From assembly GCA_017475235.1 (NCBI GenBank), contig JAFVGA010000001.1:131240-195239 (forward strand): a stretch of 64,000 bases of DNA. The letters are read 5' to 3'. Positions 1 through 64,000 of the stretch are shown one piece after another. This DNA comes from Eubacterium sp. (lineage in GTDB: Bacteria; Bacillota; Clostridia; Lachnospirales; Lachnospiraceae). Made by a program: the position numbers and the translations under genes. Every line of letters starts with the position of its first letter. Within the stretch, counting starts at the first letter, position 1. The notes beneath the pieces were generated by a model. That model did not search any database. It worked only from the letters and a program-made list of their open reading frames with translations, and was not told where the DNA came from.

Positions 1-1
1 C

Positions 2-73
2 AGAGAAACAGCTGAGAAACTCTACGATACTCCGAGGGAGAGGGAGCTTATACTAGAAGATGGAGGAAAGTAA
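2..73 (+). CDS. 3' end of an upstream gene (partial)
   Basis: An open frame enters from the left edge and stops at TAA 71-73. The visible 23 residues are charged (ending LILEDGGK) and identify no family. The next gene's GGAGG lies inside its last codons and the next ATG follows one base after the stop, which is typical of translational coupling in a rightward operon. Confidence 0.6.
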   Translation, partial: RETAEKLYDTPRERELILEDGGK

Positions 74-74
74 A

Positions 75-956
75 ATGACAGAAAACGACTTTTTAAACCC
101 GACCTATGCTCCGAGCTATGCTTTTTCGATCTATCAGATATTAGATCCGAAGAAACGAGTAACTGTACTAGCGGAACCAAAAATAGAAAATATAGTGCAG
201 TCGGATTATTCCTTTGTGTATGCATCAAATGATCATAGAATAAAATTTCTTGATCTCGAACATGATATCACAGGAAGAAATTATCCGGTATACAATTTCT
301 TAAATGGCGTATTTAGACGTTGTAATCTAGGAGATATATCCAGATATTTTCCGTCTTTAAGTGTCGGTGATGTTATAGTATTGAATCATGCAGGGAAGTT
401 CTATGCTTTCTTAGTTCAAAACATTGGATTCGAATTCATCCCTTCATGGAAATACGACTTAGAACCGAAAATATCTAATCCGGATATAATTCAAAAGATA
501 TTAAGTGATCAATCAAGAGTCGCTAATGCGGCAAAATTGATTAGATACGGCGGAGCACCAGTACCTAGCGGATTGGATATTCGTGTCAAATATCCGTACT
601 TTATAATAGCCGAATTATCACCTACTACAGAATTTAGAGTAGCGTCTTTAGCGAACAATTTAACTACTTTTGATATTCGTATACAGTCTATTCAAAATGA
701 ATTCTGGCTGTATATTGAAGGAATAACAGGAGACGAGTATGGCATAAGATTAAAAATAAAAATTTCTGAAGACGACCAGATTTTTGATTATTCTACTTTA
801 GATATAGTATACTACTATAAAAATGATACTAAAGTAGAGGATAATTATCATGATACTAAATTCGAAAACCTGATACACGAGTTCATATATGATCTTGCGG
901 GTGATGTTCTTTTAAAAATACGCCCACTTGAAATCGGGGCTAAGAATGGTTTTTAG
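75..956 (+). CDS. Hypothetical protein, 293 aa
   Basis: I do not recognise a family. The ATG at 75 is preferred over the in-frame ATG at 60 because GGAGG lies 8 bases before it and the upstream gene stops at 73. The protein is soluble in character, with alternating hydrophobic and charged stretches and an aromatic-rich N-terminus, and has no signal peptide or membrane segment. It belongs to a rightward operon that entered from the left and ends at the terminator near 1250. By analogy with the rightward block at the other end of the window it may be a virion or late protein, but this is inference from orientation only. Confidence 0.8.
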   Translation: MTENDFLNPTYAPSYAFSIYQILDPKKRVTVLAEPKIENIVQSDYSFVYASNDHRIKFLDLEHDITGRNYPVYNFLNGVFRRCNLGDISRYFPSLSVGDVIVLNHAGKFYAFLVQNIGFEFIPSWKYDLEPKISNPDIIQKILSDQSRVANAAKLIRYGGAPVPSGLDIRVKYPYFIIAELSPTTEFRVASLANNLTTFDIRIQSIQNEFWLYIEGITGDEYGIRLKIKISEDDQIFDYSTLDIVYYYKNDTKVEDNYHDTKFENLIHEFIYDLAGDVLLKIRPLEIGAKNGF

Positions 957-974
957 TGGAGAAAGGGATTGATA

Positions 975-1208
975 ATGCAGACGGTGATAATTGAAATCTT
1001 CGACCAAGATCACCCAGACCCAGACAGCTTGCCTGTTATAGATCCACAGGGTCTGGCTGAAAATTTGGCCGAAGAATTTAACGAACAAGTTCATATCCGG
1101 GTGGAAGTTCAGGAGACAGGTGCATCGTATGACTTCTATCCGGATTTTGAAACGTATAGATTTTTAGAAGAAAAATACGATCCTAGTAAGCGAAAAAATA
1201 ATAACTAA
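975..1208 (+). CDS. Small acidic hypothetical protein, 77 aa
   Basis: Last gene of the rightward operon. The ATG at 975 follows an AAAGGGA ribosome site; a TTG at 969 is also in frame but too close to it. The protein is strongly acidic in the middle and ends in a basic, Asn-rich tail. No motif is recognised. A terminator follows within 40 bases. Confidence 0.75.
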   Translation: MQTVIIEIFDQDHPDPDSLPVIDPQGLAENLAEEFNEQVHIRVEVQETGASYDFYPDFETYRFLEEKYDPSKRKNNN

Positions 1209-1244
1209 TCTATTATCTGAAAAAGTCAGTTAAAAGCAAACCTT

Positions 1245-1277
1245 ATCCGGTGGTATATTACCACCGGATATTTTTTT
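1245..1277 (+). terminator. Rho-independent terminator between convergent genes
   Basis: A perfect 11-bp stem (ATCCGGTGGTA at 1245-1255 with its complement at 1259-1269, 3-base loop) is followed by a run of T. It separates the rightward operon from the leftward gene cluster ending at 1276. Confidence 0.9.
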
Positions 1278-1734
1278 ATTTCGAAATAGGATCTTCATGT
1301 ATATTCATAATTGGATTGCACGTTTCTGTGATGTAATAATACATATATTCATAAAGAAAACCGGTTATGGCTTTAAAATCGTATAGAGTATGATACTTCG
1401 ATGAAATATAAGTCCCACATACTTCAATAACTTTTTTAACACAGGAAGCATTTAATTCAGACCAGCCATAGAATATAGCAATGCTATTGGTTACTTGGAA
1501 TTTTTCTAGCGCCTCTTTAAGATGATTAAAATCCATCATCTGCGAGCAAGACATGATTTTATCTTTTTCTATAGGTGGAATAAGTACTTTATGAAAATAG
1601 TACTTGAATGGTGTATCCAAATTTTTTATATCCATGGAATGATTGATAGTAACTAATCTTGCGCTACCATAAAAATTCCATACTTCTTTAGTTTCTTCAA
1701 TTTGTTTCGGTACTTTCTTTACTTTCACTTTCAT
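1276..1734 (-). CDS. Hypothetical protein, 152 aa
   Basis: Last gene of a leftward run of small genes. The ATG at 1734 is chosen because AGGTG lies 7 bases upstream; a GTG at 1743 is in frame but overlaps that site. The start lies inside the end of the upstream gene, suggesting coupled translation. It has a very basic N-terminus (MKVKVKKVPKQ) and an aromatic C-terminal region rich in Tyr. No family recognised. Confidence 0.75.
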   Translation of the reverse strand: MKVKVKKVPKQIEETKEVWNFYGSARLVTINHSMDIKNLDTPFKYYFHKVLIPPIEKDKIMSCSQMMDFNHLKEALEKFQVTNSIAIFYGWSELNASCVKKVIEVCGTYISSKYHTLYDFKAITGFLYEYMYYYITETCNPIMNIHEDPISK

Positions 1735-2137
1735 TATTATCACCTACGTGTTTAAAATAGAAGTCATAGATGTCATCAGCAGGTGCAAATCTATTATAGA
1801 CGATATCCTGTTGACCTTCAAACCAGTCTGTTTCCCAACAGAGATGATCATCATAATCGAATTCACACAGTTCATGAAAGACTTCGTACTTGCTATCCCC
1901 TCTATATCTAGCGAATATTTCAAATACATAGTCTACGTGCTTACAACTATTTTTCTTTTCATATTCTTTAAGCATTTCAATTGCTTTATCAGAATAATGA
2001 TAACACCATTGGTCTTTATTAACTTCACTAGGACCATATTTATTTTTCCCAACTATCGCATCAGCGATTACCTGAGCGAATTCCTTGGCTGGTTTTCCAG
2101 AAAATTCAGTTATAGGTATACTAACTTTATCGTTCAT
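1697..2137 (-). CDS. Hypothetical acidic protein, 146 aa
   Basis: ATG at 2137 with AAAGGA upstream. The protein is acidic, rich in Trp, Tyr and Asp in its second half, and ends with a Ser/Glu/Thr tail. Its start overlaps the preceding gene by four bases (the ATGA arrangement), so the two are probably translationally coupled. No motif or family recognised; a role in host takeover is possible only by analogy with other small-gene clusters of large phages. Confidence 0.75.
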   Translation of the reverse strand: MNDKVSIPITEFSGKPAKEFAQVIADAIVGKNKYGPSEVNKDQWCYHYSDKAIEMLKEYEKKNSCKHVDYVFEIFARYRGDSKYEVFHELCEFDYDDHLCWETDWFEGQQDIVYNRFAPADDIYDFYFKHVGDNNESESKESTETN

Positions 2138-2538
2138 CTTTTTATCCTTTCATTGAATAGCTCCATGTGTATAGATTGTTCATAATCCGCATAATTAGAA
2201 AGAAGATATTCGCACATGATCCGTATATTTTTTACATCTATGACATCGTATACATCGTCTGGTATTGACTTAGTAAATACTATGAGTATAGCCATACCCT
2301 TAAATGATCCGCATCCGGATTCACTGAACGTCCTCTCTACATCTTCTATAATATCATGCATTTTATCTTTATACTCAAAGAATTTTGCATACGTCCCAGG
2401 AAGTATCTTAACCTCAAAGCAATTTTGGTATAACACATCAGCATTATAGTCAAGAAAATTATCCATAGATCTAAACGTATCGTAGCCTTTTTCTAAGACT
2501 TCATCTTTAATCGTCAGAACTTTTATGAACTTTGGCAT
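2134..2538 (-). CDS. Hypothetical protein, 134 aa
   Basis: The ATG at 2538 has GGAGG 7 bases upstream; the adjacent in-frame GTG at 2541 is less well spaced. It is a mixed alpha/beta-type sequence with alternating hydrophobic segments, no signal peptide and no membrane segment. It overlaps the next gene by four bases. Family unknown. Confidence 0.75.
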   Translation of the reverse strand: MPKFIKVLTIKDEVLEKGYDTFRSMDNFLDYNADVLYQNCFEVKILPGTYAKFFEYKDKMHDIIEDVERTFSESGCGSFKGMAILIVFTKSIPDDVYDVIDVKNIRIMCEYLLSNYADYEQSIHMELFNERIKR

Positions 2539-2558
2539 CACAAATCCTCCAAACTATA

Positions 2559-2903
2559 TTATTGTCTAATTCCCCGTGTTGATGGCGGGGCTAAATGCTT
2601 TCCGCAGCTAGGACATATACTAAATGCATCTACAGTCAAGCAATTACAATGCGGGCATTTAAACACAAAATCACCAGATAAAGTTTCAGTTTTAGCCCAC
2701 TCGAGTATATCAGCTTTATCATTAGCTATAGTTTTACTATAACATTCAGGGCATACTGCTTCATATGCGGTGCTTCCATCATAATCAACCTGTCTAGTAG
2801 TATACTCTTGTCTTTCAGCTACAAATACACAACCACAAGCATCGCATGTAAAATTTTTAGGTTTCCTTAATCTATCAGGATCACCATGCTTTAATATCAT
2901 CAT
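2559..2903 (-). CDS. Double zinc-ribbon protein, 114 aa
   Basis: Two CxxC pairs are visible in each half: CDAC near residue 20 with CPEC near residue 52, and CPHC near residue 84 with CPSC near residue 96. These are two treble-clef or zinc-ribbon modules. Such small proteins bind nucleic acid or act as adaptors, but the partner cannot be inferred. It starts ATGATG at 2903/2900 after an AGAGGAAG site. It is one of several small zinc-ribbon proteins in the window (also 23627-23884 and 24176-24568). Confidence 0.8.
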   Translation of the reverse strand: MMILKHGDPDRLRKPKNFTCDACGCVFVAERQEYTTRQVDYDGSTAYEAVCPECYSKTIANDKADILEWAKTETLSGDFVFKCPHCNCLTVDAFSICPSCGKHLAPPSTRGIRQ

Positions 2904-2918
2904 TTTTCTTTCTTCCTC

Positions 2919-3416
2919 TTATCTATTTTTTATCGTCAGCTTTTGAATTTGTACCGCATCATTACCACCGAAAGCCATTTGGACTGCTCGTTTGATTTTA
3001 ATTTTCGTTTCAAGCTGATCGGTTACTTTAAATATAATTCTTCCTCCAATACTACCAAGTATGAATCCAGAGGTAGAATTTATAGCGTTCCTTAATTGCT
3101 TATCTTCTACAAATTTATCAGTAATCATTATTACTATAGCTAAAGCACCTAAAACTGCTATTATACCAATGATAAATATAAGAGCTTTATGCCAGATCAG
3201 TTTTGTCTTCTGTAAACGATAATAACCAGGATAGCTTTCTTCTATAGCTTTTACTATATAAGGATTTACTTCATCGTTAGTTGTACCACAAGTAGTATAC
3301 CAGTCTTCTCCAAGAAAGTAAGTACTTAATTCGTCTACAGCTTTCTGTGCACTTAAACATCCATGCTCATCACATATTTCTTTTAAACGTTCTTCAACAA
3401 TTTCTGATTGTTTCAT
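2919..3416 (-). CDS. Small membrane protein, 165 aa
   Basis: A strongly hydrophobic segment (about residues 77-97, IIGIIAVLGALAIVIMI core) and a second, weaker glycine-rich one (about 116-130) suggest one or two membrane passes with a soluble N-terminal domain of about 70 residues. The start ATG at 3416 overlaps the stop of the upstream gene (ATGA) and has a GGTGG site upstream. No homologous family recognised; a role in envelope modification or superinfection exclusion would be speculation. Confidence 0.75.
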   Translation of the reverse strand: MKQSEIVEERLKEICDEHGCLSAQKAVDELSTYFLGEDWYTTCGTTNDEVNPYIVKAIEESYPGYYRLQKTKLIWHKALIFIIGIIAVLGALAIVIMITDKFVEDKQLRNAINSTSGFILGSIGGRIIFKVTDQLETKIKIKRAVQMAFGGNDAVQIQKLTIKNR

Positions 3417-3955
3417 AATGTAATCCACCCCGTAAAGAATTCTAATGGAATAAAGAACACATCCTGTGCGGTGTCTATCTTCTTTAATTTATCCGCATAT
3501 CGACGGAATAGAGTTATTGCTTTTGAATCTCTATTCTCTACTACGTCTTTAGTTATTGCTCCAATACAACAATCAGAACAATCACAATCATTCCAGAAGT
3601 ATACATACATATCTTCGGTTTTTCCTAATATAAGTATATCATCATATTCGGATGAATCCTGTACATTAGTATGGACTTCTCTAGTTTTTATCTTATTCTT
3701 TATACGCTCTATAGATTCAGCAAATTCTTTTTCATTCATATATCTACGAATCATAAAAGCGTCAAGAATATCTACATAGTTTATAAAACCATTAAGATAT
3801 GTACTAGATACATAATCGTAAGAAATTCCAGGCTGTATTCCAGATAAGAACTGTTCATGAGATGGATACTCTATGGTTTCCATAAAGTCTAAAAGATCAT
3901 AATCTTCTTCTCGTTTAGGTAAACCCAGTTTCTCCAAGAACTCTTTTTCATTCAT
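3413..3955 (-). CDS. Hypothetical protein with CDCSDCC cluster, 180 aa
   Basis: The start MNEKEFLEKLG at 3955 is chosen over upstream in-frame ATGs because GAGGAG lies 10 bases before it; it overlaps the end of the upstream gene by 8 bases. A compact cysteine cluster (CDCSDCC, about residue 123) could bind a metal or an Fe-S centre, but no second half of a ligand set is obvious. The sequence is otherwise acidic and soluble. No family recognised. Confidence 0.7.
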   Translation of the reverse strand: MNEKEFLEKLGLPKREEDYDLLDFMETIEYPSHEQFLSGIQPGISYDYVSSTYLNGFINYVDILDAFMIRRYMNEKEFAESIERIKNKIKTREVHTNVQDSSEYDDILILGKTEDMYVYFWNDCDCSDCCIGAITKDVVENRDSKAITLFRRYADKLKKIDTAQDVFFIPLEFFTGWITL

Positions 3956-4415
3956 CAGGTTTAATCTCCTCTCCATAAAACTCTTTAAGCATATAATCAA
4001 TATCACTTAAACAAGTTTTATACTTAAATTCTTTTAACTTCTCAAACTTTTCATGGTAGTGTTTAGGATGGCATACATCGGTGTTTACGAAAGCGTATAA
4101 AGTAAATCCTTTTGCTGAAGGGATTATCTTTATCATATATTCACCACAAGTATTCACAAAAACACTAGCTCTATACATCTCAAACTTTTCTTCAAGTTTC
4201 TCTTGAGATAAATTGAGTTTACGCTTGAATATTACATCAATCTCAAAGAATGGACACAGCGTAGTGCTGTTGTCCACATTCTTGAGTTTACAAGTTTTCT
4301 TCTTTTGATTATACGAATTATGATGACATACGCCTATTGTATAGCTCATTCCACCCATCTCGATTCTTTCATTATTCGTCGGTTGATTCTTCTGTATTTC
4401 CTTCTTCTGACTCAT
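3948..4415 (-). CDS. Hypothetical Cys/His-containing protein, 155 aa
   Basis: The frame is open to 4442. The ATG at 4415 has GAGGGAG 9 bases upstream but lies inside the end of thyX; ATGs at 4358 and 4349, just after the thyX stop, are plausible alternatives giving about 136 or 133 residues. Cys and His residues (GVCHHN, TCKLKN, TLCPFF) suggest a possible small zinc-binding fold. The second half is lysine-rich and helical in character. Function unknown. Confidence 0.65.
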   Translation of the reverse strand: MSQKKEIQKNQPTNNERIEMGGMSYTIGVCHHNSYNQKKKTCKLKNVDNSTTLCPFFEIDVIFKRKLNLSQEKLEEKFEMYRASVFVNTCGEYMIKIIPSAKGFTLYAFVNTDVCHPKHYHEKFEKLKEFKYKTCLSDIDYMLKEFYGEEIKPDE

Positions 4416-5712
4416 ATGCTTCTTCTCCCTCAATAGTCTCATCTATATCATCAGTATCATAGTCATTGAACAATGCCGGTTCAAGATACCATGTGTTTAT
4501 ATTATCGATAAGATAATCCATATCAACCCCATATGCTGAAAAGATTACATCGAATACGTCTTTAACGCTATCATATAATGCATCAGCATACTTTCTTATT
4601 TCTAACTGAGCAGCTTTATCTCTTCTGAGTTTAAAGAAGCTCATTAAGTTTTCCCAAGTAAATGTAATATAGATTTTGCCACATGTAGAATTAGTAGGTA
4701 GGAATCCTCTTGCATCTTCTTTAGCTACACCCTGTTTTAAAAGCTGAGGATATACTTTAGAAAGAATTGAGTTAAGCCCTCTTAAGTCTGTAGTGATATT
4801 ATGATTATTAATATTTACAGTATATTTCTTAAACTTATACTGCTCTTTATCAGGAGTATACATAGGATTCTTAGATACATCCACATATCTCTGAGATTCC
4901 TGAGTGATAGCATTTCTATGTCTTACAAGCTGATGTGTAGCCGCTCTTGACATCCCCTTAAAGCATACTGTGATAGTACCGAGTTTAAGTAGATCGAATG
5001 GTCCGGCATTAGAAATCTCTGGAAGTAAATCATCCTGCATTGCATTTGGATAAACTTTCTCATAGTCTATAGTAGCCTTAGATACATCATCGAAGTTCAC
5101 TATTTCGATAAGTTCAGGCTCATCTGGCTCACGGACTACTAGTATCGGATCAGTATATTCTTCATAATCATTTGTAGTATCATCGGTAAATTCTAATCCC
5201 ACATTACATTTTCCTACATACTCTGGGAAATCGAATTCAGATAAACCAAATGAAGAAGAAGTAATGTCCTTTACAAGACATCTTGGAATACAATTCTCTA
5301 AGCTAGTTAAGATATCTTGAACTGTACGATTATCTCTGTCTGTATGAGTAATGAAGTATTTAAAAGCTCGTACACTACCAGCTAAAAATAAACCGTTCTG
5401 ATCTTTAACCACGTTGATGTATCTTAATCCAGGAATGAGTTCTGGTAAGTCTTCATATCTACTCTTTGGTACAGTGAGTACAATATTAGAATGCTCTAAG
5501 ATAGAGTCATGTTTATCGCTCACTCTCTTCTCTATATATGAGCATTTCTTATCATACTCGTCTGTCGGTTCTGAATTAGTGCAGCATCTACAGCATTTCT
5601 CTATTATAGAAACAGCATCATTGTAGTATATAACTTCGATTGGATTGTATGAAGCATTAACGTTAGTCTCCTCATACTTATACCTTTTTGCAAATAAACT
5701 TTTTAAACCCAT
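4372..5712 (-). CDS. thyX: Flavin-dependent thymidylate synthase ThyX, enlarged (446 aa)
   Basis: Converts dUMP to dTMP using methylene-tetrahydrofolate and FAD. The signature RHR-x6-ES (RHRNAITQES, about residue 262) is followed by QRYVD. The conserved upstream element HDSILEH lies near residue 68, where ThyX proteins usually have HxS-x-EH. Most ThyX proteins are about 210-270 residues; this one is much longer because of roughly 120 acidic residues between these motifs and an acidic C-terminal tail rich in Glu. The start at 5712 has AGGAGG upstream. It feeds the same nucleotide pool as NrdD/NrdG further right. Family assignment is firm; the role of the extra region is unknown. Confidence 0.9.
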   Translation of the reverse strand: MGLKSLFAKRYKYEETNVNASYNPIEVIYYNDAVSIIEKCCRCCTNSEPTDEYDKKCSYIEKRVSDKHDSILEHSNIVLTVPKSRYEDLPELIPGLRYINVVKDQNGLFLAGSVRAFKYFITHTDRDNRTVQDILTSLENCIPRCLVKDITSSSFGLSEFDFPEYVGKCNVGLEFTDDTTNDYEEYTDPILVVREPDEPELIEIVNFDDVSKATIDYEKVYPNAMQDDLLPEISNAGPFDLLKLGTITVCFKGMSRAATHQLVRHRNAITQESQRYVDVSKNPMYTPDKEQYKFKKYTVNINNHNITTDLRGLNSILSKVYPQLLKQGVAKEDARGFLPTNSTCGKIYITFTWENLMSFFKLRRDKAAQLEIRKYADALYDSVKDVFDVIFSAYGVDMDYLIDNINTWYLEPALFNDYDTDDIDETIEGEEAYESEEGNTEESTDE

Positions 5713-5713
5713 T

Positions 5714-5920
5714 TTATAAGTTCCTCCTGTTGACTATATATTTTCTGAATGGATCTTCATCGTCCATTTTCTTTAAATCATTCAATTGCTTTTGGTATAT
5801 TTGTGCCATATACAATTGAAGACCTAACTTAGATTCAAAGATTTCTATTTGTGCTCGTATGTATTCTATATCACTGGATATTATGGGTAGATCAATATAC
5901 TTGGTAAATTCATTGGTCAT
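5714..5920 (-). CDS. Small hypothetical protein, 68 aa
   Basis: The start at 5920 (MTNEFTKYIDLP) is chosen because AAAGGA lies upstream and the previous gene stops at 5922. It is helical and charged, with a likely short coiled coil in the middle (residues about 18-45). It lies directly ahead of thyX with a 1-base gap, so the two are likely co-translated. No family recognised. Confidence 0.7.
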   Translation of the reverse strand: MTNEFTKYIDLPIISSDIEYIRAQIEIFESKLGLQLYMAQIYQKQLNDLKKMDDEDPFRKYIVNRRNL

Positions 5921-5921
5921 A

Positions 5922-6203
5922 CTAATTATCCTTTCTGTCGAGATATATACAAAAAACATAGTACGGATATGCATCAAAACAGAATACTTTGACCGGACAT
6001 GGCATTAAAGTTTCCCATAACCGTTTATAGTATTCTATTCTTTGTTGAATATAAAAAGGAGAGTACTTGTCTATAGAGTACTCTATTTCTGGTATTACAT
6101 TCTTCCTTATATTGTCTTTGAAGTTAAAATCTAAAATTTGAAGGGCAACTCTTCGCCCTTCTAATATATGATACTGCTCTATTGAATATTCTAGGTCTTT
6201 CAT
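5922..6203 (-). CDS. Small hypothetical protein, 93 aa
   Basis: ATG at 6203 with AAAGGG upstream; an in-frame GTG at 6212 overlaps that site. It is helical, with many Tyr and Glu residues and an aromatic C-terminal segment (YPYYVFCIYL). First gene after the terminator at 6251-6291, so its transcript either reads through that terminator or begins nearby; no convincing promoter is seen. Function unknown. Confidence 0.7.
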   Translation of the reverse strand: MKDLEYSIEQYHILEGRRVALQILDFNFKDNIRKNVIPEIEYSIDKYSPFYIQQRIEYYKRLWETLMPCPVKVFCFDAYPYYVFCIYLDRKDN

Positions 6204-6250
6204 TAACCCCACCCTTTCGCTATATTTATATGGTAGTTATTGGTCTTGTA

Positions 6251-6291
6251 AACAAGAAAAAATGATGGCCGGCTAAACACCTGCCATCATT
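6251..6291 (-). terminator. Rho-independent terminator after the 106-aa gene
   Basis: The stem AATGATGGC / GCCATCATT (6261-6269 with 6283-6291) is followed, on the minus strand, by six T (complement of the A run at 6257-6262). It ends the P1-driven transcript of the gene at 6321-6641. Confidence 0.85.
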
Positions 6292-6320
6292 TTATTTTTC
6301 TCTTGTTCTACTCTAAGTTT

Positions 6321-6641
6321 TTACTGAGTAATATGGAAACTCTTCTCTGCTCCCGATTTTGATTTTGGGTTTGAGACTTCCACGCGGCTCTTATTTGTCT
6401 TTTCATGTAGGAGATCTACGAATTCTTTGAATGTCTTCTTCTTAAGACTTATACGAATAGTAGTTCCAGAAGTAAGTACTACTTCGATATCCTTGGCAGC
6501 CATAGCGTCTTCGAACGCTATATTGCCGTCGTTATTACGTGTACAACAAGGATATGCATATGCTATAGCATCTGTGCTTATAACAAAAGGTCTTTCGCTA
6601 ACGTAGCCATTAACGCTAGCGGTTTCTACGTTTATAAACAT
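6321..6641 (-). CDS. Small P1-driven protein, 106 aa
   Basis: ATG at 6641 with AAAGGAG 7 bases upstream. It is a single-gene transcription unit: a P1 promoter, a pseudoknot leader of about 100 nt with an added hairpin, this gene, then a terminator. The other P1 units encode similarly small proteins (103, 101 and 61 aa), so it is probably an early, strongly expressed host-takeover or accessory protein. That is inference from layout. The sequence has beta-rich character (IEVVLTSGTTIRISLKKK) and a basic C-terminus; no family recognised. Confidence 0.8.
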   Translation of the reverse strand: MFINVETASVNGYVSERPFVISTDAIAYAYPCCTRNNDGNIAFEDAMAAKDIEVVLTSGTTIRISLKKKTFKEFVDLLHEKTNKSRVEVSNPKSKSGAEKSFHITQ

Positions 6642-6708
6642 AAACGTACTCCTTTCTAAACTTGTGCTTATGCTTCCCACATGGAAGCATCATAAGCTTT
6701 TGTTAAAT

Positions 6709-6755
6709 GAGCATCCTTTTGGATAATATAGATTTGCTCGCTACTATATCTATAT
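6709..6755 (-). ncRNA. 5' leader pseudoknot, copy C
   Basis: Minus strand. Stem 1: ATATAGAT (6755-6748) with ATCTATAT (6733-6726). Hairpin 2: ATCC-AAAA-GGAT. The loop-1 bases GAGCA (6739-6735) pair with TGCTC (6713-6709). The fold matches leaders A (15981-16028) and B (37136-37181), but the pairing bases differ in each and change together. It begins about where a transcript from the adjacent P1 promoter should start. Confidence 0.7.
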
Positions 6756-6764
6756 CACAATAAA

Positions 6765-6796
6765 AAATATACAATAAAAAATATGTCGTTTAACAA
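6765..6796 (-). promoter_or_regulatory. P1-family promoter, copy C
   Basis: TTGTTA at 6796-6791, exactly 20 bp, then ATATTT starting at 6770. Spacing and boxes match the P1 sites at 15940, 17841 and 37092. The -35-like box overlaps the T-run of the terminator of the upstream gene. Confidence 0.7.
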
Positions 6797-6822
6797 AAAA
6801 TGAGGGAGTCCGTAGACTCCCC
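6794..6822 (-). terminator. Rho-independent terminator
   Basis: Stem GGGAGTC (6804-6810) with GACTCCC (6815-6821), followed on the minus strand by a run of six T. It closes the cluster that ends with the gene at 6828-7424. Confidence 0.85.
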
Positions 6823-6827
6823 CGAAA

Positions 6828-7424
6828 TCATTCTTCCCACTGGTCAAACATGTCTTCGAAATTAAGAAACTTTTCTTCTGATATTTTCTGGCCTCCCTGC
6901 CACTTCATTCGGTAGTTCTCCCAGCCTTCTATCTCAGCAGTGCATTCTATCAGCACATCTGGATACTGTCTGGAGAGCTCTTCGAACACTGGTTCAGGAG
7001 GAGCCCATGCTGTATCAAATGATGCATATAATTCATTAGACATCATATCGACACAAGCATCTCTGGTATCCCACTTGGTCCCCCAATGCTCGGTCCGCCA
7101 GTTGTACCAGTAATCTTCGCAATCCATCATATCCTGCTGATTACTCATCAACTGAGTATTTATATTATGTCGATCGCAATATGATTTCACGTCATCAGTA
7201 TTTATACTGTCGTCATCGTTCATTAACTGAACTCTGACTATTGGCGGCTGTGGGATTACACCTTCTAATGAGAATTCATTAGTACGAATTCTTGCTGTCC
7301 GACATATATTATTAGGATAAGAACGTACAACCGACATAGTTGAAACTCTGACCTGTTTAGCAATCTTCTTAAGAGTTTCTTCCGGACCGGTTATTCTCAC
7401 CTCATTGAACGACCAATTAGGCAT
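6828..7424 (-). CDS. YubB/DUF1281 (Api92-like) protein, second copy, with DMF tail
   Basis: Start MPNWSFNEVRITG at 7424, GGAGG 8 bases upstream, overlapping the previous gene by 8 bases. The N-terminal MPNW-x-N-x-(V/L)-x-(I)-x-G and the central NW/HWGTKWD element, followed by a beta-rich aromatic half (SFDTAWAPPEPVFEELSRQYP), match the YubB ferredoxin-like/DUF1281 family found in phages and plasmids; its function is poorly known. It is a diverged tandem paralogue of 7417-8058. Only this copy ends in LNFEDMFDQWEE, a tail like the clamp-binding C-terminus of T4-type DNA polymerases. Confidence 0.8.
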   Translation of the reverse strand: MPNWSFNEVRITGPEETLKKIAKQVRVSTMSVVRSYPNNICRTARIRTNEFSLEGVIPQPPIVRVQLMNDDDSINTDDVKSYCDRHNINTQLMSNQQDMMDCEDYWYNWRTEHWGTKWDTRDACVDMMSNELYASFDTAWAPPEPVFEELSRQYPDVLIECTAEIEGWENYRMKWQGGQKISEEKFLNFEDMFDQWEE

Positions 7425-8058
7425 CTTCTTCACCTCCTTTCGGCCACCAAGCGCATTCGGTAATACCATACACTTCTGGGTCATACTCGTGTCGATATGT
7501 CTCTTTACCATTACACCATTTTATTACGACGCTACGACATCCCTCTATATCAGCATGACATCTAATATCTACATTTGGATATAAACGAGATATTTCTTTC
7601 AATACTTTATCAGGAGGACACCAGGCTGTTTCGAATTCTACAACAAGTTCATCCGGACAAGTCAGACTTACTTTGGCTTCTGATGTATCCCACTTGGTTC
7701 CCCAATTATCAACACACCATCTATACCAATAGCAAGGATTCTCCGTATAATAATGACTGAGGTCTCCGCCTTTTTCAGCACACAAAAATCGAGCTTTCTG
7801 TTCTATTAAGCCATGGCGTTCACAATATGCTATAGCCGGGCCAACTTGATCCTTCGGATCCTGATACTGAACTTTAACGATTGGTGGTGCTGGAATAAAT
7901 CCTTCTAACGAAAATTCGTTAGTATAGATCGTTGTAGTTCTATCTTTATAGTAAAAAGGAGGTTCAACCATAAAAGTAACCCTGCCTCTTTTTCTGATAG
8001 CATCTAAATCCCAATAACTACCATTTATACGGAGATGGTTGTAACAGATATTCGGCAT
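7417..8058 (-). CDS. YubB/DUF1281 (Api92-like) protein, first copy, 213 aa
   Basis: The start MPNICYNHLRI at 8058 is aligned with the paralogue's MPNW start and has GGGTGG 8 bases upstream. It shares with the downstream copy the TNEFSLEGFIPAPPIV block, the NWGTKWDT element and the FETAWCPPDKVLKEISRLYP block. It carries more cysteines than its sister and lacks the DMF tail, so the two copies have diverged in use. Its stop overlaps the next start. The biochemical role of this family is not established. Confidence 0.8.
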   Translation of the reverse strand: MPNICYNHLRINGSYWDLDAIRKRGRVTFMVEPPFYYKDRTTTIYTNEFSLEGFIPAPPIVKVQYQDPKDQVGPAIAYCERHGLIEQKARFLCAEKGGDLSHYYTENPCYWYRWCVDNWGTKWDTSEAKVSLTCPDELVVEFETAWCPPDKVLKEISRLYPNVDIRCHADIEGCRSVVIKWCNGKETYRHEYDPEVYGITECAWWPKGGEEDA

Positions 8059-8059
8059 C

Positions 8060-10498
8060 TTACACGCCACCCTTCAAAATATCCGAAAGTTTAAATGCAT
8101 CCGGATATTCTTCTTCTATGGCTTCGATGAAGTTAAGTATTTTTTCTTTTTCGTTTTTGTCCATAGAATTAAATATTACCCCCAGCCTAAATCCTACTCG
8201 TAAACTACTATTCGAGGATTCATTTGGTGTGGAGTTATAGTAGTCTATAGTGCTGTAATACTCCCTGATTAACTCTTCGGATTCTTTATTTGCAAAGTAT
8301 CTTTTTGGTATTATGAGTTTATAGCCCATATACCTCACCGTGTTGTTGTTTGTTGGGAAAGGTGTTCTAGGGAATCTTTCCCCTATCGGCGGGTAAGGTC
8401 TTTCATCTACAGGCATGTTATATTCCTCCTTCGGTGGATTTGTAGTAATATTAGCTGGAACATCTGGAGCTGGGCTCGGTCCTGCATACCCATAAGGAAT
8501 GTAATTGAACCCGTTCGGATGATTACCCGACATAACCTGTCTCACAGTTTCGTGATCGACATATGGATTATACGGATTAACAGCGAAACCTTCTACTCTT
8601 GTATAAACATTCTCGTTCGGAGTTTCAGACTTCACTGGTTCTGGAAGAACATTCTTCATAGCTTCTTCAACAACCTTTGCTGTACTTGGAGTTTCAGGTT
8701 CAGGTACAGGTTCAGGCTGGAGCCATCTAAGTGCTTCCTGTCTCTTAGAGTTTAAGAAGGCATTCAGTCTGGCATTCTGTTCTTCGTGGAGTTCTTCAAG
8801 AGTTTTAAGATCTTCATAAGTAATTCCAAGATCTGGAACTCCTCTGGATCCTACTAGTCCGGATTTTAGCATCTCTAACACCCTCTTTCCTCTTTCCGGA
8901 TCTCTGAACCTATTGATTATTTCTTGTTCGAGTCTAACATTAAGTTCATTCGAAGCAGACTTAACTGATTCTCGTACAAACTCTGACGGTTCCTTCTCCG
9001 GATCTTTCTCGAAGTTTGGATTGATCGAATTGTCGCAACCATTGAATTCTTCGATATCATTTTTAGTGATATGCGGAGAATTTATTGCCTTAACCTTCTG
9101 CTCAAATGTTGTTACTACCGGCTCCTCGACTTCCGGAAGTTCTGGGAGTGGTTCAAACATCGATAACTGAGGTTCGTTTATCTTCGTCTTAGCTATAGGA
9201 GCCGGATTTATGGTCTGTGTGCATTTTAAATGCTCGCATTCCCACTCAAATACGTATGAAGATAATTCGCACAAAACTTCACCACGATCTAATGCAGAGG
9301 AGACATCTGATCTATATGAGATGGACGGTACCTTGCCCTTGTAGTAGGAACTTAAAAAGCCCGATAACTGTGACGGAGATACATTTAATATATTAGCTAT
9401 CTGAGTATTTTTAAGTCCAAATATACTTCTGAGATCCATTATAAGTCCTGAATAGTTAAACAGATACTTCACCGCTGTTGGTGAATTTTCTTTCAGAACT
9501 TTCATGGTGTTTGTCGGGAAAATGTGTTTCTTCGGAAGTTCAGAGATAATTTTTTCTATTTGCATCTCTTCCTCCCAATTCGTAATTAACTTATACGTTT
9601 CATCGTCAACTACGTACTGTGCTCCCTCGTGTTTCCAACCGTAAATTCTCTCCTTTGCTACTGGAACAAGCTTTGCGGCCTTTAATCTAATTCTAGCTAT
9701 GCATTCGTCCCTAGCCTTTTTAGTTTCTATCTTAGCCGCATGCTCCATGAAATAGAGTACCGCATTTGTATTTACTCCTACCAGTTTAGGGACATCTCCA
9801 GCAGTATAATCATTTTCATACAATTTAGTAAGAAGACCTTCATATACCTGTAAAAACTCGGTATGAGTTTTTAACTGGGATTTTAATTTCAGCATATTAT
9901 TAGTCGGAACCAGATTATTTGGATTCAATTCTATAGACTCTGGTTCTACCTCAGGCTGTTCTGTTATTGTTGGAGCCGGAACTGACTGCTGCGGAATCTT
10001 TATATACTTGCTGTAGTCTATCGGCTCCGGCTTTAAGCATGAAACCACTTTAGCATCATAGACTTTTTCAGCTGAATCAAGTATTCTCTTATCAGCAACC
10101 AGCTCATTTACTATATTCTGATACTCAAGCAGGAATCCTTTCTCTGCTATGAGTTCACTAAACCATACGAATATAGCATGAGCGTGTATCTTGTCAAGTT
10201 TAATACTCGCTTTTGGCATCCCCACAAAACTGTTTCTAACTCTACTAAAAGCTTTTCTTTCATTTGAAGTCATTATATTGTCGTGGAGGAATGTAATATT
10301 AGAACTATTAAGCTCGAATATTTCCTTTACTATACTTTCATGAACTTTCTTATCGATAAGAAGTTCTTTGAAGTACGGGTTACCAAACCCGAAATATAAG
10401 CTGATTCCAAGTTTAGCCTTAATAAACGTAGATATACGCGCATCAGTCTTCATAAATAGGGCTAATGCGTATCTTGCTTTGGTTTCTTTTTCTGTCAT
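8060..10498 (-). CDS. Large HTH-containing, partly disordered protein, 812 aa
   Basis: The ATG at 10498 is preferred over the ATG at 10504 because GGGAGG is then 9 bases away. The N-terminal 150 residues are helical. A helix-turn-helix candidate lies around residues 365-395 (LKNTQIANILNVSPSQLSG). Linkers rich in Pro and Glu flank it and a compact C-terminal domain ends the protein. A QLSMF pentapeptide sits in a Pro/Glu-rich linker near 9155-9170, matching the bacterial beta-clamp motif QL(S/D)LF. It could be a DNA-binding replication or transcription factor; no family is recognised. Confidence 0.7.
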   Translation of the reverse strand: MTEKETKARYALALFMKTDARISTFIKAKLGISLYFGFGNPYFKELLIDKKVHESIVKEIFELNSSNITFLHDNIMTSNERKAFSRVRNSFVGMPKASIKLDKIHAHAIFVWFSELIAEKGFLLEYQNIVNELVADKRILDSAEKVYDAKVVSCLKPEPIDYSKYIKIPQQSVPAPTITEQPEVEPESIELNPNNLVPTNNMLKLKSQLKTHTEFLQVYEGLLTKLYENDYTAGDVPKLVGVNTNAVLYFMEHAAKIETKKARDECIARIRLKAAKLVPVAKERIYGWKHEGAQYVVDDETYKLITNWEEEMQIEKIISELPKKHIFPTNTMKVLKENSPTAVKYLFNYSGLIMDLRSIFGLKNTQIANILNVSPSQLSGFLSSYYKGKVPSISYRSDVSSALDRGEVLCELSSYVFEWECEHLKCTQTINPAPIAKTKINEPQLSMFEPLPELPEVEEPVVTTFEQKVKAINSPHITKNDIEEFNGCDNSINPNFEKDPEKEPSEFVRESVKSASNELNVRLEQEIINRFRDPERGKRVLEMLKSGLVGSRGVPDLGITYEDLKTLEELHEEQNARLNAFLNSKRQEALRWLQPEPVPEPETPSTAKVVEEAMKNVLPEPVKSETPNENVYTRVEGFAVNPYNPYVDHETVRQVMSGNHPNGFNYIPYGYAGPSPAPDVPANITTNPPKEEYNMPVDERPYPPIGERFPRTPFPTNNNTVRYMGYKLIIPKRYFANKESEELIREYYSTIDYYNSTPNESSNSSLRVGFRLGVIFNSMDKNEKEKILNFIEAIEEEYPDAFKLSDILKGGV

Positions 10499-10520
10499 TT
10501 CCATTAACCTCCCTAGTTAA

Positions 10521-11084
10521 TCATCCGCATGCATTCTCAGCAAGTAAGATGAATTTTGTCAAAAGTTCATGATATCGCTTGAGCGATTCAATGTTTTGTT
10601 CGTCTGGTTGTATTTTTTCATTATAGAAATATACAACCATAGACGTTGTTTTGATAAGACCGAAATCTTCAAAATTTTCCTTATCAGACTTTGGAGCCAT
10701 TCCCGGAACAAATGGTAAGATTTCTTCTGTCTTTGATAACTTGCCATTAGCATATTCCCCAGTTTCTGGATCCTTGTAGATAAAATTATCATACATGAAT
10801 GTCTTCAAACCAGCAGAGTCCGCTGCCAGCTGTATGCCGTAGTACGGAAGTATGAATTCCATATAGGCGTAATTAAACTTGGTGTCGGCGTTAGCCATTC
10901 CGTAGCCGATTACCTTATAATCCTTTCTAGCTAAATTCTGCATAACTATAGCTAGGTCATGGTCAATTTCAAAAACCGGATCTTTGAGATGACCGTTCTC
11001 AAAGACTGTGTGCTGTGTTTTGTGCTGAATGAGATTCTTTTCTACTGCGAACTCATTACATACTTTACAGTAATATAGTTTCAT
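10521..11084 (-). CDS. C2H2-like zinc-finger protein, 187 aa
   Basis: The N-terminus (YYCKVCNEFAVEKNLIQHKTQH) has the C-x2-C-x12-H-x4-H spacing of a C2H2 finger; the rest is a soluble domain of about 160 residues with no recognised fold. ATG at 11084 follows AGGAGG. It is transcribed after the terminator of the 1575-aa RNA polymerase gene and ahead of the HTH protein, so it may be a DNA- or RNA-binding accessory protein. Confidence 0.75.
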   Translation of the reverse strand: MKLYYCKVCNEFAVEKNLIQHKTQHTVFENGHLKDPVFEIDHDLAIVMQNLARKDYKVIGYGMANADTKFNYAYMEFILPYYGIQLAADSAGLKTFMYDNFIYKDPETGEYANGKLSKTEEILPFVPGMAPKSDKENFEDFGLIKTTSMVVYFYNEKIQPDEQNIESLKRYHELLTKFILLAENACG

Positions 11085-11111
11085 TCCGAAACCTCCTTAA
11101 ATAAAAATATT

Positions 11112-11133
11112 GAGGGAGTCTTTTGACTCCCTC
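11112..11133 (-). terminator. Hairpin terminator after the 1575-aa beta gene
   Basis: Perfect 9-bp stem GAGGGAGTC (11112-11120) with GACTCCCTC (11125-11133), 4-base loop, followed on the minus strand by an A/T-rich stretch with a five-T run. The T tract is interrupted, so termination may be partial. Confidence 0.7.
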
Positions 11134-11161
11134 TCGTACATAATAATAATATATTACTATT

Positions 11162-14100
11162 TTACTTTTTGGACTCGTCCTCTTCTCTTTGAAGTTTAGT
11201 GATTTCTGGATGCAGGTATTCGTGAATATCGTAACAGTCTTTAGTTGCAACACCCATGATTTCTTTAACTTGTCTATCCAATTCGATAAGACCTTTAGAG
11301 ATCATACCAATATAGATATTAGAAAGAATCATACGTCCATTGTTTGAGTTGATTGAAGTAACGAGATCTATCTTTTCATTAGGTCTATATGTAGAATATG
11401 GTTCTTTACCCTTAGGAATAATACCGGAGCTTACACACTTATTACCAGCATTAACAACCATCTTTTCTCCAGAACCAAAGTCTGAAATATATTCTATATA
11501 GAATTCTATAAGAACACCATCTTCTACATTTTTAAGTTTACCGGTATTCTCAAGTTTGTAGTTAGATCTTACAGTCTTAGCTTTTTCTGGATCATACTTC
11601 TCCATAAGCTTCTTCTTATCGTTAATCTTCTTCTCGTATTCAGAAACAAACTTCTTCAATGTAGGAGACATTTCATTGAGTTCACAAGTACGAAGCACAT
11701 GTATATCAACTATGTCTCCAGTAACCTTAGCTTTCTTAGGAATTCTACCAAGTTCATTGATTTCATCTGTATCGTTTACGAGAGACTTCATAAGAGCATT
11801 AGCATCTTCATCATCGAAAGCATTCTGGAACACTAAGAGGTTCTGGCCTTCTTCTACATGGTCTCCTACTTTCACTACATTGTAGATGCTAGATTGTTTA
11901 TTTAAAACTACATCTACACATACGGTAACTTTACGAGCCATAGCTTTAGCACAATAGTCTGAGTTAATACCGGAGTCTTCATATCCTTCATCGGTAATAA
12001 GCATAGCAACTTTAGCAAGAGTACCACGATTCATTGTAGGATTATCATCATAACCGAAATCTCTGGTGTACATTTTCTTGTTATAAGCTACGATACCGTT
12101 CTCTTTAAAGGTCTGTCCCTCTTTAAGATCGCAGTCAAGTTTAAGTGACAAGAAGAAACCACCATCAGAATTCTTATATGTCTGAGGAGTCAATTCTACC
12201 ACTTCCGTAGAACCATCTTTATACTGAAGAATAATATATTCATCGGTTTTCTTAAGCACTTTACCAGCCTGCTTAGCCTTATAGTTAAATACATCTGGAG
12301 CTAAATAAGGAATAGCATCATCGGCACCAGTAGTTACAAGACAAGGGTCACCTGCTTCTGATAATACAGTATGTTTAGAGTTCTGGATAAAGCCCATTGA
12401 AAGTCTGAATGGGTCATCCTTAGTAGAAATCATAGGCATGATTGCTTCTGATATACATAATGAATTTGTTACATTCATATTATCCTGAGCATCTTTACCG
12501 GTCTTAATGTAACCTCTTGATGAGTCTACATTCATATTGATTGTAGTCTGACGGTTTACACCAACGTTTCCTGCGAAACCTGTGGACATAGCGAGATTAT
12601 TAAGCATTGAATCATCATAAGTTCTCTTATCAAGACCGTATGAACGTTCTGAGTTCATACCTGATAATCCCTTGAATGATACGGTAGCAGCTGTTTCTAC
12701 ATATGATAAATCTGTATTAGTAGAAAGGTCTGATGTAGTATTATCAGAGAGGATAGAATCTATAATAGCCGAACGCTTAATTGTCATAGAAGCTTTACCG
12801 GTCTTCTTTAACTTGATTCTATAATCTGAATAAGACTTAGCTAAGCACTTATAAGTATGAGCCGCTACAAGTTCGTTAGTTCTAAATCTATTGCCAGACA
12901 AGTCTGTATGTCTATTAAACTTAGAGTCCGCTAAAAGGTTATTAGCATAAATAAGCTGTTCGACATAATCAGTAGGGAGATCGTATACAGGGCAAACTCT
13001 TTCGGTGATAGGGTCCACCATAAGGTCATAGAAGTTATCAAGACCGTCTGCTTTAATTCTACCACCAAAGATATCTAAGAAGTCAATCCACATACTTCTA
13101 TTATCTATCTCAGTAATAGAATAGTCTTCTGTATTACATTCCTTAAGACCGTTCATAAGAAGTGAACTGCTATAGTTTATAAGATAAGAAATATATCCAT
13201 CCTTAAATTTGATTCTGTCGAACGCATCCTTATCAAACTTAGTATTCTTATCTTCTATAGTAAATATAACTCCTGCTTTCTTAAGTACTGAAGTTAATCC
13301 TTCACTATAAGCTGCTACTACAATAAGCGGAATCTTTGTATTAAGGATACTTGCCTTAGAATACTTATATCTTACACCAGAATTTGTTGTAGGGTATATC
13401 TCAGCGAAGTCTTTATCATACTTGGAAAGTACATCTCTTATAGCTGCGGCTAATGTGCTAGAGCTATATAATTCAATAACCTTGTCATTCCACTGCGATA
13501 CTGTGCGGTTATTCCAAACAAGGATCTTACCAGTACGTAATGTACCGAATATAATACAATGCCCTTTAAGACTCTTATCGATTTTATCACCATACTTAGA
13601 AATGAGCTCTTCTTGGTTGAATACAATTTCACCGGCAGAGAATTTAATTCTACTATAGTTAGCGCCAAGATCTACATAATCTATAGGAAGATCATATACT
13701 TCAGCAAGTCTTGAGTTATCACCGGCTTCAGCTTTAATTTTAGATGATTCAGGAAGCTTACCTAAAGTCTTCATAATTCTATCGGCAATTACGTTAGACT
13801 TACCAGCTGAACTACCATATGGTGTAATGAATATCTTATTGTAGTTGGAAGTAATCTGACAAGTATCTAAGTCAGTCTTTACTATAGGAATATTCATGAG
13901 CTGACCATTGATGGTTTTATCATTGCCTCTGAGCTTCATGAAACGGGTTCCAGGGATAAACTTAGGAATGTCAAATACAAGATTGAATCTTGTACCGATA
14001 GCATCTTCCATTTTAACTGTCCATGTCTCGATAAGGTCTTCTGAGTTAGAAGTATCTTCTACATCAATAGTAAGAACTGATACAGGATACTTTCTTGTTC

Positions 14101-15889
14101 CGAAGAACTTGATGATATTAGCGATATCAGCATCTACGTTATATGCTTTTTCAAAGTTCATATAACTCATATGCTTCCACTCATCATTGATAGAGTTTAT
14201 TGGGAGTGAAGTTTCAGGAAGAGTTTCTTCCGTCTTTGCTGATTCTGCATCTTTAAGTAAATCCTTTACCGGAACACCCTTAACTTTAGCTTCTTTGAAT
14301 TTATCGTTAAGAGTATTTATACGAGCGGCTCTAGCTGGAGTAATGTCAATGGCATCTGAAGATTGATTGGATAAGTCATTGATGAGGTTAGCCATATCCT
14401 GATCAGATTCATTGCCTGGGTCAGCTAACTTATCTACAGCATTATCTACAGTGTCAGAAGTCTTTGATACTGTTTTGATTGCAGCATCAAGTCTTTCTTC
14501 ATCATCTTCATAAGCACCACGCTCTTCTTTTGCTATAGCCTCGTCTTCTTCCTCTTCATCTTCCGATCTCTTAGGAGAATCCATATCATCTACATCACCA
14601 ACTAATCCTCGCTTGAATTTGATATTGGTGTTGTTCTGGATATTATTGTAGATAGTTGTAGCTATAGCATCTTCTGAGTCCTTAGTAACGTCTTCGTCAT
14701 CTTCTATTACAGAACCAGAAAGAAGTCTATTGATATTAGTCATGAACTTGACTGTATGAGTATTCTCGATAGCAGCCATATCCATTCTGAAATAGCCATT
14801 CTTACCGATAAATAGCACATCATACCCCGCCCATAAATCAGCAAGATGATTTGCTCTATGAGTCTTTAAAAGTCTATAGATACAAGAGATAGGATTGATG
14901 TCTTGCTTGTAATCTATAATATCAACTTCTTTAGTATTAACCCATCCGTCAACAGGAATGAATATGGTCTTCTTATTATAGTTTGAGAGTCTGTGGTCTG
15001 TTGTAAGTCTTGATAAGTAATCTAAGAAAAGATTTACGCCTCTATCAAGTTTAAGAGTATTATTCTGTCTGAACAGACTTACATAGTATTGTGTGTCAAA
15101 GAAGAGGTTTCTCAGCTTATATCTTTCTAATGTGAGATATGTATACTTTATCCAAGGATTGGTAGTTTTCACTTCACCATAGATATCAAGAATCTGTTTA
15201 TTGGTTTTCATACGATCGTTATAAATCATCTTCTTGATTCTTGTATTATACTGAGAATCAGCTTCATTTATAATATCATCCGCAATATATATACATTCAC
15301 GGTTAGAAATCAAACCGAATTCATTAAGAGTAAATTCAGATGGTTTATTTCCGAATATATCGAAGTTTGTAGCTTCCTTGATTTCCTCTACTGGCTTCAT
15401 ATATTTACGGAATCTATTATTGTCGCCTACTTTAATATCCTTGATATGGAACTTGTCTATAGCTTTAAGGATATTATTAGCGAGTTCTTTCTCTTTAGTT
15501 TCATCTACATAGTTAAACTTTTTGATAGCATCTCTTACATGAGCCTCATCATTAAGAGGATACTTTCTTTCTTCCGGTAAACCGAATGTAGAATCCTTTA
15601 GTTTATTTCGATCTTTAGTTTCAAGCTTATCTTCGTTTACTACTTCCCCAGATATAGAAGCAGATTCAGCAGTGATAATTCTATTGACAGCTTTCTCCAC
15701 ATAGTAAGATTCAAACTGTTTTCTATTGATACAATAAGGTATATTCATCATAGCATTTGATGATTCCTTATTCGGCGTTACAAGGAATATGACACTTCCA
15801 TGTTTCGAATCTTTCTTGTTCGAAGGAATAAGAAACTTCATATTCTTAGAATAGACTTTCATATTCTTCGCCTCATGAACACAAATCAT
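11162..15889 (-). CDS. RNA polymerase beta-like subunit, single chain, 1575 aa
   Basis: Matches bacterial RpoB at spaced landmarks. The rifampicin-region equivalent (MSTGFAGNVGVNRQTTI) is near residue 1097. ISTKDDPFRLSMGFIQNSK near 1155 corresponds to EHDDANRALMGSNMQRQ. The hybrid-binding block GEKMVVNAGNKCVSSGIIPKG is near 1475, followed by NSNNGRMILSNIYIG. It ends about 60 residues later and lacks the clamp-proximal C-terminal module; a detached candidate is encoded at 36206-36934. The N-terminal part (over 1000 residues) is highly diverged, with an acidic insertion around residues 435-490. Start at 15889 after GGAGG; P2 promoter at 15913-15928. It is one of two beta subunits here, as in phages with separate virion and non-virion enzymes. 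Confidence 0.85.
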   Translation of the reverse strand: MICVHEAKNMKVYSKNMKFLIPSNKKDSKHGSVIFLVTPNKESSNAMMNIPYCINRKQFESYYVEKAVNRIITAESASISGEVVNEDKLETKDRNKLKDSTFGLPEERKYPLNDEAHVRDAIKKFNYVDETKEKELANNILKAIDKFHIKDIKVGDNNRFRKYMKPVEEIKEATNFDIFGNKPSEFTLNEFGLISNRECIYIADDIINEADSQYNTRIKKMIYNDRMKTNKQILDIYGEVKTTNPWIKYTYLTLERYKLRNLFFDTQYYVSLFRQNNTLKLDRGVNLFLDYLSRLTTDHRLSNYNKKTIFIPVDGWVNTKEVDIIDYKQDINPISCIYRLLKTHRANHLADLWAGYDVLFIGKNGYFRMDMAAIENTHTVKFMTNINRLLSGSVIEDDEDVTKDSEDAIATTIYNNIQNNTNIKFKRGLVGDVDDMDSPKRSEDEEEEDEAIAKEERGAYEDDEERLDAAIKTVSKTSDTVDNAVDKLADPGNESDQDMANLINDLSNQSSDAIDITPARAARINTLNDKFKEAKVKGVPVKDLLKDAESAKTEETLPETSLPINSINDEWKHMSYMNFEKAYNVDADIANIIKFFGTRKYPVSVLTIDVEDTSNSEDLIETWTVKMEDAIGTRFNLVFDIPKFIPGTRFMKLRGNDKTINGQLMNIPIVKTDLDTCQITSNYNKIFITPYGSSAGKSNVIADRIMKTLGKLPESSKIKAEAGDNSRLAEVYDLPIDYVDLGANYSRIKFSAGEIVFNQEELISKYGDKIDKSLKGHCIIFGTLRTGKILVWNNRTVSQWNDKVIELYSSSTLAAAIRDVLSKYDKDFAEIYPTTNSGVRYKYSKASILNTKIPLIVVAAYSEGLTSVLKKAGVIFTIEDKNTKFDKDAFDRIKFKDGYISYLINYSSSLLMNGLKECNTEDYSITEIDNRSMWIDFLDIFGGRIKADGLDNFYDLMVDPITERVCPVYDLPTDYVEQLIYANNLLADSKFNRHTDLSGNRFRTNELVAAHTYKCLAKSYSDYRIKLKKTGKASMTIKRSAIIDSILSDNTTSDLSTNTDLSYVETAATVSFKGLSGMNSERSYGLDKRTYDDSMLNNLAMSTGFAGNVGVNRQTTINMNVDSSRGYIKTGKDAQDNMNVTNSLCISEAIMPMISTKDDPFRLSMGFIQNSKHTVLSEAGDPCLVTTGADDAIPYLAPDVFNYKAKQAGKVLKKTDEYIILQYKDGSTEVVELTPQTYKNSDGGFFLSLKLDCDLKEGQTFKENGIVAYNKKMYTRDFGYDDNPTMNRGTLAKVAMLITDEGYEDSGINSDYCAKAMARKVTVCVDVVLNKQSSIYNVVKVGDHVEEGQNLLVFQNAFDDEDANALMKSLVNDTDEINELGRIPKKAKVTGDIVDIHVLRTCELNEMSPTLKKFVSEYEKKINDKKKLMEKYDPEKAKTVRSNYKLENTGKLKNVEDGVLIEFYIEYISDFGSGEKMVVNAGNKCVSSGIIPKGKEPYSTYRPNEKIDLVTSINSNNGRMILSNIYIGMISKGLIELDRQVKEIMGVATKDCYDIHEYLHPEITKLQREEDESKK

Positions 15890-15912
15890 TTACGATAACC
15901 TCCTTTGAGAAT

Positions 15913-15928
15913 ATTAATGAAATGTTTC
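15913..15928 (-). promoter_or_regulatory. P2-family promoter for the 1575-aa beta gene
   Basis: GAAAC-ATTTC-ATTAAT on the minus strand, 20-40 bases ahead of the gene start. It shares the GAAAC, 5 bp, TATAAT-like layout of the other P2 sites. Confidence 0.65.
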
Positions 15929-15939
15929 GCTAGGGTATT

Positions 15940-15971
15940 TTGTTAAACTGGTTTATTATAATTACATATTA
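15940..15971 (+). promoter_or_regulatory. P1-family promoter, copy A
   Basis: TTGTTA (15940-15945), 20 bp, ATATTA from 15966, continuing ATTATTGTGACATAGAT. The continuation is nearly identical at copy B (37118 onward) and similar at copy C. Transcription is expected to start around 15978-15982, at the foot of the leader pseudoknot. Confidence 0.75.
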
Positions 15972-15980
15972 TTATTGTGA

Positions 15981-16028
15981 CATAGATACATAATGGGTAT
16001 AATCTATGTTGTCCAAAGGGACACCCAT
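15981..16028 (+). ncRNA. 5' leader pseudoknot, copy A
   Basis: Stem 1: CATAGAT (15981-15987) with ATCTATG (16002-16008). Hairpin 2: TGTCC (16010-16014) with GGACA (16019-16023). Loop-1 ATGGG (15993-15997) pairs with CCCAT (16024-16028). A further hairpin, ATCCTATG / CATAGGAT (16037-16044 / 16062-16069), lies before the ribosome site. Copies B and C keep the fold with different bases. Confidence 0.75.
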
Positions 16029-16096
16029 ATTCCAAATCCTATGATACTGGCAAGTGGCTGGCATAGGATGTAAGTATAGAAAGGCAGGTCATTATT

Positions 16097-16408
16097 ATGA
16101 CAGCAAGAGCTACTAAATTCGATCTCAGAACAGTAATCAACTCAAACAAGAAGAACGCAAAAATTATTCTTGCAGTTCTCTGCGACCTCTGCAGACACGG
16201 ATACATCCACTATAACTGGGGATGGAGAAACCGCGAAAATGAAAAGTTCGATGAAGATCAGATGACAGAAATTTCAAATCTTCTCTGCAAGAAAGTAGAA
16301 AGATTTGTAAACCTCTTCGGAGAAAGAGAAAGCAATATCGGAAGACTCAGAGTTACATGTAATCTTGATAAGCACGAAATCTGGATAAGCGAAACAATAG
16401 CAGAATAA
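16097..16408 (+). CDS. Small P1-driven protein, 103 aa
   Basis: An isolated rightward gene between leftward operons, with its own P1 promoter, pseudoknot leader and terminator. ATG at 16097 follows AAAGGCAGGT. It is basic at the N-terminus (MTARATKFDLRTVIN), with a CDLCRHGY cysteine/histidine cluster and a Trp-rich stretch (HYNWGWRN). No family recognised. The layout suggests early, high-level expression; a host-takeover role is inference. Confidence 0.8.
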   Translation: MTARATKFDLRTVINSNKKNAKIILAVLCDLCRHGYIHYNWGWRNRENEKFDEDQMTEISNLLCKKVERFVNLFGERESNIGRLRVTCNLDKHEIWISETIAE

Positions 16409-16425
16409 AAACAGAAGCAAACAAG

Positions 16426-16460
16426 TAAGGCGGACATTAATTTGTCCGCCTTATTTTTTA
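16426..16460 (+). terminator. Rho-independent terminator
   Basis: Stem TAAGGCGGACA (16426-16436) with TGTCCGCCTTA (16443-16453), followed by seven T. It lies between the 103-aa gene and the convergent nrdG. Confidence 0.9.
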
Positions 16461-17036
16461 TTCTATACTCACAATCTCTCCATTTTTTAATCGAAGTAAT
16501 CTTTGATTAGAACTACCTCTAAACTTTAAACCTAAATCTTTTTTGTCTTCTTCGAATCTTCCATCTATAAGTACATCTGTATATTTCAATACTTCTAATA
16601 TAAGAGGATGTTGTGTTGCTACTAATTCTTCGTATGTAGCTCCACTATATATCCAAACACCCTTTTCGTAAAATTTAGTCAATTTAGCAAGAGCCAGTGC
16701 AGTAGCACAGTTACGTTCTTGATATCGCTTATATTGATTTTCATTATGAATCATTATAGGCTCTCCGCCTAATAAAGTGATACCATCATTAAGAGTATGT
16801 AATAATGTATTGGTTATATTCATAAGATCTATTTCAGTGAATGGTCTGCCAGCTTCATAATCCCAGTTTACTTTATTGAAACATCCCTTACAATAGAATG
16901 AGCATCCAGGTAACCAGATAGTTGTTCTTATACCTTCACCATTCACAAAGTCTTCATATTTAATATCGGATACTCTAGCATTACATTCCATAAGACTAAG
17001 CAGTGTGTCTTCAAATAAACGATTCTCATGATTCAT
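16458..17036 (-). CDS. nrdG: Anaerobic ribonucleotide reductase activating protein
   Basis: A radical-SAM enzyme that places the glycyl radical on NrdD. The CxxxCxxC iron-sulfur motif is CSFYCKGC (about residues 45-52), preceded by IWLPG. The GGEP element (LLGGEPIMI) follows near residue 90. Length 192 aa is normal for this short family. Start ATG at 17036 with GAGGTG 7 bases upstream, 10 bases after the macro-domain gene. NrdD lies about 1.1 kb upstream, separated by the P1 region, so the pair is transcribed separately. It implies an anaerobic host. Confidence 0.92.
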   Translation of the reverse strand: MNHENRLFEDTLLSLMECNARVSDIKYEDFVNGEGIRTTIWLPGCSFYCKGCFNKVNWDYEAGRPFTEIDLMNITNTLLHTLNDGITLLGGEPIMIHNENQYKRYQERNCATALALAKLTKFYEKGVWIYSGATYEELVATQHPLILEVLKYTDVLIDGRFEEDKKDLGLKFRGSSNQRLLRLKNGEIVSIE

Positions 17037-17046
17037 TTAAATCACC

Positions 17047-17523
17047 TCACGTATTGGATACAAGCAGAAACTCCATATCTAGTTTATCAGAAACGGCTTT
17101 GAGGATTCTTAATACAATATCCCAATCTCCGCCTCCTCTACAACAACCAATCTTATATGGCATTACTACTTTATTTAAATTATAAGCAATCTTCAATTCT
17201 TTGCAAGCATTAGCCAAAGACTCAGTAAAAGCATGATAGTCTGTATATGTATGACCATCATAACCGAAATTCATCTGGCCAAATAAGTTTATTACAGGTG
17301 CCTGTCTATGAGGAGTCTTAACAATCTGATGATCTCCTAATAGTTTTGATGGTTCTGTAGAGTCACAAAGTCTATGGTACTCGTTGTATACTTCAGGGTA
17401 TTTTTCTCTTACAGTCTTAGCTACACCGGAACCCATTCTACCCTGACAATTCACCTGATGAGCTAAGGCATAGTTAGAATACTTTGGAGCGAATACATCA
17501 CTTCCATGAATAGTGTTGATCAT
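17047..17523 (-). CDS. Macro-domain protein (ADP-ribose binding/hydrolysing), 158 aa
   Basis: The macro-domain core is clear: HQVNCQGRMGSGVAKTVREKYP (residues about 22-43) corresponds to the VNxxGxMGxGxAxxxR/K phosphate loop, and a GCCRGGGDWD stretch near residue 130 forms the second ADP-ribose loop. Such proteins bind or hydrolyse ADP-ribose derivatives; in phages they may reverse host ADP-ribosylation or process NAD-derived signals. That role is inferred here. Start at 17523 after GGAGG, with a P2 promoter just upstream (17549-17564). It probably shares its transcript with nrdG. Confidence 0.88.
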   Translation of the reverse strand: MINTIHGSDVFAPKYSNYALAHQVNCQGRMGSGVAKTVREKYPEVYNEYHRLCDSTEPSKLLGDHQIVKTPHRQAPVINLFGQMNFGYDGHTYTDYHAFTESLANACKELKIAYNLNKVVMPYKIGCCRGGGDWDIVLRILKAVSDKLDMEFLLVSNT

Positions 17524-17548
17524 ATTTTATTAATCCTCCTTACGTATT

Positions 17549-17564
17549 ATTATATGTAAGTTTC
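17549..17564 (-). promoter_or_regulatory. P2-family promoter for the macro-nrdG unit
   Basis: GAAAC-TTACA-TATAAT on the minus strand; an exact match to the P2 layout, about 25-40 bases before the start of the macro-domain gene. Confidence 0.7.
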
Positions 17565-17569
17565 AGTAT

Positions 17570-17601
17570 ATGTTAAAGAAGACTATAGTTGTATAATATT
17601 A
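17570..17601 (+). promoter_or_regulatory. P1-family promoter, copy E (drives a non-coding RNA)
   Basis: ATGTTA (17570-17575), 20 bp, ATATTA from 17596. It matches the P1 layout. No coding frame follows before the terminator at 17801-17842. Confidence 0.55.
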
Positions 17602-17605
17602 TAAT

Positions 17606-17843
17606 GATGCCGAGCGATAATATACTTTAAAAAATAAACATCATCTTTTTCTCCTTGCTTTGATGTTTTCTGAATATGTTATAATCATTTGGCACCCATT
17701 GCCGTGAGTGCTGTTTAGTATATTAGGGAGAATTAAACTCGGCAGATATTGTTATATGAATGTAGTAGTGGTATAATGCATTCATATACGCGACCTTTCG
17801 AAAAAAGAATTGGGAGTCACAAAGACTCCCTAATTCTTTTTTG
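17606..17843 (+). ncRNA. Candidate structured non-coding RNA, ~238 nt
   Basis: The 389-base gap 17524-17912 holds no credible ORF but several long complementarities. TGCCGAG (17608-17614) pairs with CTCGGCA (17738-17744). AATATACT (17619-17626) pairs with AGTATATT (17717-17724). TATATGAATG (17753-17762) pairs with CATTCATATA (17779-17788). An inner AACATC / GATGTT hairpin lies near 17636-17668. It begins at the expected start of the P1 copy-E transcript and ends in a strong terminator. Extra TATAAT-like boxes inside (near 17679 and 17772) could be internal promoters. Confidence 0.6.
17801..17842. terminator. Bidirectional terminator
   Basis: GAATTGGGAGTC (to 17818) pairs with GACTCCCTAATTC (from 17824), flanked by A6 on the left and T6 on the right, so it can stop transcription in both directions. 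Confidence 0.9.
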
Positions 17844-17872
17844 CTAATCAATATATTTTTTATTGTATATTA
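17841..17872 (+). promoter_or_regulatory. P1-family promoter, copy D
   Basis: TTGCTA (17841-17846), 20 bp, ATATTA from 17867, followed by CTATTGAAATAGATACA, which resembles the same region of copies A and B. This copy lacks the pseudoknot; instead AAAGCA / TGCTTT (about 17893-17912) would form a hairpin with the ribosome site AGGGAGG in its loop. Confidence 0.65.
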
Positions 17873-17912
17873 CTATTGAAATAGATACACATAAAGCAAG
17901 GGAGGTGCTTTT

Positions 17913-18098
17913 ATGTTTGATAGCATATTAAGCGTAATCAAAGCCAAAACCGAGCAAATGGCTTGGTATGGCTGTGATTATGTTGAAGACTCCGAAACAC
18001 CAATTCCAGAAGGCATTGATGGAGAAGAGTACAAAACGCTGATAGAAGCTCTCGATGATCTCATCGAAGCGTCAATGAGTGCGGGAAGAATGTATTAA
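17913..18098 (+). CDS. Small acidic P1-driven protein, 61 aa
   Basis: ATG at 17913 with GGGAGG 7 bases upstream. A single-gene unit with its own promoter and terminator, inserted between nrdG and nrdD. The protein is acidic and helical, with MAWYGCDYVEDSETP in the middle. No family recognised. Small acidic early proteins of phages are often inhibitors or DNA mimics; that is a hypothesis only. Confidence 0.75.
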   Translation: MFDSILSVIKAKTEQMAWYGCDYVEDSETPIPEGIDGEEYKTLIEALDDLIEASMSAGRMY

Positions 18099-18116
18099 TT
18101 CCTGCTCAAAAACAAC

Positions 18117-18147
18117 GAGGCTGACAATTAAGTCAGCCTCATTTTTT
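18117..18147 (+). terminator. Rho-independent terminator
   Basis: Perfect stem GAGGCTGAC (18117-18125) with GTCAGCCTC (18132-18140), followed by ATTTTTT. It lies between the convergent 61-aa gene and nrdD. Confidence 0.9.
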
Positions 18148-18162
18148 GTTTAAGAATTATTT

Positions 18163-19438
18163 TTATATAAGAGAGTGCTTTACTCTGTCATTAACTTCTG
18201 CTATCTTACCATCATTAAAGTTTCTGTAGTCTGTAGTAAGATATCCAGTTACTCGTCTAAGTCTTGTAATATCCTTAGATCCACACTGAGGGCAAGTATC
18301 CCCAGTTATTTCCCCAGAGAATCCGCATTTGTTACAATCATCAATAGGGAAATTGAATGCGAGATAAGGAATATCAAGTTCATCAAAAGCATAGTGAATG
18401 ATCTTCTCTATAGCTTTAGTATTTTGAACAAACATAGAATCGAGTTCTACGTATGTGATGCATCCACCAGTAGCGTACTTACAGAAAGGAGCTTCAATTT
18501 CCAATTTCTTATAAATACCAATTTTCTGCCATACTGGTACATGGTGTGAATTAGTGAGGTATTCTCTATCCGTAACATCTTTAATTACGCCATACTGTTT
18601 TCTTAATGCCCTAACAGCTTTAGTACATAATGCTTCTGCCGGTGTAGCATAGCAAGCAAAATTAAGATGATTACGTTCGCTTGCTTCTTTAGCAAATTCA
18701 TTTATACGCTTTACAACTTTAAGAGCGAACTCTCTAGCTTTATCAGATTCTACGTGGTTCTTTCCAAATAAAGCCACACACATTTCCGCAATACCAATAT
18801 AACCAATAGCAAGAGAGTTATGTTTTAATGCATTCTCTACTGTAATATTACAGTTTTCAGCACCCTGAATAGTATGATTTCTATACATGAATGGAGCAGC
18901 CTTAGGTGACTGTCTAATCATAATAGAGTATCTTTCAAGTAATCCTTCTTCTGCAAGTTTAAGAGTATCTTCAAAATCTTTCCAGAATCCATCTAAGTCT
19001 GCTTCTGATCTTTCTCCTAAACAGATTCCGTGTTCGATAGCAAGCTTAGGGAGAATGATTGTGTTAGGAACGTTATTACCTCTTCCCTGCCTCTTATATC
19101 CTAAACCATTAATATCATATCCTACATTCGTACGACACCCCATTCCTGCAAATAATGTATCAGGATCATTAGGGTCTTCGTGTGCTTCAGAGAAATCACA
19201 GTTAATGAAATTAGGATATATTCTCTTTGATAAGGATTCCAGTGCTTTCTGCATGATATCATAATTCGGATCACCAGGGTTAGCATTGACGCCTTTCTTA
19301 TATTGGAATATAGATATAGGGAATATAGAAGTCTTATGGAATTTACCAATACCCGCTATGCTGGCATTAAGTAAACCCTTAGAAACCATTCTGCCTTCTG
19401 GAGTAGTATCCCTACCAAAATTCAGCGATGTAAAAGGC
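18163..19438 (-). CDS. nrdD: Anaerobic ribonucleoside-triphosphate reductase NrdD, 3' exon
   Basis: C-terminal part of the class III reductase, which makes dNTPs without oxygen. Reading opens at the junction (codons for PFTSLNFGRDTTPEGR at 19437 down), upstream of the first internal ATG at 19389, so this is not an independent gene. It carries a zinc site (CNKC ... CPQC) and the glycyl-radical region RRVTGYLTTDYRNFNDGK near the C-terminus, with the radical Gly in VTGYL. Joined to the 5' exon it encodes 746 residues, a normal NrdD length. Confidence 0.9.
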
Positions 19439-19811
19439 CATTTATATTATCTTATGGGCTCTTTATCCCATAATTCTGGAACTTTCGTTCATACGGAAAC
19501 ACACATCGATAGTTCCGATACGTCTGTTAATTCAAGACCAGATTAGAGTACATTTCCACCCTCGTTAAACGTTAGGCATTATTACCAGGTTATAATAACG
19601 ATTATCTCTATAAGATAATGTGTCGGACACTCTTGGGGGAATTATATTCTTTGAAAAAGGTTCATCCCCTACTCGTTACGATGGTAATACATATTATTGT
19701 ATTACTTATCTCGGTACCAACTTATGTTTTACTATTTTTCAAGACACTTAGTCTCCACCGATATTGCCCGATTACGGTTTATTATTTCTAATAAACTAGC
19801 TCACTTACTTT
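19439..19811 (-). other. Intervening sequence in nrdD, probable self-splicing intron (373 nt)
   Basis: The NrdD frame is interrupted between the conserved HNLNTLESRSGSQ and PFTSLNFG. Removing 19811-19439 joins the codons as CAG CTG CCT (Q-L-P), restoring frame and family sequence. The 5' exon then ends in T and the insert ends in G, as in group I introns. It contains stop codons, no ORF and many hairpins (e.g. AGAC-TAAGT-GTCT). T4 nrdD (sunY) also carries a group I intron. I could not confirm a full group I core or a convincing P1 helix; another intron class is possible. Confidence 0.7.
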
Positions 19812-20776
19812 AGCTGGCTTCCTGATCTACTCTCTAATGTATTGAGATTATGATAAAGAGCTTCACATCCCTGTCTAAGTTCATCAGCCATCATATCATC
19901 AGCATATTCTTTTACTAATGGATGGAGATCGTATTTTGGATCATTTATAGAGAGTTTCTGATCTTTAGGATAATTTGTTTCTATAAAATGATTGCTTCTA
20001 GATTCTATATATTTGAGTCCTATTCTATAGTATCTCTGATAAGAATTCTTAATGAATCTAGCCAAGTCTGTATCAGCATGGATGGTTGCTACACCGCCAA
20101 ACTGACAAAGACTATTTAACTGGTACGCTACTGGCATTTGTTGAGCTGCCGTAGCAAATATACTTGGTACTCTTACTCCGCCATTACGAGTTTCGAATCC
20201 TCCGGTTTCTGGATCGAATAGTTTATCAAAATTCAGGAATAAACAATTGTGCACCCCATATATAGCTTTCTCTAAATCATGCTGATACACAAGCATTTCC
20301 TTGTGAGCCTTAGCAATCTTAGGAGAAAGTCCTCCAAATTCAAGAGCGATTGTTTTTGATACATCAGATGCGGCTTCTTTTTCTCTTCCTGAGAAAGAAT
20401 ACTCATCCACATTAGCATTAGAGTTCTGTACATTCTCGCACTCTACTCTAGCTTTGTATTTATCGATGATTACTATATTCTTGTTTCTAGCCATCTCTCG
20501 CTTATAACGATAAGTAATGTAGCCTTCAGCTATATCAGTAAGATTAAGCATTAAGTCCTTAACTACTATATCCTGAATATTCTCTACACTAATCTCGTCT
20601 ACCCCTAATGAAAGTATTGCTGCGTTGATTCTGTTTACTGCTTCTTCAATATCCTCATCAGAATATACGTTAGAAGCTTGGATGTTTGCTTTTTTGATTG
20701 CGTCGAATATCTTGACAGATGTAAAAGGTGTTACAGTTCCATCTCTCTTGATACACTTTAAATTAGAATTATTCAT
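19812..20776 (-). CDS. nrdD: Anaerobic ribonucleoside-triphosphate reductase NrdD, 5' exon
   Basis: The start MNNSNLKCIKRDGT at 20776 has AGGAGGG 6 bases upstream and is preferred to an ATG at 20833. Residues 1-90 form an ATP-cone (IKRDGTVTPFTSVKIFDAIKKA), the allosteric domain, followed by the first part of the reductase barrel up to HNLNTLESRSGSQ. Unspliced translation would add two residues and stop at 19805. P2 promoter at 20801-20816. Acts with NrdG (16458-17036). Confidence 0.9.
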
Positions 20777-20800
20777 AAAAATCCCTCCTGAATTTAATGT

Positions 20801-20816
20801 AGTATAGATATGTTTC
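20801..20816 (-). promoter_or_regulatory. P2-family promoter for nrdD
   Basis: GAAAC-ATATC-TATACT on the minus strand, 25-40 bases before the nrdD start. Confidence 0.65.
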
Positions 20817-20853
20817 GGAGATTGTACAATCAAGAATTACTGGCAAACTTTGG

Positions 20854-20882
20854 AAAAAATATAGGCGGTCATAAAGACCGCC
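20854..20882 (-). terminator. Rho-independent terminator after the gp46-like gene
   Basis: Stem GGCGGTC (20864-20870) with GACCGCC (20876-20882), followed on the minus strand by TATATTTTTT. It lies immediately after the stop of the Rad50-like gene. Confidence 0.85.
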
Positions 20883-20887
20883 CTCTT

Positions 20888-23599
20888 TTAATCGTAGTAA
20901 CTCCAGATGATATTTCCATCTATACACTGTCCATCAGCATTGTCATTCTTGAGTAATATGATGTCGCACTCACTATTAGAAAGCTCTATATTGTGAGATA
21001 TCATGATAGCCTGCTTAGATCCAGATAAGTCCATAACTGCCGCTATAGTAGCAGGGAAGTTTCTTCGATTCATTGGATCTAACGTTGCATCGACTTCATC
21101 AGCTGTTAATACATTGAGCTTAGAAGACGACTTATTAGCTAATGCGAAAGATATTATAGTGCTCACTAAAGCAGTCTGTCCTGCAGATAAAGACTTAATA
21201 TCATCGTGAGCAATACCGTTCTCTACTGCAACAGGAATTCTGAATTCGTTTTCGTTGATGATAAATGGTTTAAGCATTAACGATCCGCCAAACAAACTAC
21301 GAAGTATTCTGTTTGAATCGACAATGATATCATTCATGTACAATCCAAGGAAGATATTCTGAATACCTCCCTGAGCAGGGTTGGTATAATACTTAATCTT
21401 TTCTACAAGTAAGAACTTATCCTGAACTTCATTGATCTCTGCAGCGTACTGAGATATGAGTTTAAGATTAAACTTAATCTCATTCTCTCTTGTCTTACTA
21501 GCTTGGATAGCCGCAGTAAGCTGTTGTTTCTTTGCTTCTAATTCGGCAATCTTAGCATTACATCTTTCGATCTCTTCAAAAGCCTTACAGCATTCTAAGT
21601 ACTCGGAGCTATATTTTTTATATCCTATACTCAGATCTCGTTCTTTCTCAAGCTCTATGATTACTCTATTAGACGCATCTATACTATCCTTAATCTCTAT
21701 ATTCTTTTGTGTCAATTCAGATATAGACGAAGTAGCATCGTCTATAGATTCCATCAGCACACTTAGGTCTAATTGAAGTTCTTCTAGGATGGATTGCTTC
21801 TCGTCATATACTTCCATATCCTTTTCATATATAGCGAGATCACTCTTATACTTATTATAAAGATCGATACAGTTTGCATCTACCGCTTTATCATGTAAGA
21901 AATCTGTGTACTTCCAAGACTTGTGGTTACAAATGTCCGTCAAAAGCTTAGAACGTGAAATTACCAATTCTCCAAGTCCCAACCTCTCCAGAATAGGCAT
22001 AATCGGGGAGATAAATAAGAAACAAGTGTTAATAAATTTCACTACATCCTCTATATGAGTATACGTTTTTATAGTCTCTGTAGCCGACTCTATGGTATCT
22101 TTCTCATGTTCTATATCTTTTCTGACCTTAGCCAATTCCTTATCTATCTCTTTCTCAGAATTATATCCGGTATCGAGAGAATCTTTTATAAAAGGACAAG
22201 AATCGATCTTACAGGCTTTTGGTCTCTGAGATGCCCTCCACATCATAGACTTTTTCACGTCTAATTCAGTTTCTTTGGTAGAAAGTTCCAATAGCTTTTT
22301 CGAGCTATTTTCTATATATTCCTTATTCATATCAACTATAGCCTTTATAGGAGATGAATCTCCAGTATCAAGAATAGCAAGAGTATACTCTAATCTATCC
22401 TTAGATATATCTTCACTTGAAGAATAGTAGTTGGCTATTTCATCTCTAAGACTACAGAGATTCTTATAGGCAATAATGTACTCATCTTTAGAAACCATAT
22501 TATTTATATCTACACCTAAAGCGATTACATCTTTCTTATACCGCTCAACAAGCTCTTTACACTCATCATACTTAGCCTTGATGTCTTCGTAAGACTTCAT
22601 ATCATAAGCAGTTATTTTGGCTTGCTTCTCTTGAATACGTTCTGCTTTATCTTCATTAGCTTTAATTAGTTTATCAATAGTATCCTGATTCTTTTCTATC
22701 TGAAGATTAGCTGTGACTGTACTATCAGCAAACTCTTTAATCTTATCCTCATATACTTTTGGGTCTTGAAGTTTCTCTGGAGCTCTATGAAGCTTAGATA
22801 ACTCGTTATCTATAAAGTCTAAGTGTCCTTTAATATCATTGTACTTTAACTCTAATGAACCATCAGGATCCTGCTTATACTTTAGGGCTTTATTAACACC
22901 AATAGCTTCATTGATCTGTTCCAAAGCAGCTTCAGCTTTAGCAGTGGCTGTTTCTGATTGAGCCAATGCGACATTCAATGTATCCATATTTCCTAAAGAA
23001 TCTATCTTAGACGTAATACGCTTGATTGTATCTCTATAGAATATAGACTTCTTGTTTATCTTCTTGAAGATATCTGTATAAGCTTTGGTTTCTTCAATAA
23101 TAGCATTAACGTACTTCTTTCTGTCAGATGGAGTCTTATCTGCTAAACCTCTATCGTTAGTATTCATTCGTGTGAGAGATAAGAAGTTTGGATCCAACTC
23201 GAATTCGGAGAATACTAAATCTTTACACGAAGAAACTTTTCCTGTAGGATTCAAGTTTTCTACTCTACCATCAGGAAAGTGTTTAGTGATATAACCCATA
23301 GTGGTGGTTCTATTACCATTAGCATCTAACGGATGTTTATACTCTATGCGATAAGCACATCCATTAACTTCATCAAACAAACCCACAACTTTAGAAGCAG
23401 GCATATTAGGAATGAAGTTTATATTGTCATCTGGTAATGGAGATATGGCTTTAAGAATTGTAGATTTACCAGAACCATTATCTCCTAATATTCTAACTAT
23501 ACGGCTTCTACATTTAGTAAAGTCTATCTCAATCGTATTGAGATGAAGACCATTGTATATACCGGCATAGTTTTCAAGTTTAAGATATGTATATACCAT
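20888..23599 (-). CDS. Rad50/SbcC/gp46-like recombination ATPase, 903 aa
   Basis: An SMC-type ABC ATPase that works with the Mre11-like nuclease (55385-56491) in end processing and recombination-dependent replication. The Walker A (GDNGSGKST) is near residue 40. Two long coiled-coil arms flank a central hook region near residue 465 where KACKIDSCPF replaces the usual CxxC. The ABC signature LSAGQ (near 806) and Walker B (VLTADEVDATLDP) follow. The start at 23599 (MVYTYLKLEN) is chosen with GGAGG 5 bases upstream. In T4 the two genes are adjacent; here they are 32 kb apart. Confidence 0.88.
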   Translation of the reverse strand: MVYTYLKLENYAGIYNGLHLNTIEIDFTKCRSRIVRILGDNGSGKSTILKAISPLPDDNINFIPNMPASKVVGLFDEVNGCAYRIEYKHPLDANGNRTTTMGYITKHFPDGRVENLNPTGKVSSCKDLVFSEFELDPNFLSLTRMNTNDRGLADKTPSDRKKYVNAIIEETKAYTDIFKKINKKSIFYRDTIKRITSKIDSLGNMDTLNVALAQSETATAKAEAALEQINEAIGVNKALKYKQDPDGSLELKYNDIKGHLDFIDNELSKLHRAPEKLQDPKVYEDKIKEFADSTVTANLQIEKNQDTIDKLIKANEDKAERIQEKQAKITAYDMKSYEDIKAKYDECKELVERYKKDVIALGVDINNMVSKDEYIIAYKNLCSLRDEIANYYSSSEDISKDRLEYTLAILDTGDSSPIKAIVDMNKEYIENSSKKLLELSTKETELDVKKSMMWRASQRPKACKIDSCPFIKDSLDTGYNSEKEIDKELAKVRKDIEHEKDTIESATETIKTYTHIEDVVKFINTCFLFISPIMPILERLGLGELVISRSKLLTDICNHKSWKYTDFLHDKAVDANCIDLYNKYKSDLAIYEKDMEVYDEKQSILEELQLDLSVLMESIDDATSSISELTQKNIEIKDSIDASNRVIIELEKERDLSIGYKKYSSEYLECCKAFEEIERCNAKIAELEAKKQQLTAAIQASKTRENEIKFNLKLISQYAAEINEVQDKFLLVEKIKYYTNPAQGGIQNIFLGLYMNDIIVDSNRILRSLFGGSLMLKPFIINENEFRIPVAVENGIAHDDIKSLSAGQTALVSTIISFALANKSSSKLNVLTADEVDATLDPMNRRNFPATIAAVMDLSGSKQAIMISHNIELSNSECDIILLKNDNADGQCIDGNIIWSYYD

Positions 23600-23626
23600 C
23601 ATAACCTCCAAAAATCATCCAGTGCT

Positions 23627-23884
23627 CTACCAATGAGCACCAGGGACTATACATTCAAAAAATTCTTTCTTATAAACAGGGTGTGGGTTACCGTTAAGGT
23701 CCCAAAATATATTGTACATCTTTCTGCACTTAGGACAGAATAACGATTTTACACTTCTAAACACTATAGATGCATCATCTATTTCAAAAGCTCTACCATC
23801 TACAGTTACGAGTTTAAACTCTGTATCACAATATTTACAGTGTTTACTGTCAGTTTGTTTGAACATGTCATTCATTTCAAGCAT
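23627..23884 (-). CDS. Zinc-ribbon protein with N-terminal DMF peptide, 85 aa
   Basis: The start MLEMNDMFKQT at 23884 (GAGGTG upstream) lies after the terminator at 23924-23956, so the longer frame to 24031 is not used. It carries a CKYC ... CPKC zinc ribbon (about residues 15-70). The N-terminal LEMNDMFK matches the LxxxDMF(R/K) peptide found in the split beta subunit and the DnaB-like helicase, suggesting this small protein joins the same complex. Encoded just ahead of the gp46-like gene. Confidence 0.75.
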   Translation of the reverse strand: MLEMNDMFKQTDSKHCKYCDTEFKLVTVDGRAFEIDDASIVFRSVKSLFCPKCRKMYNIFWDLNGNPHPVYKKEFFECIVPGAHW

Positions 23885-23923
23885 TACGCAACACCTCTTT
23901 ATGTATAGGTTCCAGGTATGATA

Positions 23924-23956
23924 CAAAAAGAATAGCGGACGCCAAAGCGTCCGCCT
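23924..23956 (-). terminator. Rho-independent terminator
   Basis: Perfect stem GCGGACGC (23935-23942) with GCGTCCGC (23947-23954), followed on the minus strand by TATTCTTTTT. No gene ends just before it on the minus strand, so it may end the RNA between 24175 and 23957. Confidence 0.8.
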
Positions 23957-24175
23957 TTCTATCGAAATGACAACCCGCAGACTATCAGCACCAAAGAACG
24001 CAACGGCCAACGTAAAACAGAATAGCTGCATACTACTTGGGATATCCAGAGCAATTACCGGTTAAAGCTCTCTCCAACGTAGATCATCGCCTGCTTCTCA
24101 ATTTCTTAACACGTCGACCACCATTCTTCGCAATGCTGAATTTTAGCACTGTCATTTTACAAGTATGTTTATAGA
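23957..24175 (-). ncRNA. Candidate non-coding RNA ahead of a terminator, ~220 nt
   Basis: A 290-base gap (23885-24175) with no gene but a strong terminator at its downstream end. The minus strand shows hairpins AGAGC / GCTCT around AACCGGTAATT (near 24070-24047) and CAGTGCT / AGCATTG (near 24152-24132). The element AGAGC, AACCGG, GGTAATTGCT recurs in the gap at 56546-56777. It could instead be only the 3' UTR of the 130-aa gene. Confidence 0.35.
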
Positions 24176-24568
24176 TCAAAATGGGGAAGTTGCTTTCTGA
24201 TACATTCTAACCCATCTTAGCATTCGAGTTAAATCTGTATCAGCTGTATATTTATTGTGTCCATACTTTGTATAATAGAACAAAGTAAAACATTCAGGAC
24301 ATACCATAGCTGTTGTAACTGTAGGCATATCTTCTGGAAATTTTGGCGGTTCCGGTATCCACATAACTTTCTTATCAGGCCATACTTGAACGGGATCAAT
24401 CTCAGGATATTCGGCTCGTAAATCCATTTCCCAATCTACACCATTAGGGATAATGGCAACTCGAAGATCCGTAAGATATCGTCTTCCGTAATGAAAACAA
24501 TTGCATTTCGGACAAAATAAAATGTCCGATGGCAGGTTTTTCTTTTTAAATGGGAATATCGGTTCCAT
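24176..24568 (-). CDS. Zinc-ribbon protein, 130 aa
   Basis: Two CPxC pairs (CPKCNC near residue 19, CPEC near residue 93) form a split zinc ribbon with a large insert between them. ATG at 24568 is used with AAAGG upstream; GTG at 24574 is an alternative. It is Trp/Pro-rich in the middle and ends in a basic helical segment. It lies directly after a 77-aa gene and downstream of the RNA polymerase beta N-half, so a link to transcription is possible but unproven. Confidence 0.75.
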   Translation of the reverse strand: MEPIFPFKKKNLPSDILFCPKCNCFHYGRRYLTDLRVAIIPNGVDWEMDLRAEYPEIDPVQVWPDKKVMWIPEPPKFPEDMPTVTTAMVCPECFTLFYYTKYGHNKYTADTDLTRMLRWVRMYQKATSPF

Positions 24569-24570
24569 AA

Positions 24571-24804
24571 TCACTCATACCTTTCTGGTGTATGATATAC
24601 AGAATCGATTCTTCCTGTTGCAATTAATCTCGAATCAGCATACGTTGCTTTATTCGAAGAGGAAATATAGGTGAACGGTCGCATTTGACCATTCACCATT
24701 ACATTTCCTGGCACGTATGTCTGATTCATATTCTTAGCTAACTTCTTCTTCTCCTCATGTTGATCATGAGAATAGAAGAAGTAGCGAACATGCATATCAG
24801 CCAT
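24571..24804 (-). CDS. Small hypothetical protein, 77 aa
   Basis: ATG at 24804 with GAGGAGG 9 bases upstream, one base after the stop of the beta N-half. Basic N-terminal half, then a Ser/Thr/Tyr-rich stretch. No family recognised. Its tight spacing in the operon suggests co-expression with the polymerase fragment. Confidence 0.7.
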   Translation of the reverse strand: MADMHVRYFFYSHDQHEEKKKLAKNMNQTYVPGNVMVNGQMRPFTYISSSNKATYADSRLIATGRIDSVYHTPERYE

Positions 24805-26502
24805 TTATATTGCCTCCTCTGTTCCTGCAAAATACTGAATAGTTCCTGATGCTTCCATTGGATAACCACCGATTTCTCCAAGATCTACTTCCTGAACCAT
24901 TCTAGCTATATTGCTTATGAATGAATTTGTCTCAATGAGGTCTGTTCTGTTAGGGAATACCTGAATGATATTATTGTTCTGCATATAGATTCCATACAGT
25001 TCATTGAGAACTTCTCTCCAGTTGTTCGGTTCTTCGAACTCTGAGAATGATCCATTATAAAGCTGAGCATATGGACATATAGTTCCGCTCATTCCTGGAT
25101 CTGAGTTAGAAGACGTATCGATATCGACATTACCAAGTTGATTCGGATATACCATTCTATACGAAACTGGTACAGCTGATGTCTTCTTGGATCCGATACC
25201 CTGAATTCCTTTATAAGTAAATTCGGTTGCTACTAAGCCTGTGTTGTCATTAACCGTATCATTATATGCGATAAGACCTTCGGCAGACTTAATATTTTTG
25301 AGTAACCAGTCATGCTTAATCATTATAGTCTTCTTAAGCTGAGACAGTGTTACATTATTGATATTGTTTGTTCTCTGAATGATTCTCTTACTGAGCTGAG
25401 AAGCATAGATTACAGCAATATATTCTTCGAATCTTACTCGCTTCGTAGATATATTCGTGTTGCTCTTTGCTCTCAGTTCCTTAAACTGATATGATATCCA
25501 TCTAAGGAGAGCATATACATCAGCTTTATCTCTGTGAGGGAGATGAATCTTAGTATATGTGATAGAATCATAAAGATGCTCGAATGAATCCAATATTGCC
25601 CAACCCTTTTCAGGAGTTTCACAACCATAGTCTTCACCGAGCTTTGCAAGCCAAAAGTTCTGATTGAAGATATCCCTGATAGTCATGTCTGGATCAGATT
25701 CTAATGTATCGATGATACAATAGATCATTGACTGCATAACTGGATTCTCTTCAAAGATTCTCTTGTCTATTGTGAAGAATACTCCTCTCTTCTCAAAGCA
25801 GTATACGTTTTCAGAAACATCTGGGAACTGAGAGATTGAGAGGAATCTTAAGTAGAGATACTCCATAGCTCCATAGAACCCAAACTTCGCTAAGAAGTAC
25901 TTCGGAATCTGAGTCCTAGTCTGCGGAACTATTGTCGCATTCTCATATGAGAAACAAGCAACTTCTTCTCTCTTAATAGTCTTGAGCTTCACTTTATAGC
26001 GATAGTTGTTGAACGCTCTAAATGAAGTCTTGAATACAACGATAGAAGCTTTGTTGCTGTTCTTAATATATGTAGAAGCATCTACAATCTGATGAGTTGC
26101 TAAATAGCATACACCATCTACATAGAAGAAATACTTATCGACAATTCTAGGAATGTCTATATAGACAATTACTTCTTCTGATCCACCAATAGTTTCGAGA
26201 TAATAGATTACCTCTAAGATAAACATATTGGTTTCCTTAAGATTAATGTAATCGTACTGATTGTACTTTAATCTTCTATTACCATATTCCTTTTCCTGAG
26301 CATGGAGTATGGCGTTGATGTCTTTCTCGTCTTCTATAATTCTGAAAGACTTTATCTTTATCTTGAAATATGTATCACGCTCAAATGAACGTAATATATG
26401 CATAAGATAGATTACTGTCTGCATGTCGGATCTCTCATAGAGAGCACTATTATAATCAGGTATATTTGACCTGATATAGTCGGCTATTACCTCCTGATAT
26501 CT
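24805..26502 (-). CDS. RNA polymerase beta subunit, N-terminal half (split), 565 aa
   Basis: The start MRYQEVIADYIR at 26502 has GGAGGG 5 bases upstream. The protein is diverged, but near its C-terminus SYRMVYPNQLGNVDIDTS followed by DPGMSGTICPYAQ aligns with the RpoB block R-x-VHPxHYGRxCPIDTPEGxNIGLI, the rifampicin region. It stops shortly after. The next RpoB block (DDANR) is found at the start of the separate protein encoded at 31027-33303, so beta is split at this point, as in the non-virion polymerases of phiKZ-like and AR9-like phages. It should assemble with that protein and beta-prime parts outside the window. Confidence 0.8.
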   Translation of the reverse strand, partial: RYQEVIADYIRSNIPDYNSALYERSDMQTVIYLMHILRSFERDTYFKIKIKSFRIIEDEKDINAILHAQEKEYGNRRLKYNQYDYINLKETNMFILEVIYYLETIGGSEEVIVYIDIPRIVDKYFFYVDGVCYLATHQIVDASTYIKNSNKASIVVFKTSFRAFNNYRYKVKLKTIKREEVACFSYENATIVPQTRTQIPKYFLAKFGFYGAMEYLYLRFLSISQFPDVSENVYCFEKRGVFFTIDKRIFEENPVMQSMIYCIIDTLESDPDMTIRDIFNQNFWLAKLGEDYGCETPEKGWAILDSFEHLYDSITYTKIHLPHRDKADVYALLRWISYQFKELRAKSNTNISTKRVRFEEYIAVIYASQLSKRIIQRTNNINNVTLSQLKKTIMIKHDWLLKNIKSAEGLIAYNDTVNDNTGLVATEFTYKGIQGIGSKKTSAVPVSYRMVYPNQLGNVDIDTSSNSDPGMSGTICPYAQLYNGSFSEFEEPNNWREVLNELYGIYMQNNNIIQVFPNRTDLIETNSFISNIARMVQEVDLGEIGGYPMEASGTIQYFAGTEEAI

Positions 26503-26515
26503 CATAATATCCCTC

Positions 26516-27127
26516 CTACAGTTCAATCACAATAGGTTTCGGAATTGGATTTGCTACGTCATCATCAGCATTTTCAATAATGATAGTGGCTTTGCCGTCC
26601 ATATTGTTCATGAACTCCATAAATTTGTCGATCGTTATCTTGTCTTTACCAAGTATTCTGATCGTGTTCGGATAGTTATCAAATCTATCCGCATAACGTC
26701 TGCAGAGAATCTGCTTAGAATTAATAAACTGAAGTAACCCCTGTAACAGATTAGACTGTTCATTGGTTATCTCATAATAATCCAATTTATCATCTGCATC
26801 CGGTATCAGGGATTCTTTGGTTAACTCTGACAGTTTGTTTGTCTGTGCATACATATCAGCCATAGAAACTGCGTTGTCGAAATCTATAACTCGATAATTG
26901 CTGATATTCCATTTTGGATCTCCATCATCCACTGGAATGTATGCAAATGCTGGCATCAGATATATACACTGTCCCGATGTAACATAGGCATCCGCCATAT
27001 TAAATGAGATTGGATAAAATCTTTCTCCTATATATATGAAGCATCGCTTTAGCTCCAAAGGAGTATTCATCGCTTCTGCTAAGGATAAAAGATCATATTG
27101 CTTTCCTTCGACAATTATGATTTTCAT
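26516..27127 (-). CDS. Hypothetical protein, 203 aa
   Basis: ATG at 27127 with GAGGTG upstream, after a terminator at 27142-27180. Soluble alpha/beta-type sequence with a beta-rich N-terminus (MKIIIVEGKQYDLLSLAEAM) and an acidic C-terminal end (IIIENADDDV). It is encoded 13 bases before the beta N-half and probably shares its transcript. No family recognised; a polymerase accessory role is possible from position alone. Confidence 0.75.
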   Translation of the reverse strand: MKIIIVEGKQYDLLSLAEAMNTPLELKRCFIYIGERFYPISFNMADAYVTSGQCIYLMPAFAYIPVDDGDPKWNISNYRVIDFDNAVSMADMYAQTNKLSELTKESLIPDADDKLDYYEITNEQSNLLQGLLQFINSKQILCRRYADRFDNYPNTIRILGKDKITIDKFMEFMNNMDGKATIIIENADDDVANPIPKPIVIEL

Positions 27128-27141
27128 TTTTTCACCTCATT

Positions 27142-27180
27142 AAAAAATAAGCCGTATGGAGAAACCCCATACGACTTATT
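27142..27180 (-). terminator. Rho-independent terminator
   Basis: Long stem from ATAAGCCGTATGG (from 27148) and CCATACGACTTAT (to 27179), followed on the minus strand by six T. It ends the single-gene unit 27204-27947. Confidence 0.9.
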
Positions 27181-27203
27181 ACAACCAAGCGTATTTTAAT
27201 TTA

Positions 27204-27947
27204 TCAAACTTCTACTGATGCCACTTCGTCGTGATCCTTGTAGTACTCAGTAGCCTTCTGACCGAACTCAAATGTGAGCTCTACGCCATTCTTTCCCTTA
27301 ACAGATGTAACTGTTCCGAGATCGATTGTTGGTTCATCGCCTAAAATAGCTTTATACTCTTCAGAGCAGATTTCAGTGTCTACTGTCTGATTGAGCTTAA
27401 ATGTAAATGGTTCTTCGGTCGCATTAAGTTCCATGTAGAACTTGAGGCTGATGAGCGACTCGATAATCATTCTGTTGAGAAGCTCTGCGCTCATAAGGAA
27501 CTCAAGCTTTGTGGACTGGAAGATAAAATGAGCCATGTCTGAGTCTGGTTCTATATAGAGTGTTGTTACCTCAGTGTGCGGCTTGATGTTTTTATCAGGG
27601 ATCTTCTTGAGGTCAGCCTGATCGAAGTAAACACCGGTTGTCCAATCATCGTCGAGTTCAATCCAGAATCCGCAGATGAAGTTTCCTGCGAGATCACAGA
27701 ACGAAAGAACTCTTCTTTCATTTGCCTTCTTAATCTTGCCGAGAGTGCTGGCGATAGCCAGGATGATGCTGCAGAAAAGTGGTTCTGCATAGTTGATGCT
27801 GTCAGCTGTAACAAGATTGAGTGTTGAATCATCACTGTTGCTAGTTTTATAGATTGTTTTGCCTTCCCAGAAGTTGTTGTTTAAACAAGCCTGGGTGATG
27901 ATGTTAGGGAGTTCTGACTCCTTGATACTGTTAATTACTGTTGCCAT
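27204..27947 (-). CDS. Single-gene-unit protein of unknown function, 247 aa
   Basis: Flanked by its own P2 promoter (28015-28030) and a strong terminator, so it is expressed alone, as for proteins needed in a different amount from their neighbours. ATG at 27947 follows GGAGG. It is acidic, with beta-rich segments and no cysteine cluster or membrane segment. It lies between ligase and an RNA polymerase gene. A replication structural protein (clamp or ssDNA-binding type) is a possibility I cannot support from motifs. Confidence 0.75.
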   Translation of the reverse strand: MATVINSIKESELPNIITQACLNNNFWEGKTIYKTSNSDDSTLNLVTADSINYAEPLFCSIILAIASTLGKIKKANERRVLSFCDLAGNFICGFWIELDDDWTTGVYFDQADLKKIPDKNIKPHTEVTTLYIEPDSDMAHFIFQSTKLEFLMSAELLNRMIIESLISLKFYMELNATEEPFTFKLNQTVDTEICSEEYKAILGDEPTIDLGTVTSVKGKNGVELTFEFGQKATEYYKDHDEVASVEV

Positions 27948-28014
27948 TGTGTTATTCCTCCTAAGTAAATATAATCTAGAGATATTACTATCTCTGACAG
28001 TGCTATAATATATA

Positions 28015-28030
28015 ATTACAATAAGGTTTC
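28015..28030 (-). promoter_or_regulatory. P2-family promoter
   Basis: GAAAC-CTTAT-TGTAAT on the minus strand, about 70 bases before the 247-aa gene; the leader contains a GAGATA / TATCTC hairpin (about 27990-28005). Confidence 0.65.
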
Positions 28031-28043
28031 CTTAATTGTATTT

Positions 28044-30338
28044 TTATACATATAGCTTTGGGTTGCCAAAGAACACAGGGATCGGTATAACTGGAATGTT
28101 ATACTTATTAGCTTTCTGTGTCTTTGTCGAAACAAATCCATCCATCGGAACCAATAACAGCTTCGTGTTTCTTGTCACGGATTCTGTGATTTCGATGCTT
28201 GGATCGATAGCGGAGAACTGAGCCATCATAGCTGCATCAGGTCTGAATCCTGTTACAGCTATAAGGTTAGTTGCAACCTTTGCCAGACCTGTAGTTTTAA
28301 TTACATTAGACATATTCAAGATATATCTTATATCCGCATCAAAGAATCCTCTCTGATTACAGATAGTATCTATTCTTTCCTTGCCCAATCCTTTAACTAC
28401 AATAAGTCTGTTATATAAACTCGTATCATTCAGATACAAGAGTTCATCTAATGTAATATTAGCCAAGATTAACTTCCAAGTTCCCTTAGCTACATTACTG
28501 AAACCAAGCGATCCCAATAATACATAATCCTCTATAGGCTTATTCTTGAGATCATTGATCTGTGCTATCAACTTATCTCCAATCGCTTCACCTAAAGCAT
28601 TATATATATGCTTAGAATCCATCTCCATAAACTGATGGAACCAAGATACGCCTAACGCTTTAACTCGTTCTTCAGAGACATCTGTTATGCCTAACTTAGC
28701 AAGCATATTCACAGTCTTTGCCAATACTCTTTCCGGGCAAACGATATTCGTACAAAAAGCCTGTTTCTCTGAGAAGTATACAGGGCTTCCACAGCACGGA
28801 CATCTATCAGGAAATGGTATTGGTGGATTCGGATTGTAGATATTATCTGGTATCATAGGTTTAGTTGCATATGGAATGACATCATTCCTATACTCTATTT
28901 CTATAATATCATTCTCTCTTAAATCCAAATCTCTAAATCTTGCCAATGAATGACCTGTTGTCTTTGTATGGATAGTACCCATAAGACTTACAGGCATATA
29001 ATGCAGAAGCGGAACTATCTCACCATTCTGACTTATACTATAAGTATAGCCTAAGAATCGAGTAAGTTTCTTCAACGCATTAAACTTAATCGCCATCATA
29101 TACTGGTTGACTGAGTTCTTTCTTCCTAAAGCTCTTACGAGATTAGGATCTACAAATTCAGTTACAACACCATCATACATGAATGGTAACACTGGTCTCA
29201 TATTCTGAGCTTCATATACAAACTTGTGTACCAAGAATAATGTCTCCTGATACGAGCTATCGAAGTACTCATAAATACAAGGTATTCTTGTAGCATAGAA
29301 CTGATTACAAAATTCCAGTCTATGAAGTTTATCCATTTCAGGGATATCTGCATCTACCGGAACTAACGTAATGAAGTCCATGTACTTTCTTGCATCCGAT
29401 AGTCCAAGCAATCCTATAATTGCTGTTCGACCGTTCACATAGTTCTTGCCTGTAAGCTGATTCAGTTTCTGAAGATTATAGTAGTCTATAATTGCTTCAA
29501 ACTGTACACCTACAGGAGTATCTAACGGTCTTGCATTCGGAAACTTGTATCCAGCCAAAATTGGAGTTATGTCTGTAGTCTGATTAGAATCTACATCTCC
29601 TCTTGTTCTTGCTGAAACAATCTGATCTGTACAGTCTGCTTCTACTGCAACACCATCATACTTAAGCATTATAACCATAGGAATCGTTCTCATTCCAAAT
29701 AAGTTACAATGTTTTTGCATGAAGTCTCTTTCGAATATCTGTACTGTTTGATCTTTCTTCACATCTATACCCGCATTAACGGCATCCTGCACTAAGACAA
29801 AATTACACTTATCCAGAGTACCTGCTAAGGTAGGATGGAGATGCTGTACCTCTCGAAGTCTCTTACCTATTTCGTAAGAGTCTTCGTTAATATGTGCTCC
29901 CTTAATAACGTAACGCTTTGCTAAATCGGAAGCAAACATCATATCCTTGACTTTCATATTATTGTCAGGAATACGGAATGGGAATATACATTCCCCTTTT
30001 TTCTTCTCTTCAAGGTTCTCGTTCGTATGACCGAAGTCTACTTCTGGAGCTCCTATACTATATGAGTTTGGGAAGTACTTCTTATACAGAACCTGAAGTT
30101 TGTCATAGAGTTCGTCTTCTAACGGAAGAAGATTTCCATCAGTATTATTATAAAGAATATTACTGATGAGTGCGATCATTTCGATCTCGTGGACAGAGAG
30201 ATTATCTATTATAGCCATTGGATTATTGGCTAGATTGATAATCTCAATAGTACGTCTGTTGATATACAGTACGACTTCTTTGGTCATTACTGATATATCG
30301 CCTGTCTTTAAATGAGCATAGACATCATCTAGTGTCAT
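28044..30338 (-). CDS. ligA: NAD-dependent DNA ligase, 764 aa
   Basis: Seals nicks using NAD. The adenylation motif KYDGVAVE (nucleophile Lys in KxDG) is near residue 224. A four-cysteine zinc finger (CPCCGSPVYF ... CTNIVCPE) is near residue 510, followed by helix-hairpin-helix repeats and a C-terminal BRCT domain (VTGFRPDAAMMAQF onward). The start at 30338 has AGGAG 8 bases upstream; ATG at 30344 is too close to it. It is longer than typical bacterial LigA (about 670 aa), with extra N-terminal sequence. The family assignment is firm. Confidence 0.92.
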   Translation of the reverse strand: MTLDDVYAHLKTGDISVMTKEVVLYINRRTIEIINLANNPMAIIDNLSVHEIEMIALISNILYNNTDGNLLPLEDELYDKLQVLYKKYFPNSYSIGAPEVDFGHTNENLEEKKKGECIFPFRIPDNNMKVKDMMFASDLAKRYVIKGAHINEDSYEIGKRLREVQHLHPTLAGTLDKCNFVLVQDAVNAGIDVKKDQTVQIFERDFMQKHCNLFGMRTIPMVIMLKYDGVAVEADCTDQIVSARTRGDVDSNQTTDITPILAGYKFPNARPLDTPVGVQFEAIIDYYNLQKLNQLTGKNYVNGRTAIIGLLGLSDARKYMDFITLVPVDADIPEMDKLHRLEFCNQFYATRIPCIYEYFDSSYQETLFLVHKFVYEAQNMRPVLPFMYDGVVTEFVDPNLVRALGRKNSVNQYMMAIKFNALKKLTRFLGYTYSISQNGEIVPLLHYMPVSLMGTIHTKTTGHSLARFRDLDLRENDIIEIEYRNDVIPYATKPMIPDNIYNPNPPIPFPDRCPCCGSPVYFSEKQAFCTNIVCPERVLAKTVNMLAKLGITDVSEERVKALGVSWFHQFMEMDSKHIYNALGEAIGDKLIAQINDLKNKPIEDYVLLGSLGFSNVAKGTWKLILANITLDELLYLNDTSLYNRLIVVKGLGKERIDTICNQRGFFDADIRYILNMSNVIKTTGLAKVATNLIAVTGFRPDAAMMAQFSAIDPSIEITESVTRNTKLLLVPMDGFVSTKTQKANKYNIPVIPIPVFFGNPKLYV

Positions 30339-30374
30339 AAGCATCACTCCTTTCTACGAGTATAATATATAAGT

Positions 30375-30974
30375 CTAATACTTTATACGCCTTGTAACTC
30401 CGTGGGAGTGTAAGAAGTTCTCATCAAAATAAAAGTCTGACGGATACTTGTATCCTATTACATCCAAAACTTTCATTACGGATTCCTTAAGCCACTCAGT
30501 AATGTCATGGTTAGAAAGAATCTTAATTTCTATATACGGTATTCTTCCAACCGAATAGATAATTTCAGGGTCTTTTTCGGAACGAGTTGAAGCAGAAATC
30601 ACATAGAGATCACCGGAAATTGTTTCTCTATGTATACCAATACAAGTTGTTCTGTCTGGATGGGCAAAATAATTAAAATAATGTCCAACGGAAAATACTT
30701 CCGCTTCTGTGTCTGATCGAATATTTTCGTAAGTATCATGAATAGATAAACTAAAGCCTCGCCATCTGGTATCAGATTCACATTCTGTAGAAGTTCTATA
30801 GAAACCGCAACAAATAGCAAATGAATTATTAGCTATAAGATTACAAAAATCTTGGTTAGCTGGACGCCATAATTCGTACGGTTTTATTCCTTGCAGTGTT
30901 TCGTAAAGTGTGTTAGATGCGTGAACGGTGTTTTTATTAAACAATGTAAACATATTTATATTTGGTACTGCCAT
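30375..30974 (-). CDS. Hypothetical protein, 199 aa
   Basis: ATG at 30974 with GGAGG 8 bases upstream, just after the terminator of the beta C-half gene and just ahead of ligA, with which it is probably co-transcribed. It is mixed alpha/beta, with scattered Cys and His (FAICCGFYRTSTEC, GVTRRIKY at the end). No family recognised. Confidence 0.75.
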   Translation of the reverse strand: MAVPNINMFTLFNKNTVHASNTLYETLQGIKPYELWRPANQDFCNLIANNSFAICCGFYRTSTECESDTRWRGFSLSIHDTYENIRSDTEAEVFSVGHYFNYFAHPDRTTCIGIHRETISGDLYVISASTRSEKDPEIIYSVGRIPYIEIKILSNHDITEWLKESVMKVLDVIGYKYPSDFYFDENFLHSHGVTRRIKY

Positions 30975-30989
30975 ATCATAATCCTCCTA

Positions 30990-31022
30990 GAAAAAATGAA
31001 GCCAGAGCGAACCCTGGCTTCT
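30990..31022 (-). terminator. Rho-independent terminator after the beta C-half gene
   Basis: Stem GAAGCCAG (30998-31005) with CTGGCTTC (31014-31021), followed on the minus strand by ATTTTTT. Confidence 0.9.
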
Positions 31023-31026
31023 ATAA

Positions 31027-33303
31027 TTATTTACGTATAAACATATCGGAGAACTCCAATTGCTTTTTAGTTTTAGGCTGTTCCTTAATCCTAAACATAT
31101 CAGAGAATTCCAACTGTTTCGGCTTCTTCTTTTTGATGTCGATAACCAGTTCTAAGCCCATAGCCTCGAATCTAGTCTTATACGTCTCCACCTTTCTATT
31201 CCTGTCATTTTCATCCAATCTAAGATTTACGTTGAATGGATCACCTACTAAGATATCCTTAGCGTGAAGTCTTCCTGTAGGAGATACAGAATAGAGCATT
31301 AAGAATGTAACAACTGCATCTGTACCAATATGAGATAATGAATCGTTCTCCATATGACCCATACGGATAGCGGTTCTTTTATGCAGTTCTTTATATTCTT
31401 TACTTGCCTTAGACTTAGCATTATCACCTTTAATATTTACCGTACTCAGTGAAGTTTCCGAATACTTTTCTTCAGCATACTGCTTAAGTCTATATATGTA
31501 CTGATGACCAACTCCGACCGGACGTCTTGTAGTAACAAATCTGGTGTTGCCCTTACAATCCTTAATAGGAACTTGCAGAGTTGGCATAATGATATATGGG
31601 AACGCCTCATAAATCTTATAGAAATCGTCATATCCCATGTGATCTTTATATGGATCCAGAATGAGTGGAATACAATCCATATCAAACAGAGTCTTCCAGA
31701 ACTCATCCTGCTCTTCGTCAACCAAATGATCCTCAACAGCATTCTTAAGCCTTTCAGAATATGCAGGCTGAACTATGTCTAAGAACTTAGTGAGCTCTTT
31801 AAACTGCTCATCACGATTAGATATACCTCTAATGTGGTCAAGAATCTGACAAGAGAAGTTATTAAGGCAAATCTCTTTATACTGACCAGCATTTTCTCGG
31901 TTGATACCAGTGCTTGATCTCCATAAGAGTTCGACTCTTCTCTCATTACCATTTTCGTCGATGTAGATTGGCATTTCTTCGTCTGGTACGATCTTGGCTG
32001 TAACGCCTTTACCACCATAACGATTACAAATCTTATCGCCTTCAGACAGAGGATTATGTTCTACGACGGTTACATCAACACGCATATTATTAAATGGTTT
32101 ATCATCCATAATAAACTGCACGCCTCTAACCATCTTATCATACTTCTGCTCCATCTTTCTTAAATCAGTAGACATCTTATAATCAGGATGCACGTTCATG
32201 AATATACGAATCTTTTCGAGCATCTCTGCTGCAAATCTCATCTGATTATCATAGTAGAACTTCAGCTGCTTATTGTACTCTAAATCCAATGCGCTTGGAT
32301 TGTTACAATAAATATCATAGTCTACTACCATGCCCTTAACTGGAGAAAATTCATCAGACGGCATAGGCTGTCTGAGTCTTTCCTTTGACTGTGTATACAA
32401 ACAGTCTTCCTTAACCTGACGTCTAAGGCAATACAGCCTATTGTCTTTAACTATTTCGCCTATGTCAGGTAATGGCTTATAAGTATCACCTGTACCATGA
32501 ATATCTATGAGAAGATCGTTTTCATTAATACATATAGATACAGGTTTAACCTGTGGTGTATAGAACTTTCTAGCCGCAGATATAGACATCTTAACTGGGT
32601 CTTCAGTAAGCTGATTGCAGTCCATATACGCCGTAAGAAGATTTACACCCTGCATATAGTTGTTGTACGCATCAAATGCGGTGGATTTCTTTATTGTTGT
32701 ACCCTTTGGAATCATAGTTCTCATATTAACTATAGAATCCGCATAGCTTTGAGCATACATGTCGATAGTGGTATCATCACAATACGCTCCGGAATACTTC
32801 TGCTGATATCTATCACATTCCAAAGAATAAGCTTCATCTCTTATTTGGTTGATTGTATCACAATCATCCATAGGAACAAGAGAATCCAGATACTCATTAT
32901 TGTAGAAGAATCCTGTAGACTCGCTACAATGCTTATATGAGATTCTTTCTATAACCCCTAAGGTTCTCGTTTCTTCATCTTGTACTAAAAGATAGTAGTG
33001 GTGATTAGGGGTAAACGCAAACTTAGGGATTTTAGATATTACCTTGAGTTCGTGTTTGGTGTCAATCTTGTATGAAGATTTGTCGCCGATTTTATTTTCG
33101 TGTCCTGTAGCAATGTATGCTATCTCGGCTTTAATAAGATTCAAAGCGTGCTTGACATGAATAGCATACATCAGTTTTCTGTAACCTGAGTTACAGGGAG
33201 AAAATGGCTGTTGCAAGCATCTACCATATATACGGTAGTACTCACTTTCAGGAATAAATTCCCTGCATGATCTCAGTTCATCCTCTAACTGTTTAATGTT
33301 CAA
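31027..33303 (-). CDS. RNA polymerase beta subunit, C-terminal half (split), 758 aa
   Basis: It begins where the 565-aa N-half ends: PFSPCNSGYRKLMYAIHVKH (from residue 33) aligns with the RpoB DDANRALMGSNMQRQ block. GDKICNRYGGKGV near residue 414 is the catalytic-centre block GDKxAGRHGNKGV. VGVGHQYIYRLKQY and IRMGHMENDSL (near 648) match the beta C-terminal clamp region (GQRFGEMEVWAL). It ends with two copies of QLEFSDMF. The start is a TTG at 33303 with AAAGGA upstream; no ATG fits, which is unusual here and may limit its level. Partner of 24805-26502. Confidence 0.87.
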   Translation of the reverse strand: MNIKQLEDELRSCREFIPESEYYRIYGRCLQQPFSPCNSGYRKLMYAIHVKHALNLIKAEIAYIATGHENKIGDKSSYKIDTKHELKVISKIPKFAFTPNHHYYLLVQDEETRTLGVIERISYKHCSESTGFFYNNEYLDSLVPMDDCDTINQIRDEAYSLECDRYQQKYSGAYCDDTTIDMYAQSYADSIVNMRTMIPKGTTIKKSTAFDAYNNYMQGVNLLTAYMDCNQLTEDPVKMSISAARKFYTPQVKPVSICINENDLLIDIHGTGDTYKPLPDIGEIVKDNRLYCLRRQVKEDCLYTQSKERLRQPMPSDEFSPVKGMVVDYDIYCNNPSALDLEYNKQLKFYYDNQMRFAAEMLEKIRIFMNVHPDYKMSTDLRKMEQKYDKMVRGVQFIMDDKPFNNMRVDVTVVEHNPLSEGDKICNRYGGKGVTAKIVPDEEMPIYIDENGNERRVELLWRSSTGINRENAGQYKEICLNNFSCQILDHIRGISNRDEQFKELTKFLDIVQPAYSERLKNAVEDHLVDEEQDEFWKTLFDMDCIPLILDPYKDHMGYDDFYKIYEAFPYIIMPTLQVPIKDCKGNTRFVTTRRPVGVGHQYIYRLKQYAEEKYSETSLSTVNIKGDNAKSKASKEYKELHKRTAIRMGHMENDSLSHIGTDAVVTFLMLYSVSPTGRLHAKDILVGDPFNVNLRLDENDRNRKVETYKTRFEAMGLELVIDIKKKKPKQLEFSDMFRIKEQPKTKKQLEFSDMFIRK

Positions 33304-33335
33304 CTTGCTTCATTCCTTTCTGGAAAATATTATAT

Positions 33336-33362
33336 AAGAGGACGACATCTTATCGTCCTCTT
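33336..33362 (-). terminator. Hairpin terminator after the RecA-like gene
   Basis: Perfect 10-bp stem AAGAGGACGA (33336-33345) with TCGTCCTCTT (33353-33362), followed on the minus strand by an A/T-rich tract ending in four T. Confidence 0.75.
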
Positions 33363-33381
33363 ACTTTTATATAATATACAA

Positions 33382-34692
33382 TTATGCTTCTGCTTCAGCA
33401 AGTTCAGCTTCAGCCGCTCTGTTGAATTCTTCAAGTTCAGCAATCTTCTGTCTGATATCATCGTTCATATTAGTGGTATCAATACGTTCGATTTCTTCTC
33501 TTGCGTGCAGTGAGTTAGCAAATACCGTAGCACAAGTTGCTATAAAGGCATTGTAGAAGTTTGGGTTTTCTTTGAGAAGTCCAAGGAACTTCTTCTGAGA
33601 GAACTTGATATCTTCGAATCCTTTAAGATACAAGAAAGCACCTGCACCGCCTATCATATCATAATTCTTAAGAGATATAAGGAGTGAAAGCATCGCATTG
33701 AAACCGAGTTGCTGTTCAAATATGAGAGTACATACTGGATCTCTCTTGGCTATACTCGTTCGTGATTTAAGGATACAGATATCAGCAAATACACCTGTAA
33801 CTCCTAGAGCTTCCATTTCTTTAGTCTTTCGAGAGTCTTCAATTCTAAAGACATTGTTAGATAGATAGAATGGTGTCTTACCACCTGGGGTTGTTTCACC
33901 CTGATCGAGATAGATATTAGCAGCTTTCTTCTTCTGCATTGGGTTAATAGATACATCGTCTGTAATATGGTTAATTACAAGGAGTATGATATTAGCTGAC
34001 TTACAGATATTAACCAGAGCTCTGAATATTCTGGCAAGAGTCTTAGCCGCCGCAGTCTGTCCCATCTGTCCACCAACCTCTGATGCTTCAGCCATATCTT
34101 CAGGAGCGATAACTGCAAGTGAGTCGAGTATATATACTGTCGGTTCAAGCTTCATGATATGCTGTCCAGTGCATGGATCGACCAAACCAGTATCATAGAG
34201 ATAGTCTTCCATGTGTGCTACTTTCCAGTCATGGATGACCTTAATCTGTTTAAAGAATGACTCTGATGTGATGTGAGTGTTTCTCATCTTGAGTCTATTT
34301 CTTGTCTCCTGAGGAGTCATGTTAAGGAGAATATCATTACGCTTACCAGTAATACCGCCTTCGATACTATCTTCAAAGATAGAAGCTGTCTTGAATGGTC
34401 TGATGATATTACCCGCAACCTGTTTAGCAATAGTAGATTTACCACAACCGGTACGTCCGATAAACATATTGATCGAACCATCTACGATTCCAATGGAGTC
34501 ATATCCACCAGTGATACGACCCTCATCATCATATAAATCAATTCTCTGACCGAGATGATAATCCAAATCCATGAAACCAGTTGGATACTGTACATCATAT
34601 GTAGCTTCCTGATTAAGTCTCGGGTCTTTAGAGAATTCTTTGTCTGTAGCATATAAATTTCTTATAGCGTTAGCTAAGGTCATATCTGCCAT
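33382..34692 (-). CDS. RecA/UvsX-like recombinase, 436 aa
   Basis: An ATP-dependent strand-exchange type core. YPTGFMDLDYHLG precedes the Walker A GRTGCGKST (residues 79-87), and Walker B is VYILDSLAV (near 195). A RecA-type segment follows: SANIILLVINHITDDV, then a GGKTPFYLSNNVFRI stretch. A helical, Ala/Glu-rich C-terminus may be a coiled coil. It is encoded 6 bases after the tubulin-like gene in one operon. A DnaB-like or KaiC-like ATPase is an alternative, but the conserved loop region and length suit UvsX/RecA. Confidence 0.78.
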   Translation of the reverse strand: MADMTLANAIRNLYATDKEFSKDPRLNQEATYDVQYPTGFMDLDYHLGQRIDLYDDEGRITGGYDSIGIVDGSINMFIGRTGCGKSTIAKQVAGNIIRPFKTASIFEDSIEGGITGKRNDILLNMTPQETRNRLKMRNTHITSESFFKQIKVIHDWKVAHMEDYLYDTGLVDPCTGQHIMKLEPTVYILDSLAVIAPEDMAEASEVGGQMGQTAAAKTLARIFRALVNICKSANIILLVINHITDDVSINPMQKKKAANIYLDQGETTPGGKTPFYLSNNVFRIEDSRKTKEMEALGVTGVFADICILKSRTSIAKRDPVCTLIFEQQLGFNAMLSLLISLKNYDMIGGAGAFLYLKGFEDIKFSQKKFLGLLKENPNFYNAFIATCATVFANSLHAREEIERIDTTNMNDDIRQKIAELEEFNRAAEAELAEAEA

Positions 34693-34698
34693 ACTATA

Positions 34699-35973
34699 TT
34701 ACTCCTTTATAAATACATTCTTTCCACCAACACTTAGGTTATGCTTTGGAGCCTGAACATCAGCTGATGTTTCTGTTTTAGTGTTAGGATTTGAACTTCT
34801 TCTTGATCTTCCACCTCTACGTGTAAGAACATCATTTGTTTCTTCTGATACTTCTGTGGATACTGAATCAAGAACACTTCCAGAGTTTCTCTTTCTCTTT
34901 CTTGGTTCTATTGATGATTCTACAGAAAGATTCTTGATTTCATCAAAGAAGCTCGAGTTGTTTCCTGAAACCTTAAGGCGTTCAGTCTCAATAAGAGCCT
35001 TTAAGTCTTTAGCTTCAGATATAGGAATATTAAGACCTGAAATGATTATACGCACATATTCTTCATTACCATCGTTCTGATGATGGAAGAATGTCTTTGG
35101 TGAGAAATCACCGAAGATTCTCTTCTTAAGAGTAGAGAAATCTGTTCCTATATAATCAAGCTTTGTATCTGAAATATTCATGAAGATACCAAGCATTGTA
35201 TGATTGCTTGTAAGATCAGAGTCGATATCAAATGAGATAGAGTTAGCAATTGACGCCATAATAGCATCATTGAACTGTTTTGTATCCTTGATCTTAGCAA
35301 GATGTATTGTGTCTACAAACATGAGACCATCGTTTGAACAGAGGCTAAGATGGTCAGCGTAGTCAATATTCTGATCTGAGTCAATTATACCATATCCCAT
35401 GATAGCCTTAAGCTTATCAAGAACAATTTCATTTACATAAGACTCAATCTTAATAAAGTTATTGATATCCTCGATGTCATTCTTCTTAGCATTGCTGATA
35501 GGAAGTAAAGCTATGCTCTCTGAGATATCTGAAAGATATGCAAGAGTATTCTCCATTCCAGATACATCATCATTGAAGCCCAGTACCGGAATATTTATTA
35601 CTGGGATATTCATTTCTTCATCAATGTATCTGCAGAGTAATGGAGCTGCACCTGAACCTGTACCTCCCTCAGTACTATTGATTACAACTACTTCTTCGAT
35701 AGACTCAGGAATACGTTCATCGAGTTCATCAGCATTAGCCTTAAGCCACTGAAGAATAAGCTGTTTAGAAGCTTCCCTGTTCTTAGCACAGCCATAATCA
35801 GCTTCTTCATCATTGCTGAATATAAGAGCGTCTGACTGATACTTAAGTGGAATGTCTTTCTTTGTTGTGTTGATGAGTAATGCATTCTCCTTAGGAACTA
35901 TTCTTTCTTCAATAGCCTGAATAAGGATCTTGTTACCACATCCGCCAATACCGATTACATAAAAATTTTTCAT
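34699..35973 (-). CDS. FtsZ/tubulin-like GTPase (PhuZ/TubZ type), 424 aa
   Basis: The tubulin-superfamily signature is complete: an N-terminal glycine loop (VIGIGGCGNKI, residues 6-16), the nucleotide loop GGTGSG (103-108) in EGGTGSGAAP, and the T7 synergy loop NIDYAD (202-207), with both acidic residues needed for GTP hydrolysis on polymerisation. The last 90 residues form a Ser/Arg-rich tail with basic clusters (PRKRKRN, RRGGRSRRSS), which could bind DNA or regulate filaments. In phiKZ-like phages PhuZ centres the phage nucleus; in phage c-st TubZ partitions DNA. Start at 35973 after GGGAGG. Which role applies here is unknown. Confidence 0.88.
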   Translation of the reverse strand: MKNFYVIGIGGCGNKILIQAIEERIVPKENALLINTTKKDIPLKYQSDALIFSNDEEADYGCAKNREASKQLILQWLKANADELDERIPESIEEVVVINSTEGGTGSGAAPLLCRYIDEEMNIPVINIPVLGFNDDVSGMENTLAYLSDISESIALLPISNAKKNDIEDINNFIKIESYVNEIVLDKLKAIMGYGIIDSDQNIDYADHLSLCSNDGLMFVDTIHLAKIKDTKQFNDAIMASIANSISFDIDSDLTSNHTMLGIFMNISDTKLDYIGTDFSTLKKRIFGDFSPKTFFHHQNDGNEEYVRIIISGLNIPISEAKDLKALIETERLKVSGNNSSFFDEIKNLSVESSIEPRKRKRNSGSVLDSVSTEVSEETNDVLTRRGGRSRRSSNPNTKTETSADVQAPKHNLSVGGKNVFIKE

Positions 35974-35997
35974 TCTTTATTCCTCCCAAAATTAAAA

Positions 35998-36023
35998 TTC
36001 TCTAGGCATCTCTACCTAGAGAA
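35998..36023 (-). terminator. Rho-independent terminator
   Basis: Perfect stem TTCTCTAGG (35998-36006) with CCTAGAGAA (36015-36023), followed on the minus strand by TTTTAATTTT. It lies just after the 39-aa gene and before the tubulin-like gene. Confidence 0.8.
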
Positions 36024-36029
36024 CTTTGT

Positions 36030-36149
36030 TTACTTTTTGTCTTCGTCTTTTTCTTCTTCATCATTTTCATTAACTGGTGTTACAGAGCAGTTAAATGAGT
36101 CTACTGGAAAAGCCTGTTCAACTATGATTGACTGTTTTTCGTCTGCCAT
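36030..36149 (-). CDS. Very small acidic protein, 39 aa
   Basis: An ATG at 36149 with a strong AAGGAGGT site 6 bases upstream opens a 39-codon frame ending TAA at 36030, followed directly by a terminator. The protein begins MADEKQSIIVEQAF and ends in an acidic/lysine run (NDEEEKDEDKK). The well-placed ribosome site and terminator support a real gene despite its size. Function unknown. Confidence 0.75.
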   Translation of the reverse strand: MADEKQSIIVEQAFPVDSFNCSVTPVNENDEEEKDEDKK

Positions 36150-36205
36150 AGAACATACCTCCTTTTATAGTATTACTTTAAAGTTCTCGATAATGTACTA
36201 TTGTA

Positions 36206-36934
36206 CTATTCTCTCTCGGTCTTCTTCTGCTTTTCTGCTACGGTATAAGGAGTCATATATTCCTTATTAATCATATTGGTGTATAAGCAAGAACCGATAA
36301 GATATGCACTTACAGTATTCTTAGAAATCTGATTTGCAGATTCTCTGGATACATCTTTCTGGGAATACATACCTGTAGTATTGATCTGAGTGAGCATTTG
36401 CTGTTTAGCTTCCATATCATCAGCCATTTCATGGAAGAGATAATCAATTGTATCATTCATATTGAACATGATTAAGGCTTCCGCTTCACGGTCTGATGTA
36501 AGTCCGGCTTTATCATGACCAGTAAGTCTACCTGTTTTAGTTTCTCTTTGTGTAGCTTCCGATCCATATGAGTTCTTCTTCGAAACCATCTGTTTCATTG
36601 ATACGAGATTGATGTATGCTATAATGCACTGCTTTGTACCAATAGCTTTGCCATCTTTATCTTCATATCTATATGGTTCAAATATCTCTTCAAATAACGG
36701 TATACCCAGTGCTTTATATGAGTTTGTAATATCTTCACATCTAGGTTCACCCTTATCTTTAAACGGTGCGATCTGATGTCTGAATGGGAGCTTGCCTTTA
36801 ACGAATTTCAAGAACTGCTCATCAGACATTCCGGCAAATAATTCTTTATAGAAGTTAGTATTAGCTTTTGATGGGTCTAGTGCATCAAAGAACTTATACA
36901 CTAACTCTTCTGCTTTCTTACGTTTAGCGTTCAT
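36206..36934 (-). CDS. Probable detached C-terminal module of an RNA polymerase beta subunit, 242 aa
   Basis: Residues about 105-190 (YINLVSMKQMVSKKNSYGS, then TGHDKAGLTSDREAEALIMF) resemble the beta C-terminal segment MLKLxHMVDDKxHARSTGPYS ... GGQRFGEMEVWALEAYGA in order and spacing. The 1575-aa beta lacks exactly this module, while the split beta has its own (31027-33303), so this protein may complete the larger subunit. The alignment is by eye and weak in identity. ATG at 36934 with GAGGTG upstream; the N-terminal 90 residues are helical. Confidence 0.55.
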   Translation of the reverse strand: MNAKRKKAEELVYKFFDALDPSKANTNFYKELFAGMSDEQFLKFVKGKLPFRHQIAPFKDKGEPRCEDITNSYKALGIPLFEEIFEPYRYEDKDGKAIGTKQCIIAYINLVSMKQMVSKKNSYGSEATQRETKTGRLTGHDKAGLTSDREAEALIMFNMNDTIDYLFHEMADDMEAKQQMLTQINTTGMYSQKDVSRESANQISKNTVSAYLIGSCLYTNMINKEYMTPYTVAEKQKKTERE

Positions 36935-36975
36935 ATAGAATCACCTCTTTATATAGAAGTTTAACAAAGGAAAGG

Positions 36976-37065
36976 AGAGGGAGGAAATCCTCCCTCTGAT
37001 AACACACAGTATCCAGAGCTGTGAGATTCGCGTCTGTATGCTTTAACTTTAGCATAGCTCCGGAT
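36976..37065 (-). ncRNA. Candidate small structured RNA with terminator
   Basis: The minus strand folds with a 10-bp closing stem (37056-37065 with 37011-37020, one G-U pair), an inner hairpin ATGCT / AGCAT (37051-37055 / 37038-37042), then a terminator-like stem AGAGGGAGG / CCTCCCTCT (36976-36984 / 36989-36997). No gene on the minus strand ends nearby. A TTGTAC, 20 bp, ATATAA element upstream (about 37110-37080) loosely fits P1. It may serve as the 5' leader of the 242-aa gene. Confidence 0.45.
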
Positions 37066-37091
37066 TACTTAAAAGTTATATGATTTATATT

Positions 37092-37123
37092 TTGTTAAAA
37101 TGTACAATTTTGATTGCATATTA
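37092..37123 (+). promoter_or_regulatory. P1-family promoter, copy B
   Basis: TTGTTA (37092-37097), 20 bp, ATATTA from 37118, then TTATTATTGTGACATAGA, nearly identical to copy A apart from three extra bases. Confidence 0.75.
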
Positions 37124-37135
37124 TTATTATTGTGA

Positions 37136-37181
37136 CATAGAATCATAAAGGGCATATTCTATGTTGTCCATAAGGGCGCCC
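37136..37181 (+). ncRNA. 5' leader pseudoknot, copy B
   Basis: Stem 1: CATAGAAT (37136-37143) with ATTCTATG (37156-37163). Hairpin 2: GTCC (37166-37169) with GGGC (37174-37177). Loop-1 GGGC (37150-37153) pairs with GCCC (37178-37181), where copy A has GGGT with ACCC. Confidence 0.72.
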
Positions 37182-37221
37182 AATTAACAAAACCCTATGT
37201 TACAGAAAAGGAGGTAATCTT

Positions 37222-37527
37222 ATGAAGATTACATTTGAGGGGTTCAGCACAAACATCCAGTTCGAAATGGGCAAGCTTGAAATTGAATGCTCACCAGAAG
37301 AGTTCCAGTCAGCAATTAACGCTGACGTACAGAAGACGCATATTCGCGAAAGCGAAATACGTCCTGACCTTATCGGAACAATCAGCACAATGATTAAGGA
37401 CACGATTAAGGATACAGTACACGAGGAACTTTCAAAGCCAAGAACAACAGAAACAGCAGAAGTCAATCAGTGCACCGCAAAGTCTGAAGACGAGATAAGA
37501 AAATTCAAAGGTAGAAGTACAAAGTAA
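37222..37527 (+). CDS. Small P1-driven protein, 101 aa
   Basis: An isolated rightward gene with its own P1 promoter, pseudoknot leader and terminator. ATG at 37222 follows AAGGAGGT. The N-terminal half is beta-like (MKITFEGFSTNIQFEMGKLEIECSP pattern) and the C-terminal half charged and helical, ending in a basic tail (IRKFKGRSTK). No family recognised. As with the other P1 genes, early expression is inferred from layout. Confidence 0.8.
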   Translation: MKITFEGFSTNIQFEMGKLEIECSPEEFQSAINADVQKTHIRESEIRPDLIGTISTMIKDTIKDTVHEELSKPRTTETAEVNQCTAKSEDEIRKFKGRSTK

Positions 37528-37551
37528 TAATAGCATCTATTCCGAAAAGGA

Positions 37552-37584
37552 ATGAGGAGGTCAGCAATGACCTCCTCATTTTTT
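37552..37584 (+). terminator. Rho-independent terminator
   Basis: Perfect stem GAGGAGGTCA (37554-37563) with TGACCTCCTC (37568-37577), followed by ATTTTTT. Confidence 0.92.
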
Positions 37585-37586
37585 GT

Positions 37587-38312
37587 TTAGCAATCAAATT
37601 TTCTGTTTAGATAATCGTCTCTATATTTTTTTGCTACTCGCCTGAGCAATGTAGGATTTAAATATTGAATAACCTTTTCGTTATTGTTTACACATACCAT
37701 AAGTTTATCAAGATCATTTATATCCTTAACAAACTTAGCTGCCTCAGCGTTATTACTGATAGCGAGTATTTTTATATCATCGGATACATCTTCAGGTAAG
37801 TATTGTAAAGCCAAACCACTTTTTGTTACAAACTTGAAAGCCATATCCTCATCAATCATAGACTCAGGAATATTCTTAATTCGTGTATAATCGCTTTCAC
37901 CAACAAGAGTGCATATCTCAGTGGTTAAACACCTTCTTGGAATATATCTAATAAGTCTTGTATCTTTCTTGATACATCTAATCCAGTCAGCTTCTGTTAC
38001 CCCATCTTCAATGTATCGTACAGCCTCTGGAGCTATTTCGAGCATAGTCTCAATCTGCTCTCGTGTAGGTTTCTTAATCATCCCCGCATAAGTAGCCGAT
38101 TGTTTTACCGCAATCTCCACTAACTCCAACGATGGGTTACGTACATATTTGATAGCATAACCATTCTGTTCTACAGCGACTCGTTTCATTTCATAGGTTG
38201 CATTCGTACAATACTGAAGGTACGAACCGTCATATCTAAGAACTTCGAGTTTTTCCTCATCTGTTCCAGAACCCTCTTTAATCTTGCGACAAAGAGTTTC
38301 ATCGTATATCAT
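37587..38312 (-). CDS. DUF4116-like repeat protein, 241 aa
   Basis: Repeats of about 23-25 residues carry the pattern ...AVxQNGxAIKYVRNPSLEL... and ...ALQYLPEDVSDDIKILAI..., typical of DUF4116-type helical repeats of unknown function. ATG at 38312 with AAAGGA upstream; P2 promoter at 38343-38358. Single gene between the P1 copy-B unit and the divergent rightward pair. It probably forms a helical protein-binding surface. Confidence 0.7.
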   Translation of the reverse strand: MIYDETLCRKIKEGSGTDEEKLEVLRYDGSYLQYCTNATYEMKRVAVEQNGYAIKYVRNPSLELVEIAVKQSATYAGMIKKPTREQIETMLEIAPEAVRYIEDGVTEADWIRCIKKDTRLIRYIPRRCLTTEICTLVGESDYTRIKNIPESMIDEDMAFKFVTKSGLALQYLPEDVSDDIKILAISNNAEAAKFVKDINDLDKLMVCVNNNEKVIQYLNPTLLRRVAKKYRDDYLNRKFDC

Positions 38313-38342
38313 AATTATCTTCCTTTCTGCTTAAAGCAATAA

Positions 38343-38358
38343 ATTATAGAAATGTTTC
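38343..38358 (-). promoter_or_regulatory. P2-family promoter, leftward member of a divergent pair
   Basis: GAAAC-ATTTC-TATAAT on the minus strand, 30-46 bases before the DUF4116-like gene. Confidence 0.75.
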
Positions 38359-38374
38359 GGTGGTTGTATCGGAC

Positions 38375-38390
38375 GAAACATTTTAGTAAT
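38375..38390 (+). promoter_or_regulatory. P2-family promoter, rightward member of a divergent pair
   Basis: GAAAC-ATTTT-AGTAAT on the plus strand, 24-39 bases before the gene at 38414. Only 16 bases separate it from the leftward P2. Confidence 0.75.
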
Positions 38391-38413
38391 TTATTACAAA
38401 AGGAGGTTTTAAG

Positions 38414-39604
38414 ATGGGTGCGACCAATACTAAAGCTATAGATTCAATGCTATATCCTAAAGTATCTTCTCTTATGAGTAAGAACCTTTCCAAATGGAAA
38501 CAGATGATTGGTAGATTTATCAATAAAAGACAGCAGTCTTTATACGATACATTTCCTTCTACAAGAATATTGTACGGACAGCAAGATATAGATGATCTAT
38601 ATGCTTCTGTAGGAATAAAAGAATCAGAAATAATGGATGCTGTATCCAAGACATATTATTATCCTATATCAAACTTCAATCCAAGAGCTGCAAAGAATCC
38701 TCAGACTATATTGTGTATATGCATAATCAAGTACTTCTTAAATAAGAATGATAAGAAGAATCTTGAACTTGCTTGTACTTACATGGCTTTCTCAGGAAAC
38801 TTTTATCCATCTATACATTATGGTTTCTTTCCAATAGAACCATCTCAGTATAGACATGTAATAGACTACGTTGTAAATGAGTATATGGACATGAGATACG
38901 ATATCAAAGCTACTGGCTCTTTGATTGGAGCCACTACTATTTTGTGCAATACATGGATTGAATCATATTCTAAACTCTTAAAAGGAACTACTATGGATGA
39001 TGATTACGTATATGTAATCCAACAGCTCCATACTCGTATCAAATCCATGATTAAGAACTGTGCTACAGCATACTATGAGTGCTATGATAAGAAACTCTAT
39101 ATGACATACAGTGGAGATAATATCTCCGACAATGCGGCTGAATTCAGAATAGCAGAATCGGACTTATCTCGTGCTGAATTGCTTACACAAAAAACAATGA
39201 ATATCATTACTACTCAAGATGTATCTTACGTAAACTGTAAGAGATCATCGAATGATCTTATAAAGACTGAAGAACTCAAGTCTATTATAGAAACCGTAGT
39301 AAAGAATCCTGATAATCTTGATAAACTTCAGGAGCTTATAAGGCTTATAATCATAAACTATATGCATGACTGCGATAAGGGATCTATTGATGATCCTATC
39401 GGTTTCCTTAAATACTCAATATCGGCTAAGCCTAATAGTAATAGCAAGACTATCTTAAGAGAGAAAGAACTTATTGAGGGATTCCTTGATGAGAACTCTC
39501 CATCTTATAGAAAAAGAAAGTCTAGACTTCAAACTAAGTTAGCATATAATAGAGCTTTCAAGGCTTATATTGTATATACTATAATCGACGCATTAAAGAA
39601 ATAA
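38414..39604 (+). CDS. Hypothetical protein, 396 aa
   Basis: ATG at 38414 after AAGGAGGT, transcribed from the divergent P2 site. Largely helical and basic at both ends, with no cysteine cluster or membrane segment; it ends with a Lys/Arg-rich helix. It is encoded 9 bases ahead of the zinc peptidase, so the two are co-expressed and may act together, for example in virion maturation; that is inference. No family recognised. Confidence 0.8.
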   Translation: MGATNTKAIDSMLYPKVSSLMSKNLSKWKQMIGRFINKRQQSLYDTFPSTRILYGQQDIDDLYASVGIKESEIMDAVSKTYYYPISNFNPRAAKNPQTILCICIIKYFLNKNDKKNLELACTYMAFSGNFYPSIHYGFFPIEPSQYRHVIDYVVNEYMDMRYDIKATGSLIGATTILCNTWIESYSKLLKGTTMDDDYVYVIQQLHTRIKSMIKNCATAYYECYDKKLYMTYSGDNISDNAAEFRIAESDLSRAELLTQKTMNIITTQDVSYVNCKRSSNDLIKTEELKSIIETVVKNPDNLDKLQELIRLIIINYMHDCDKGSIDDPIGFLKYSISAKPNSNSKTILREKELIEGFLDENSPSYRKRKSRLQTKLAYNRAFKAYIVYTIIDALKK

Positions 39605-39613
39605 GGAGGACAT

Positions 39614-40951
39614 ATGCGAATAAGAGATTTTGATACACCAGTCATGGATAAAGTCTATGATACTGAGGTGGCATTAGATGAAAGATACGTTGGTGAAACT
39701 CCAGCATTAAAGAAAGTGTATGATTTATTCTGTAAATTCAGAGATAAGTATTCGGATAATATAGTAAGAAAGTCACTAAATATGGCTGGAGATAAAGACT
39801 TGGAAGCATTTTGTGATGCTTGCGCTGAACTATGGGGATTTGAATCTTGTTCTATGATTATAAAACAAGCAAATATTTTCCAATTTGCGACTTTCTCTTT
39901 AGATATGAGAGTTGATCTTCCTTCGGATAAAGAAAGTATGGTTGAATACGGTCCTAATGGAGTTAGATTTAAATCTAAATATCATGTACATCTCGTAACA
40001 ATAGGTTTTACAGGATTATTAATGAATGCTAAATTTACTAATAGAGAAGTATTTGCTGTATTCTTACATGAAGTCGGACATAGCTTCCAGTCAGCAACGA
40101 ATGGTCAAATGAACTCATTAAATCAAGTAAACAATATTATCATGTATTTCTGCATGTTCTTAGATCTCCTTAATAATCCTGTAGAAGGAGTAAAGGAAAT
40201 GCTTGAACTGATGTTCGCTTCAAATGGAGTAATGGGAGTGGTTAGTCATGGATACAAAGCCATAGTAAAGAATCCTGTAGGAAAAGCTCTTGTGAATGTG
40301 TTAGGAGCTTTTAGTGGTATCTTTGATGATGTATTTTATGGGGTAATTTTCGCTGCTAGAGCTGTTCTTACTCCAGCCAGCTTCATTCCTAACTTAGTCG
40401 CTTCTATAACAAAGCTCTTATTCCCTACGATTCTGGTTCATGGATATGGCGGGGAACAGATGGCTGATAGCTTTGCTGGAGATTTAGGATTTGGTCCGGA
40501 TTTATCTTCAGCATTTTTAAAGACTTCTAAGTACGGTCATGACTTAGATATCGTAAATAAGATACCGGTATTGAATGCTGTTGTAGACTTATGGTGTTTA
40601 CCTTTTGAAATGATTATCAGAGGGTTTGATGAGCATCCAACTGATGGCGCTAGAATTCGTGGTATGGTCGATATTATGGAAAATGACCTTAAGAAAGGGT
40701 ACTTCGATCCTAAGGCCAAGAAAGCTTTAGAACGTGATATTAAGGCTTTAGAAAAGACAGTGGTCGATTTCGAGGATGATATGAGGGCACATCCATTTAA
40801 ATACAGACAAATATTTAGCTCATCAATGCTTAGCCTTATCTATAATTCCGGCGGCGGTTTCAAGTATAATCTCCTCAGATCGGATCACTCTGGAGAAAAG
40901 CAGAAAGCTTATGAGCGTAGTAAAGCACAAGGAAATGTCATTAAGATATAA
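39614..40951 (+). CDS. Zinc metallopeptidase (HExxH), 445 aa
   Basis: HEVGH near residue 156, within VFAVFLHEVGHSFQSA, gives the two zinc histidines and catalytic glutamate. GGEQMADSFAGDLGFG near residue 280 could supply the third ligand (Glu), as in gluzincin M48-type proteases. Hydrophobic Gly/Ala-rich segments between them (about residues 190-275) may be membrane-associated. A lysine-rich C-terminal part contains a coiled coil. ATG at 39614 with GGAGG upstream. It could be a prohead or tail maturation protease, or act on host proteins. Confidence 0.75.
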   Translation: MRIRDFDTPVMDKVYDTEVALDERYVGETPALKKVYDLFCKFRDKYSDNIVRKSLNMAGDKDLEAFCDACAELWGFESCSMIIKQANIFQFATFSLDMRVDLPSDKESMVEYGPNGVRFKSKYHVHLVTIGFTGLLMNAKFTNREVFAVFLHEVGHSFQSATNGQMNSLNQVNNIIMYFCMFLDLLNNPVEGVKEMLELMFASNGVMGVVSHGYKAIVKNPVGKALVNVLGAFSGIFDDVFYGVIFAARAVLTPASFIPNLVASITKLLFPTILVHGYGGEQMADSFAGDLGFGPDLSSAFLKTSKYGHDLDIVNKIPVLNAVVDLWCLPFEMIIRGFDEHPTDGARIRGMVDIMENDLKKGYFDPKAKKALERDIKALEKTVVDFEDDMRAHPFKYRQIFSSSMLSLIYNSGGGFKYNLLRSDHSGEKQKAYERSKAQGNVIKI

Positions 40952-40988
40952 AAAAATGGAGAGGCTTTATGCCTCTCCAATCATTTTT
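40951..40988. terminator. Terminator between convergent genes
   Basis: Stem GGAGAGGC (40958-40965) with GCCTCTCC (40971-40978), A-rich on the left and T5 on the right, so it can act in both directions. It overlaps the last codons of the 63-aa gene. Confidence 0.8.
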
Positions 40989-41158
40989 CTTAATTCAGCA
41001 TTTTTCTCATTCAAAGTACTAATCATTGCTAATAGAAACCAACCAGAGTTCTTTGGGTTTGGTTGGGTTTTATCAGATAGTTTTTCAATGCAAGCATCTA
41101 TAACTATATTATTCAGTATGATCTGACTTTGAATTTGCTCCACTTTGTTTTTCTCCAA
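40967..41158 (-). CDS. Small hypothetical protein, 63 aa
   Basis: Begins with TTG at 41158 (GGGGG upstream) or with GTG five codons later (GGAG 9 bases upstream); both are non-ATG, and the start overlaps the preceding gene. Helical, possibly a short coiled coil, with a central PNPKNSGWF loop. Moderate support: position and overlap fit the operon, but the terminator lies inside its 3' end. Confidence 0.5.
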   Translation of the reverse strand: MEKNKVEQIQSQIILNNIVIDACIEKLSDKTQPNPKNSGWFLLAMISTLNEKNAELRKMIGEA

Positions 41159-41549
41159 TGTATACCCCCACTACTTCCGACACACTTATATGGTCTGTAT
41201 AAAGTTGCCCTAGAATTGAGAAAAACACCTCCAGTGTATCACACTCTACGTTCATATCTATAAGCGATTCGATAATAGCATGAGTGTCTGTGAATCCTTT
41301 AACTCTTCCAACAACAGCCGTTAGATCGTTGTATATTCTATCTTCTAAAGAAGCACCTATACCACTGTAGTAATTATCACCAGCCAAGAATACTCTTCCC
41401 TTATTTCGTTCTAAGTATCTTTGGAGAGCCGGTTCTAATCCTTTATACGGAAGATTGTACTGCTTATTAAATCCATTCGGATTTCTTAAAGGGATAGTTA
41501 TATTACTCAGAGGCTTCATCGTTATCTTTTCGTTTGAAGATTTGTTCAT
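41109..41549 (-). CDS. Hypothetical protein, 146 aa
   Basis: ATG at 41549 overlaps the end of the upstream gene by 47 bases; the ATG at 41519 is an alternative. The first third is Asn/Pro/Tyr-rich, followed by a RVFLAGDNYYSGIGAS stretch and a helical end. No family recognised. Part of the operon running from the topoisomerase genes. Confidence 0.65.
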   Translation of the reverse strand: MNKSSNEKITMKPLSNITIPLRNPNGFNKQYNLPYKGLEPALQRYLERNKGRVFLAGDNYYSGIGASLEDRIYNDLTAVVGRVKGFTDTHAIIESLIDMNVECDTLEVFFSILGQLYTDHISVSEVVGVYIGEKQSGANSKSDHTE

Positions 41550-41925
41550 GACCTTTCACCGCCTCTTTATTAAATGCTAATATTGCATGACCGAATTCAT
41601 CATATACTCTAACCATATTACCGTCTAAGTGCATGAAGTCTACGTCAGCACATAAATTAAAAATTACTCTTTGATTCTCATTGGTTGTCTTACAAACAAC
41701 AGTAACGGCACGGTCTTTACTATTTCTAACCATACCATTTGGAAGACACTTAGTCGGAATAGAAATGGAATTACTATCCGACTCAGCCTTTTTGATTTTA
41801 TTTACTTTGCTTTCTGCGGCATCAGCTATGCCATACAGGAAACTACGGAGCAATTCTTTGGCTATCAAAATACCGCAGCCAGTTAATATTAACCAGCAAA
41901 ATACTCTCATCGTTTCGGTACTCAT
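41503..41925 (-). CDS. Membrane-anchored hypothetical protein, 140 aa
   Basis: An N-terminal hydrophobic segment (residues about 7-25, RVFCWLILTGCGILIAKELL) suggests a single membrane anchor, followed by a lysine-rich linker and a beta-rich soluble domain (RAVTVVCKTTNENQRVIF). ATG at 41925 after GGGGGA. Directly downstream of the topoisomerase A gene. Function unknown. Confidence 0.7.
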   Translation of the reverse strand: MSTETMRVFCWLILTGCGILIAKELLRSFLYGIADAAESKVNKIKKAESDSNSISIPTKCLPNGMVRNSKDRAVTVVCKTTNENQRVIFNLCADVDFMHLDGNMVRVYDEFGHAILAFNKEAVKGHEQIFKRKDNDEASE

Positions 41926-41937
41926 GTGTATTCCCCC

Positions 41938-44337
41938 TTATAATAATGCAACCTTGATTATATCACCAGAAGCATTAGTTATCATCTTGGTTCCACCCGA
42001 GATAGTAGAACCTGGTTTGATTTCAGCTACAGGAATATCTCTTATTTCGTTCACGCAATATACTCTGAGCACATGGTCAGATGTAGTTCCGATAATCGAT
42101 TTAATTGAATCTCCTTGCTTTAATCGTACCACAGTAGAGCCTTTCTTTGCTCTTCCCTGTGAAATAGATGCAGGATTTATTCGGTTGATAAATCCCTTTG
42201 AAGTTACAATTAAGAGATCTGTCATACCCGGAATAATAGCACACATTCCTTCAACTGAATCCGATTTCATAGACATAGAACCCTTAGAGATTCTCTTTGT
42301 CATAGGTATACTGTCTACCGGAATAAGTAGTGCTGTCTCCTTATTATAGACCATCATATTCATGTTGTTAGGGCATACACATACGTCCATAACAAAGTCG
42401 CCTGGGTCTAACTTACAGTATGTAGTGCCACTAAGAGCTATGTTCAGGAAGTCGTCTAAGAGCATTCTCTTAATCAAGCCAGACTTAGATAAGCATACTA
42501 CAACTTCTTTTCTAGCATAAGCTTCTTCTACAGCAGGAAGATAACCAATATTAATTATATCAGCCATGATATTCTTATTGATTAATCTTATATCCTCACC
42601 AGAAGTATTCTTTGGAGAATGAGGAATCTTTTCAAGCGGTACTTTATAAACCTTACCATTTGATGTATAAACTATGAGATCCTCAGAGATATCTACATCC
42701 ATGATAATCTTTATACTATCGCCTTTTCCTACAGTTATTTCGTCAGACAGATTGATACACTTCATCTTATTAGACTCAGTTACAACAAGTCTGAATATTC
42801 CTGAAGGTTTACCTCCAGTATCCTTTATGACTTTACACTTTCGTGGTTCAGCATACTTCTTTCTGAGATCAAGCAACTCTTGTTCTATAAGCATATCCAC
42901 ACCATTAGAACGAATAGTATTGTCTATATCTTTAATCTCAGCCAGATTTTCGCTGAGTTTTCCTTGAAATGCCTTTAATGCTGAAGACGCTTGAGTTCTG
43001 ATTTTTGAATCCAATACAAATCTAGCTTGTAATGGATTTAAATCAAACTTCTTTCTTACTGCTTCCTCAAGTCCTTCATCACCAGTCTTATACTTTCTGA
43101 CAAATTTCTCAATAGCATCAAGCTTTCCAGACTGGATGAGGTCTATATATGACTGGTATCTCGCATTCTCAGTCTGTAACGCCTGAAGTTTGTTAGCGAG
43201 AATACGAACCTTGGTTACCCTTCTATAATTGAGGAACATATTGAAGTACTGGTTATAGTTAAGATGTAACCTAGTCTTTCTATCGAGTACGTTAAGATTT
43301 ATTGAGAAAGTCTTCTGAAGATCAGTCTTAGAATACAATAAGCTCTTTACATACTCTGGATCTGAACCTGGCTGTAAAATGAACCACATATCTACATTAG
43401 TTTCTTCTGTCTTCTTGTTCAATACAGCTTTGTTTTCATAGCCTTTAATCTGAATGATCTTATTATCGTTGATAAGTTCATCAATCTTAGCCATAATTGA
43501 ATTCATATATACAAAGTTAGGCAGAGAAGTTATTCTGAGCATCTGGTGTCCAAAGTATTCTTTGTTGTTACCCATATAATCGCATACTTCAATCTTAGCC
43601 CTCACTTTATATCTGCCAGATCCATGCTTTGCAATATCTTTCCAGTTTGTGTCAATTATTTCACACTCTTGACAATGGTCTGGAATGAGTACACATGGAT
43701 CGTTAGGGTTTTTGAGTAATCTAAGTAATGCGTCAATTACTTCGGTGATATTATGAGATGATACATCTACCTTATCACCAACGCCGATATTCTCACTACC
43801 ATTTAAGAAAAGTAAAGGTAGTCTTGCTGGCAGATAACTCGGAATCATAATCTCCTTACTATAATTAGGAATCCAGTCTACTGAGAAATCAGATTCTGGT
43901 GTTCTTCCTAATTCAGCAAGTAAAACATCATAGCAGAATGCACTTAATGTACATTCCGTATATCGCATGTCGGCAGCCTTATCTCCATCTACAGTTCCGA
44001 ATGAACCGTGCTTTCTGATAAGCTGATACTTACAGTTAAATGTATTAGCCATATTGACTAATGTCTGGTATGCCGAAGCATCTCCATGTGGGTGGATTCT
44101 TAAAATCATACCTACAATAGTTGCAGATTTCATAGTGGATTCTGGTCGTACTTTTGCTAACAAATGAGCTGCTATAATAACTGCTCGCTTTACCGGAATC
44201 AATCCATCGTTACAATTTGGGGTTACTCTATGGTAGGCTACATAATAGCCATAACGACCATAGTCATCTCTGAATTGTGCATTGACCGATCTAGGAATAA
44301 TATTACTAGTTTCGATCAGTTCTTCCTTCTTTTTCAT
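41938..44337 (-). CDS. DNA topoisomerase II subunit A (GyrA/ParC-like), 799 aa
   Basis: The breakage-reunion subunit. The catalytic tyrosine is Tyr126 in AADMRYTECTLS (bacterial AAMRYTE). It is preceded by DGLIPVKRAV and GMILRIHPHGDASAYQ, matching GyrA DGLKPVxRR and xYHPHGDxxxY. A C-terminal domain of about 300 residues has repeated beta-blade-like segments (GLIKRMLLDDF, GFINRINPAS), as in GyrA/ParC pinwheels. It pairs with 44985-47345; the two genes flank a 140-aa gene. It relaxes or decatenates phage DNA during replication. Confidence 0.92.
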   Translation of the reverse strand: MKKKEELIETSNIIPRSVNAQFRDDYGRYGYYVAYHRVTPNCNDGLIPVKRAVIIAAHLLAKVRPESTMKSATIVGMILRIHPHGDASAYQTLVNMANTFNCKYQLIRKHGSFGTVDGDKAADMRYTECTLSAFCYDVLLAELGRTPESDFSVDWIPNYSKEIMIPSYLPARLPLLFLNGSENIGVGDKVDVSSHNITEVIDALLRLLKNPNDPCVLIPDHCQECEIIDTNWKDIAKHGSGRYKVRAKIEVCDYMGNNKEYFGHQMLRITSLPNFVYMNSIMAKIDELINDNKIIQIKGYENKAVLNKKTEETNVDMWFILQPGSDPEYVKSLLYSKTDLQKTFSINLNVLDRKTRLHLNYNQYFNMFLNYRRVTKVRILANKLQALQTENARYQSYIDLIQSGKLDAIEKFVRKYKTGDEGLEEAVRKKFDLNPLQARFVLDSKIRTQASSALKAFQGKLSENLAEIKDIDNTIRSNGVDMLIEQELLDLRKKYAEPRKCKVIKDTGGKPSGIFRLVVTESNKMKCINLSDEITVGKGDSIKIIMDVDISEDLIVYTSNGKVYKVPLEKIPHSPKNTSGEDIRLINKNIMADIINIGYLPAVEEAYARKEVVVCLSKSGLIKRMLLDDFLNIALSGTTYCKLDPGDFVMDVCVCPNNMNMMVYNKETALLIPVDSIPMTKRISKGSMSMKSDSVEGMCAIIPGMTDLLIVTSKGFINRINPASISQGRAKKGSTVVRLKQGDSIKSIIGTTSDHVLRVYCVNEIRDIPVAEIKPGSTISGGTKMITNASGDIIKVALL

Positions 44338-44397
44338 CAGTTTAACCTCCCGATTTTATTTTTATTACAGAAGAATAATATATAAGTCAGAACACAA

Positions 44398-44430
44398 TTA
44401 ATATTCCCTGTAGTTTCCTACAGGGAATAA
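44398..44430 (-). terminator. Hairpin terminator
   Basis: Perfect 11-bp stem ATTCCCTGTAG (44403-44413) with CTACAGGGAAT (44418-44428) just after the 140-aa gene. The downstream minus-strand tract is A/T-rich without a pure T run, so termination may be partial. Confidence 0.65.
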
Positions 44431-44437
44431 AGTTGGA

Positions 44438-44860
44438 TTAAGCGATGATTTCGAATCCAAGTACCTGAACTGGTTCCTTGGTCTTTCTGTCTGTTCTGAT
44501 AAGGATTGAGATCTTAGGGTCTTCAATAGCCTTGAAAGCATCTGCGTACTTTCCAAGGATTGAGAGCTTAAATTCTTCCCCTTCAAGATGTGCTTCAAAT
44601 CCGTTAACGAAGCCGATCTTTGAGATAAGATTTGGCTTTTCTTCATTTCCGAGTACTGCACCCTTAGCTGTAAGCTGTACTGAGTAAGCACTGTAAGAAA
44701 TTGACTGGAGAAGGTTGAATACTCCTTCAAGGTCGCTAGCATCAGATGAACCGTCTGTGCGTACTACTTCAAACTTTGTGAGTGTAACGTGGAGGTTTCT
44801 TGGTGCCTTTGGTGCGAATGTCTTCTTGTTGTTGTCGTTTGTGTTTTTTGAATTAGCCAT
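44438..44860 (-). CDS. Small basic-tailed beta-rich protein, 140 aa
   Basis: ATG at 44860 with AAGGGA upstream, in its own unit between two terminators (44949-44976 and 44403-44428). The N-terminus is Lys/Asn-rich and probably disordered (NSKNTNDNNKKTF). The rest alternates hydrophobic and polar residues like a compact beta fold, with acidic and basic faces. It lies between the two topoisomerase subunit genes. An abundant nucleic-acid-binding protein is a guess; no family recognised. Confidence 0.75.
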   Translation of the reverse strand: MANSKNTNDNNKKTFAPKAPRNLHVTLTKFEVVRTDGSSDASDLEGVFNLLQSISYSAYSVQLTAKGAVLGNEEKPNLISKIGFVNGFEAHLEGEEFKLSILGKYADAFKAIEDPKISILIRTDRKTKEPVQVLGFEIIA

Positions 44861-44943
44861 ATTTCTCTGGTCCCTTCATAATAAATTTTTCATTTCCCCA
44901 CTTAAGTGGATATTGATTATCTTTTAGTTATATGCAAAATAAA

Positions 44944-44976
44944 AAAATATGCAGGAGGGGAGTCCTGCATATTATG
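44944..44976 (-). terminator. Rho-independent terminator after topoisomerase B
   Basis: Stem AATATGCAGGA (44949-44959) with TCCTGCATATT (44966-44976), followed on the minus strand by TTTTTTATTTTG. Confidence 0.9.
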
Positions 44977-44984
44977 AAATTTGA

Positions 44985-47345
44985 TTAATCCTTGAGACTG
45001 TCCGGAATATTCTGCAGGAATACGTACTTATTAGAAATGATATTTCTAAGTTCCATTATCTGCTGTTCAGCATCCTCAAGTGTATATTGGATAAGAGTTC
45101 TTGAACCATTCGGAAGAACTGCTGTCTCTGCAAGTGTACTAGCTTTGTTTTCACCTAAACCTTTATATCTGGTGACCTTTGGTGTATATGAAGCGAACAT
45201 ATAGCATAGCTCATATAATGACCTCTGCTGACCATTTACCATAAAGTAAGGCTTTTCATTATCAATGCTAGCAAAGCATGGAGCTGCATTTGGAAGGCAT
45301 AAATCATCCACATATATTTTATGCACTGTATAGTCATATACAGTTTCAATATATCTCTTCTTATTAGCCTGAGATACTGTAGTATATGGGAACTTTGATT
45401 CGATAGCCTTTTTAAACTTAGCGAATGGAAGATCCCTATGTCTTACTATCTGCTCAAGAATAATCGGAGGTGTAGCTGATGAAGCTGCGCATGAATTGAA
45501 CAAGCTCACGAAATCCTTATTACGTAAAAGAATACCGATAAGATCCTTTGATGAAATCTTCTTCTTAGAATCTACATCTCTTACTTCATTCTCTTTGCAG
45601 AACTCCTGCTGTACATATTTGTAGAATGACATATCATCTGGGAAGTACTGCATCTTTCCGGCTACCTTTGCACCATAAAGTGGAGGTACGCATCGATATA
45701 CTCTTCCGGCTATAATAAGTTCTGGATAATACTTCATAAAGAATATTAACCATAAACAGTCGATATGAGATCCGTCATCATCGGCATCGGCGAAGAATAT
45801 TATCTTATCATACGGACACTTTGAAATATCTTCACATGGCTGATGCTTTGCCGGATTAGCTGGCTGTATATTTAAAATGGTTACTAAACCATTGATTTCC
45901 TCATTCTCAAACATCGCTGTTCTTGAATTTTCGAATGCATTAAGACACTTACCTCTGAATGGATACAATGCCTGAATATCGTGATTACAGGCGGTCTTAG
46001 CTGTACCTAAAGCTGAGTCACCCTCTACCAAGAATAACTCTAAGTGCTTCTTATTATTTGCCGGAACAAACTTTGCTGGCAATCCTCTGTTTAAAGAAGA
46101 CTTCTTATACTTGGCCATAACCTTAGTTGCAGTCTTTTCTTGATTCTGTCTGAGGTTTGCCATATCCTTAAAGAATTCGCAAAGTTTCTTAAGGTCAGTA
46201 GTATTCACCTTAGACCATTCATCAAGTCCTGCACATACGGCATCTCTACAGAACTTTCTCATCTCTGGAGATGTAAGCTGATCTTTAGCCTGGCCCTTAT
46301 AAACAGCCCTAATCAGATATGCCGATACAACCATTTTAAGGCCTTGCTTGATATCTTTATCTATAACCACGAGCTTAGACTTGGTAGCCGCAAGATAAAT
46401 ATTGTTCATGTAGTTCTTAAACCATTTACAGATTCCATCTATAGTTCCTTCTACATGAGTACCATGATCCACTGTAGGAGAAGTATTACAGAATGATTTT
46501 ATCTGGACTTCTTCAACCTGACCTGAATATGTAAACAGAACTTCAATCTTCATAGTTCCATTATCTACACAAATAGGAATCTCCTGAATCATCGCATTAG
46601 CAATGAAGTTAGATAAGAATACTCGAATACCATCTTTATTTTCTAAGGTAAATGTCTGAGGCTTCTTGCCTTTCTCGATACCAGTAAATATAACTGTTGT
46701 ACCAAGTGCTGTAAGAGGAACTATATCTTTGATAAGAGCAAACACTTCTGTCCATGGAACATCGATTACTCCCATATACTTGGTCGATGGTTTGAACTTG
46801 ATCACAGTTCCCTGTTTATTTGTTTTATTAGGAATATTGTGTTCCTTTTTAACTGGAACACCTTCTTTGAATTCTACTCCTCGTCCTCCTACGCCAGCAA
46901 CATAGGATTCAACGATGAAGTATTCCGATAAACAGTTTACAACAGTTGATCCACAACCATTTTTACCTGCGTCATAATCTCCTTCTTTTTTATTGTAATT
47001 AGAAGATGAGTGAGTATTACCGAAGATCTGTTCGAGCATACCGAATGGAATTCCTGAACCATGGTCTTCGATAGTTACTTCTTGCTTTGTATCATCCACA
47101 CTCATAATGATAACTGGATCCATTATCTTTATTGATGGATCTCTCATAGACTTAGCAATGATATCAAAACTATTCTGAATAATTTCTCGTACCATTGTAA
47201 GATACCCTTTGTTTCCAAGTTCTCCTATGAATACGTCCGGTGTCTGATGGATCTTTTCTGCATCGGTTTCTAGAAACTCAAAACGTTTAGCATAGTCATC
47301 CATTGACTGCTGGTATTCATTAAGGTCTGGTGTTTTCTTTGCCAT
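44985..47345 (-). CDS. DNA topoisomerase II subunit B (GyrB/ParE-like), 786 aa
   Basis: ATPase and TOPRIM subunit. The GHKL ATP site includes IIQNSFDI (catalytic Glu region near residue 38), DHGSGIPFG and GKNGCGSTVVN. The TOPRIM domain has LVEGDSALGTA (near residue 438) and FADADDDGSHI (near 520), which bind the metal ions. The C-terminal YKGLGENKAST segment matches YKGLGEMN of GyrB. ATG at 47345 after GGAGG. It works with the A subunit encoded at 41938-44337. Confidence 0.93.
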   Translation of the reverse strand: MAKKTPDLNEYQQSMDDYAKRFEFLETDAEKIHQTPDVFIGELGNKGYLTMVREIIQNSFDIIAKSMRDPSIKIMDPVIIMSVDDTKQEVTIEDHGSGIPFGMLEQIFGNTHSSSNYNKKEGDYDAGKNGCGSTVVNCLSEYFIVESYVAGVGGRGVEFKEGVPVKKEHNIPNKTNKQGTVIKFKPSTKYMGVIDVPWTEVFALIKDIVPLTALGTTVIFTGIEKGKKPQTFTLENKDGIRVFLSNFIANAMIQEIPICVDNGTMKIEVLFTYSGQVEEVQIKSFCNTSPTVDHGTHVEGTIDGICKWFKNYMNNIYLAATKSKLVVIDKDIKQGLKMVVSAYLIRAVYKGQAKDQLTSPEMRKFCRDAVCAGLDEWSKVNTTDLKKLCEFFKDMANLRQNQEKTATKVMAKYKKSSLNRGLPAKFVPANNKKHLELFLVEGDSALGTAKTACNHDIQALYPFRGKCLNAFENSRTAMFENEEINGLVTILNIQPANPAKHQPCEDISKCPYDKIIFFADADDDGSHIDCLWLIFFMKYYPELIIAGRVYRCVPPLYGAKVAGKMQYFPDDMSFYKYVQQEFCKENEVRDVDSKKKISSKDLIGILLRNKDFVSLFNSCAASSATPPIILEQIVRHRDLPFAKFKKAIESKFPYTTVSQANKKRYIETVYDYTVHKIYVDDLCLPNAAPCFASIDNEKPYFMVNGQQRSLYELCYMFASYTPKVTRYKGLGENKASTLAETAVLPNGSRTLIQYTLEDAEQQIMELRNIISNKYVFLQNIPDSLKD

Positions 47346-47362
47346 TTTTATCCTCCTTACAT

Positions 47363-47392
47363 TAAAAAAGAGAGATGGGAAATCCCATCTCC
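47363..47392 (-). terminator. Rho-independent terminator
   Basis: Stem AGATGGGA (47373-47380) with TCCCATCT (47383-47390), followed on the minus strand by CTCTTTTTTAA. Lies between the Gln/Tyr-rich gene and topoisomerase B. Confidence 0.85.
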
Positions 47393-47449
47393 CTTCTTTT
47401 CTAAAGCTGTGTGGGCTTTATTTTACTGTTACTAGCATATTAATTTTTA

Positions 47450-48580
47450 TCAAATTGTCTGTGCAGTAGTAGTGGTAGTCATGTTGCTAACGTCAGGAGT
47501 TCCTGTTGCATTAGGAACATATAATCCTGCGTTAGTTGGAGGTGTCTGTGCAGGCTGAGCAGGAGCTGACTGAGCTACTGGTGTAGTAGTCTGTGCAGGA
47601 GCCTGAGCTGCTGTCTCTGGTGGAATTCCATACGGATTTGATGGAGCTACCGGAGGAGTTGCTGTTGCTCCAGGCATCTGAGCGGCTGGAGCCTGATACT
47701 GCTGATATGGTGGATAAGTCTGTACCTGTGGCTGAGCCTGAACTAATGGGTTCGGAGCCTGTGGTGGCTGATATCCGCCATACTGCTGACCGTACTGGTT
47801 CTGGTATGTTTGCTGTCCATACTGCTGACCATATGGACCCTGATATGGTGGCTGATATGCCTGATAGCCCTGATATGGAGCCATAATCGGAACACCTGTT
47901 GGTGCATAATCACTAGAGATAGGACCTGGTGTTGTTCCGTATGCCTGTGTTCCATATGCCGGAGGTGTATACATTGAACCTGCTGTATACAGCTTGCTGA
48001 TTTGATTTTTGCTGTCCCACTGCTGCTTAGCAAGTCTGTAAGCATCAGGGATCTTAGCAATCCAGTCCATTACTGGATAGAACTGTTCAACTACATCCTT
48101 CGGAGGAGCGAGCCACATAAACTTTGTGGTATCCATTACATCCAGAAGGAAGTTTGTTGTTGCTTCAATATCTTTCTGCGGAACCTCAACAAAGTGGAAG
48201 TCCTGGTTGCATATATTGCAGTGCCAGAGATTCTCGCCCTGCTTGAAGTAGCCATCAAGTAATCCTGTTTTTGGATTCTTGTGAGTACACTTCGATCTCG
48301 CAGCCTGTTCCTTACTGATGCTCCATACTTCGTGCTTCTTCTGTTCGAGAGACTTGAGTTCGTCATCTGTAAGGTAGTTGATGCCAGTAATCTGTCCATT
48401 ACGAACGTTATAAACGTTCTGGTTAGCTACTGCTCCTGCATACGGAGCCTGATACATGTTCGGATCCCATGGCGGAGTTGCGCCTCCTGGCTGTGTGTAG
48501 TATCCGTTTCCCTGAGGAGTGAATACTGTCTGTGCCGGCGCTCCACCGTAGTAGTTTGGGTTCTGATTTGCGTTCATCAT
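47450..48580 (-). CDS. Prion-like Gln/Tyr/Pro-rich protein with a zinc ribbon, 376 aa
   Basis: Residues 1-60 and 200-376 are low complexity, built from Gln, Tyr, Pro, Gly, Ala and Thr with no hydrophobic core (YGQQYGQQTYQNQYGQQYGG region). A folded centre (about residues 65-200) carries a C-x-H ... CNIC zinc ribbon (CTHKNPKTG ... WHCNICNQDF) and helices. Such composition favours condensates or flexible scaffolds. ATG at 48580 with GGAGG upstream; own P2 promoter at 48656-48671. Function unknown; a virion decoration or an intracellular condensate component are both possible. Confidence 0.75.
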   Translation of the reverse strand: MMNANQNPNYYGGAPAQTVFTPQGNGYYTQPGGATPPWDPNMYQAPYAGAVANQNVYNVRNGQITGINYLTDDELKSLEQKKHEVWSISKEQAARSKCTHKNPKTGLLDGYFKQGENLWHCNICNQDFHFVEVPQKDIEATTNFLLDVMDTTKFMWLAPPKDVVEQFYPVMDWIAKIPDAYRLAKQQWDSKNQISKLYTAGSMYTPPAYGTQAYGTTPGPISSDYAPTGVPIMAPYQGYQAYQPPYQGPYGQQYGQQTYQNQYGQQYGGYQPPQAPNPLVQAQPQVQTYPPYQQYQAPAAQMPGATATPPVAPSNPYGIPPETAAQAPAQTTTPVAQSAPAQPAQTPPTNAGLYVPNATGTPDVSNMTTTTTAQTI

Positions 48581-48602
48581 TTGGAAATAACCTCCTAATT
48601 AA

Positions 48603-48636
48603 ATATTAATTTCCGGAGACGTGATTTGTCTCCGGA
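48603..48636 (-). terminator. Hairpin terminator
   Basis: Perfect 9-bp stem TCCGGAGAC (48612-48620) with GTCTCCGGA (48628-48636), followed on the minus strand by AATTAATATTT. It lies between the P2 site at 48656 and the 376-aa gene, so it could also attenuate that gene. Confidence 0.6.
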
Positions 48637-48655
48637 TACATGCTTATTATATATA

Positions 48656-48671
48656 ATTACAAATCTGTTTA
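48656..48671 (-). promoter_or_regulatory. P2-family promoter for the 376-aa gene
   Basis: TAAAC-AGATT-TGTAAT on the minus strand, about 75-90 bases before the start, with a hairpin in the leader. Confidence 0.55.
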
Positions 48672-48682
48672 TACTTATGTAA

Positions 48683-49153
48683 TTAATAAATATTAGATTC
48701 GTAATCCTTATCAGTGTTAGAGTAATCTCCACACAGATAAGTTTCAACTCTGTCGAGTCTGCCTGTGAGTCTCTTAAACTGTTCCTGAACTTTCTCAAGA
48801 GCGTCTCCGCTTGCTACAGTTGAAATAAACTCATTTGTTTTCTCTTTATTGAATACTGTCACCAGACCGATAATCTGCGCATATGTATATGCATAAACCT
48901 GATATATCCAAGAATCGGATTTAAGGTTCCTCTGATATGGTTCTTTATCGATCGGTACTCCTGAATTGTATGCGTAGATTGTATCTAATGATGTATTATC
49001 TGGCATACATATTGCATAAAGTGTTTCATTTGCATCATCCCATATTACTATGGAAGTTCTTTCATCCACAAATGACCCTTCAGCTAGTTTTATCTTAAAG
49101 AAGACATGTTCATTATCGCCTCTAAGTAAATCTCTTGTTTGAATTACGTTCAT
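48683..49153 (-). CDS. Hypothetical protein, 156 aa
   Basis: ATG at 49153 after AGGAGG, with a P2 site at 49175-49190. The first half is beta-rich (VFFKIKLAEGSFVDERTSIVIW), and the second half contains a helix with heptad-like spacing (ALEKVQEQFKRLTGRLDRVETYL), probably a coiled coil. It ends acidic. No family recognised. Confidence 0.75.
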   Translation of the reverse strand: MNVIQTRDLLRGDNEHVFFKIKLAEGSFVDERTSIVIWDDANETLYAICMPDNTSLDTIYAYNSGVPIDKEPYQRNLKSDSWIYQVYAYTYAQIIGLVTVFNKEKTNEFISTVASGDALEKVQEQFKRLTGRLDRVETYLCGDYSNTDKDYESNIY

Positions 49154-49174
49154 AGAGATACCTCCTTAAATAAG

Positions 49175-49190
49175 ATTATTCAAATGTTTA
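49175..49190 (-). promoter_or_regulatory. P2-family promoter
   Basis: TAAAC-ATTTG-AATAAT on the minus strand, 22-37 bases before the start of the 156-aa gene. Confidence 0.6.
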
Positions 49191-49212
49191 AGTTGGTATC
49201 CCTATAGTAATT

Positions 49213-50172
49213 TTAAAACGCATCCTTAAAATTATCAAGTACAGTTTTCTGTAATGATAAAAGGTGTGTTTCAATAATCTGAGGGAAAACATAAACCCCA
49301 GTGTTGTTATAGGTATTCATTGCATAGTTAAGAATATCTACAACCTGTGTGAACGTATCGAGAATACGCTGATAAGCAAGAATTCTGGTTTGCAGTACTC
49401 CAAAGAACTGTACATCGAATTCATCACTTGAAACTCTCAATCCATCCTGAGCTAAAGCGGCGTATCTATTTGCATTGTCACATTCATTTATTATATATGT
49501 GAGAATTGTTGTATCTGTTCTAAGACCATTTACGAATTCCCTCACAATAAACTTTCTTGGACGACCAATAGAAGCTATTATTCGCCTTGCTTCTCTTATC
49601 ATATTTTTATCCATCTCGAAATTAGCTTCGGTTACAAACACCGAATTGAACAGCTCCATTTCGAGTTTCGATTTTTCGAAGTCTCTCTGCTTTCTAAGTC
49701 TCTGTGCTTCGATCATCATTTGATCTATTATTGTGCGATCTTTTAATGAATCGAATGCTGAAAGTTTCTGAGAGAACATCATATACTCTTGCGTATTATA
49801 ATAATCATCTATCATTTTCTCTCGAATATAGTTCCGAGATTTTATTGGTAGTGAATTAATATAATTAGAGTCCACCTTACTCATCGCATTATATAACGAT
49901 TTGCTTTCTCGAGTTCTGTTATCGAGCATCGGTATTACGTTAGCGATGAACTTACTAGAATTGAACGCTTCAGGATACATATCATATGTGACTGTTCCTC
50001 GTTCAAATTTCGGAATCATTCTATTGAATCCGTCCGGCATAGCTATCGGATTCACATGCTCCATCCAAGCATTTCCAAACATTGAATTCCTGCTCTTCTG
50101 TTCATCAAACCAATTGTTGAACTTCTGTGGAATGTGATTCTTGTTTGGATTACTAACTGGCTGAAATCCCAT
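49213..50172 (-). CDS. Hypothetical helical protein, 319 aa
   Basis: ATG at 50172 with GGAGG 8 bases upstream, three bases after the stop of the 172-aa gene. Mostly helical with many Arg, Asn and Met. Residues 1-60 are Asn/Phe/Pro-rich and probably extended. No motif, cysteine cluster or membrane segment. Co-transcribed with the SF1 helicase and a DMF-bearing protein upstream, so a replication link is possible. Family unknown. Confidence 0.75.
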   Translation of the reverse strand: MGFQPVSNPNKNHIPQKFNNWFDEQKSRNSMFGNAWMEHVNPIAMPDGFNRMIPKFERGTVTYDMYPEAFNSSKFIANVIPMLDNRTRESKSLYNAMSKVDSNYINSLPIKSRNYIREKMIDDYYNTQEYMMFSQKLSAFDSLKDRTIIDQMMIEAQRLRKQRDFEKSKLEMELFNSVFVTEANFEMDKNMIREARRIIASIGRPRKFIVREFVNGLRTDTTILTYIINECDNANRYAALAQDGLRVSSDEFDVQFFGVLQTRILAYQRILDTFTQVVDILNYAMNTYNNTGVYVFPQIIETHLLSLQKTVLDNFKDAF

Positions 50173-50175
50173 GCA

Positions 50176-50694
50176 TTATTCCTCCTTTAATGCGTCTTTG
50201 CAGTCGTTGATGTCATAATCTTCTTCCGGCATTCCTCCCGCTTCATACGATTTTATTATCTCGTCGACATCTCTAATTAAGATAGGTTCGACCTCTTCCG
50301 GATGATTGACGATCATTTTTAAGAAATCATACAACGATGCCTGAACCCAGATGTTCTTTTTGTTCTGGTTAGACAATTCGATGTTTTTACAAAATACGCA
50401 AGACTCTTCGATCATATTATAGATCTCTCGGTCTGTGTAGTCGCTTAATGCTGATTCGAAGTATAAGTCATAAAGACTTCTCATTACTTCATTTTTCGTA
50501 CCCGTAATCTCCTTCACGTTATAAGCATCATAGGCTCTGTCTTCTGCTTCGCCTATAGCATCAGTTGTAACAAGATCACGTATAATGAATTTATACTTTT
50601 TACGTACTACCTGCTTTACTGCAGGTTCTTTCTCCCTTAAAGTAGGGTCTTCTTCTGTGTGTCTGAACATATCAGACATCTGTAACTGTGCCAT
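50176..50694 (-). CDS. Hypothetical protein with N-terminal DMF peptide, 172 aa
   Basis: It begins MAQLQMSDMFRHTEEDPTL; QLQMSDMFR closely matches the QLEFSDMFR peptides at the C-terminus of the split RNA polymerase beta. The remainder is charged and helical with a basic stretch (KQVVRKKYKF) and an acidic end. ATG at 50694 after AAGGAGG. Encoded 70 bases downstream of the SF1 helicase. It may be an adaptor bringing a partner to the sliding clamp or other hub; no family recognised. Confidence 0.75.
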   Translation of the reverse strand: MAQLQMSDMFRHTEEDPTLREKEPAVKQVVRKKYKFIIRDLVTTDAIGEAEDRAYDAYNVKEITGTKNEVMRSLYDLYFESALSDYTDREIYNMIEESCVFCKNIELSNQNKKNIWVQASLYDFLKMIVNHPEEVEPILIRDVDEIIKSYEAGGMPEEDYDINDCKDALKEE

Positions 50695-50726
50695 TTTTTA
50701 TTTCCTCCTTAAGAAATTAAATTGAT

Positions 50727-50747
50727 GTACAGATTTTTGATCTGTAC
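50727..50747 (-). terminator. Hairpin between the SF1 helicase and the 172-aa gene
   Basis: Stem GTACAGAT (50727-50734) with ATCTGTAC (50740-50747), 5-base loop. No clean T run follows on the minus strand, so this may be a weak terminator or processing site. Confidence 0.5.
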
Positions 50748-50765
50748 CTCTTCATAATATACAAC

Positions 50766-51977
50766 TTACCCCTCATTTAAGACTACAGTTAAGAAATCTG
50801 TAGCTCTCGTGATACCTACATAATCGAGCGTATTGTTTAAGTCTCCTCGCATTGGCTCTTTTATATAGATTACTCTCGGGTATTCGCTACCCTGAGCGGC
50901 GTAAGATGTGATAGCATAACCAAATTCAAATAACTCCCCCTTAGTACGTCTAAGGTCATAGTCTTTGATTTTCTTTCTGGCTTGATAATCGGAGCTAAAA
51001 TACTCCAAATCTACAGGTTGGTGCTCAAATAGATGGGTCATATTGTCTGCTAAGAAGTCGACTGTGAATGTACCAGCTTGGTAATCCACTCCTGATATAT
51101 CAGGAAAGTTCATCACTCGACCTCTTAAACCATTTACAAGATTGATTCCATCTACTTCTATATCCCAGTTATTCTGTTTACATATGATTGGTTCTCCATG
51201 GCATGGAAGAATGCCCTTGTAACCAAGCATATTTCTATATATCTTTGTGAATTGATCTCTCGTTACGTTCTTATTACATATAACTACATCAGACCATAAC
51301 AAGAGCTCTTTACTTAATTTAGATTTAGGTATAACCATAGCATTGTTTCCATACATTCCACAATGCATAGGTCTTCCCTCTAACGCTAATTGAGAAAGAT
51401 ATTCTATTCCGTTATAACTACTCAATTGTCGCATATTGGCTTCTAATCGCATAACGTTTCCATTATTAAAGAAACCTCTTGTACCGCCAACTGGAGGTAA
51501 CTGATCTATATCTCCAGTTACTATAACTTTTCTATTTTGAGAAAGTATTTGTAGTGCTTCTTTATTTGGAACGCTTCCTCCCTCGTCAACTACAACGAGC
51601 TCTATCTCTGAGGGTAAATTTCGTGGTCTAAACTTCTTCACCATAAGAGGACGATTAAGTTTATGGTCATATATGATATTCCCATGTTCATCCTGAAGCG
51701 GAACATCGTATGGTTCAAATAACCATGAATGAATAGTTTTAGCGGCAGTCATTCCTTTTCGACGCATATTGATTGCGGCAGAACCAGTGTACGTCATTGG
51801 TGCCACTTGAATGGTGGCTAATCCGAGAGTGTTAAGAATCTTATTTAAAACAAAAGTCTTTCCTCTACCCGGACCACCAGAGTATTCAAATAGTTTTTGA
51901 TGTTTATCAAAAAAGAAATCTATAGCCGCATCATGAACTCTTTGTTGGCTTGGATTTAAAACGTCAGAACTTTCCAT
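50766..51977 (-). CDS. SF1 DNA helicase (Dda/RecD2/Pif1-like), 403 aa
   Basis: The start MESSDVLNPSQQRVHD at 51977 has GGAGG 9 bases upstream and overlaps the preceding gene by 14 bases. All main SF1 motifs are visible: Walker A GGPGRGKT (near residue 35), Walker B ELVVVDEGG, motif III VTGDIDQLPPVGG, the late GYAITSYAAQGSEYPRVIYI, and motif VI YVGITRAT at the C-terminus. In Walker B the usual DE-A/S is DEGG. It likely helps replication start or clears proteins, like T4 Dda. Confidence 0.9.
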   Translation of the reverse strand: MESSDVLNPSQQRVHDAAIDFFFDKHQKLFEYSGGPGRGKTFVLNKILNTLGLATIQVAPMTYTGSAAINMRRKGMTAAKTIHSWLFEPYDVPLQDEHGNIIYDHKLNRPLMVKKFRPRNLPSEIELVVVDEGGSVPNKEALQILSQNRKVIVTGDIDQLPPVGGTRGFFNNGNVMRLEANMRQLSSYNGIEYLSQLALEGRPMHCGMYGNNAMVIPKSKLSKELLLWSDVVICNKNVTRDQFTKIYRNMLGYKGILPCHGEPIICKQNNWDIEVDGINLVNGLRGRVMNFPDISGVDYQAGTFTVDFLADNMTHLFEHQPVDLEYFSSDYQARKKIKDYDLRRTKGELFEFGYAITSYAAQGSEYPRVIYIKEPMRGDLNNTLDYVGITRATDFLTVVLNEG

Positions 51978-52506
51978 ATACCGGAGCCTCCAAAACATAA
52001 TTGTCGTATAGCTTATTAAGTTTCTTAAGTTCCTCCTCATCTAATTCTTCTACCTGTGTCATAATTGACGCAAATGCTAAAGCGTCATTATTCATCATTT
52101 CAGATTCAACCATCCATGATTCGCCAGATCCATCAGCTTCGCATACACAAGCCTTTACATATGACTTAGGAAATCCTTTAGGTTGAGCTTCTGTTCTGTA
52201 TAGATTAGAGTACTTTATGTACTTCTCATTAGTGTAAGGCTGTTTAGAGCACCAGAAGTTAAACAGAAACTCGATAACTTTAGTGTTTCTCATTACATCC
52301 AAGCTTATCACATTCACATTTGGAGAAGCGTTAGCCTGAGGTGGATATGCTATATACTGTGGACCTTTGTATGATGGATACATTATCGGCTGTCTCGATT
52401 CATTGTCCATCAAAATACCATTTTGAACGAAGAAGCCTCCTACTCTGATAAAATAGTAACCTAATTCTTCGTATGACGGGTTTGGTGCATTATTCTTCTT
52501 TGCCAT
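51964..52506 (-). CDS. Hypothetical protein, 180 aa
   Basis: ATG at 52506 with AAGGAG upstream; the first gene of the leftward unit containing the SF1 helicase. The N-terminal half is aromatic and Pro-rich (PIMYPSYKGPQYIAYPP), followed by a mixed domain with an acidic helix (EELDEEELKKLNKLYDNYV) near the end. No family recognised. Confidence 0.75.
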   Translation of the reverse strand: MAKKNNAPNPSYEELGYYFIRVGGFFVQNGILMDNESRQPIMYPSYKGPQYIAYPPQANASPNVNVISLDVMRNTKVIEFLFNFWCSKQPYTNEKYIKYSNLYRTEAQPKGFPKSYVKACVCEADGSGESWMVESEMMNNDALAFASIMTQVEELDEEELKKLNKLYDNYVLEAPVYGKF

Positions 52507-52532
52507 AAAAATTACTCCTTATTCTCTATGAT

Positions 52533-52548
52533 TGAACTAAACTATAAT
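52533..52548 (+). promoter_or_regulatory. P2-family promoter for the 109-aa/143-aa pair
   Basis: TGAAC-TAAAC-TATAAT on the plus strand, 30-45 bases before the start at 52578. Confidence 0.65.
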
Positions 52549-52577
52549 TTATTTAAAAGTAAAGGGGCCGATATACT

Positions 52578-52907
52578 ATGATAGATTACGAACCATGTAG
52601 GTATATTCAGGAGGCTACTCTTAATAGAAAAGAGCCTAATCCTGATGGAACGTATACTTACTATTTTATTATACCAACTCTATTACCATTAGTGAAAACT
52701 AATACTACCGGTTTTATTTTACATAGAGATAGATTAGCCAATAAGAAACCGAATCTTATTCCTACAACTAAGAAGAACTTGATCGACTTCAATGATGTAA
52801 TCATACCGTGTAAAGATCCCGATAATACTTATAATGTAGGTGATAAATTTCTCATCGCCTTTGTAGGCGGTGATCCTACAAGAATTCAAATAGTTGGGAG
52901 GATTTGA
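52578..52907 (+). CDS. Small hypothetical protein, 109 aa
   Basis: First gene of a short rightward unit inserted between leftward helicase operons. ATG at 52578 with AAAGGGG upstream. Beta-rich (YTYYFIIPTLLPLVKT ... KFLIAFVGGDPTRIQIVG), which could be an OB- or SH3-like fold, but no family is recognised. It overlaps the ribosome site of the next gene. Confidence 0.75.
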   Translation: MIDYEPCRYIQEATLNRKEPNPDGTYTYYFIIPTLLPLVKTNTTGFILHRDRLANKKPNLIPTTKKNLIDFNDVIIPCKDPDNTYNVGDKFLIAFVGGDPTRIQIVGRI

Positions 52908-52909
52908 CC

Positions 52910-53341
52910 ATGAGTATATCAAGCAAAACTCATACTCTAAGCGCTTTCGTAGATTCTAAAGCTGCTTCTAATACTTCATATCAAACTTTCAGTCTTATAG
53001 AATTACTTAGCACTGATAATGATACAGATATAGAATTCCCTGCGTATTCAGTGCTAAATGATTATTATAATGACTTAAAGAAACTATGTGTTACTGTGTC
53101 ATTCAATGAGAAAGAATACTTTAGGTTTAGATTCAAACCAAAGATTCTTGCTGATTACTTGTACGGTAACGGAGAGTTATCTTTTTTAATCCTCATATTA
53201 AATGATATGGTTTCACCTAAAGACTTTGATCTCAAAACAGTTAAACTCATATCAAGGCAAAATCTCATAGATGCTTTGACTCTTATACGATCAGCAGAAA
53301 CTTCTTTCATTACTGATTACAACAAATTTGCAAATGCATAA
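52910..53341 (+). CDS. Hypothetical protein, 143 aa
   Basis: ATG at 52910 is preferred to an in-frame TTG at 52904 because GGGAGG is then 8 bases away. The protein is alpha/beta in character with a lysine/phenylalanine-rich middle (FNEKEYFRFRFKPKIL), suggesting a compact virion or nucleic-acid-binding protein. Small P2-driven pair with the 109-aa gene; no family recognised. Confidence 0.75.
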   Translation: MSISSKTHTLSAFVDSKAASNTSYQTFSLIELLSTDNDTDIEFPAYSVLNDYYNDLKKLCVTVSFNEKEYFRFRFKPKILADYLYGNGELSFLILILNDMVSPKDFDLKTVKLISRQNLIDALTLIRSAETSFITDYNKFANA

Positions 53342-53346
53342 TAGGA

Positions 53347-53380
53347 CTCCGGTACACTATATGTGTACCGGGATACTTTT
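53347..53380 (+). terminator. Terminator between convergent genes
   Basis: Perfect stem CCGGTACAC (53349-53357) with GTGTACCGG (53363-53371), followed by GATACTTTTG. The T run is short. Confidence 0.7.
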
Positions 53381-53383
53381 GTA

Positions 53384-55321
53384 TCAGCCTACTCGTCTAA
53401 ACATATCCATTATATTGAGACACTTCGGAATTACCGGTTCTTCTATAGATATAGAAACATGCGGTTCTTCTACTGGAGCGTCATTTATAACAACAGCAGA
53501 TTCCTCTTCTACTGGTGGTGTCAAATGCATCTGAGCGATTTCTTCATCGCTAAACATTGAGAAATCTTCCGGTGTAGCGAAACCATGTTCAATTCTAAAC
53601 CGTCTATTCTCGTCAGCTTTCAATTTATCATAAGCCAATTCACTCTGCCATGCGATTTCATCTCTCATTTCCTTAGAAAGCTTCTTTGGTACTCTCTTAC
53701 CATACTGATTAATCGTATAACCCTTTTCTTCACCATCAAACGCACACATATGCATCTTATTCTCATCAGGATTATACATCGTATTGAGTTCCATTCTAAC
53801 TCCAGTTCCATAATCCTCTTGAAGCTTAATATTGTTATTTACAAGATATGGAATGTAGAATGTATCAACTGGCTTCTCAGGTGTATTCGGATCTACAACT
53901 TGTGAGCCACCTCTTGATTTAAGATCCTTAATACCTAACCATTTCCTTGTCTCACCATTCATCTGTGAATATTCATACGCAATAGCATATGCTCCATCCA
54001 AGTTTTCAATGATGAGAGTAGACTCCCCGATATGACTGCGAAGTAATTTTGCAACAATATTGAAATCTCCGTTTGCTCTTGCTTCCTCAACTACCTTAAT
54101 TCCCTCTCTATTGAACTGTGCAACAGTAATGAATGGGATCTGTTTTGCTAAAGCAAAAGCTTTATCTTCATTTACAACCGCACCTAAACGCAGACGTTCG
54201 TCAGCATTGAATTCATTGAATTGCGATTTGATTCGTTTTGTGTAGTCATGTATCATACATATCATTTCCATGCCACACATCGATAACTCATCATACAAGT
54301 CATAGTAATATGATGTAGAGACAGACATATTTGGTTTATACTTAACCACAATATTTATAGGATTCTCTGGATTTACAACCAATCCCTTATTAGACAGAAT
54401 ATCCATAATTTGTTCAATTGTATAATTAGATAGATCACATGGACCATTGAGCATCTTAAATATACGCTCAAATGTTTCTCTACAAGCATTCTCCATTGTA
54501 AGAATACATATTGTAGGAATCTTGGTTTTATCCTTAGATATATAGTCAGCATTGTACTTCTTAATCTGTAATGCCAAATCTACAATAGTTAACGACTTAC
54601 CATCAGATGGAACTGCACAGAAGCTATATACTCTTCCGCATTCAAATCCTCCACCAAGTAAATCATTCAAGGCGTAAATACCAGTTCTCAGTTTATTAGA
54701 ACGAGATGTGAGAGTATTATAATAATCTGTAACGCTTCTCATTCTCTGATCTCCAACGAGAGAGAAATATTCCTCTTCTTCGTGTTCTATAATAGACTGT
54801 CTATGGTCGGCGATAATCCCTTCCATACAATTGATAAGACCCATAGCATATTCATCTCTTCTTGTAGGATCACAATGCTCTAAGTCTGATATAAGATTCT
54901 TCATTCTTGGAATTCTACTGTACACATATGTGAAAGTGAGACCCTTCTGAATAATTGTATCAATCCAAATTACTTCGTCATTCGACAATTCAGGATAAGC
55001 ATTTGCTGACTGATCTCCTAAGCCTGTAATATGACAAAGTGTAGCTTTTCTGTCCGCTATATTAAAATTTAAACGAGCATCTAATGCTCGTCTAATAAAA
55101 TCCAACTTTGATTGTCTGACTTCATCTCTGTAATCGTCCGGATTAAGGGCGTTGATGAATTCACGTATATTACTATATCCACGTCTTTTGATAATAGAAT
55201 TCTCAGATACCATGTATCTGCACATCATATCAAGTACGGTACTATCAAATCTAATATTGTTGTATCTATTTGCGTCTTCATCGAATTGGTGTTTGAAGAC
55301 TTCGCTATTCTTTACTCGCAT
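53384..55321 (-). CDS. DnaB/gp41-like replicative helicase with DMF tail, 645 aa
   Basis: RecA-fold helicase. RTGIYALNDLLGGGFECGRVYSFCAVPSDGKS gives the DnaB-type entry (TGIxxLDxxxGGG) and the Walker A (AVPSDGKS, near residue 238). ICMIHDYTKRIKSQ matches the DnaB Walker B-like motif (VVDYLxLM), and VAQFNRE the sensor region (LSQLNR). The N-terminal 200 residues are helical, as in the DnaB collar. The C-terminus ends LNIMDMFRRVG, a DMF peptide. ATG at 55321; P2 promoter at 55349-55364. It should unwind the fork ahead of phage polymerase. Confidence 0.87.
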   Translation of the reverse strand: MRVKNSEVFKHQFDEDANRYNNIRFDSTVLDMMCRYMVSENSIIKRRGYSNIREFINALNPDDYRDEVRQSKLDFIRRALDARLNFNIADRKATLCHITGLGDQSANAYPELSNDEVIWIDTIIQKGLTFTYVYSRIPRMKNLISDLEHCDPTRRDEYAMGLINCMEGIIADHRQSIIEHEEEEYFSLVGDQRMRSVTDYYNTLTSRSNKLRTGIYALNDLLGGGFECGRVYSFCAVPSDGKSLTIVDLALQIKKYNADYISKDKTKIPTICILTMENACRETFERIFKMLNGPCDLSNYTIEQIMDILSNKGLVVNPENPINIVVKYKPNMSVSTSYYYDLYDELSMCGMEMICMIHDYTKRIKSQFNEFNADERLRLGAVVNEDKAFALAKQIPFITVAQFNREGIKVVEEARANGDFNIVAKLLRSHIGESTLIIENLDGAYAIAYEYSQMNGETRKWLGIKDLKSRGGSQVVDPNTPEKPVDTFYIPYLVNNNIKLQEDYGTGVRMELNTMYNPDENKMHMCAFDGEEKGYTINQYGKRVPKKLSKEMRDEIAWQSELAYDKLKADENRRFRIEHGFATPEDFSMFSDEEIAQMHLTPPVEEESAVVINDAPVEEPHVSISIEEPVIPKCLNIMDMFRRVG

Positions 55322-55348
55322 TTAAAGAGTTCACTCCCATCTCATAAT

Positions 55349-55364
55349 AGTATAGATAAGTTGA
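55349..55364 (-). promoter_or_regulatory. P2-family promoter for the DnaB-like helicase
   Basis: TCAAC-TTATC-TATACT on the minus strand; the downstream half is the same as the nrdD P2 site (ATC-TATACTA). It lies 28-43 bases before the start. Confidence 0.55.
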
Positions 55365-55384
55365 CTAAACCATCAATTATTATT

Positions 55385-56491
55385 TTACAATGATTCCGTC
55401 AAGATAGACATGAACTGTGGGACTGTTATAAACTGATTTCCCTCTTGCTGATTCATAAACATTACAAGTTTCTCATACTCATTTAACCCCGGATCTGATA
55501 AGAATGCGAAGTTTTCGGTAAACTTATTACTTATATCTTGTACTTCAGTGGTATCTTTCATGAACTGTACATCGTTAGCGTCTATCTGAATCTTAGTGGT
55601 GTATCTGAAGTAGTCTTTCAATACGGCTATCTTTGGTGATTCCTTACTAAATCTAATCTTTACATGGTCATTAGAGTCGGCTTGTAAGCTCTTGATGAAG
55701 TCTGCTATAACTTCTACTGGTTCTTCAAGCATATGATCGAGATTATAAGTATCGTATCTATCTGAAGTCATAGGATTAAAATGTACGTAGTATCTATAAG
55801 ACTGTGTGTCTAATAGAACTATCATAAATCCTTTAGCTTCTTCTTGACCGAATTCCCATCTATATGGACAGCCAGTATAATACATATGCTGTCTTAAGCA
55901 AGTTGAAGTATGTACATGACCTCCCATTATAGGACCCATACAGTTATAGAAATACTTCAAATCGAGAATAGGATGTTTCTCTGAATCTAATGTAGCTTCA
56001 TCGCACCCATATACGGCACCTTTGACAAATCCATGGAATATACACATTTGATATATTCCCGATTCAAACAAGTGTTTATTATATACTTCCACTGGAACGT
56101 TATGTAATTCAGGAATACATAATACTCTATAGCCATGGTGTTCTACAAATCCTACAGTTTCCATAACACGCACATTTGGATTAGATGTCATTAAAGGATA
56201 GAATATCTTTATCTGGTCAGCATCATGCCCGCTCGTTCCAGATATTATTATAAGCATAGCGTCTTTCTGAAGACACATATTGGCTACATCCTGAACAAAA
56301 AGCGATGCGTAGAATACCGCATCATTATTTGTAAGATAGCGTCTTTCAAAAATATCTCCCTGTATACAGAAGAAGTCGAATCTTTCTATTTGAGATACTT
56401 TGTCTAAACATTGTTCTTTGAGCATATTATATTGTCTTTTTGGATCGAATGCTCCAAAGTGTAAGTCTGATATATTTATTGAAATCATCAT
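55385..56491 (-). CDS. Mre11/SbcD/gp47-like nuclease, ~368 aa
   Basis: The start MMISINISDLHFGAF at 56491 has AGGAGG 8 bases upstream; the frame extends to 56617 but into a terminator. Metallophosphoesterase motifs: DLHFG (metal ligands Asp/His), CIQGDIFERR (GDIF for GDxxD/E), SGTSGHDADQ where the family normally has GNHD, HGF, and GHVHTS (GHxH). Partner of the gp46-like ATPase at 20888-23599. The altered GNHD motif (Asn lost) may affect catalysis. C-terminal 130 residues are a diverged capping region. Confidence 0.87.
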   Translation of the reverse strand: MMISINISDLHFGAFDPKRQYNMLKEQCLDKVSQIERFDFFCIQGDIFERRYLTNNDAVFYASLFVQDVANMCLQKDAMLIIISGTSGHDADQIKIFYPLMTSNPNVRVMETVGFVEHHGYRVLCIPELHNVPVEVYNKHLFESGIYQMCIFHGFVKGAVYGCDEATLDSEKHPILDLKYFYNCMGPIMGGHVHTSTCLRQHMYYTGCPYRWEFGQEEAKGFMIVLLDTQSYRYYVHFNPMTSDRYDTYNLDHMLEEPVEVIADFIKSLQADSNDHVKIRFSKESPKIAVLKDYFRYTTKIQIDANDVQFMKDTTEVQDISNKFTENFAFLSDPGLNEYEKLVMFMNQQEGNQFITVPQFMSILTESL

Positions 56492-56506
56492 ATTGAATAC
56501 CTCCTG

Positions 56507-56545
56507 AAAATAAAACTCCAAGTAGCATAAAGCTACCTGGAGTTT
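56507..56545 (-). terminator. Rho-independent terminator ahead of the gp47-like gene
   Basis: Stem ACTCCA-GTAGC (56515-56526, one bulge) with GCTAC-TGGAGT (56532-56543), followed on the minus strand by TTTTATTTT and then directly by the ribosome site of the next gene. No coding gene ends just before it. Confidence 0.8.
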
Positions 56546-56777
56546 TGTTGGAATAAAACAAGGCCGTAAAAAGAAGTTACACAATTTGTCAAAGTCAAGG
56601 ATAGGATAATATAACAATCAAGGCATTTCCTCTGGGCCAGCAATTACCCGTAAATTAAAAGAAACCGGTTTGCTCTTTTCCCCCGAAATGCCTATTGTTA
56701 TATTACATAGAGGATTGTGAAGAAACCAAGGATAAAAGTATGTCAGATTTTATCCGAGGATTACTTTTATGTTATAC
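56546..56777 (-). ncRNA. Candidate non-coding RNA, ~230 nt
   Basis: The 286-base gap 56492-56777 lacks an ORF. A 21-bp bulged stem is formed by TAATATAACAAT and AGGCATTTC (56608-56630) with GAAATGCCT and ATTGTTATATTA (56685-56705). Inside it is the element AAGAGCAAACCGG ... GGGTAATTGCT, shared in part with 23957-24175. Toward 56777, GGATAAAA can pair either with TTTTATCC or, shifted, as ATAAAAGTA with TACTTTTAT, giving two exclusive hairpins (56730-56770). It ends in a strong terminator. Confidence 0.5.
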
Positions 56778-57449
56778 TCAGAATGGGAAATTATTTTTCA
56801 ACCAATACACTTCATGATATAACATAGTAAGCATAATCATAGCACGCTCACAGTCTTCCATGTATAGTCTATCTGATTCTTTACTGAGATCCAAGAAGTA
56901 CTCTGTATACTTTGGTTTATTCTTATCCACTTGAAGAACTATAGCTCCATCTATTTCTAAGTTCTTTCTTTCTCTGAGCATATATCTGTATGCGGCTAAC
57001 TGCATGCAATATTTATATCCTACATGATTAGAAGTCTTAAAGTCCATCAGGTATACTTTGCCATTGATATTTAATAGTAGATCGTATGTTCCAGCAAATA
57101 ACCCTTTGGCAAATAAAGTTTCTTCTTGCCCTAAAATGGTTATATTATTCTTAGTCCATACATCATTATACCACTTCTTAAATGAGTCAAAAGCTATGAT
57201 GCGGTCGACTGGTTCTTCTTGATATTTAAGAAACTTCTCTATAGCCGTATGGGTCTTAGTTCCATAATCTCCAGCATTCTTAAGAATCTCTTTATTATCT
57301 TTTCCACACCGACCCATTCTATTTGCCCAATCTATTAAGCCTTCTGAATCTATGAATGAGAGTATTTTGGTAACTCTCGGTAATTTATACTCTTCATACC
57401 AATTGTCAGGGAATGACCCTAACTTGATGTCTTCTGAATTGAAAATCAT
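56778..57449 (-). CDS. PD-(D/E)XK nuclease (RecB/Cas4-like exonuclease), 223 aa
   Basis: Core motif: a leading Glu/His region (THTAIEKFLKYQ), then GLFAGTYDLLLNI (metal Asp in GTYD), YLMDFKTSNH (D-x-K) and YKYCMQLAAYRYML (the QxxxY helix), in the order typical of RecB-type nucleases. No Cas4-type Fe-S cysteines are apparent. ATG at 57449 with GAGGAGG upstream. Co-oriented with the gp47-like and DnaB-like genes, so probably used in recombination or end resection. Confidence 0.88.
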   Translation of the reverse strand: MIFNSEDIKLGSFPDNWYEEYKLPRVTKILSFIDSEGLIDWANRMGRCGKDNKEILKNAGDYGTKTHTAIEKFLKYQEEPVDRIIAFDSFKKWYNDVWTKNNITILGQEETLFAKGLFAGTYDLLLNINGKVYLMDFKTSNHVGYKYCMQLAAYRYMLRERKNLEIDGAIVLQVDKNKPKYTEYFLDLSKESDRLYMEDCERAMIMLTMLYHEVYWLKNNFPF

Positions 57450-57506
57450 AAAAGGTAAACCTCCTCGTACTTATATATTATGTAGTTGTACATTGATACA
57501 AATCAA

Positions 57507-57522
57507 GAAACCGTACTATAAT
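57507..57522 (+). promoter_or_regulatory. P2-family promoter for the rightward late block
   Basis: GAAAC-CGTAC-TATAAT on the plus strand, an exact match to the consensus, 22-37 bases before the start at 57544. Confidence 0.8.
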
Positions 57523-57543
57523 AAAGTTGAAAGGGATGTTGAG

Positions 57544-59547
57544 ATGAAATCACACATAAGTACAAGTGCAACTCAAGCTGAATCAGCTAGAATAAAAGCT
57601 ATTCAGAAAAATGCAGAAGAGTATTTTAACAATCATCTTCTGGTCAATGATCAGGGTAGATCAAGATCAGATGAATATACAATGGACGAGAACTTCGTAA
57701 AAGAACAAGAGAAGAGGTTTGGTCCAATGATAAAGTCTTCAACAGGCATAATGGTTCCGGAGAATGTAGCAGATCCGAATGTAAGAGATGCATTCTTAGA
57801 TTCTATAATAGCAAATCCAGGATCCATTAAGCCTATCTCAAGAGAAACAGAATCTTGGGATTTATCTATGTTCCCGCCATACAATCCAAATATATCTGGA
57901 CAGGGTAAGGGAATGACTGAGGATGAATACATCTGCTGGTGTGTAGATCAGTTAGATAAGCCTCAGGTTGATGCAGAAGGAAACGTTGGTGTTTCTCTCA
58001 GGCATGAACTTCATATGCAGAAGAAATTAGCAGAAGAAGCAGCAATGTGGGAAAACAATCCTAATGATTCTTCTAGATTTGAATCTGAATATGACAATTA
58101 TGATCCGGGCGAGGATGAAGACCTCGTTAGTTATTCTAATCTTCCAAAAGATGTCAAAGATGAAATCGCAAAGGGAGATGCAGGAATACATCCTGACACT
58201 GCTGTATTAGCAAGACAGGCAGAAGCAAAAGCTGCTGAAGCTGAAGATAGTTTCGGATTAGAATCTACAATGTTTCAGCCAAGTGCTTCAACAAACACAG
58301 TTCCATCTTTTGGTGGACCTCAGTTTTATAACTACAACTATGGTCGTCCAACCTATAGCTATGGCAATTATAACTATAACTATGGTGGCTATCCACAGTA
58401 TCAGTATGGTTATCCATATTATGGGGGCTATTTTAATCCTAACTATAGCTGGTATCAGAAACAGCAGGATGATTATAAGAGGCTCCTTTGTATGACTGGT
58501 CATGCATTCCATATCCCGCAGGATATACCTCCGTATATTAGAAGGGACTATTCTAAGAATGCAAACTCACAGTTTACAAAAATAGAGAAAGACGGTAAGA
58601 TGTTTTGGATAAGAACAATATCTCCGTACTTCTCAGTTATACCGGATGGGAATGAATATGCTATAGCTTTCATGTCAGTATATCAGTATCCAGATCATCC
58701 GCAGTATAAGACTATTAGGGATCTATATGAAGCTGCAGAGTTCGATTATATAAGATCGCAGAAATATGTAGCTTCACTTTTCAGAGAAGATAAGGAGACA
58801 GAATCTTTCCAGAGCTTTCTCGAGAAAGAATATAATCCTTACTCGTTTGAAAATGCTATTCCGGTTTATGAAGAAACTGTTAGTACAGATAGTGTGAAAT
58901 ATGAAGCACCAAAGCGCAGACAGATTTTTATAGTAAATATGGAAGACGATGGATCTTGTGATGTCGTTCTTGAATCTAATATAGATCCAGAACAGGCAAA
59001 GATTGATTTAGCCGAAAGACAGCAGATGTTAAGAGAGCGTCTTAATAAGGCTTATCAGCAGGCATTTGAAATAGCTAATATGAGAAATGCCATGGCAAGA
59101 GTAGTACAGGAAGTTTATTATTACTTCCCAGAATTCAAAGAGAACTTCGATCTCACATCTGAAAAAGGAGCAGAAATAATGTCGAGATATGAAGAGCACT
59201 TTATATATGAACCGCAGAGACGTAGAGAAAGATTCAATCATATGTATGAGCGGTTTGATATGAACATGTGGTTGTCAGATAAGAAGGAGGATATGTTAAA
59301 GAAGAACGATATCTGGCAACGAAATATGGCGGCTATTAAAGCAGAAATGGGAATAGTCGAAACAGAGGAGGATTTGAAAGAAAGAGAAATTGATAAACAG
59401 GCTTATGATATAGCGTCGAAGTATCATTCACAAGAACTCGTACCAAATAAGCCAACGTTCAACATACCAATCTATGAATTAGAGAAGTTACCTAGGGAGG
59501 TGCTTATACGACTAGGATTAGATAACGTATTCCGTAATGCCTATTAG
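57544..59547 (+). CDS. Large hypothetical protein with Tyr/Gly/Asn-rich region, 667 aa
   Basis: The start MKSHISTSATQ at 57544 fits the P2 promoter and an AAAGGGA site; the frame is open upstream to 57352 but antisense to the nuclease gene. The N-terminal 250 residues are charged and acidic. Residues about 255-310 are low complexity built from Tyr, Gly and Asn (YNYNYGGYPQYQYGYPYYGG). The C-terminal 350 residues are helical with long charged coiled-coil-like stretches. First gene of the rightward block; possibly a virion protein. No family recognised. Confidence 0.78.
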   Translation: MKSHISTSATQAESARIKAIQKNAEEYFNNHLLVNDQGRSRSDEYTMDENFVKEQEKRFGPMIKSSTGIMVPENVADPNVRDAFLDSIIANPGSIKPISRETESWDLSMFPPYNPNISGQGKGMTEDEYICWCVDQLDKPQVDAEGNVGVSLRHELHMQKKLAEEAAMWENNPNDSSRFESEYDNYDPGEDEDLVSYSNLPKDVKDEIAKGDAGIHPDTAVLARQAEAKAAEAEDSFGLESTMFQPSASTNTVPSFGGPQFYNYNYGRPTYSYGNYNYNYGGYPQYQYGYPYYGGYFNPNYSWYQKQQDDYKRLLCMTGHAFHIPQDIPPYIRRDYSKNANSQFTKIEKDGKMFWIRTISPYFSVIPDGNEYAIAFMSVYQYPDHPQYKTIRDLYEAAEFDYIRSQKYVASLFREDKETESFQSFLEKEYNPYSFENAIPVYEETVSTDSVKYEAPKRRQIFIVNMEDDGSCDVVLESNIDPEQAKIDLAERQQMLRERLNKAYQQAFEIANMRNAMARVVQEVYYYFPEFKENFDLTSEKGAEIMSRYEEHFIYEPQRRRERFNHMYERFDMNMWLSDKKEDMLKKNDIWQRNMAAIKAEMGIVETEEDLKEREIDKQAYDIASKYHSQELVPNKPTFNIPIYELEKLPREVLIRLGLDNVFRNAY

Positions 59548-59560
59548 TGGAGGATCGGAG

Positions 59561-60910
59561 ATGGAACTAATTGAATCAATCAAGAACTTTGCTATAGAGC
59601 AGAGTTCTGCTGACATATATGATAAGACGTCATTTGATATGATGTCTTTAGGTAAACGATTAAATGATTATCTGCCGCTGAATGTTCAGCAGTATATTTA
59701 TCATGAGATCATAGACAACCCACACTGGGCGAAAGATGCTATCCTTAAGAAAAAAGAGATAGACAGAATAGTTCGCCCATATGGATTAGAGCGATGGTTC
59801 AGTGGAACTAATCGTATGGTGTATAAGGTGAATTATGACGACAGAGTTGTCATAAAGATTCCTTTCAAACATTCCGGATTACCAGATGCCGGTAAGGAGA
59901 TGGTAATCCAGCATTTCTTAAAGCCGTTCGTACCTAAGGTCTTTGACGTAGGTTATAATGGCGTGGCATCTCTTAATGAGAGAATTTATCCGATCAGAAA
60001 TAGAGAAGAGTTTCATATGATGAGAGGAATGCATTTCGAAATGATGCGTTACTTTAAGAAGATGGGCTTCTTTATAAATGATGCAGGTGTAAGAGCATTC
60101 ATGAACTTCGGTATTAGGGAAAACTTCGGATTGGTATTCTGTGATTTCCCAGAAGTATATAAAGCTCTTGATGGCTTACGTTGTAAGCGTTGCGGTGGAA
60201 AGATTGGATATACTCCTTGTTTCGACAAGATCCAATGTAGAAGCTGCAATAAAGATTATAATGCGCAAGAAGTAGCGGCTGGAACAATCCAGAGCTACTT
60301 TTATAAACAAGCATTGAGACAGTCAAGTCAAAATGCACAAAATAATAGTAAAGGAGGTACTCATAATATGAGAGTACAGATTTTATCATTCGGCGAAGAT
60401 GGCGTAACTTGCCTCACAGACACAGGCGTTATCGGTTCAACAAAAACAGTGCAGCAGCCAGCAAAGAAATCAGCGGCTGATTTTAAAAAGAAGGCGGTTA
60501 AGCATATGGTTATGCTTCCACCAGAAGTAAAGATTCAGAAGGATCCGGTTAGCATAATCGGAACTAAGAACAATCCTGGCAAGAAGACAGATACGCCGTT
60601 AACAAGCCATGAAGGTAAAGTTATAACTAATGACAAACCTTCAAATAAGAAGACATCCCGTAAGAAGGATGCCGAGAAAATACAGGAAACTCCAGTCTCA
60701 GAAGAGCCAGAACTTCAGCATGAAGAAACTTCTCCGTTAATAACTCCAAGCAAAGAGCCAGAGCCAGAACCGGAACAGGAAGAAGCCGCAATCTACGACA
60801 TCGATCCTGAGGAGCTGAAAGGCCGTAAGGATGGTAAGAAGAAGAGAGAAGTTGATCGTAAGAAGAAAAAGACCAAGTATGACGAGGAGTTTGATGAGGA
60901 GGACTTCTAA
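59561..60910 (+). CDS. Kinase-like N-lobe and zinc-ribbon protein, 449 aa
   Basis: ATG at 59561 with GGAGG 7 bases upstream. Residues about 80-135 (RWFSGTNRMVYKVNYDDRVVIKIPF ... GKEMVIQHFL) have the order of a protein-kinase N-lobe: glycine loop, VxIK lysine, helix-C glutamate. I do not see clear HRD or DFG motifs. A zinc ribbon follows (CKRCGGKIG ... CRSCNKDY, about 210-235). From residue 270 the chain is disordered, rich in Lys, Glu and Pro, ending with Lys and Asp/Glu runs. A strong internal ribosome site lies at 60351-60358. Function unknown. Confidence 0.7.
   Translation: MELIESIKNFAIEQSSADIYDKTSFDMMSLGKRLNDYLPLNVQQYIYHEIIDNPHWAKDAILKKKEIDRIVRPYGLERWFSGTNRMVYKVNYDDRVVIKIPFKHSGLPDAGKEMVIQHFLKPFVPKVFDVGYNGVASLNERIYPIRNREEFHMMRGMHFEMMRYFKKMGFFINDAGVRAFMNFGIRENFGLVFCDFPEVYKALDGLRCKRCGGKIGYTPCFDKIQCRSCNKDYNAQEVAAGTIQSYFYKQALRQSSQNAQNNSKGGTHNMRVQILSFGEDGVTCLTDTGVIGSTKTVQQPAKKSAADFKKKAVKHMVMLPPEVKIQKDPVSIIGTKNNPGKKTDTPLTSHEGKVITNDKPSNKKTSRKKDAEKIQETPVSEEPELQHEETSPLITPSKEPEPEPEQEEAAIYDIDPEELKGRKDGKKKREVDRKKKKTKYDEEFDEEDF
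60351..60370 (+). promoter_or_regulatory. Internal ribosome site and in-frame ATG inside the 449-aa gene
   Basis: AAGGAGGT at 60351-60358, then ATG at 60368, nine bases on and in frame with the surrounding gene. Translation from here would give a 180-residue C-terminal protein (MRVQILSFGEDGV start). It is as strong as the true start sites in the window. Confidence 0.6.
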
Positions 60911-61401
60911 TGATACGAATAGATTCAAACCCAAACAATAGGACACCTTTAACTAAAGTAGTCTTTATGGATGAGAATCTGGATCCGTCATTTATTAAGA
61001 ATATTCCGAATGCTACATCGGGGACGGTACTTTTGCCGCCCCCGTCCGTAGTACGGAATTATATTGATTCAAATGACTTAAACTACTATACATTCGAATA
61101 CCAAGGTTATATGTCAATGTACTGCAGGGACTTTATAGCAGCTATGCTATATGATGCCGTGTTTTTTAACACTGATATATTAATTGTGATTGATTCGAAT
61201 CATGATATGTATATGAATCAGATTCTTATGTTTATGGATAATATGTATGGATTCAATATTAATACTCAAACTCTTGCACCAGATCCGAATAGGATTATGA
61301 CACTTAGAAATGATTTGGTGATGCTCTGTGGAGTTAGTGAGTATGAGGTTACATCTAAATTGTATCCTAATGCAATCAGTCCATTCATCAGGAGGCGATA
61401 G
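60910..61401 (+). CDS. Hypothetical protein, 163 aa
   Basis: ATG at 60910 overlaps the previous stop by one base (TAATG). Alpha/beta-type sequence rich in Asn, Asp, Met and Tyr (VFFNTDILIVIDSNHDMYMNQILMF). No family recognised. Part of a tightly packed rightward operon with gaps of 1-13 bases or overlaps, so co-translated with the neighbours; likely virion-related by position. Confidence 0.78.
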   Translation: MIRIDSNPNNRTPLTKVVFMDENLDPSFIKNIPNATSGTVLLPPPSVVRNYIDSNDLNYYTFEYQGYMSMYCRDFIAAMLYDAVFFNTDILIVIDSNHDMYMNQILMFMDNMYGFNINTQTLAPDPNRIMTLRNDLVMLCGVSEYEVTSKLYPNAISPFIRRR

Positions 61402-61402
61402 T

Positions 61403-61981
61403 ATGCTTATATTCTATGAAGGAACAGAACCATCGCATATAAGTGGTTTTGATTCTAAGACATATAATATCAACGTACCTAATGCCATCCCATCAGGAGA
61501 ATACCCTGATGTGGATGGTAGATTATTAGATCCGTACTTTACATACGGAGCAGGATTTATTCCTGCAGCCATTCAGCAGGATGAAATAACAAGGGGTTCT
61601 TATTTGAGAGAATTCCTAGTGAAGTTCCTATATGATGATCCAGAGAAGTTAAGGTTGTTGGCAAGAATATTTGTCGATATCTTGCATAATGATTATGTAT
61701 TGATGAGAGTAAACAACTCGTCTTTTGGATCGATTCTTACTGAGGCATACCTTAAAGTATTCGGTGATACATTCGGACTGAGTGTTTGTCATCTTGAATA
61801 TCCATGCGATCTCAGAGAAGAAGTTTTAGCCTTGAATAAGAAAGGTGAATTCCAGAACTTCAACAAATTCAATTGTATGGGCTACGAGAACTTTAAACAG
61901 ATTCTCGAAGAGTATGGCGGAATAATGGTATCTCCTGAAGAACTACAGTATTTAGGGGATGATTATTATGATCCGTACTAA
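61403..61981 (+). CDS. Hypothetical protein, 192 aa
   Basis: The start MLIFYEGTEPSH at 61403 has AGGAGG 6 bases upstream and follows the previous stop by one base. Alpha/beta sequence with an acidic C-terminus (EYGGIMVSPEELQYLGDDYY). No family recognised. Its frame overlaps the next start. Confidence 0.78.
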   Translation: MLIFYEGTEPSHISGFDSKTYNINVPNAIPSGEYPDVDGRLLDPYFTYGAGFIPAAIQQDEITRGSYLREFLVKFLYDDPEKLRLLARIFVDILHNDYVLMRVNNSSFGSILTEAYLKVFGDTFGLSVCHLEYPCDLREEVLALNKKGEFQNFNKFNCMGYENFKQILEEYGGIMVSPEELQYLGDDYYDPY

Positions 61982-62747
61982 TCTATGGAAAAAAGATAAT
62001 TGGACGGTCAAGGAATCTTACGTGATTAACTCGATATATGAATATGATATAGCGAAAGCTAATATTAGTATCTTATACGAGTTGGGCATAATCAACGACG
62101 CGCAATATAATACTCTGTATGTAGCAGATAGAAAGTACAGAGAAGTGAAAGTCGGATTAATGCAAAAAGATCGTGAGATTGCCAAGGCTTTGTCTGATGG
62201 GTTTAAATTTTTTAGACAGAAATTATTTGAAGCCAATCAGATTCAGGATGACGAGGTAATATCCATAAAGAAAGATGCGGTGTTTGTTACTCGTCCATTA
62301 GCATTTACTACATTTGGAAGAGTGAATTTCAAAGCTAAGAATAAATATGGTTTAATGATTAAGAGTGGTTCATTAGAAATCTATTACGGATATGATTCTG
62401 TAATACAAGAGCACATATTAGATATCAAAGGTATACGAGATGATAAACTCGAAGCCTACGATAGCTATTTTGCTTACATTTTGATTTCAGTGTTATACCT
62501 TGTCTCAACCCGTTCTTATAAGGATGCGTTGGGAACGCTTAATTCATTTATAGCTCAATATATGGCTTTGCAATTACCTGTATCTGCATACAGAGAATTC
62601 AATAAAATCTATATGTATAAGATTAAGAATTCGACGTATTATTGTGATGAAGTGTATCAGGAGCACGTTCATCAATTGGATATATCTTACAATCTGAAAT
62701 TATTAATGTATCTTAAAGTAGCATTGATAAATATGTATTATGGATAG
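61968..62747 (+). CDS. Hypothetical protein, 259 aa
   Basis: The ATG at 61968 (MIRTNLWKKDNW) has AGGGG 8 bases upstream and is preferred to the ATG at 61959. Mostly helical with many Tyr and Lys. It is the last gene before a terminator at 62744-62774, so it ends the operon that began at 57544. No family recognised; possibly a structural or tail component. Confidence 0.78.
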   Translation: MIRTNLWKKDNWTVKESYVINSIYEYDIAKANISILYELGIINDAQYNTLYVADRKYREVKVGLMQKDREIAKALSDGFKFFRQKLFEANQIQDDEVISIKKDAVFVTRPLAFTTFGRVNFKAKNKYGLMIKSGSLEIYYGYDSVIQEHILDIKGIRDDKLEAYDSYFAYILISVLYLVSTRSYKDALGTLNSFIAQYMALQLPVSAYREFNKIYMYKIKNSTYYCDEVYQEHVHQLDISYNLKLLMYLKVALINMYYG

Positions 62748-62774
62748 TGGAGTAACGCTCCACTATCTTTTTTG
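62744..62774 (+). terminator. Rho-independent terminator
   Basis: Perfect stem ATAGTGGAG (62744-62752) with CTCCACTAT (62758-62766), followed by CTTTTTTG. It begins within the last stop codon. Confidence 0.92.
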
Positions 62775-62791
62775 TCACTGGATAGGCAATC

Positions 62792-62807
62792 TCAACTTTT
62801 ATGTAAT
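62792..62807 (+). promoter_or_regulatory. P2-family promoter
   Basis: TCAAC-TTTTA-TGTAAT on the plus strand, 23-38 bases before the start at 62830 and just after the terminator. Confidence 0.55.
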
Positions 62808-62829
62808 AATTTATAAGGAGGTAATAAAC

Positions 62830-64000
62830 ATGGCTACAGAATTACTCAACCGTAGTTTGGACCTTATACACTCGAAAGTTGGTACGGTCCATACGTTGGA
62901 ATTCGATACCACTTATCCGACTAAGCTAAATGGATTCGTTATTAAGATATTCAGAGCCACAGCAAACTATAGTACTGGAGATACTTTTTCTCTTAAGCTT
63001 GCTGACGACGATATTCTTACGATAAATAAAGTAAATTCTTTCCAAGGACAGTATACAGTCGCTGATTACTTTAAGAGTGGAAGTGCTGTTCTCTGTGTAA
63101 TCGAAGTTACAGAGAATAGATTAAATGGTGCTATTCGTTTATGGGATATTAGTAGAGAATATTCTAAGAATATGGATGCTATGATATTAGATTATACATG
63201 CAATCAGGATAATGATGCTGATATAATCAATGGTATGATAGCAGCATTACAAACCTATGATGGTGAATCCGGAGATATAGATGATGATACTTACGGAATA
63301 CATATCTCGGAAAATATGAGAAGAGCTACAAGACAGCTCATCATTAAATTCTATGGACAGTTAGGTCTTAAGTTTGCTCATCCTTGGACTAATGCTGGAG
63401 AAAATCTTAATGATGTAAGATCTAAGCGTCTCGAATTCATTCATATCGTTTCTAACAATACTCGTGAAATTACACACGGTAGTCAGACCGCTACTGTACA
63501 AGAAGAGGATTTATTTACGTATGTGCTTGATTTCGAGAATTGTATCATCATTGATGATGCTAAAGCTATAATCAATTCCGTATGCAGTGAATATGGGATC
63601 ACTGGAGATAACTGGGGAACAAGAGCTTTCCTTGTGGGTCTTGCAGGTGATTCTAAATGTAGTCTTACTATCAGAGGTCTTAGATTCTGTAAAGACTATA
63701 TGGGTATCGTTTTCGTTGATGGTAAGGATAAGCTTGTAAATATCGAGAACTGTACGATCGTAACTAATACTTTCAATGGTAAGATTGCTCCATCTATTTA
63801 TAAGTCATACTATGATAATAACCAAGAAGACGATATTCTTCTTTATATTGGTGACGATAATAGCGACTTTGATGAAGACTTAGATACTCAGGAGTATTCA
63901 AAAAGATATCGTTTCCCAATGATAATCGATAACTATAGTCCTACATCCACAGTAAATATCAGCAATACAGATATCAATCCTTCTAATGATGGATATAGTG
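62830..64000 (+). CDS. Probable virion protein, 5' part (runs off the window)
   Basis: ATG at 62830 after AAGGAGGT opens a frame with no stop to the window end (at least 390 residues). The sequence is rich in Asp, Asn, Ser and Thr, with spaced beta strands. From about residue 270 it has short repeating turns (CSLTIRGLRFCKDYMGIVFV, LVNIENCTIV) like the coils of a right-handed beta-helix, as in phage tail fibres and spikes. Its own P2 promoter and terminator-separated position fit an abundant structural protein. Assignment is by pattern only. Confidence 0.72.
   Translation, partial: MATELLNRSLDLIHSKVGTVHTLEFDTTYPTKLNGFVIKIFRATANYSTGDTFSLKLADDDILTINKVNSFQGQYTVADYFKSGSAVLCVIEVTENRLNGAIRLWDISREYSKNMDAMILDYTCNQDNDADIINGMIAALQTYDGESGDIDDDTYGIHISENMRRATRQLIIKFYGQLGLKFAHPWTNAGENLNDVRSKRLEFIHIVSNNTREITHGSQTATVQEEDLFTYVLDFENCIIIDDAKAIINSVCSEYGITGDNWGTRAFLVGLAGDSKCSLTIRGLRFCKDYMGIVFVDGKDKLVNIENCTIVTNTFNGKIAPSIYKSYYDNNQEDDILLYIGDDNSDFDEDLDTQEYSKRYRFPMIIDNYSPTSTVNISNTDINPSNDGYS

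Follow-up and report, generated by a model that had tools for sequence, protein, structure and literature searches.

What is the structure that opens several short transcripts in this stretch of DNA, and what might it do for the genome that encodes it? A sequence-only reading of the window (the whole 64,000-nt stretch analysed) had proposed that three leaders share a covarying pseudoknot at their 5′ end. The window is part of a 245-kb contig (C26) from an AR9/PBS1-like jumbo phage, in which the AR9 virion RNA polymerase (vRNAP) subunits, those of the non-virion polymerase (nvRNAP), both multisubunit enzymes, and the terminase were all matched by tblastn. Positions are given in window coordinates, except that copies outside the window (10610, 30070 and 35863) are numbered along C26.

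Six pseudoknots begin at predicted early transcription starts

All three folds are present at the places claimed (counted here from the predicted +1) and with the helices proposed, and a descriptor scan located three additional copies beyond the window, all on the + strand (C26:10610, C26:30070 and C26:35863), so that the contig has six knots rather than three, each of 47–48 nt (Table 1). The fold consists of an outer helix (P1), a hairpin (P2) and a pseudoknot in which the P1 loop pairs with the bases directly 3′ of P2. Sequence and covariation together show an H-type pseudoknot that is compact and holds a hairpin inside its third loop; the predicted initiating G opens a 9-bp outer helix, and there is no linker between P1 and P2 or between P2 and the pseudoknot strand. 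P1 is 9 bp or longer in every copy when a G+1·U wobble is counted, and its first base is in every case a G that is able to pair. Across the six copies P1 varies, whereas four unpaired A residues (columns 20, 23, 45 and 47) and most of P2 never change; loop 1 is unconserved in copy 6756 and in the relative G178. P1 together with P2 is the minimum-free-energy (MFE) fold of all three window copies (the pseudoknot is not modelled in), with MFE z-scores of −1.66, −2.26 and −1.60, below −2 in one of the three.

In AR9, early promoters used by the virion RNA polymerase follow the rule TATATTAT-6N-G+1 and late (nvRNAP) promoters the rule AACA-6N-TA/G. As in AR9, both motifs are recognisable in C26, where the late motif is enriched upstream of genes. 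By the early rule, the predicted +1 is the first base of P1 in 6/6 copies. Mismatches to the TATATTAT core at the 6N spacing number 0, 1, 1, 2, 3 and 5, the rule being fitted with at most one mismatch by only three of the six copies; the copy with five mismatches at 6N has one at 7N. The worst-fitting early promoter is that of copy 35863, which has a sigma-70-like TTGTTA-17-TAGAAT upstream instead, and two sigma-70-like hexamer pairs lie in the promoter region of copy 37134; across these regions the number of sigma-70-like matches stays close to the shuffled mean, no more than two standard deviations above it. TTGTTA as the −35 of a host sigma-70 promoter was rejected: TTTGTTA directly abuts an upstream terminator hairpin in copies 10610, 35863 and 6756, and the sigma-70 scan calls TTGTTA a −35 only before copy 35863, where it may be one.

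Table 1. Predicted features of the three transcripts in the window that begin with the pseudoknot (PK, pseudoknot pairing)
Feature	Position	Strand	Details
Early (vRNAP-type) promoter core CATATTAT	15965..15972	+	1 mismatch to TATATTAT, 6N before G+1
Pseudoknot leader	15979..16026	+	P1 15979-15987/16002-16010, P2 16011-16014/16019-16022, PK 15995-15998/16023-16026
103-aa ORF	16097..16408	+	No Pfam/NCBIfam match above cut-off
Terminator-like hairpin, then T run; ends one-gene transcript	16423..16456	+	Terminator scan
Early promoter-like ATTATTAT	37120..37127	+	2 mismatches, 6N spacing
Pseudoknot leader	37134..37181	+	P1 37134-37142/37157-37165, P2 37166-37169/37174-37177, PK 37150-37153/37178-37181
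Late (nvRNAP-type) promoter motif AACA-6N-TA	37186..37197	+	At +53
101-aa ORF	37222..37527	+	No Pfam/NCBIfam match above cut-off
Terminator-like hairpin and T run	37553..37584	+	By eye; absent from terminator scan
Early promoter-like TATATTTT	6764..6771	-	7N before G+1: 1 mismatch; 5 at 6N
Pseudoknot leader	6709..6756	-	P1 6756-6748/6733-6725, P2 6724-6721/6716-6713, PK 6739-6736/6712-6709
Late promoter motif AACA-6N-TA	6693..6704	-	At +53
106-aa ORF	6321..6641	-	No Pfam/NCBIfam match above cut-off
Terminator-like hairpin and T run	6257..6290	-	By eye; absent from terminator scan

P1 and the pseudoknot covary

A strict descriptor of the fold matched C26 six times, at precisely the six copies, and 40 dinucleotide shuffles of the contig gave a mean of 0.33 matches and a maximum of two. 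Across the six copies 93 of the 96 cells are paired, and both sides change at 11 of the 16 pairs, which bears out the covariation that had been claimed; copy 6756 is off by one in the pseudoknot columns of alignments A2 and A5 and was scored there as unpaired, with no copy dropped. The covariation score was reached by none of 500 shuffles. When the 3′ strands were redealt among the copies, P1 stayed intact in all six copies in 2 of the 720 possible orders and the pseudoknot in 4, against 120 for P2, which thus adds little covariation of its own. The covariance-model search that had been suggested separated the copies from the rest of their genome, the six scoring at least 72.5 bits and the best hit elsewhere in C26 19.1 bits. 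A pseudoknot test run leader by leader at early promoters was significant for 0/10 C26 leaders, two of the six knot copies included, 4-bp knots being short for such a test; the leaders that it flagged in other phages (two in G178 that are false promoter overlaps, one in G145 and one in G153) were not counted as knots.

Small, unrelated genes follow the knots

The three window transcripts were described as carrying small genes, and this extends to all six copies, the proteins behind them being small and mutually unrelated (BLASTP, E 0.1). The leaders are about 80–118 nt long, with ~34–70 nt between the end of the fold and the start codon, and the fold stays clear of the ribosome binding site. 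A terminator-like hairpin stands behind the short single gene in five of the six by eye, two of those five being listed by the terminator scan. The gene behind C26:30070 is a predicted AcrIII-1 anti-CRISPR ring nuclease: it has a Pfam STIV_B116-like match above cut-off, and its product has the catalytic His of the family, in a Gly-His aligned to 2x4i (Gly-Ala in 6scf). H47A is described as the inactive form of AcrIII-1 (PMC7213978).

Two other phage contigs have homologous or analogous leaders

The fold matches no family in the public RNA catalogue searched, in line with the sequence-only reading: no Rfam family was found at gathering threshold in the window, and none over the fold at nine loci with E up to 5. 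Relatives were taken as the best 80 of 192 contigs by terminase search; model R1 was run on 46 of the 80 and on three named phages, and covariance model R2 on all 80 and the same three. The suggested search of related phages bore fruit in one contig, the distant G178, where four homologous, weak-scoring leaders keep P1 and the pseudoknot and G+1 pairs with C. Three of them score 61–63 bits, being themselves part of R2; the fourth, outside R2, scores 25.1 bits (E 0.011) and has different pseudoknot pairs. P2 was not demonstrated in G178, where P2-like pairs overlap the P1 and pseudoknot strands. MAFFT misaligned C26 with G178, and the R1-fitted alignment A5 was used instead; it is biased towards P1 and P2, not towards the pseudoknot, which R1 lacks, and it excludes the fourth G178 copy, whose P2 region differs.

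Only weak matches were otherwise found among the best 80 of 192 relatives; those in L127, L128, L129, L130, L132 and L192 were not counted, L127–L130 and L132 after inspection by eye. No such fold was found in AR9 (R1, E up to 5) or, at E 0.1 with R2, in three other reference phages, R1 giving one weak match in SA1 (E 0.41). No match was found in three metagenome-assembled genomes with a related terminase, and matches were confined to the window's own genome both in 144 genomes around the host (R1) and in 391 genomes of the host's class (R2). The second of two exact patterns had no match in viral contigs, and genome contigs also had none; the sole match in viral contigs lies within a coding sequence and was judged to be chance. 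A literature search covering mainly sources outside subscription journals turned up no description of leaders of this kind in jumbo phages.

Analogous leaders are present in G144, where 6/21 early leaders carry GCATC within their first 30 nt together with GATGC between nt 30 and 90, and the remaining 15 have neither at those places. In these six, P1 starts from +1 or +2 and GCATC can pair with GATGC (individual p 0.005–0.065).

Early leaders of C26 are structured, and those of related contigs vary

The mean MFE z-score was −3.35 for 13 C26 early leaders (one a knot copy) and −0.93 for 32 late leaders, compared with −1.26 for 31 other C26 upstream stretches. In contrast to C26, AR9 shows no unusual structure in its early leaders (mean −0.74 for the 15 of 34 that were long enough to be scored). 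The other early-promoter candidates of C26 have simple hairpins or none, and several of the simple hairpins leave 6–8 free 5′ nucleotides, which is too many for strict end-blocking.

In 76 leaders from five phages, a group picked after the leaders had been seen, mean pairing over the first 4 nt peaks at the predicted +1 (0.54). Helices of at least 5 bp from the first or second base were equally frequent at pretended starts from −1 to +2 (30, 31, 26 and 31 of 76). The excess of 5′ helices comes mainly from G145 (13/17) and G144 (6/12), and not from C26 (5/17), G178 (5/14) or G180 (2/16). In G153 (part) pairing of the first bases falls below that of shuffled sequence (0.22 vs 0.42), and G167 (part) and G150 have no excess of 5′ pairing. 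A helix-start histogram that includes upstream DNA has only a small peak at +1 (11 vs about 6), and self-complementary promoters confound it. What the other phages have in common is the position of the helix, not its sequence.

Possible roles of the knot

The likeliest role, to which we tentatively give a little less than even weight, is that a 5′-terminal knot on short early mRNAs blocks 5′-end-dependent decay. The enzyme making these mRNAs would most likely be the phage's injected virion RNA polymerase, because the promoters resemble the early promoters of AR9. With the triphosphate end paired and tied into a knot, host enzymes that need unpaired 5′ nucleotides would be hindered, first RppH-type pyrophosphohydrolases and after them RNase J or an enzyme like RNase E. 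With the knot at the 5′ end and the terminator hairpin at the 3′ end, short messages encoding small takeover or counter-defence proteins may outlast host mRNA early in infection. In two of the six copies a late promoter lies immediately downstream of the knot (for copy 37134, the motif at +53), and its transcripts would lack the knot. The knot resembles 5′-terminal stabilising stem-loops, such as those of ompA and papA, in placing a helix at the very 5′ end of the leader; unlike them, it has a pseudoknot and an embedded hairpin and is present in six copies in one phage. RppH and RNase E are described as requiring a single-stranded 5′ end, which accounts for the stabilising effect of 5′ structures, and 5′-terminal stem-loops are expected to hinder both (PMC3997798). 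A plain hairpin would be enough for protection, and the conserved unpaired A residues and P2 therefore hint at something more specific.

The main rival explanation, an unlikely one in our estimate, is that the knot is recognised by a specific RNA-binding protein, of phage or host origin, acting on the translation or stability of a six-gene early regulon. The restriction of the knot to six C26 leaders, among early candidates with simple hairpins or none, is consistent with such a target, as is the invariance of the unpaired A residues and most of P2 beside a changeable P1. As a precedent, the T4/T2 gene 32 leader is described as having a pseudoknot upstream of the ribosome binding site, bound by protein in T4 (PMC3014915). 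Unlike gene 32, a single gene bound by its own product, the C26 knot precedes six unrelated genes, begins at the predicted +1 and has the extra P2 hairpin. One autoregulator cannot cover six unrelated small ORFs, which takes out simple autoregulation and fits a general mRNA-level role better, and the fold ends well before the start codon, clear of the ribosome binding site.

Nascent RNA can affect polymerase in cis, as in put-type RNA elements. That the knot acts in this way on the virion RNA polymerase (in pausing, escape or read-through) is improbable: its extreme 5′ position and the strong structure of early, but not late, C26 leaders would suit such a role, but the transcripts mostly look like single short genes with a terminator-like hairpin, which leaves little to read through, and helix position without common sequence in other phages also argues against it. 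A ligand-sensing riboswitch with a small pseudoknot aptamer is very improbable; the topology resembles that of preQ1-II, an H-type knot whose third loop holds a hairpin, and some unpaired bases are invariant, but unlike preQ1-II the fold has no Rfam match, conserved ligand pocket or linked gene that could be seen, the genes are unrelated with no common expression platform seen, and loop 1 is unconserved in copy 6756 and G178. Least probable of all is a duplicated promoter cassette with incidental pairing and no selected RNA function, which the confinement of all six copies to one genome with a common promoter region would suit, but which is opposed by the two-sided changes in P1 and the pseudoknot, the low chance rate of the descriptor (0.33 per genome) and the G178 homologues that keep both helices, one with different pairs.

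Implications

A broader form of the 5′-end protection reading, somewhat unlikely as a whole, is that some AR9-like jumbo phages cap their earliest transcripts with RNA alone: the virion polymerase would start exactly at the base of a fast-evolving 5′ helix, knot or loop-loop fold, phage mRNAs would resist 5′-dependent decay from the first minutes on, and the knot, as the most elaborate form, would mark small takeover or counter-defence genes such as AcrIII-1. If protection is the role, a group of giant phages would guard its first mRNAs by structure built into the RNA itself, as an alternative to the protein shielding described for phiKZ RNAs (PMC13282480), and the promoter choice of the virion polymerase would be tied to mRNA life span. 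The knot would then be a compact natural 48-nt candidate stabiliser, and it would help to pick out early phage genes whose function is unknown, likely with anti-defence genes among them.

Six covarying leaders in an AR9-like phage contig

Homologues of the AR9 virion and non-virion RNA polymerase subunits, terminase, topoisomerase II, ligase and other proteins were found by tblastn in C26, a contig of 245,370 bp. The window spans C26:131240-195239, and the contig belongs to a 1.45-Mb bin that is 76% complete. Because of these homologues, and because Takahashivirus, a group of Bacillus phages, includes the closest annotated phages (PBS1, AR9 and Goe21, with BpSp for the terminase; ~27% identity for the polymerase subunit and ~35% for the terminase), C26 is by homology a contig of an AR9-like jumbo phage that was binned into a bacterial genome.

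The sequence-only reading had described three pseudoknotted leaders with one fold in the window. All three were present as described, and a descriptor scan located three further copies in C26, all on the plus strand (table). A covariance model of the six copies (R1), used for the genome search which that reading had proposed, scored them at 72.5-82.7 bits, with the rest of C26 at 19.1 bits or below. A strict descriptor (a P1 of 8 bp, a single base, a P2 of 4 bp closing a 4-nt loop, then at once the pseudoknot strand) returned exactly these six from C26 and 0-2 matches (mean 0.33) from each of 40 dinucleotide shuffles of the contig. Across the six copies 93/96 cells are paired, and the bases said to change together do so, with compensatory changes in 11/16 pairs: 7/8 in the outer helix P1, which holds the bulk of the evidence, 3/4 in the pseudoknot and 1/4 in the P2 hairpin. 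The covariation score was reached by 0/500 shuffles, and the further-pair-type count by 26/500.

P2 abuts P1, and the pseudoknot strand abuts P2, without a linker in either place. Strands beyond the P1 loop sit one base later in the window copies, and the copy at 6756 has its 5′ pseudoknot strand at 18-21. The unpaired bases that never vary among the six copies are all A and fall in loop 1 and the P2 loop. Leaders are ~80-118 nt long and precede ORFs of 48-106 aa. By eye, a hairpin and T run follow 5/6 of the C26 genes; a consensus terminator scan listed the ones after 16408 and after the 30155-30469 gene but not the remaining three, and gave none behind the sixth gene. Upstream of three leaders, TTTTGTTA or TTTGTTA is the T run of a preceding terminator-like hairpin.

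Rfam had no matching family, in line with the claim that no described RNA class fits, and a literature search found no report of such leaders in jumbo phages. Phage leader pseudoknots and 5′ stabilisers are already known kinds; the knot is, by sequence and covariation, a new structured RNA family.

Features of the knot leaders and their surroundings (helix positions count from the predicted +1)
Feature	Position	Strand	Remark
Knot copy	window 15979	+	
Knot copy	window 37134	+	
Knot copy	window 6756	-	
Knot copy	C26:10610	+	
Knot copy	C26:30070	+	
Knot copy	C26:35863	+	
P1	1-9/23-31		three copies outside window
P2	32-35/40-43		three copies outside window
Pseudoknot	17-20/44-47		three copies outside window
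Virion polymerase beta-like gene	window 11162-15889	-	divergent from 15979 leader
Late-type AACA-6N-TA	window 15915-15926	-	just upstream of virion polymerase beta-like gene
T run of terminator-like hairpin	window 6802-6823	-	upstream of leader
T run of terminator-like hairpin	C26:10543-10567	+	upstream of leader
T run of terminator-like hairpin	C26:35791-35819	+	upstream of leader
104-aa ORF	G000:C26:30155-30469 (L010:10255-10569)		behind C26:30070 copy

Promoters and downstream genes

An excerpt of PMC5312081 gives the AR9 early promoter as AAATATATATTAT-(6N)-G+1 and the late promoter as AACA-(6N)-TA/G. With the TATATTAT core placed 6N from G, the six copies have 0, 1, 1, 2, 3 and 5 mismatches; the copy with five has one mismatch at 7N, and at the copy with three a sigma-70-like pair is present instead. 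Upstream of C26 genes, sense-strand matches to the late motif AACA-6N-TA[AGT] number 40, against 5.4 expected and 14 in antisense (19,082 bases of sense upstream stretches, by our own gene calls). The motif lies at +53 in 2/6 copies (93-base stretches scanned behind each fold); since about one is expected behind six folds at the upstream rate, these two are ordinary late promoters and not a special feature. With a late motif so placed, these two genes may have both an early and a late promoter, the knot being carried on early transcripts only.

The proteins encoded downstream (n = 16; six in C26 and, in the related phage contigs G178 and G144, four and six) showed no mutual resemblance by BLASTP (E 0.1). 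Five C26 proteins, all except the 48-aa ORF at 10691, were tested against family models. The 104-aa ORF has a Pfam STIV_B116-like match above cut-off (E 2.3e-7), and matches PDB sequences 2x4i and 6scf, which we take to be a SIRV1 protein, 2j6b, and STIV B116 itself (2j85, E 0.008), with Gly-His and Arg-Leu-x-Glu-Gly stretches kept in the alignment. It is predicted to be an AcrIII-1 (STIV_B116-like) cA4 ring-nuclease anti-CRISPR. A passage of PMC7213978 describes STIV B116 as an early-expressed AcrIII-1 gene, and the AcrIII-1 family is equated with DUF1874 in one of PMC7293037. The other four had no Pfam or NCBIfam match above cut-off, and PADLOC gave them only a weak DndF match (E 0.01).

Leaders in related phages

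Searching viral_contigs by terminase turned up a single relative at 59%, G144; an alignment-based search gave 192 relatives, of which the best 80 were kept. In G178 (124,892 bp; terminase 31%), R1 scored three leaders at 18.7-21.2 bits; their elements follow the same order as in C26, namely promoter, P1, loop with AGCACAT, TCCA..AAGGA and GTGC. Since P2-like pairs in G178 overlap both P1 and the pseudoknot, only the latter two were counted as shared. In the R1-fitted alignment of nine, two-sided change is seen in 11/16 pairs and 138/144 cells are paired, with no shuffle as high on the covariation score. A fourth G178 leader, outside the model extended with those three (R2), scored 25.1 bits (E 0.011) by R2 and has the pseudoknot TGCATC/GATGCA in place of GCACATC/GATGTGC. 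In six G144 leaders P1 begins at +1 or +2, and a GCATC in the loop could pair with a GATGC downstream; of the 21 early leaders in G144, 6 contain both motifs and 15 contain neither. Because the pair is invariant and these six leaders resemble one another in sequence, the pairing is a candidate one. In viral_contigs, sequence patterns for the two leader types, that of G178 and that of G144, hit no contig other than these two.

Structure at the 5′ ends of early leaders

For early leaders behind an exact TATATTAT-6N-G and long enough for an MFE z, the mean z was -3.35 in C26 (n = 13), -2.65 in G144 (n = 9), -2.33 in part of G153 (n = 10), -2.11 in G180 (n = 7), -1.91 in G145 (n = 16), -1.42 in G178 (n = 12), -1.34 in part of G167 (n = 6), -0.93 in G150 (n = 2) and -0.90 in G173 (n = 1). 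Control means were -0.93 for C26 late leaders (n = 32), -1.26 for other C26 upstream stretches (n = 31) and -0.74 for AR9 early leaders (15/34 long enough). Averaged over the first four bases, pairing peaks at the predicted +1, at 0.54, in C26, G144, G145, G178 and G180 (76 leaders), whereas the remaining four contigs (42 leaders) have 0.19 at that position; this grouping was chosen after the leaders had been seen. Moving the supposed start to -1, +2 or +3 left helices from the first or second base about equally common, and their excess came mainly from G145 and G144. Given the low contigs, the similarity of shifted starts and the source of this excess, 5′-terminal structure is a trait of some of these phages, not all; the exact +1 register is shown for the knot copies, not for early leaders at large.

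Simple hairpins start other C26 early leaders (234498, 142392, 123212, 55246 and 21189 (-)), 0-6 nt from +1, and 4/5 are closed by an AAAA loop. A repeated early leader in G145 (64770, 94159, 208204 (+)) has a +1-flush helix GAATAG/CTATTC or GATTAG/CTAATC, mismatched in copy 208204, and a downstream hairpin CTCC/GGAG or CTGC/GCAG. Early leaders of G176 (L203, L211, L219) open with GATAAAG and have CTTTATC or CTTTTATC immediately ahead of the AUG, which would allow base pairing of the 5′ end with the translation start.

Function of the knot

According to part of PMC3997798, RppH and RNase E need single-stranded ends and 5′ stem-loops stabilise mRNA; protection of the 5′ end would require transcription to begin at +1 and that base to be paired. 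A title among the references of that paper states that Bacillus subtilis RppH recognises a second-position G; the second base is A in five copies and T in one. A regulon bound by a protein at the knot ranks next as a role, after 5′-end protection, which is the most likely. That unpaired bases are conserved is an argument for a fold that does more than simply block the end, or for these bases holding its tertiary structure together.
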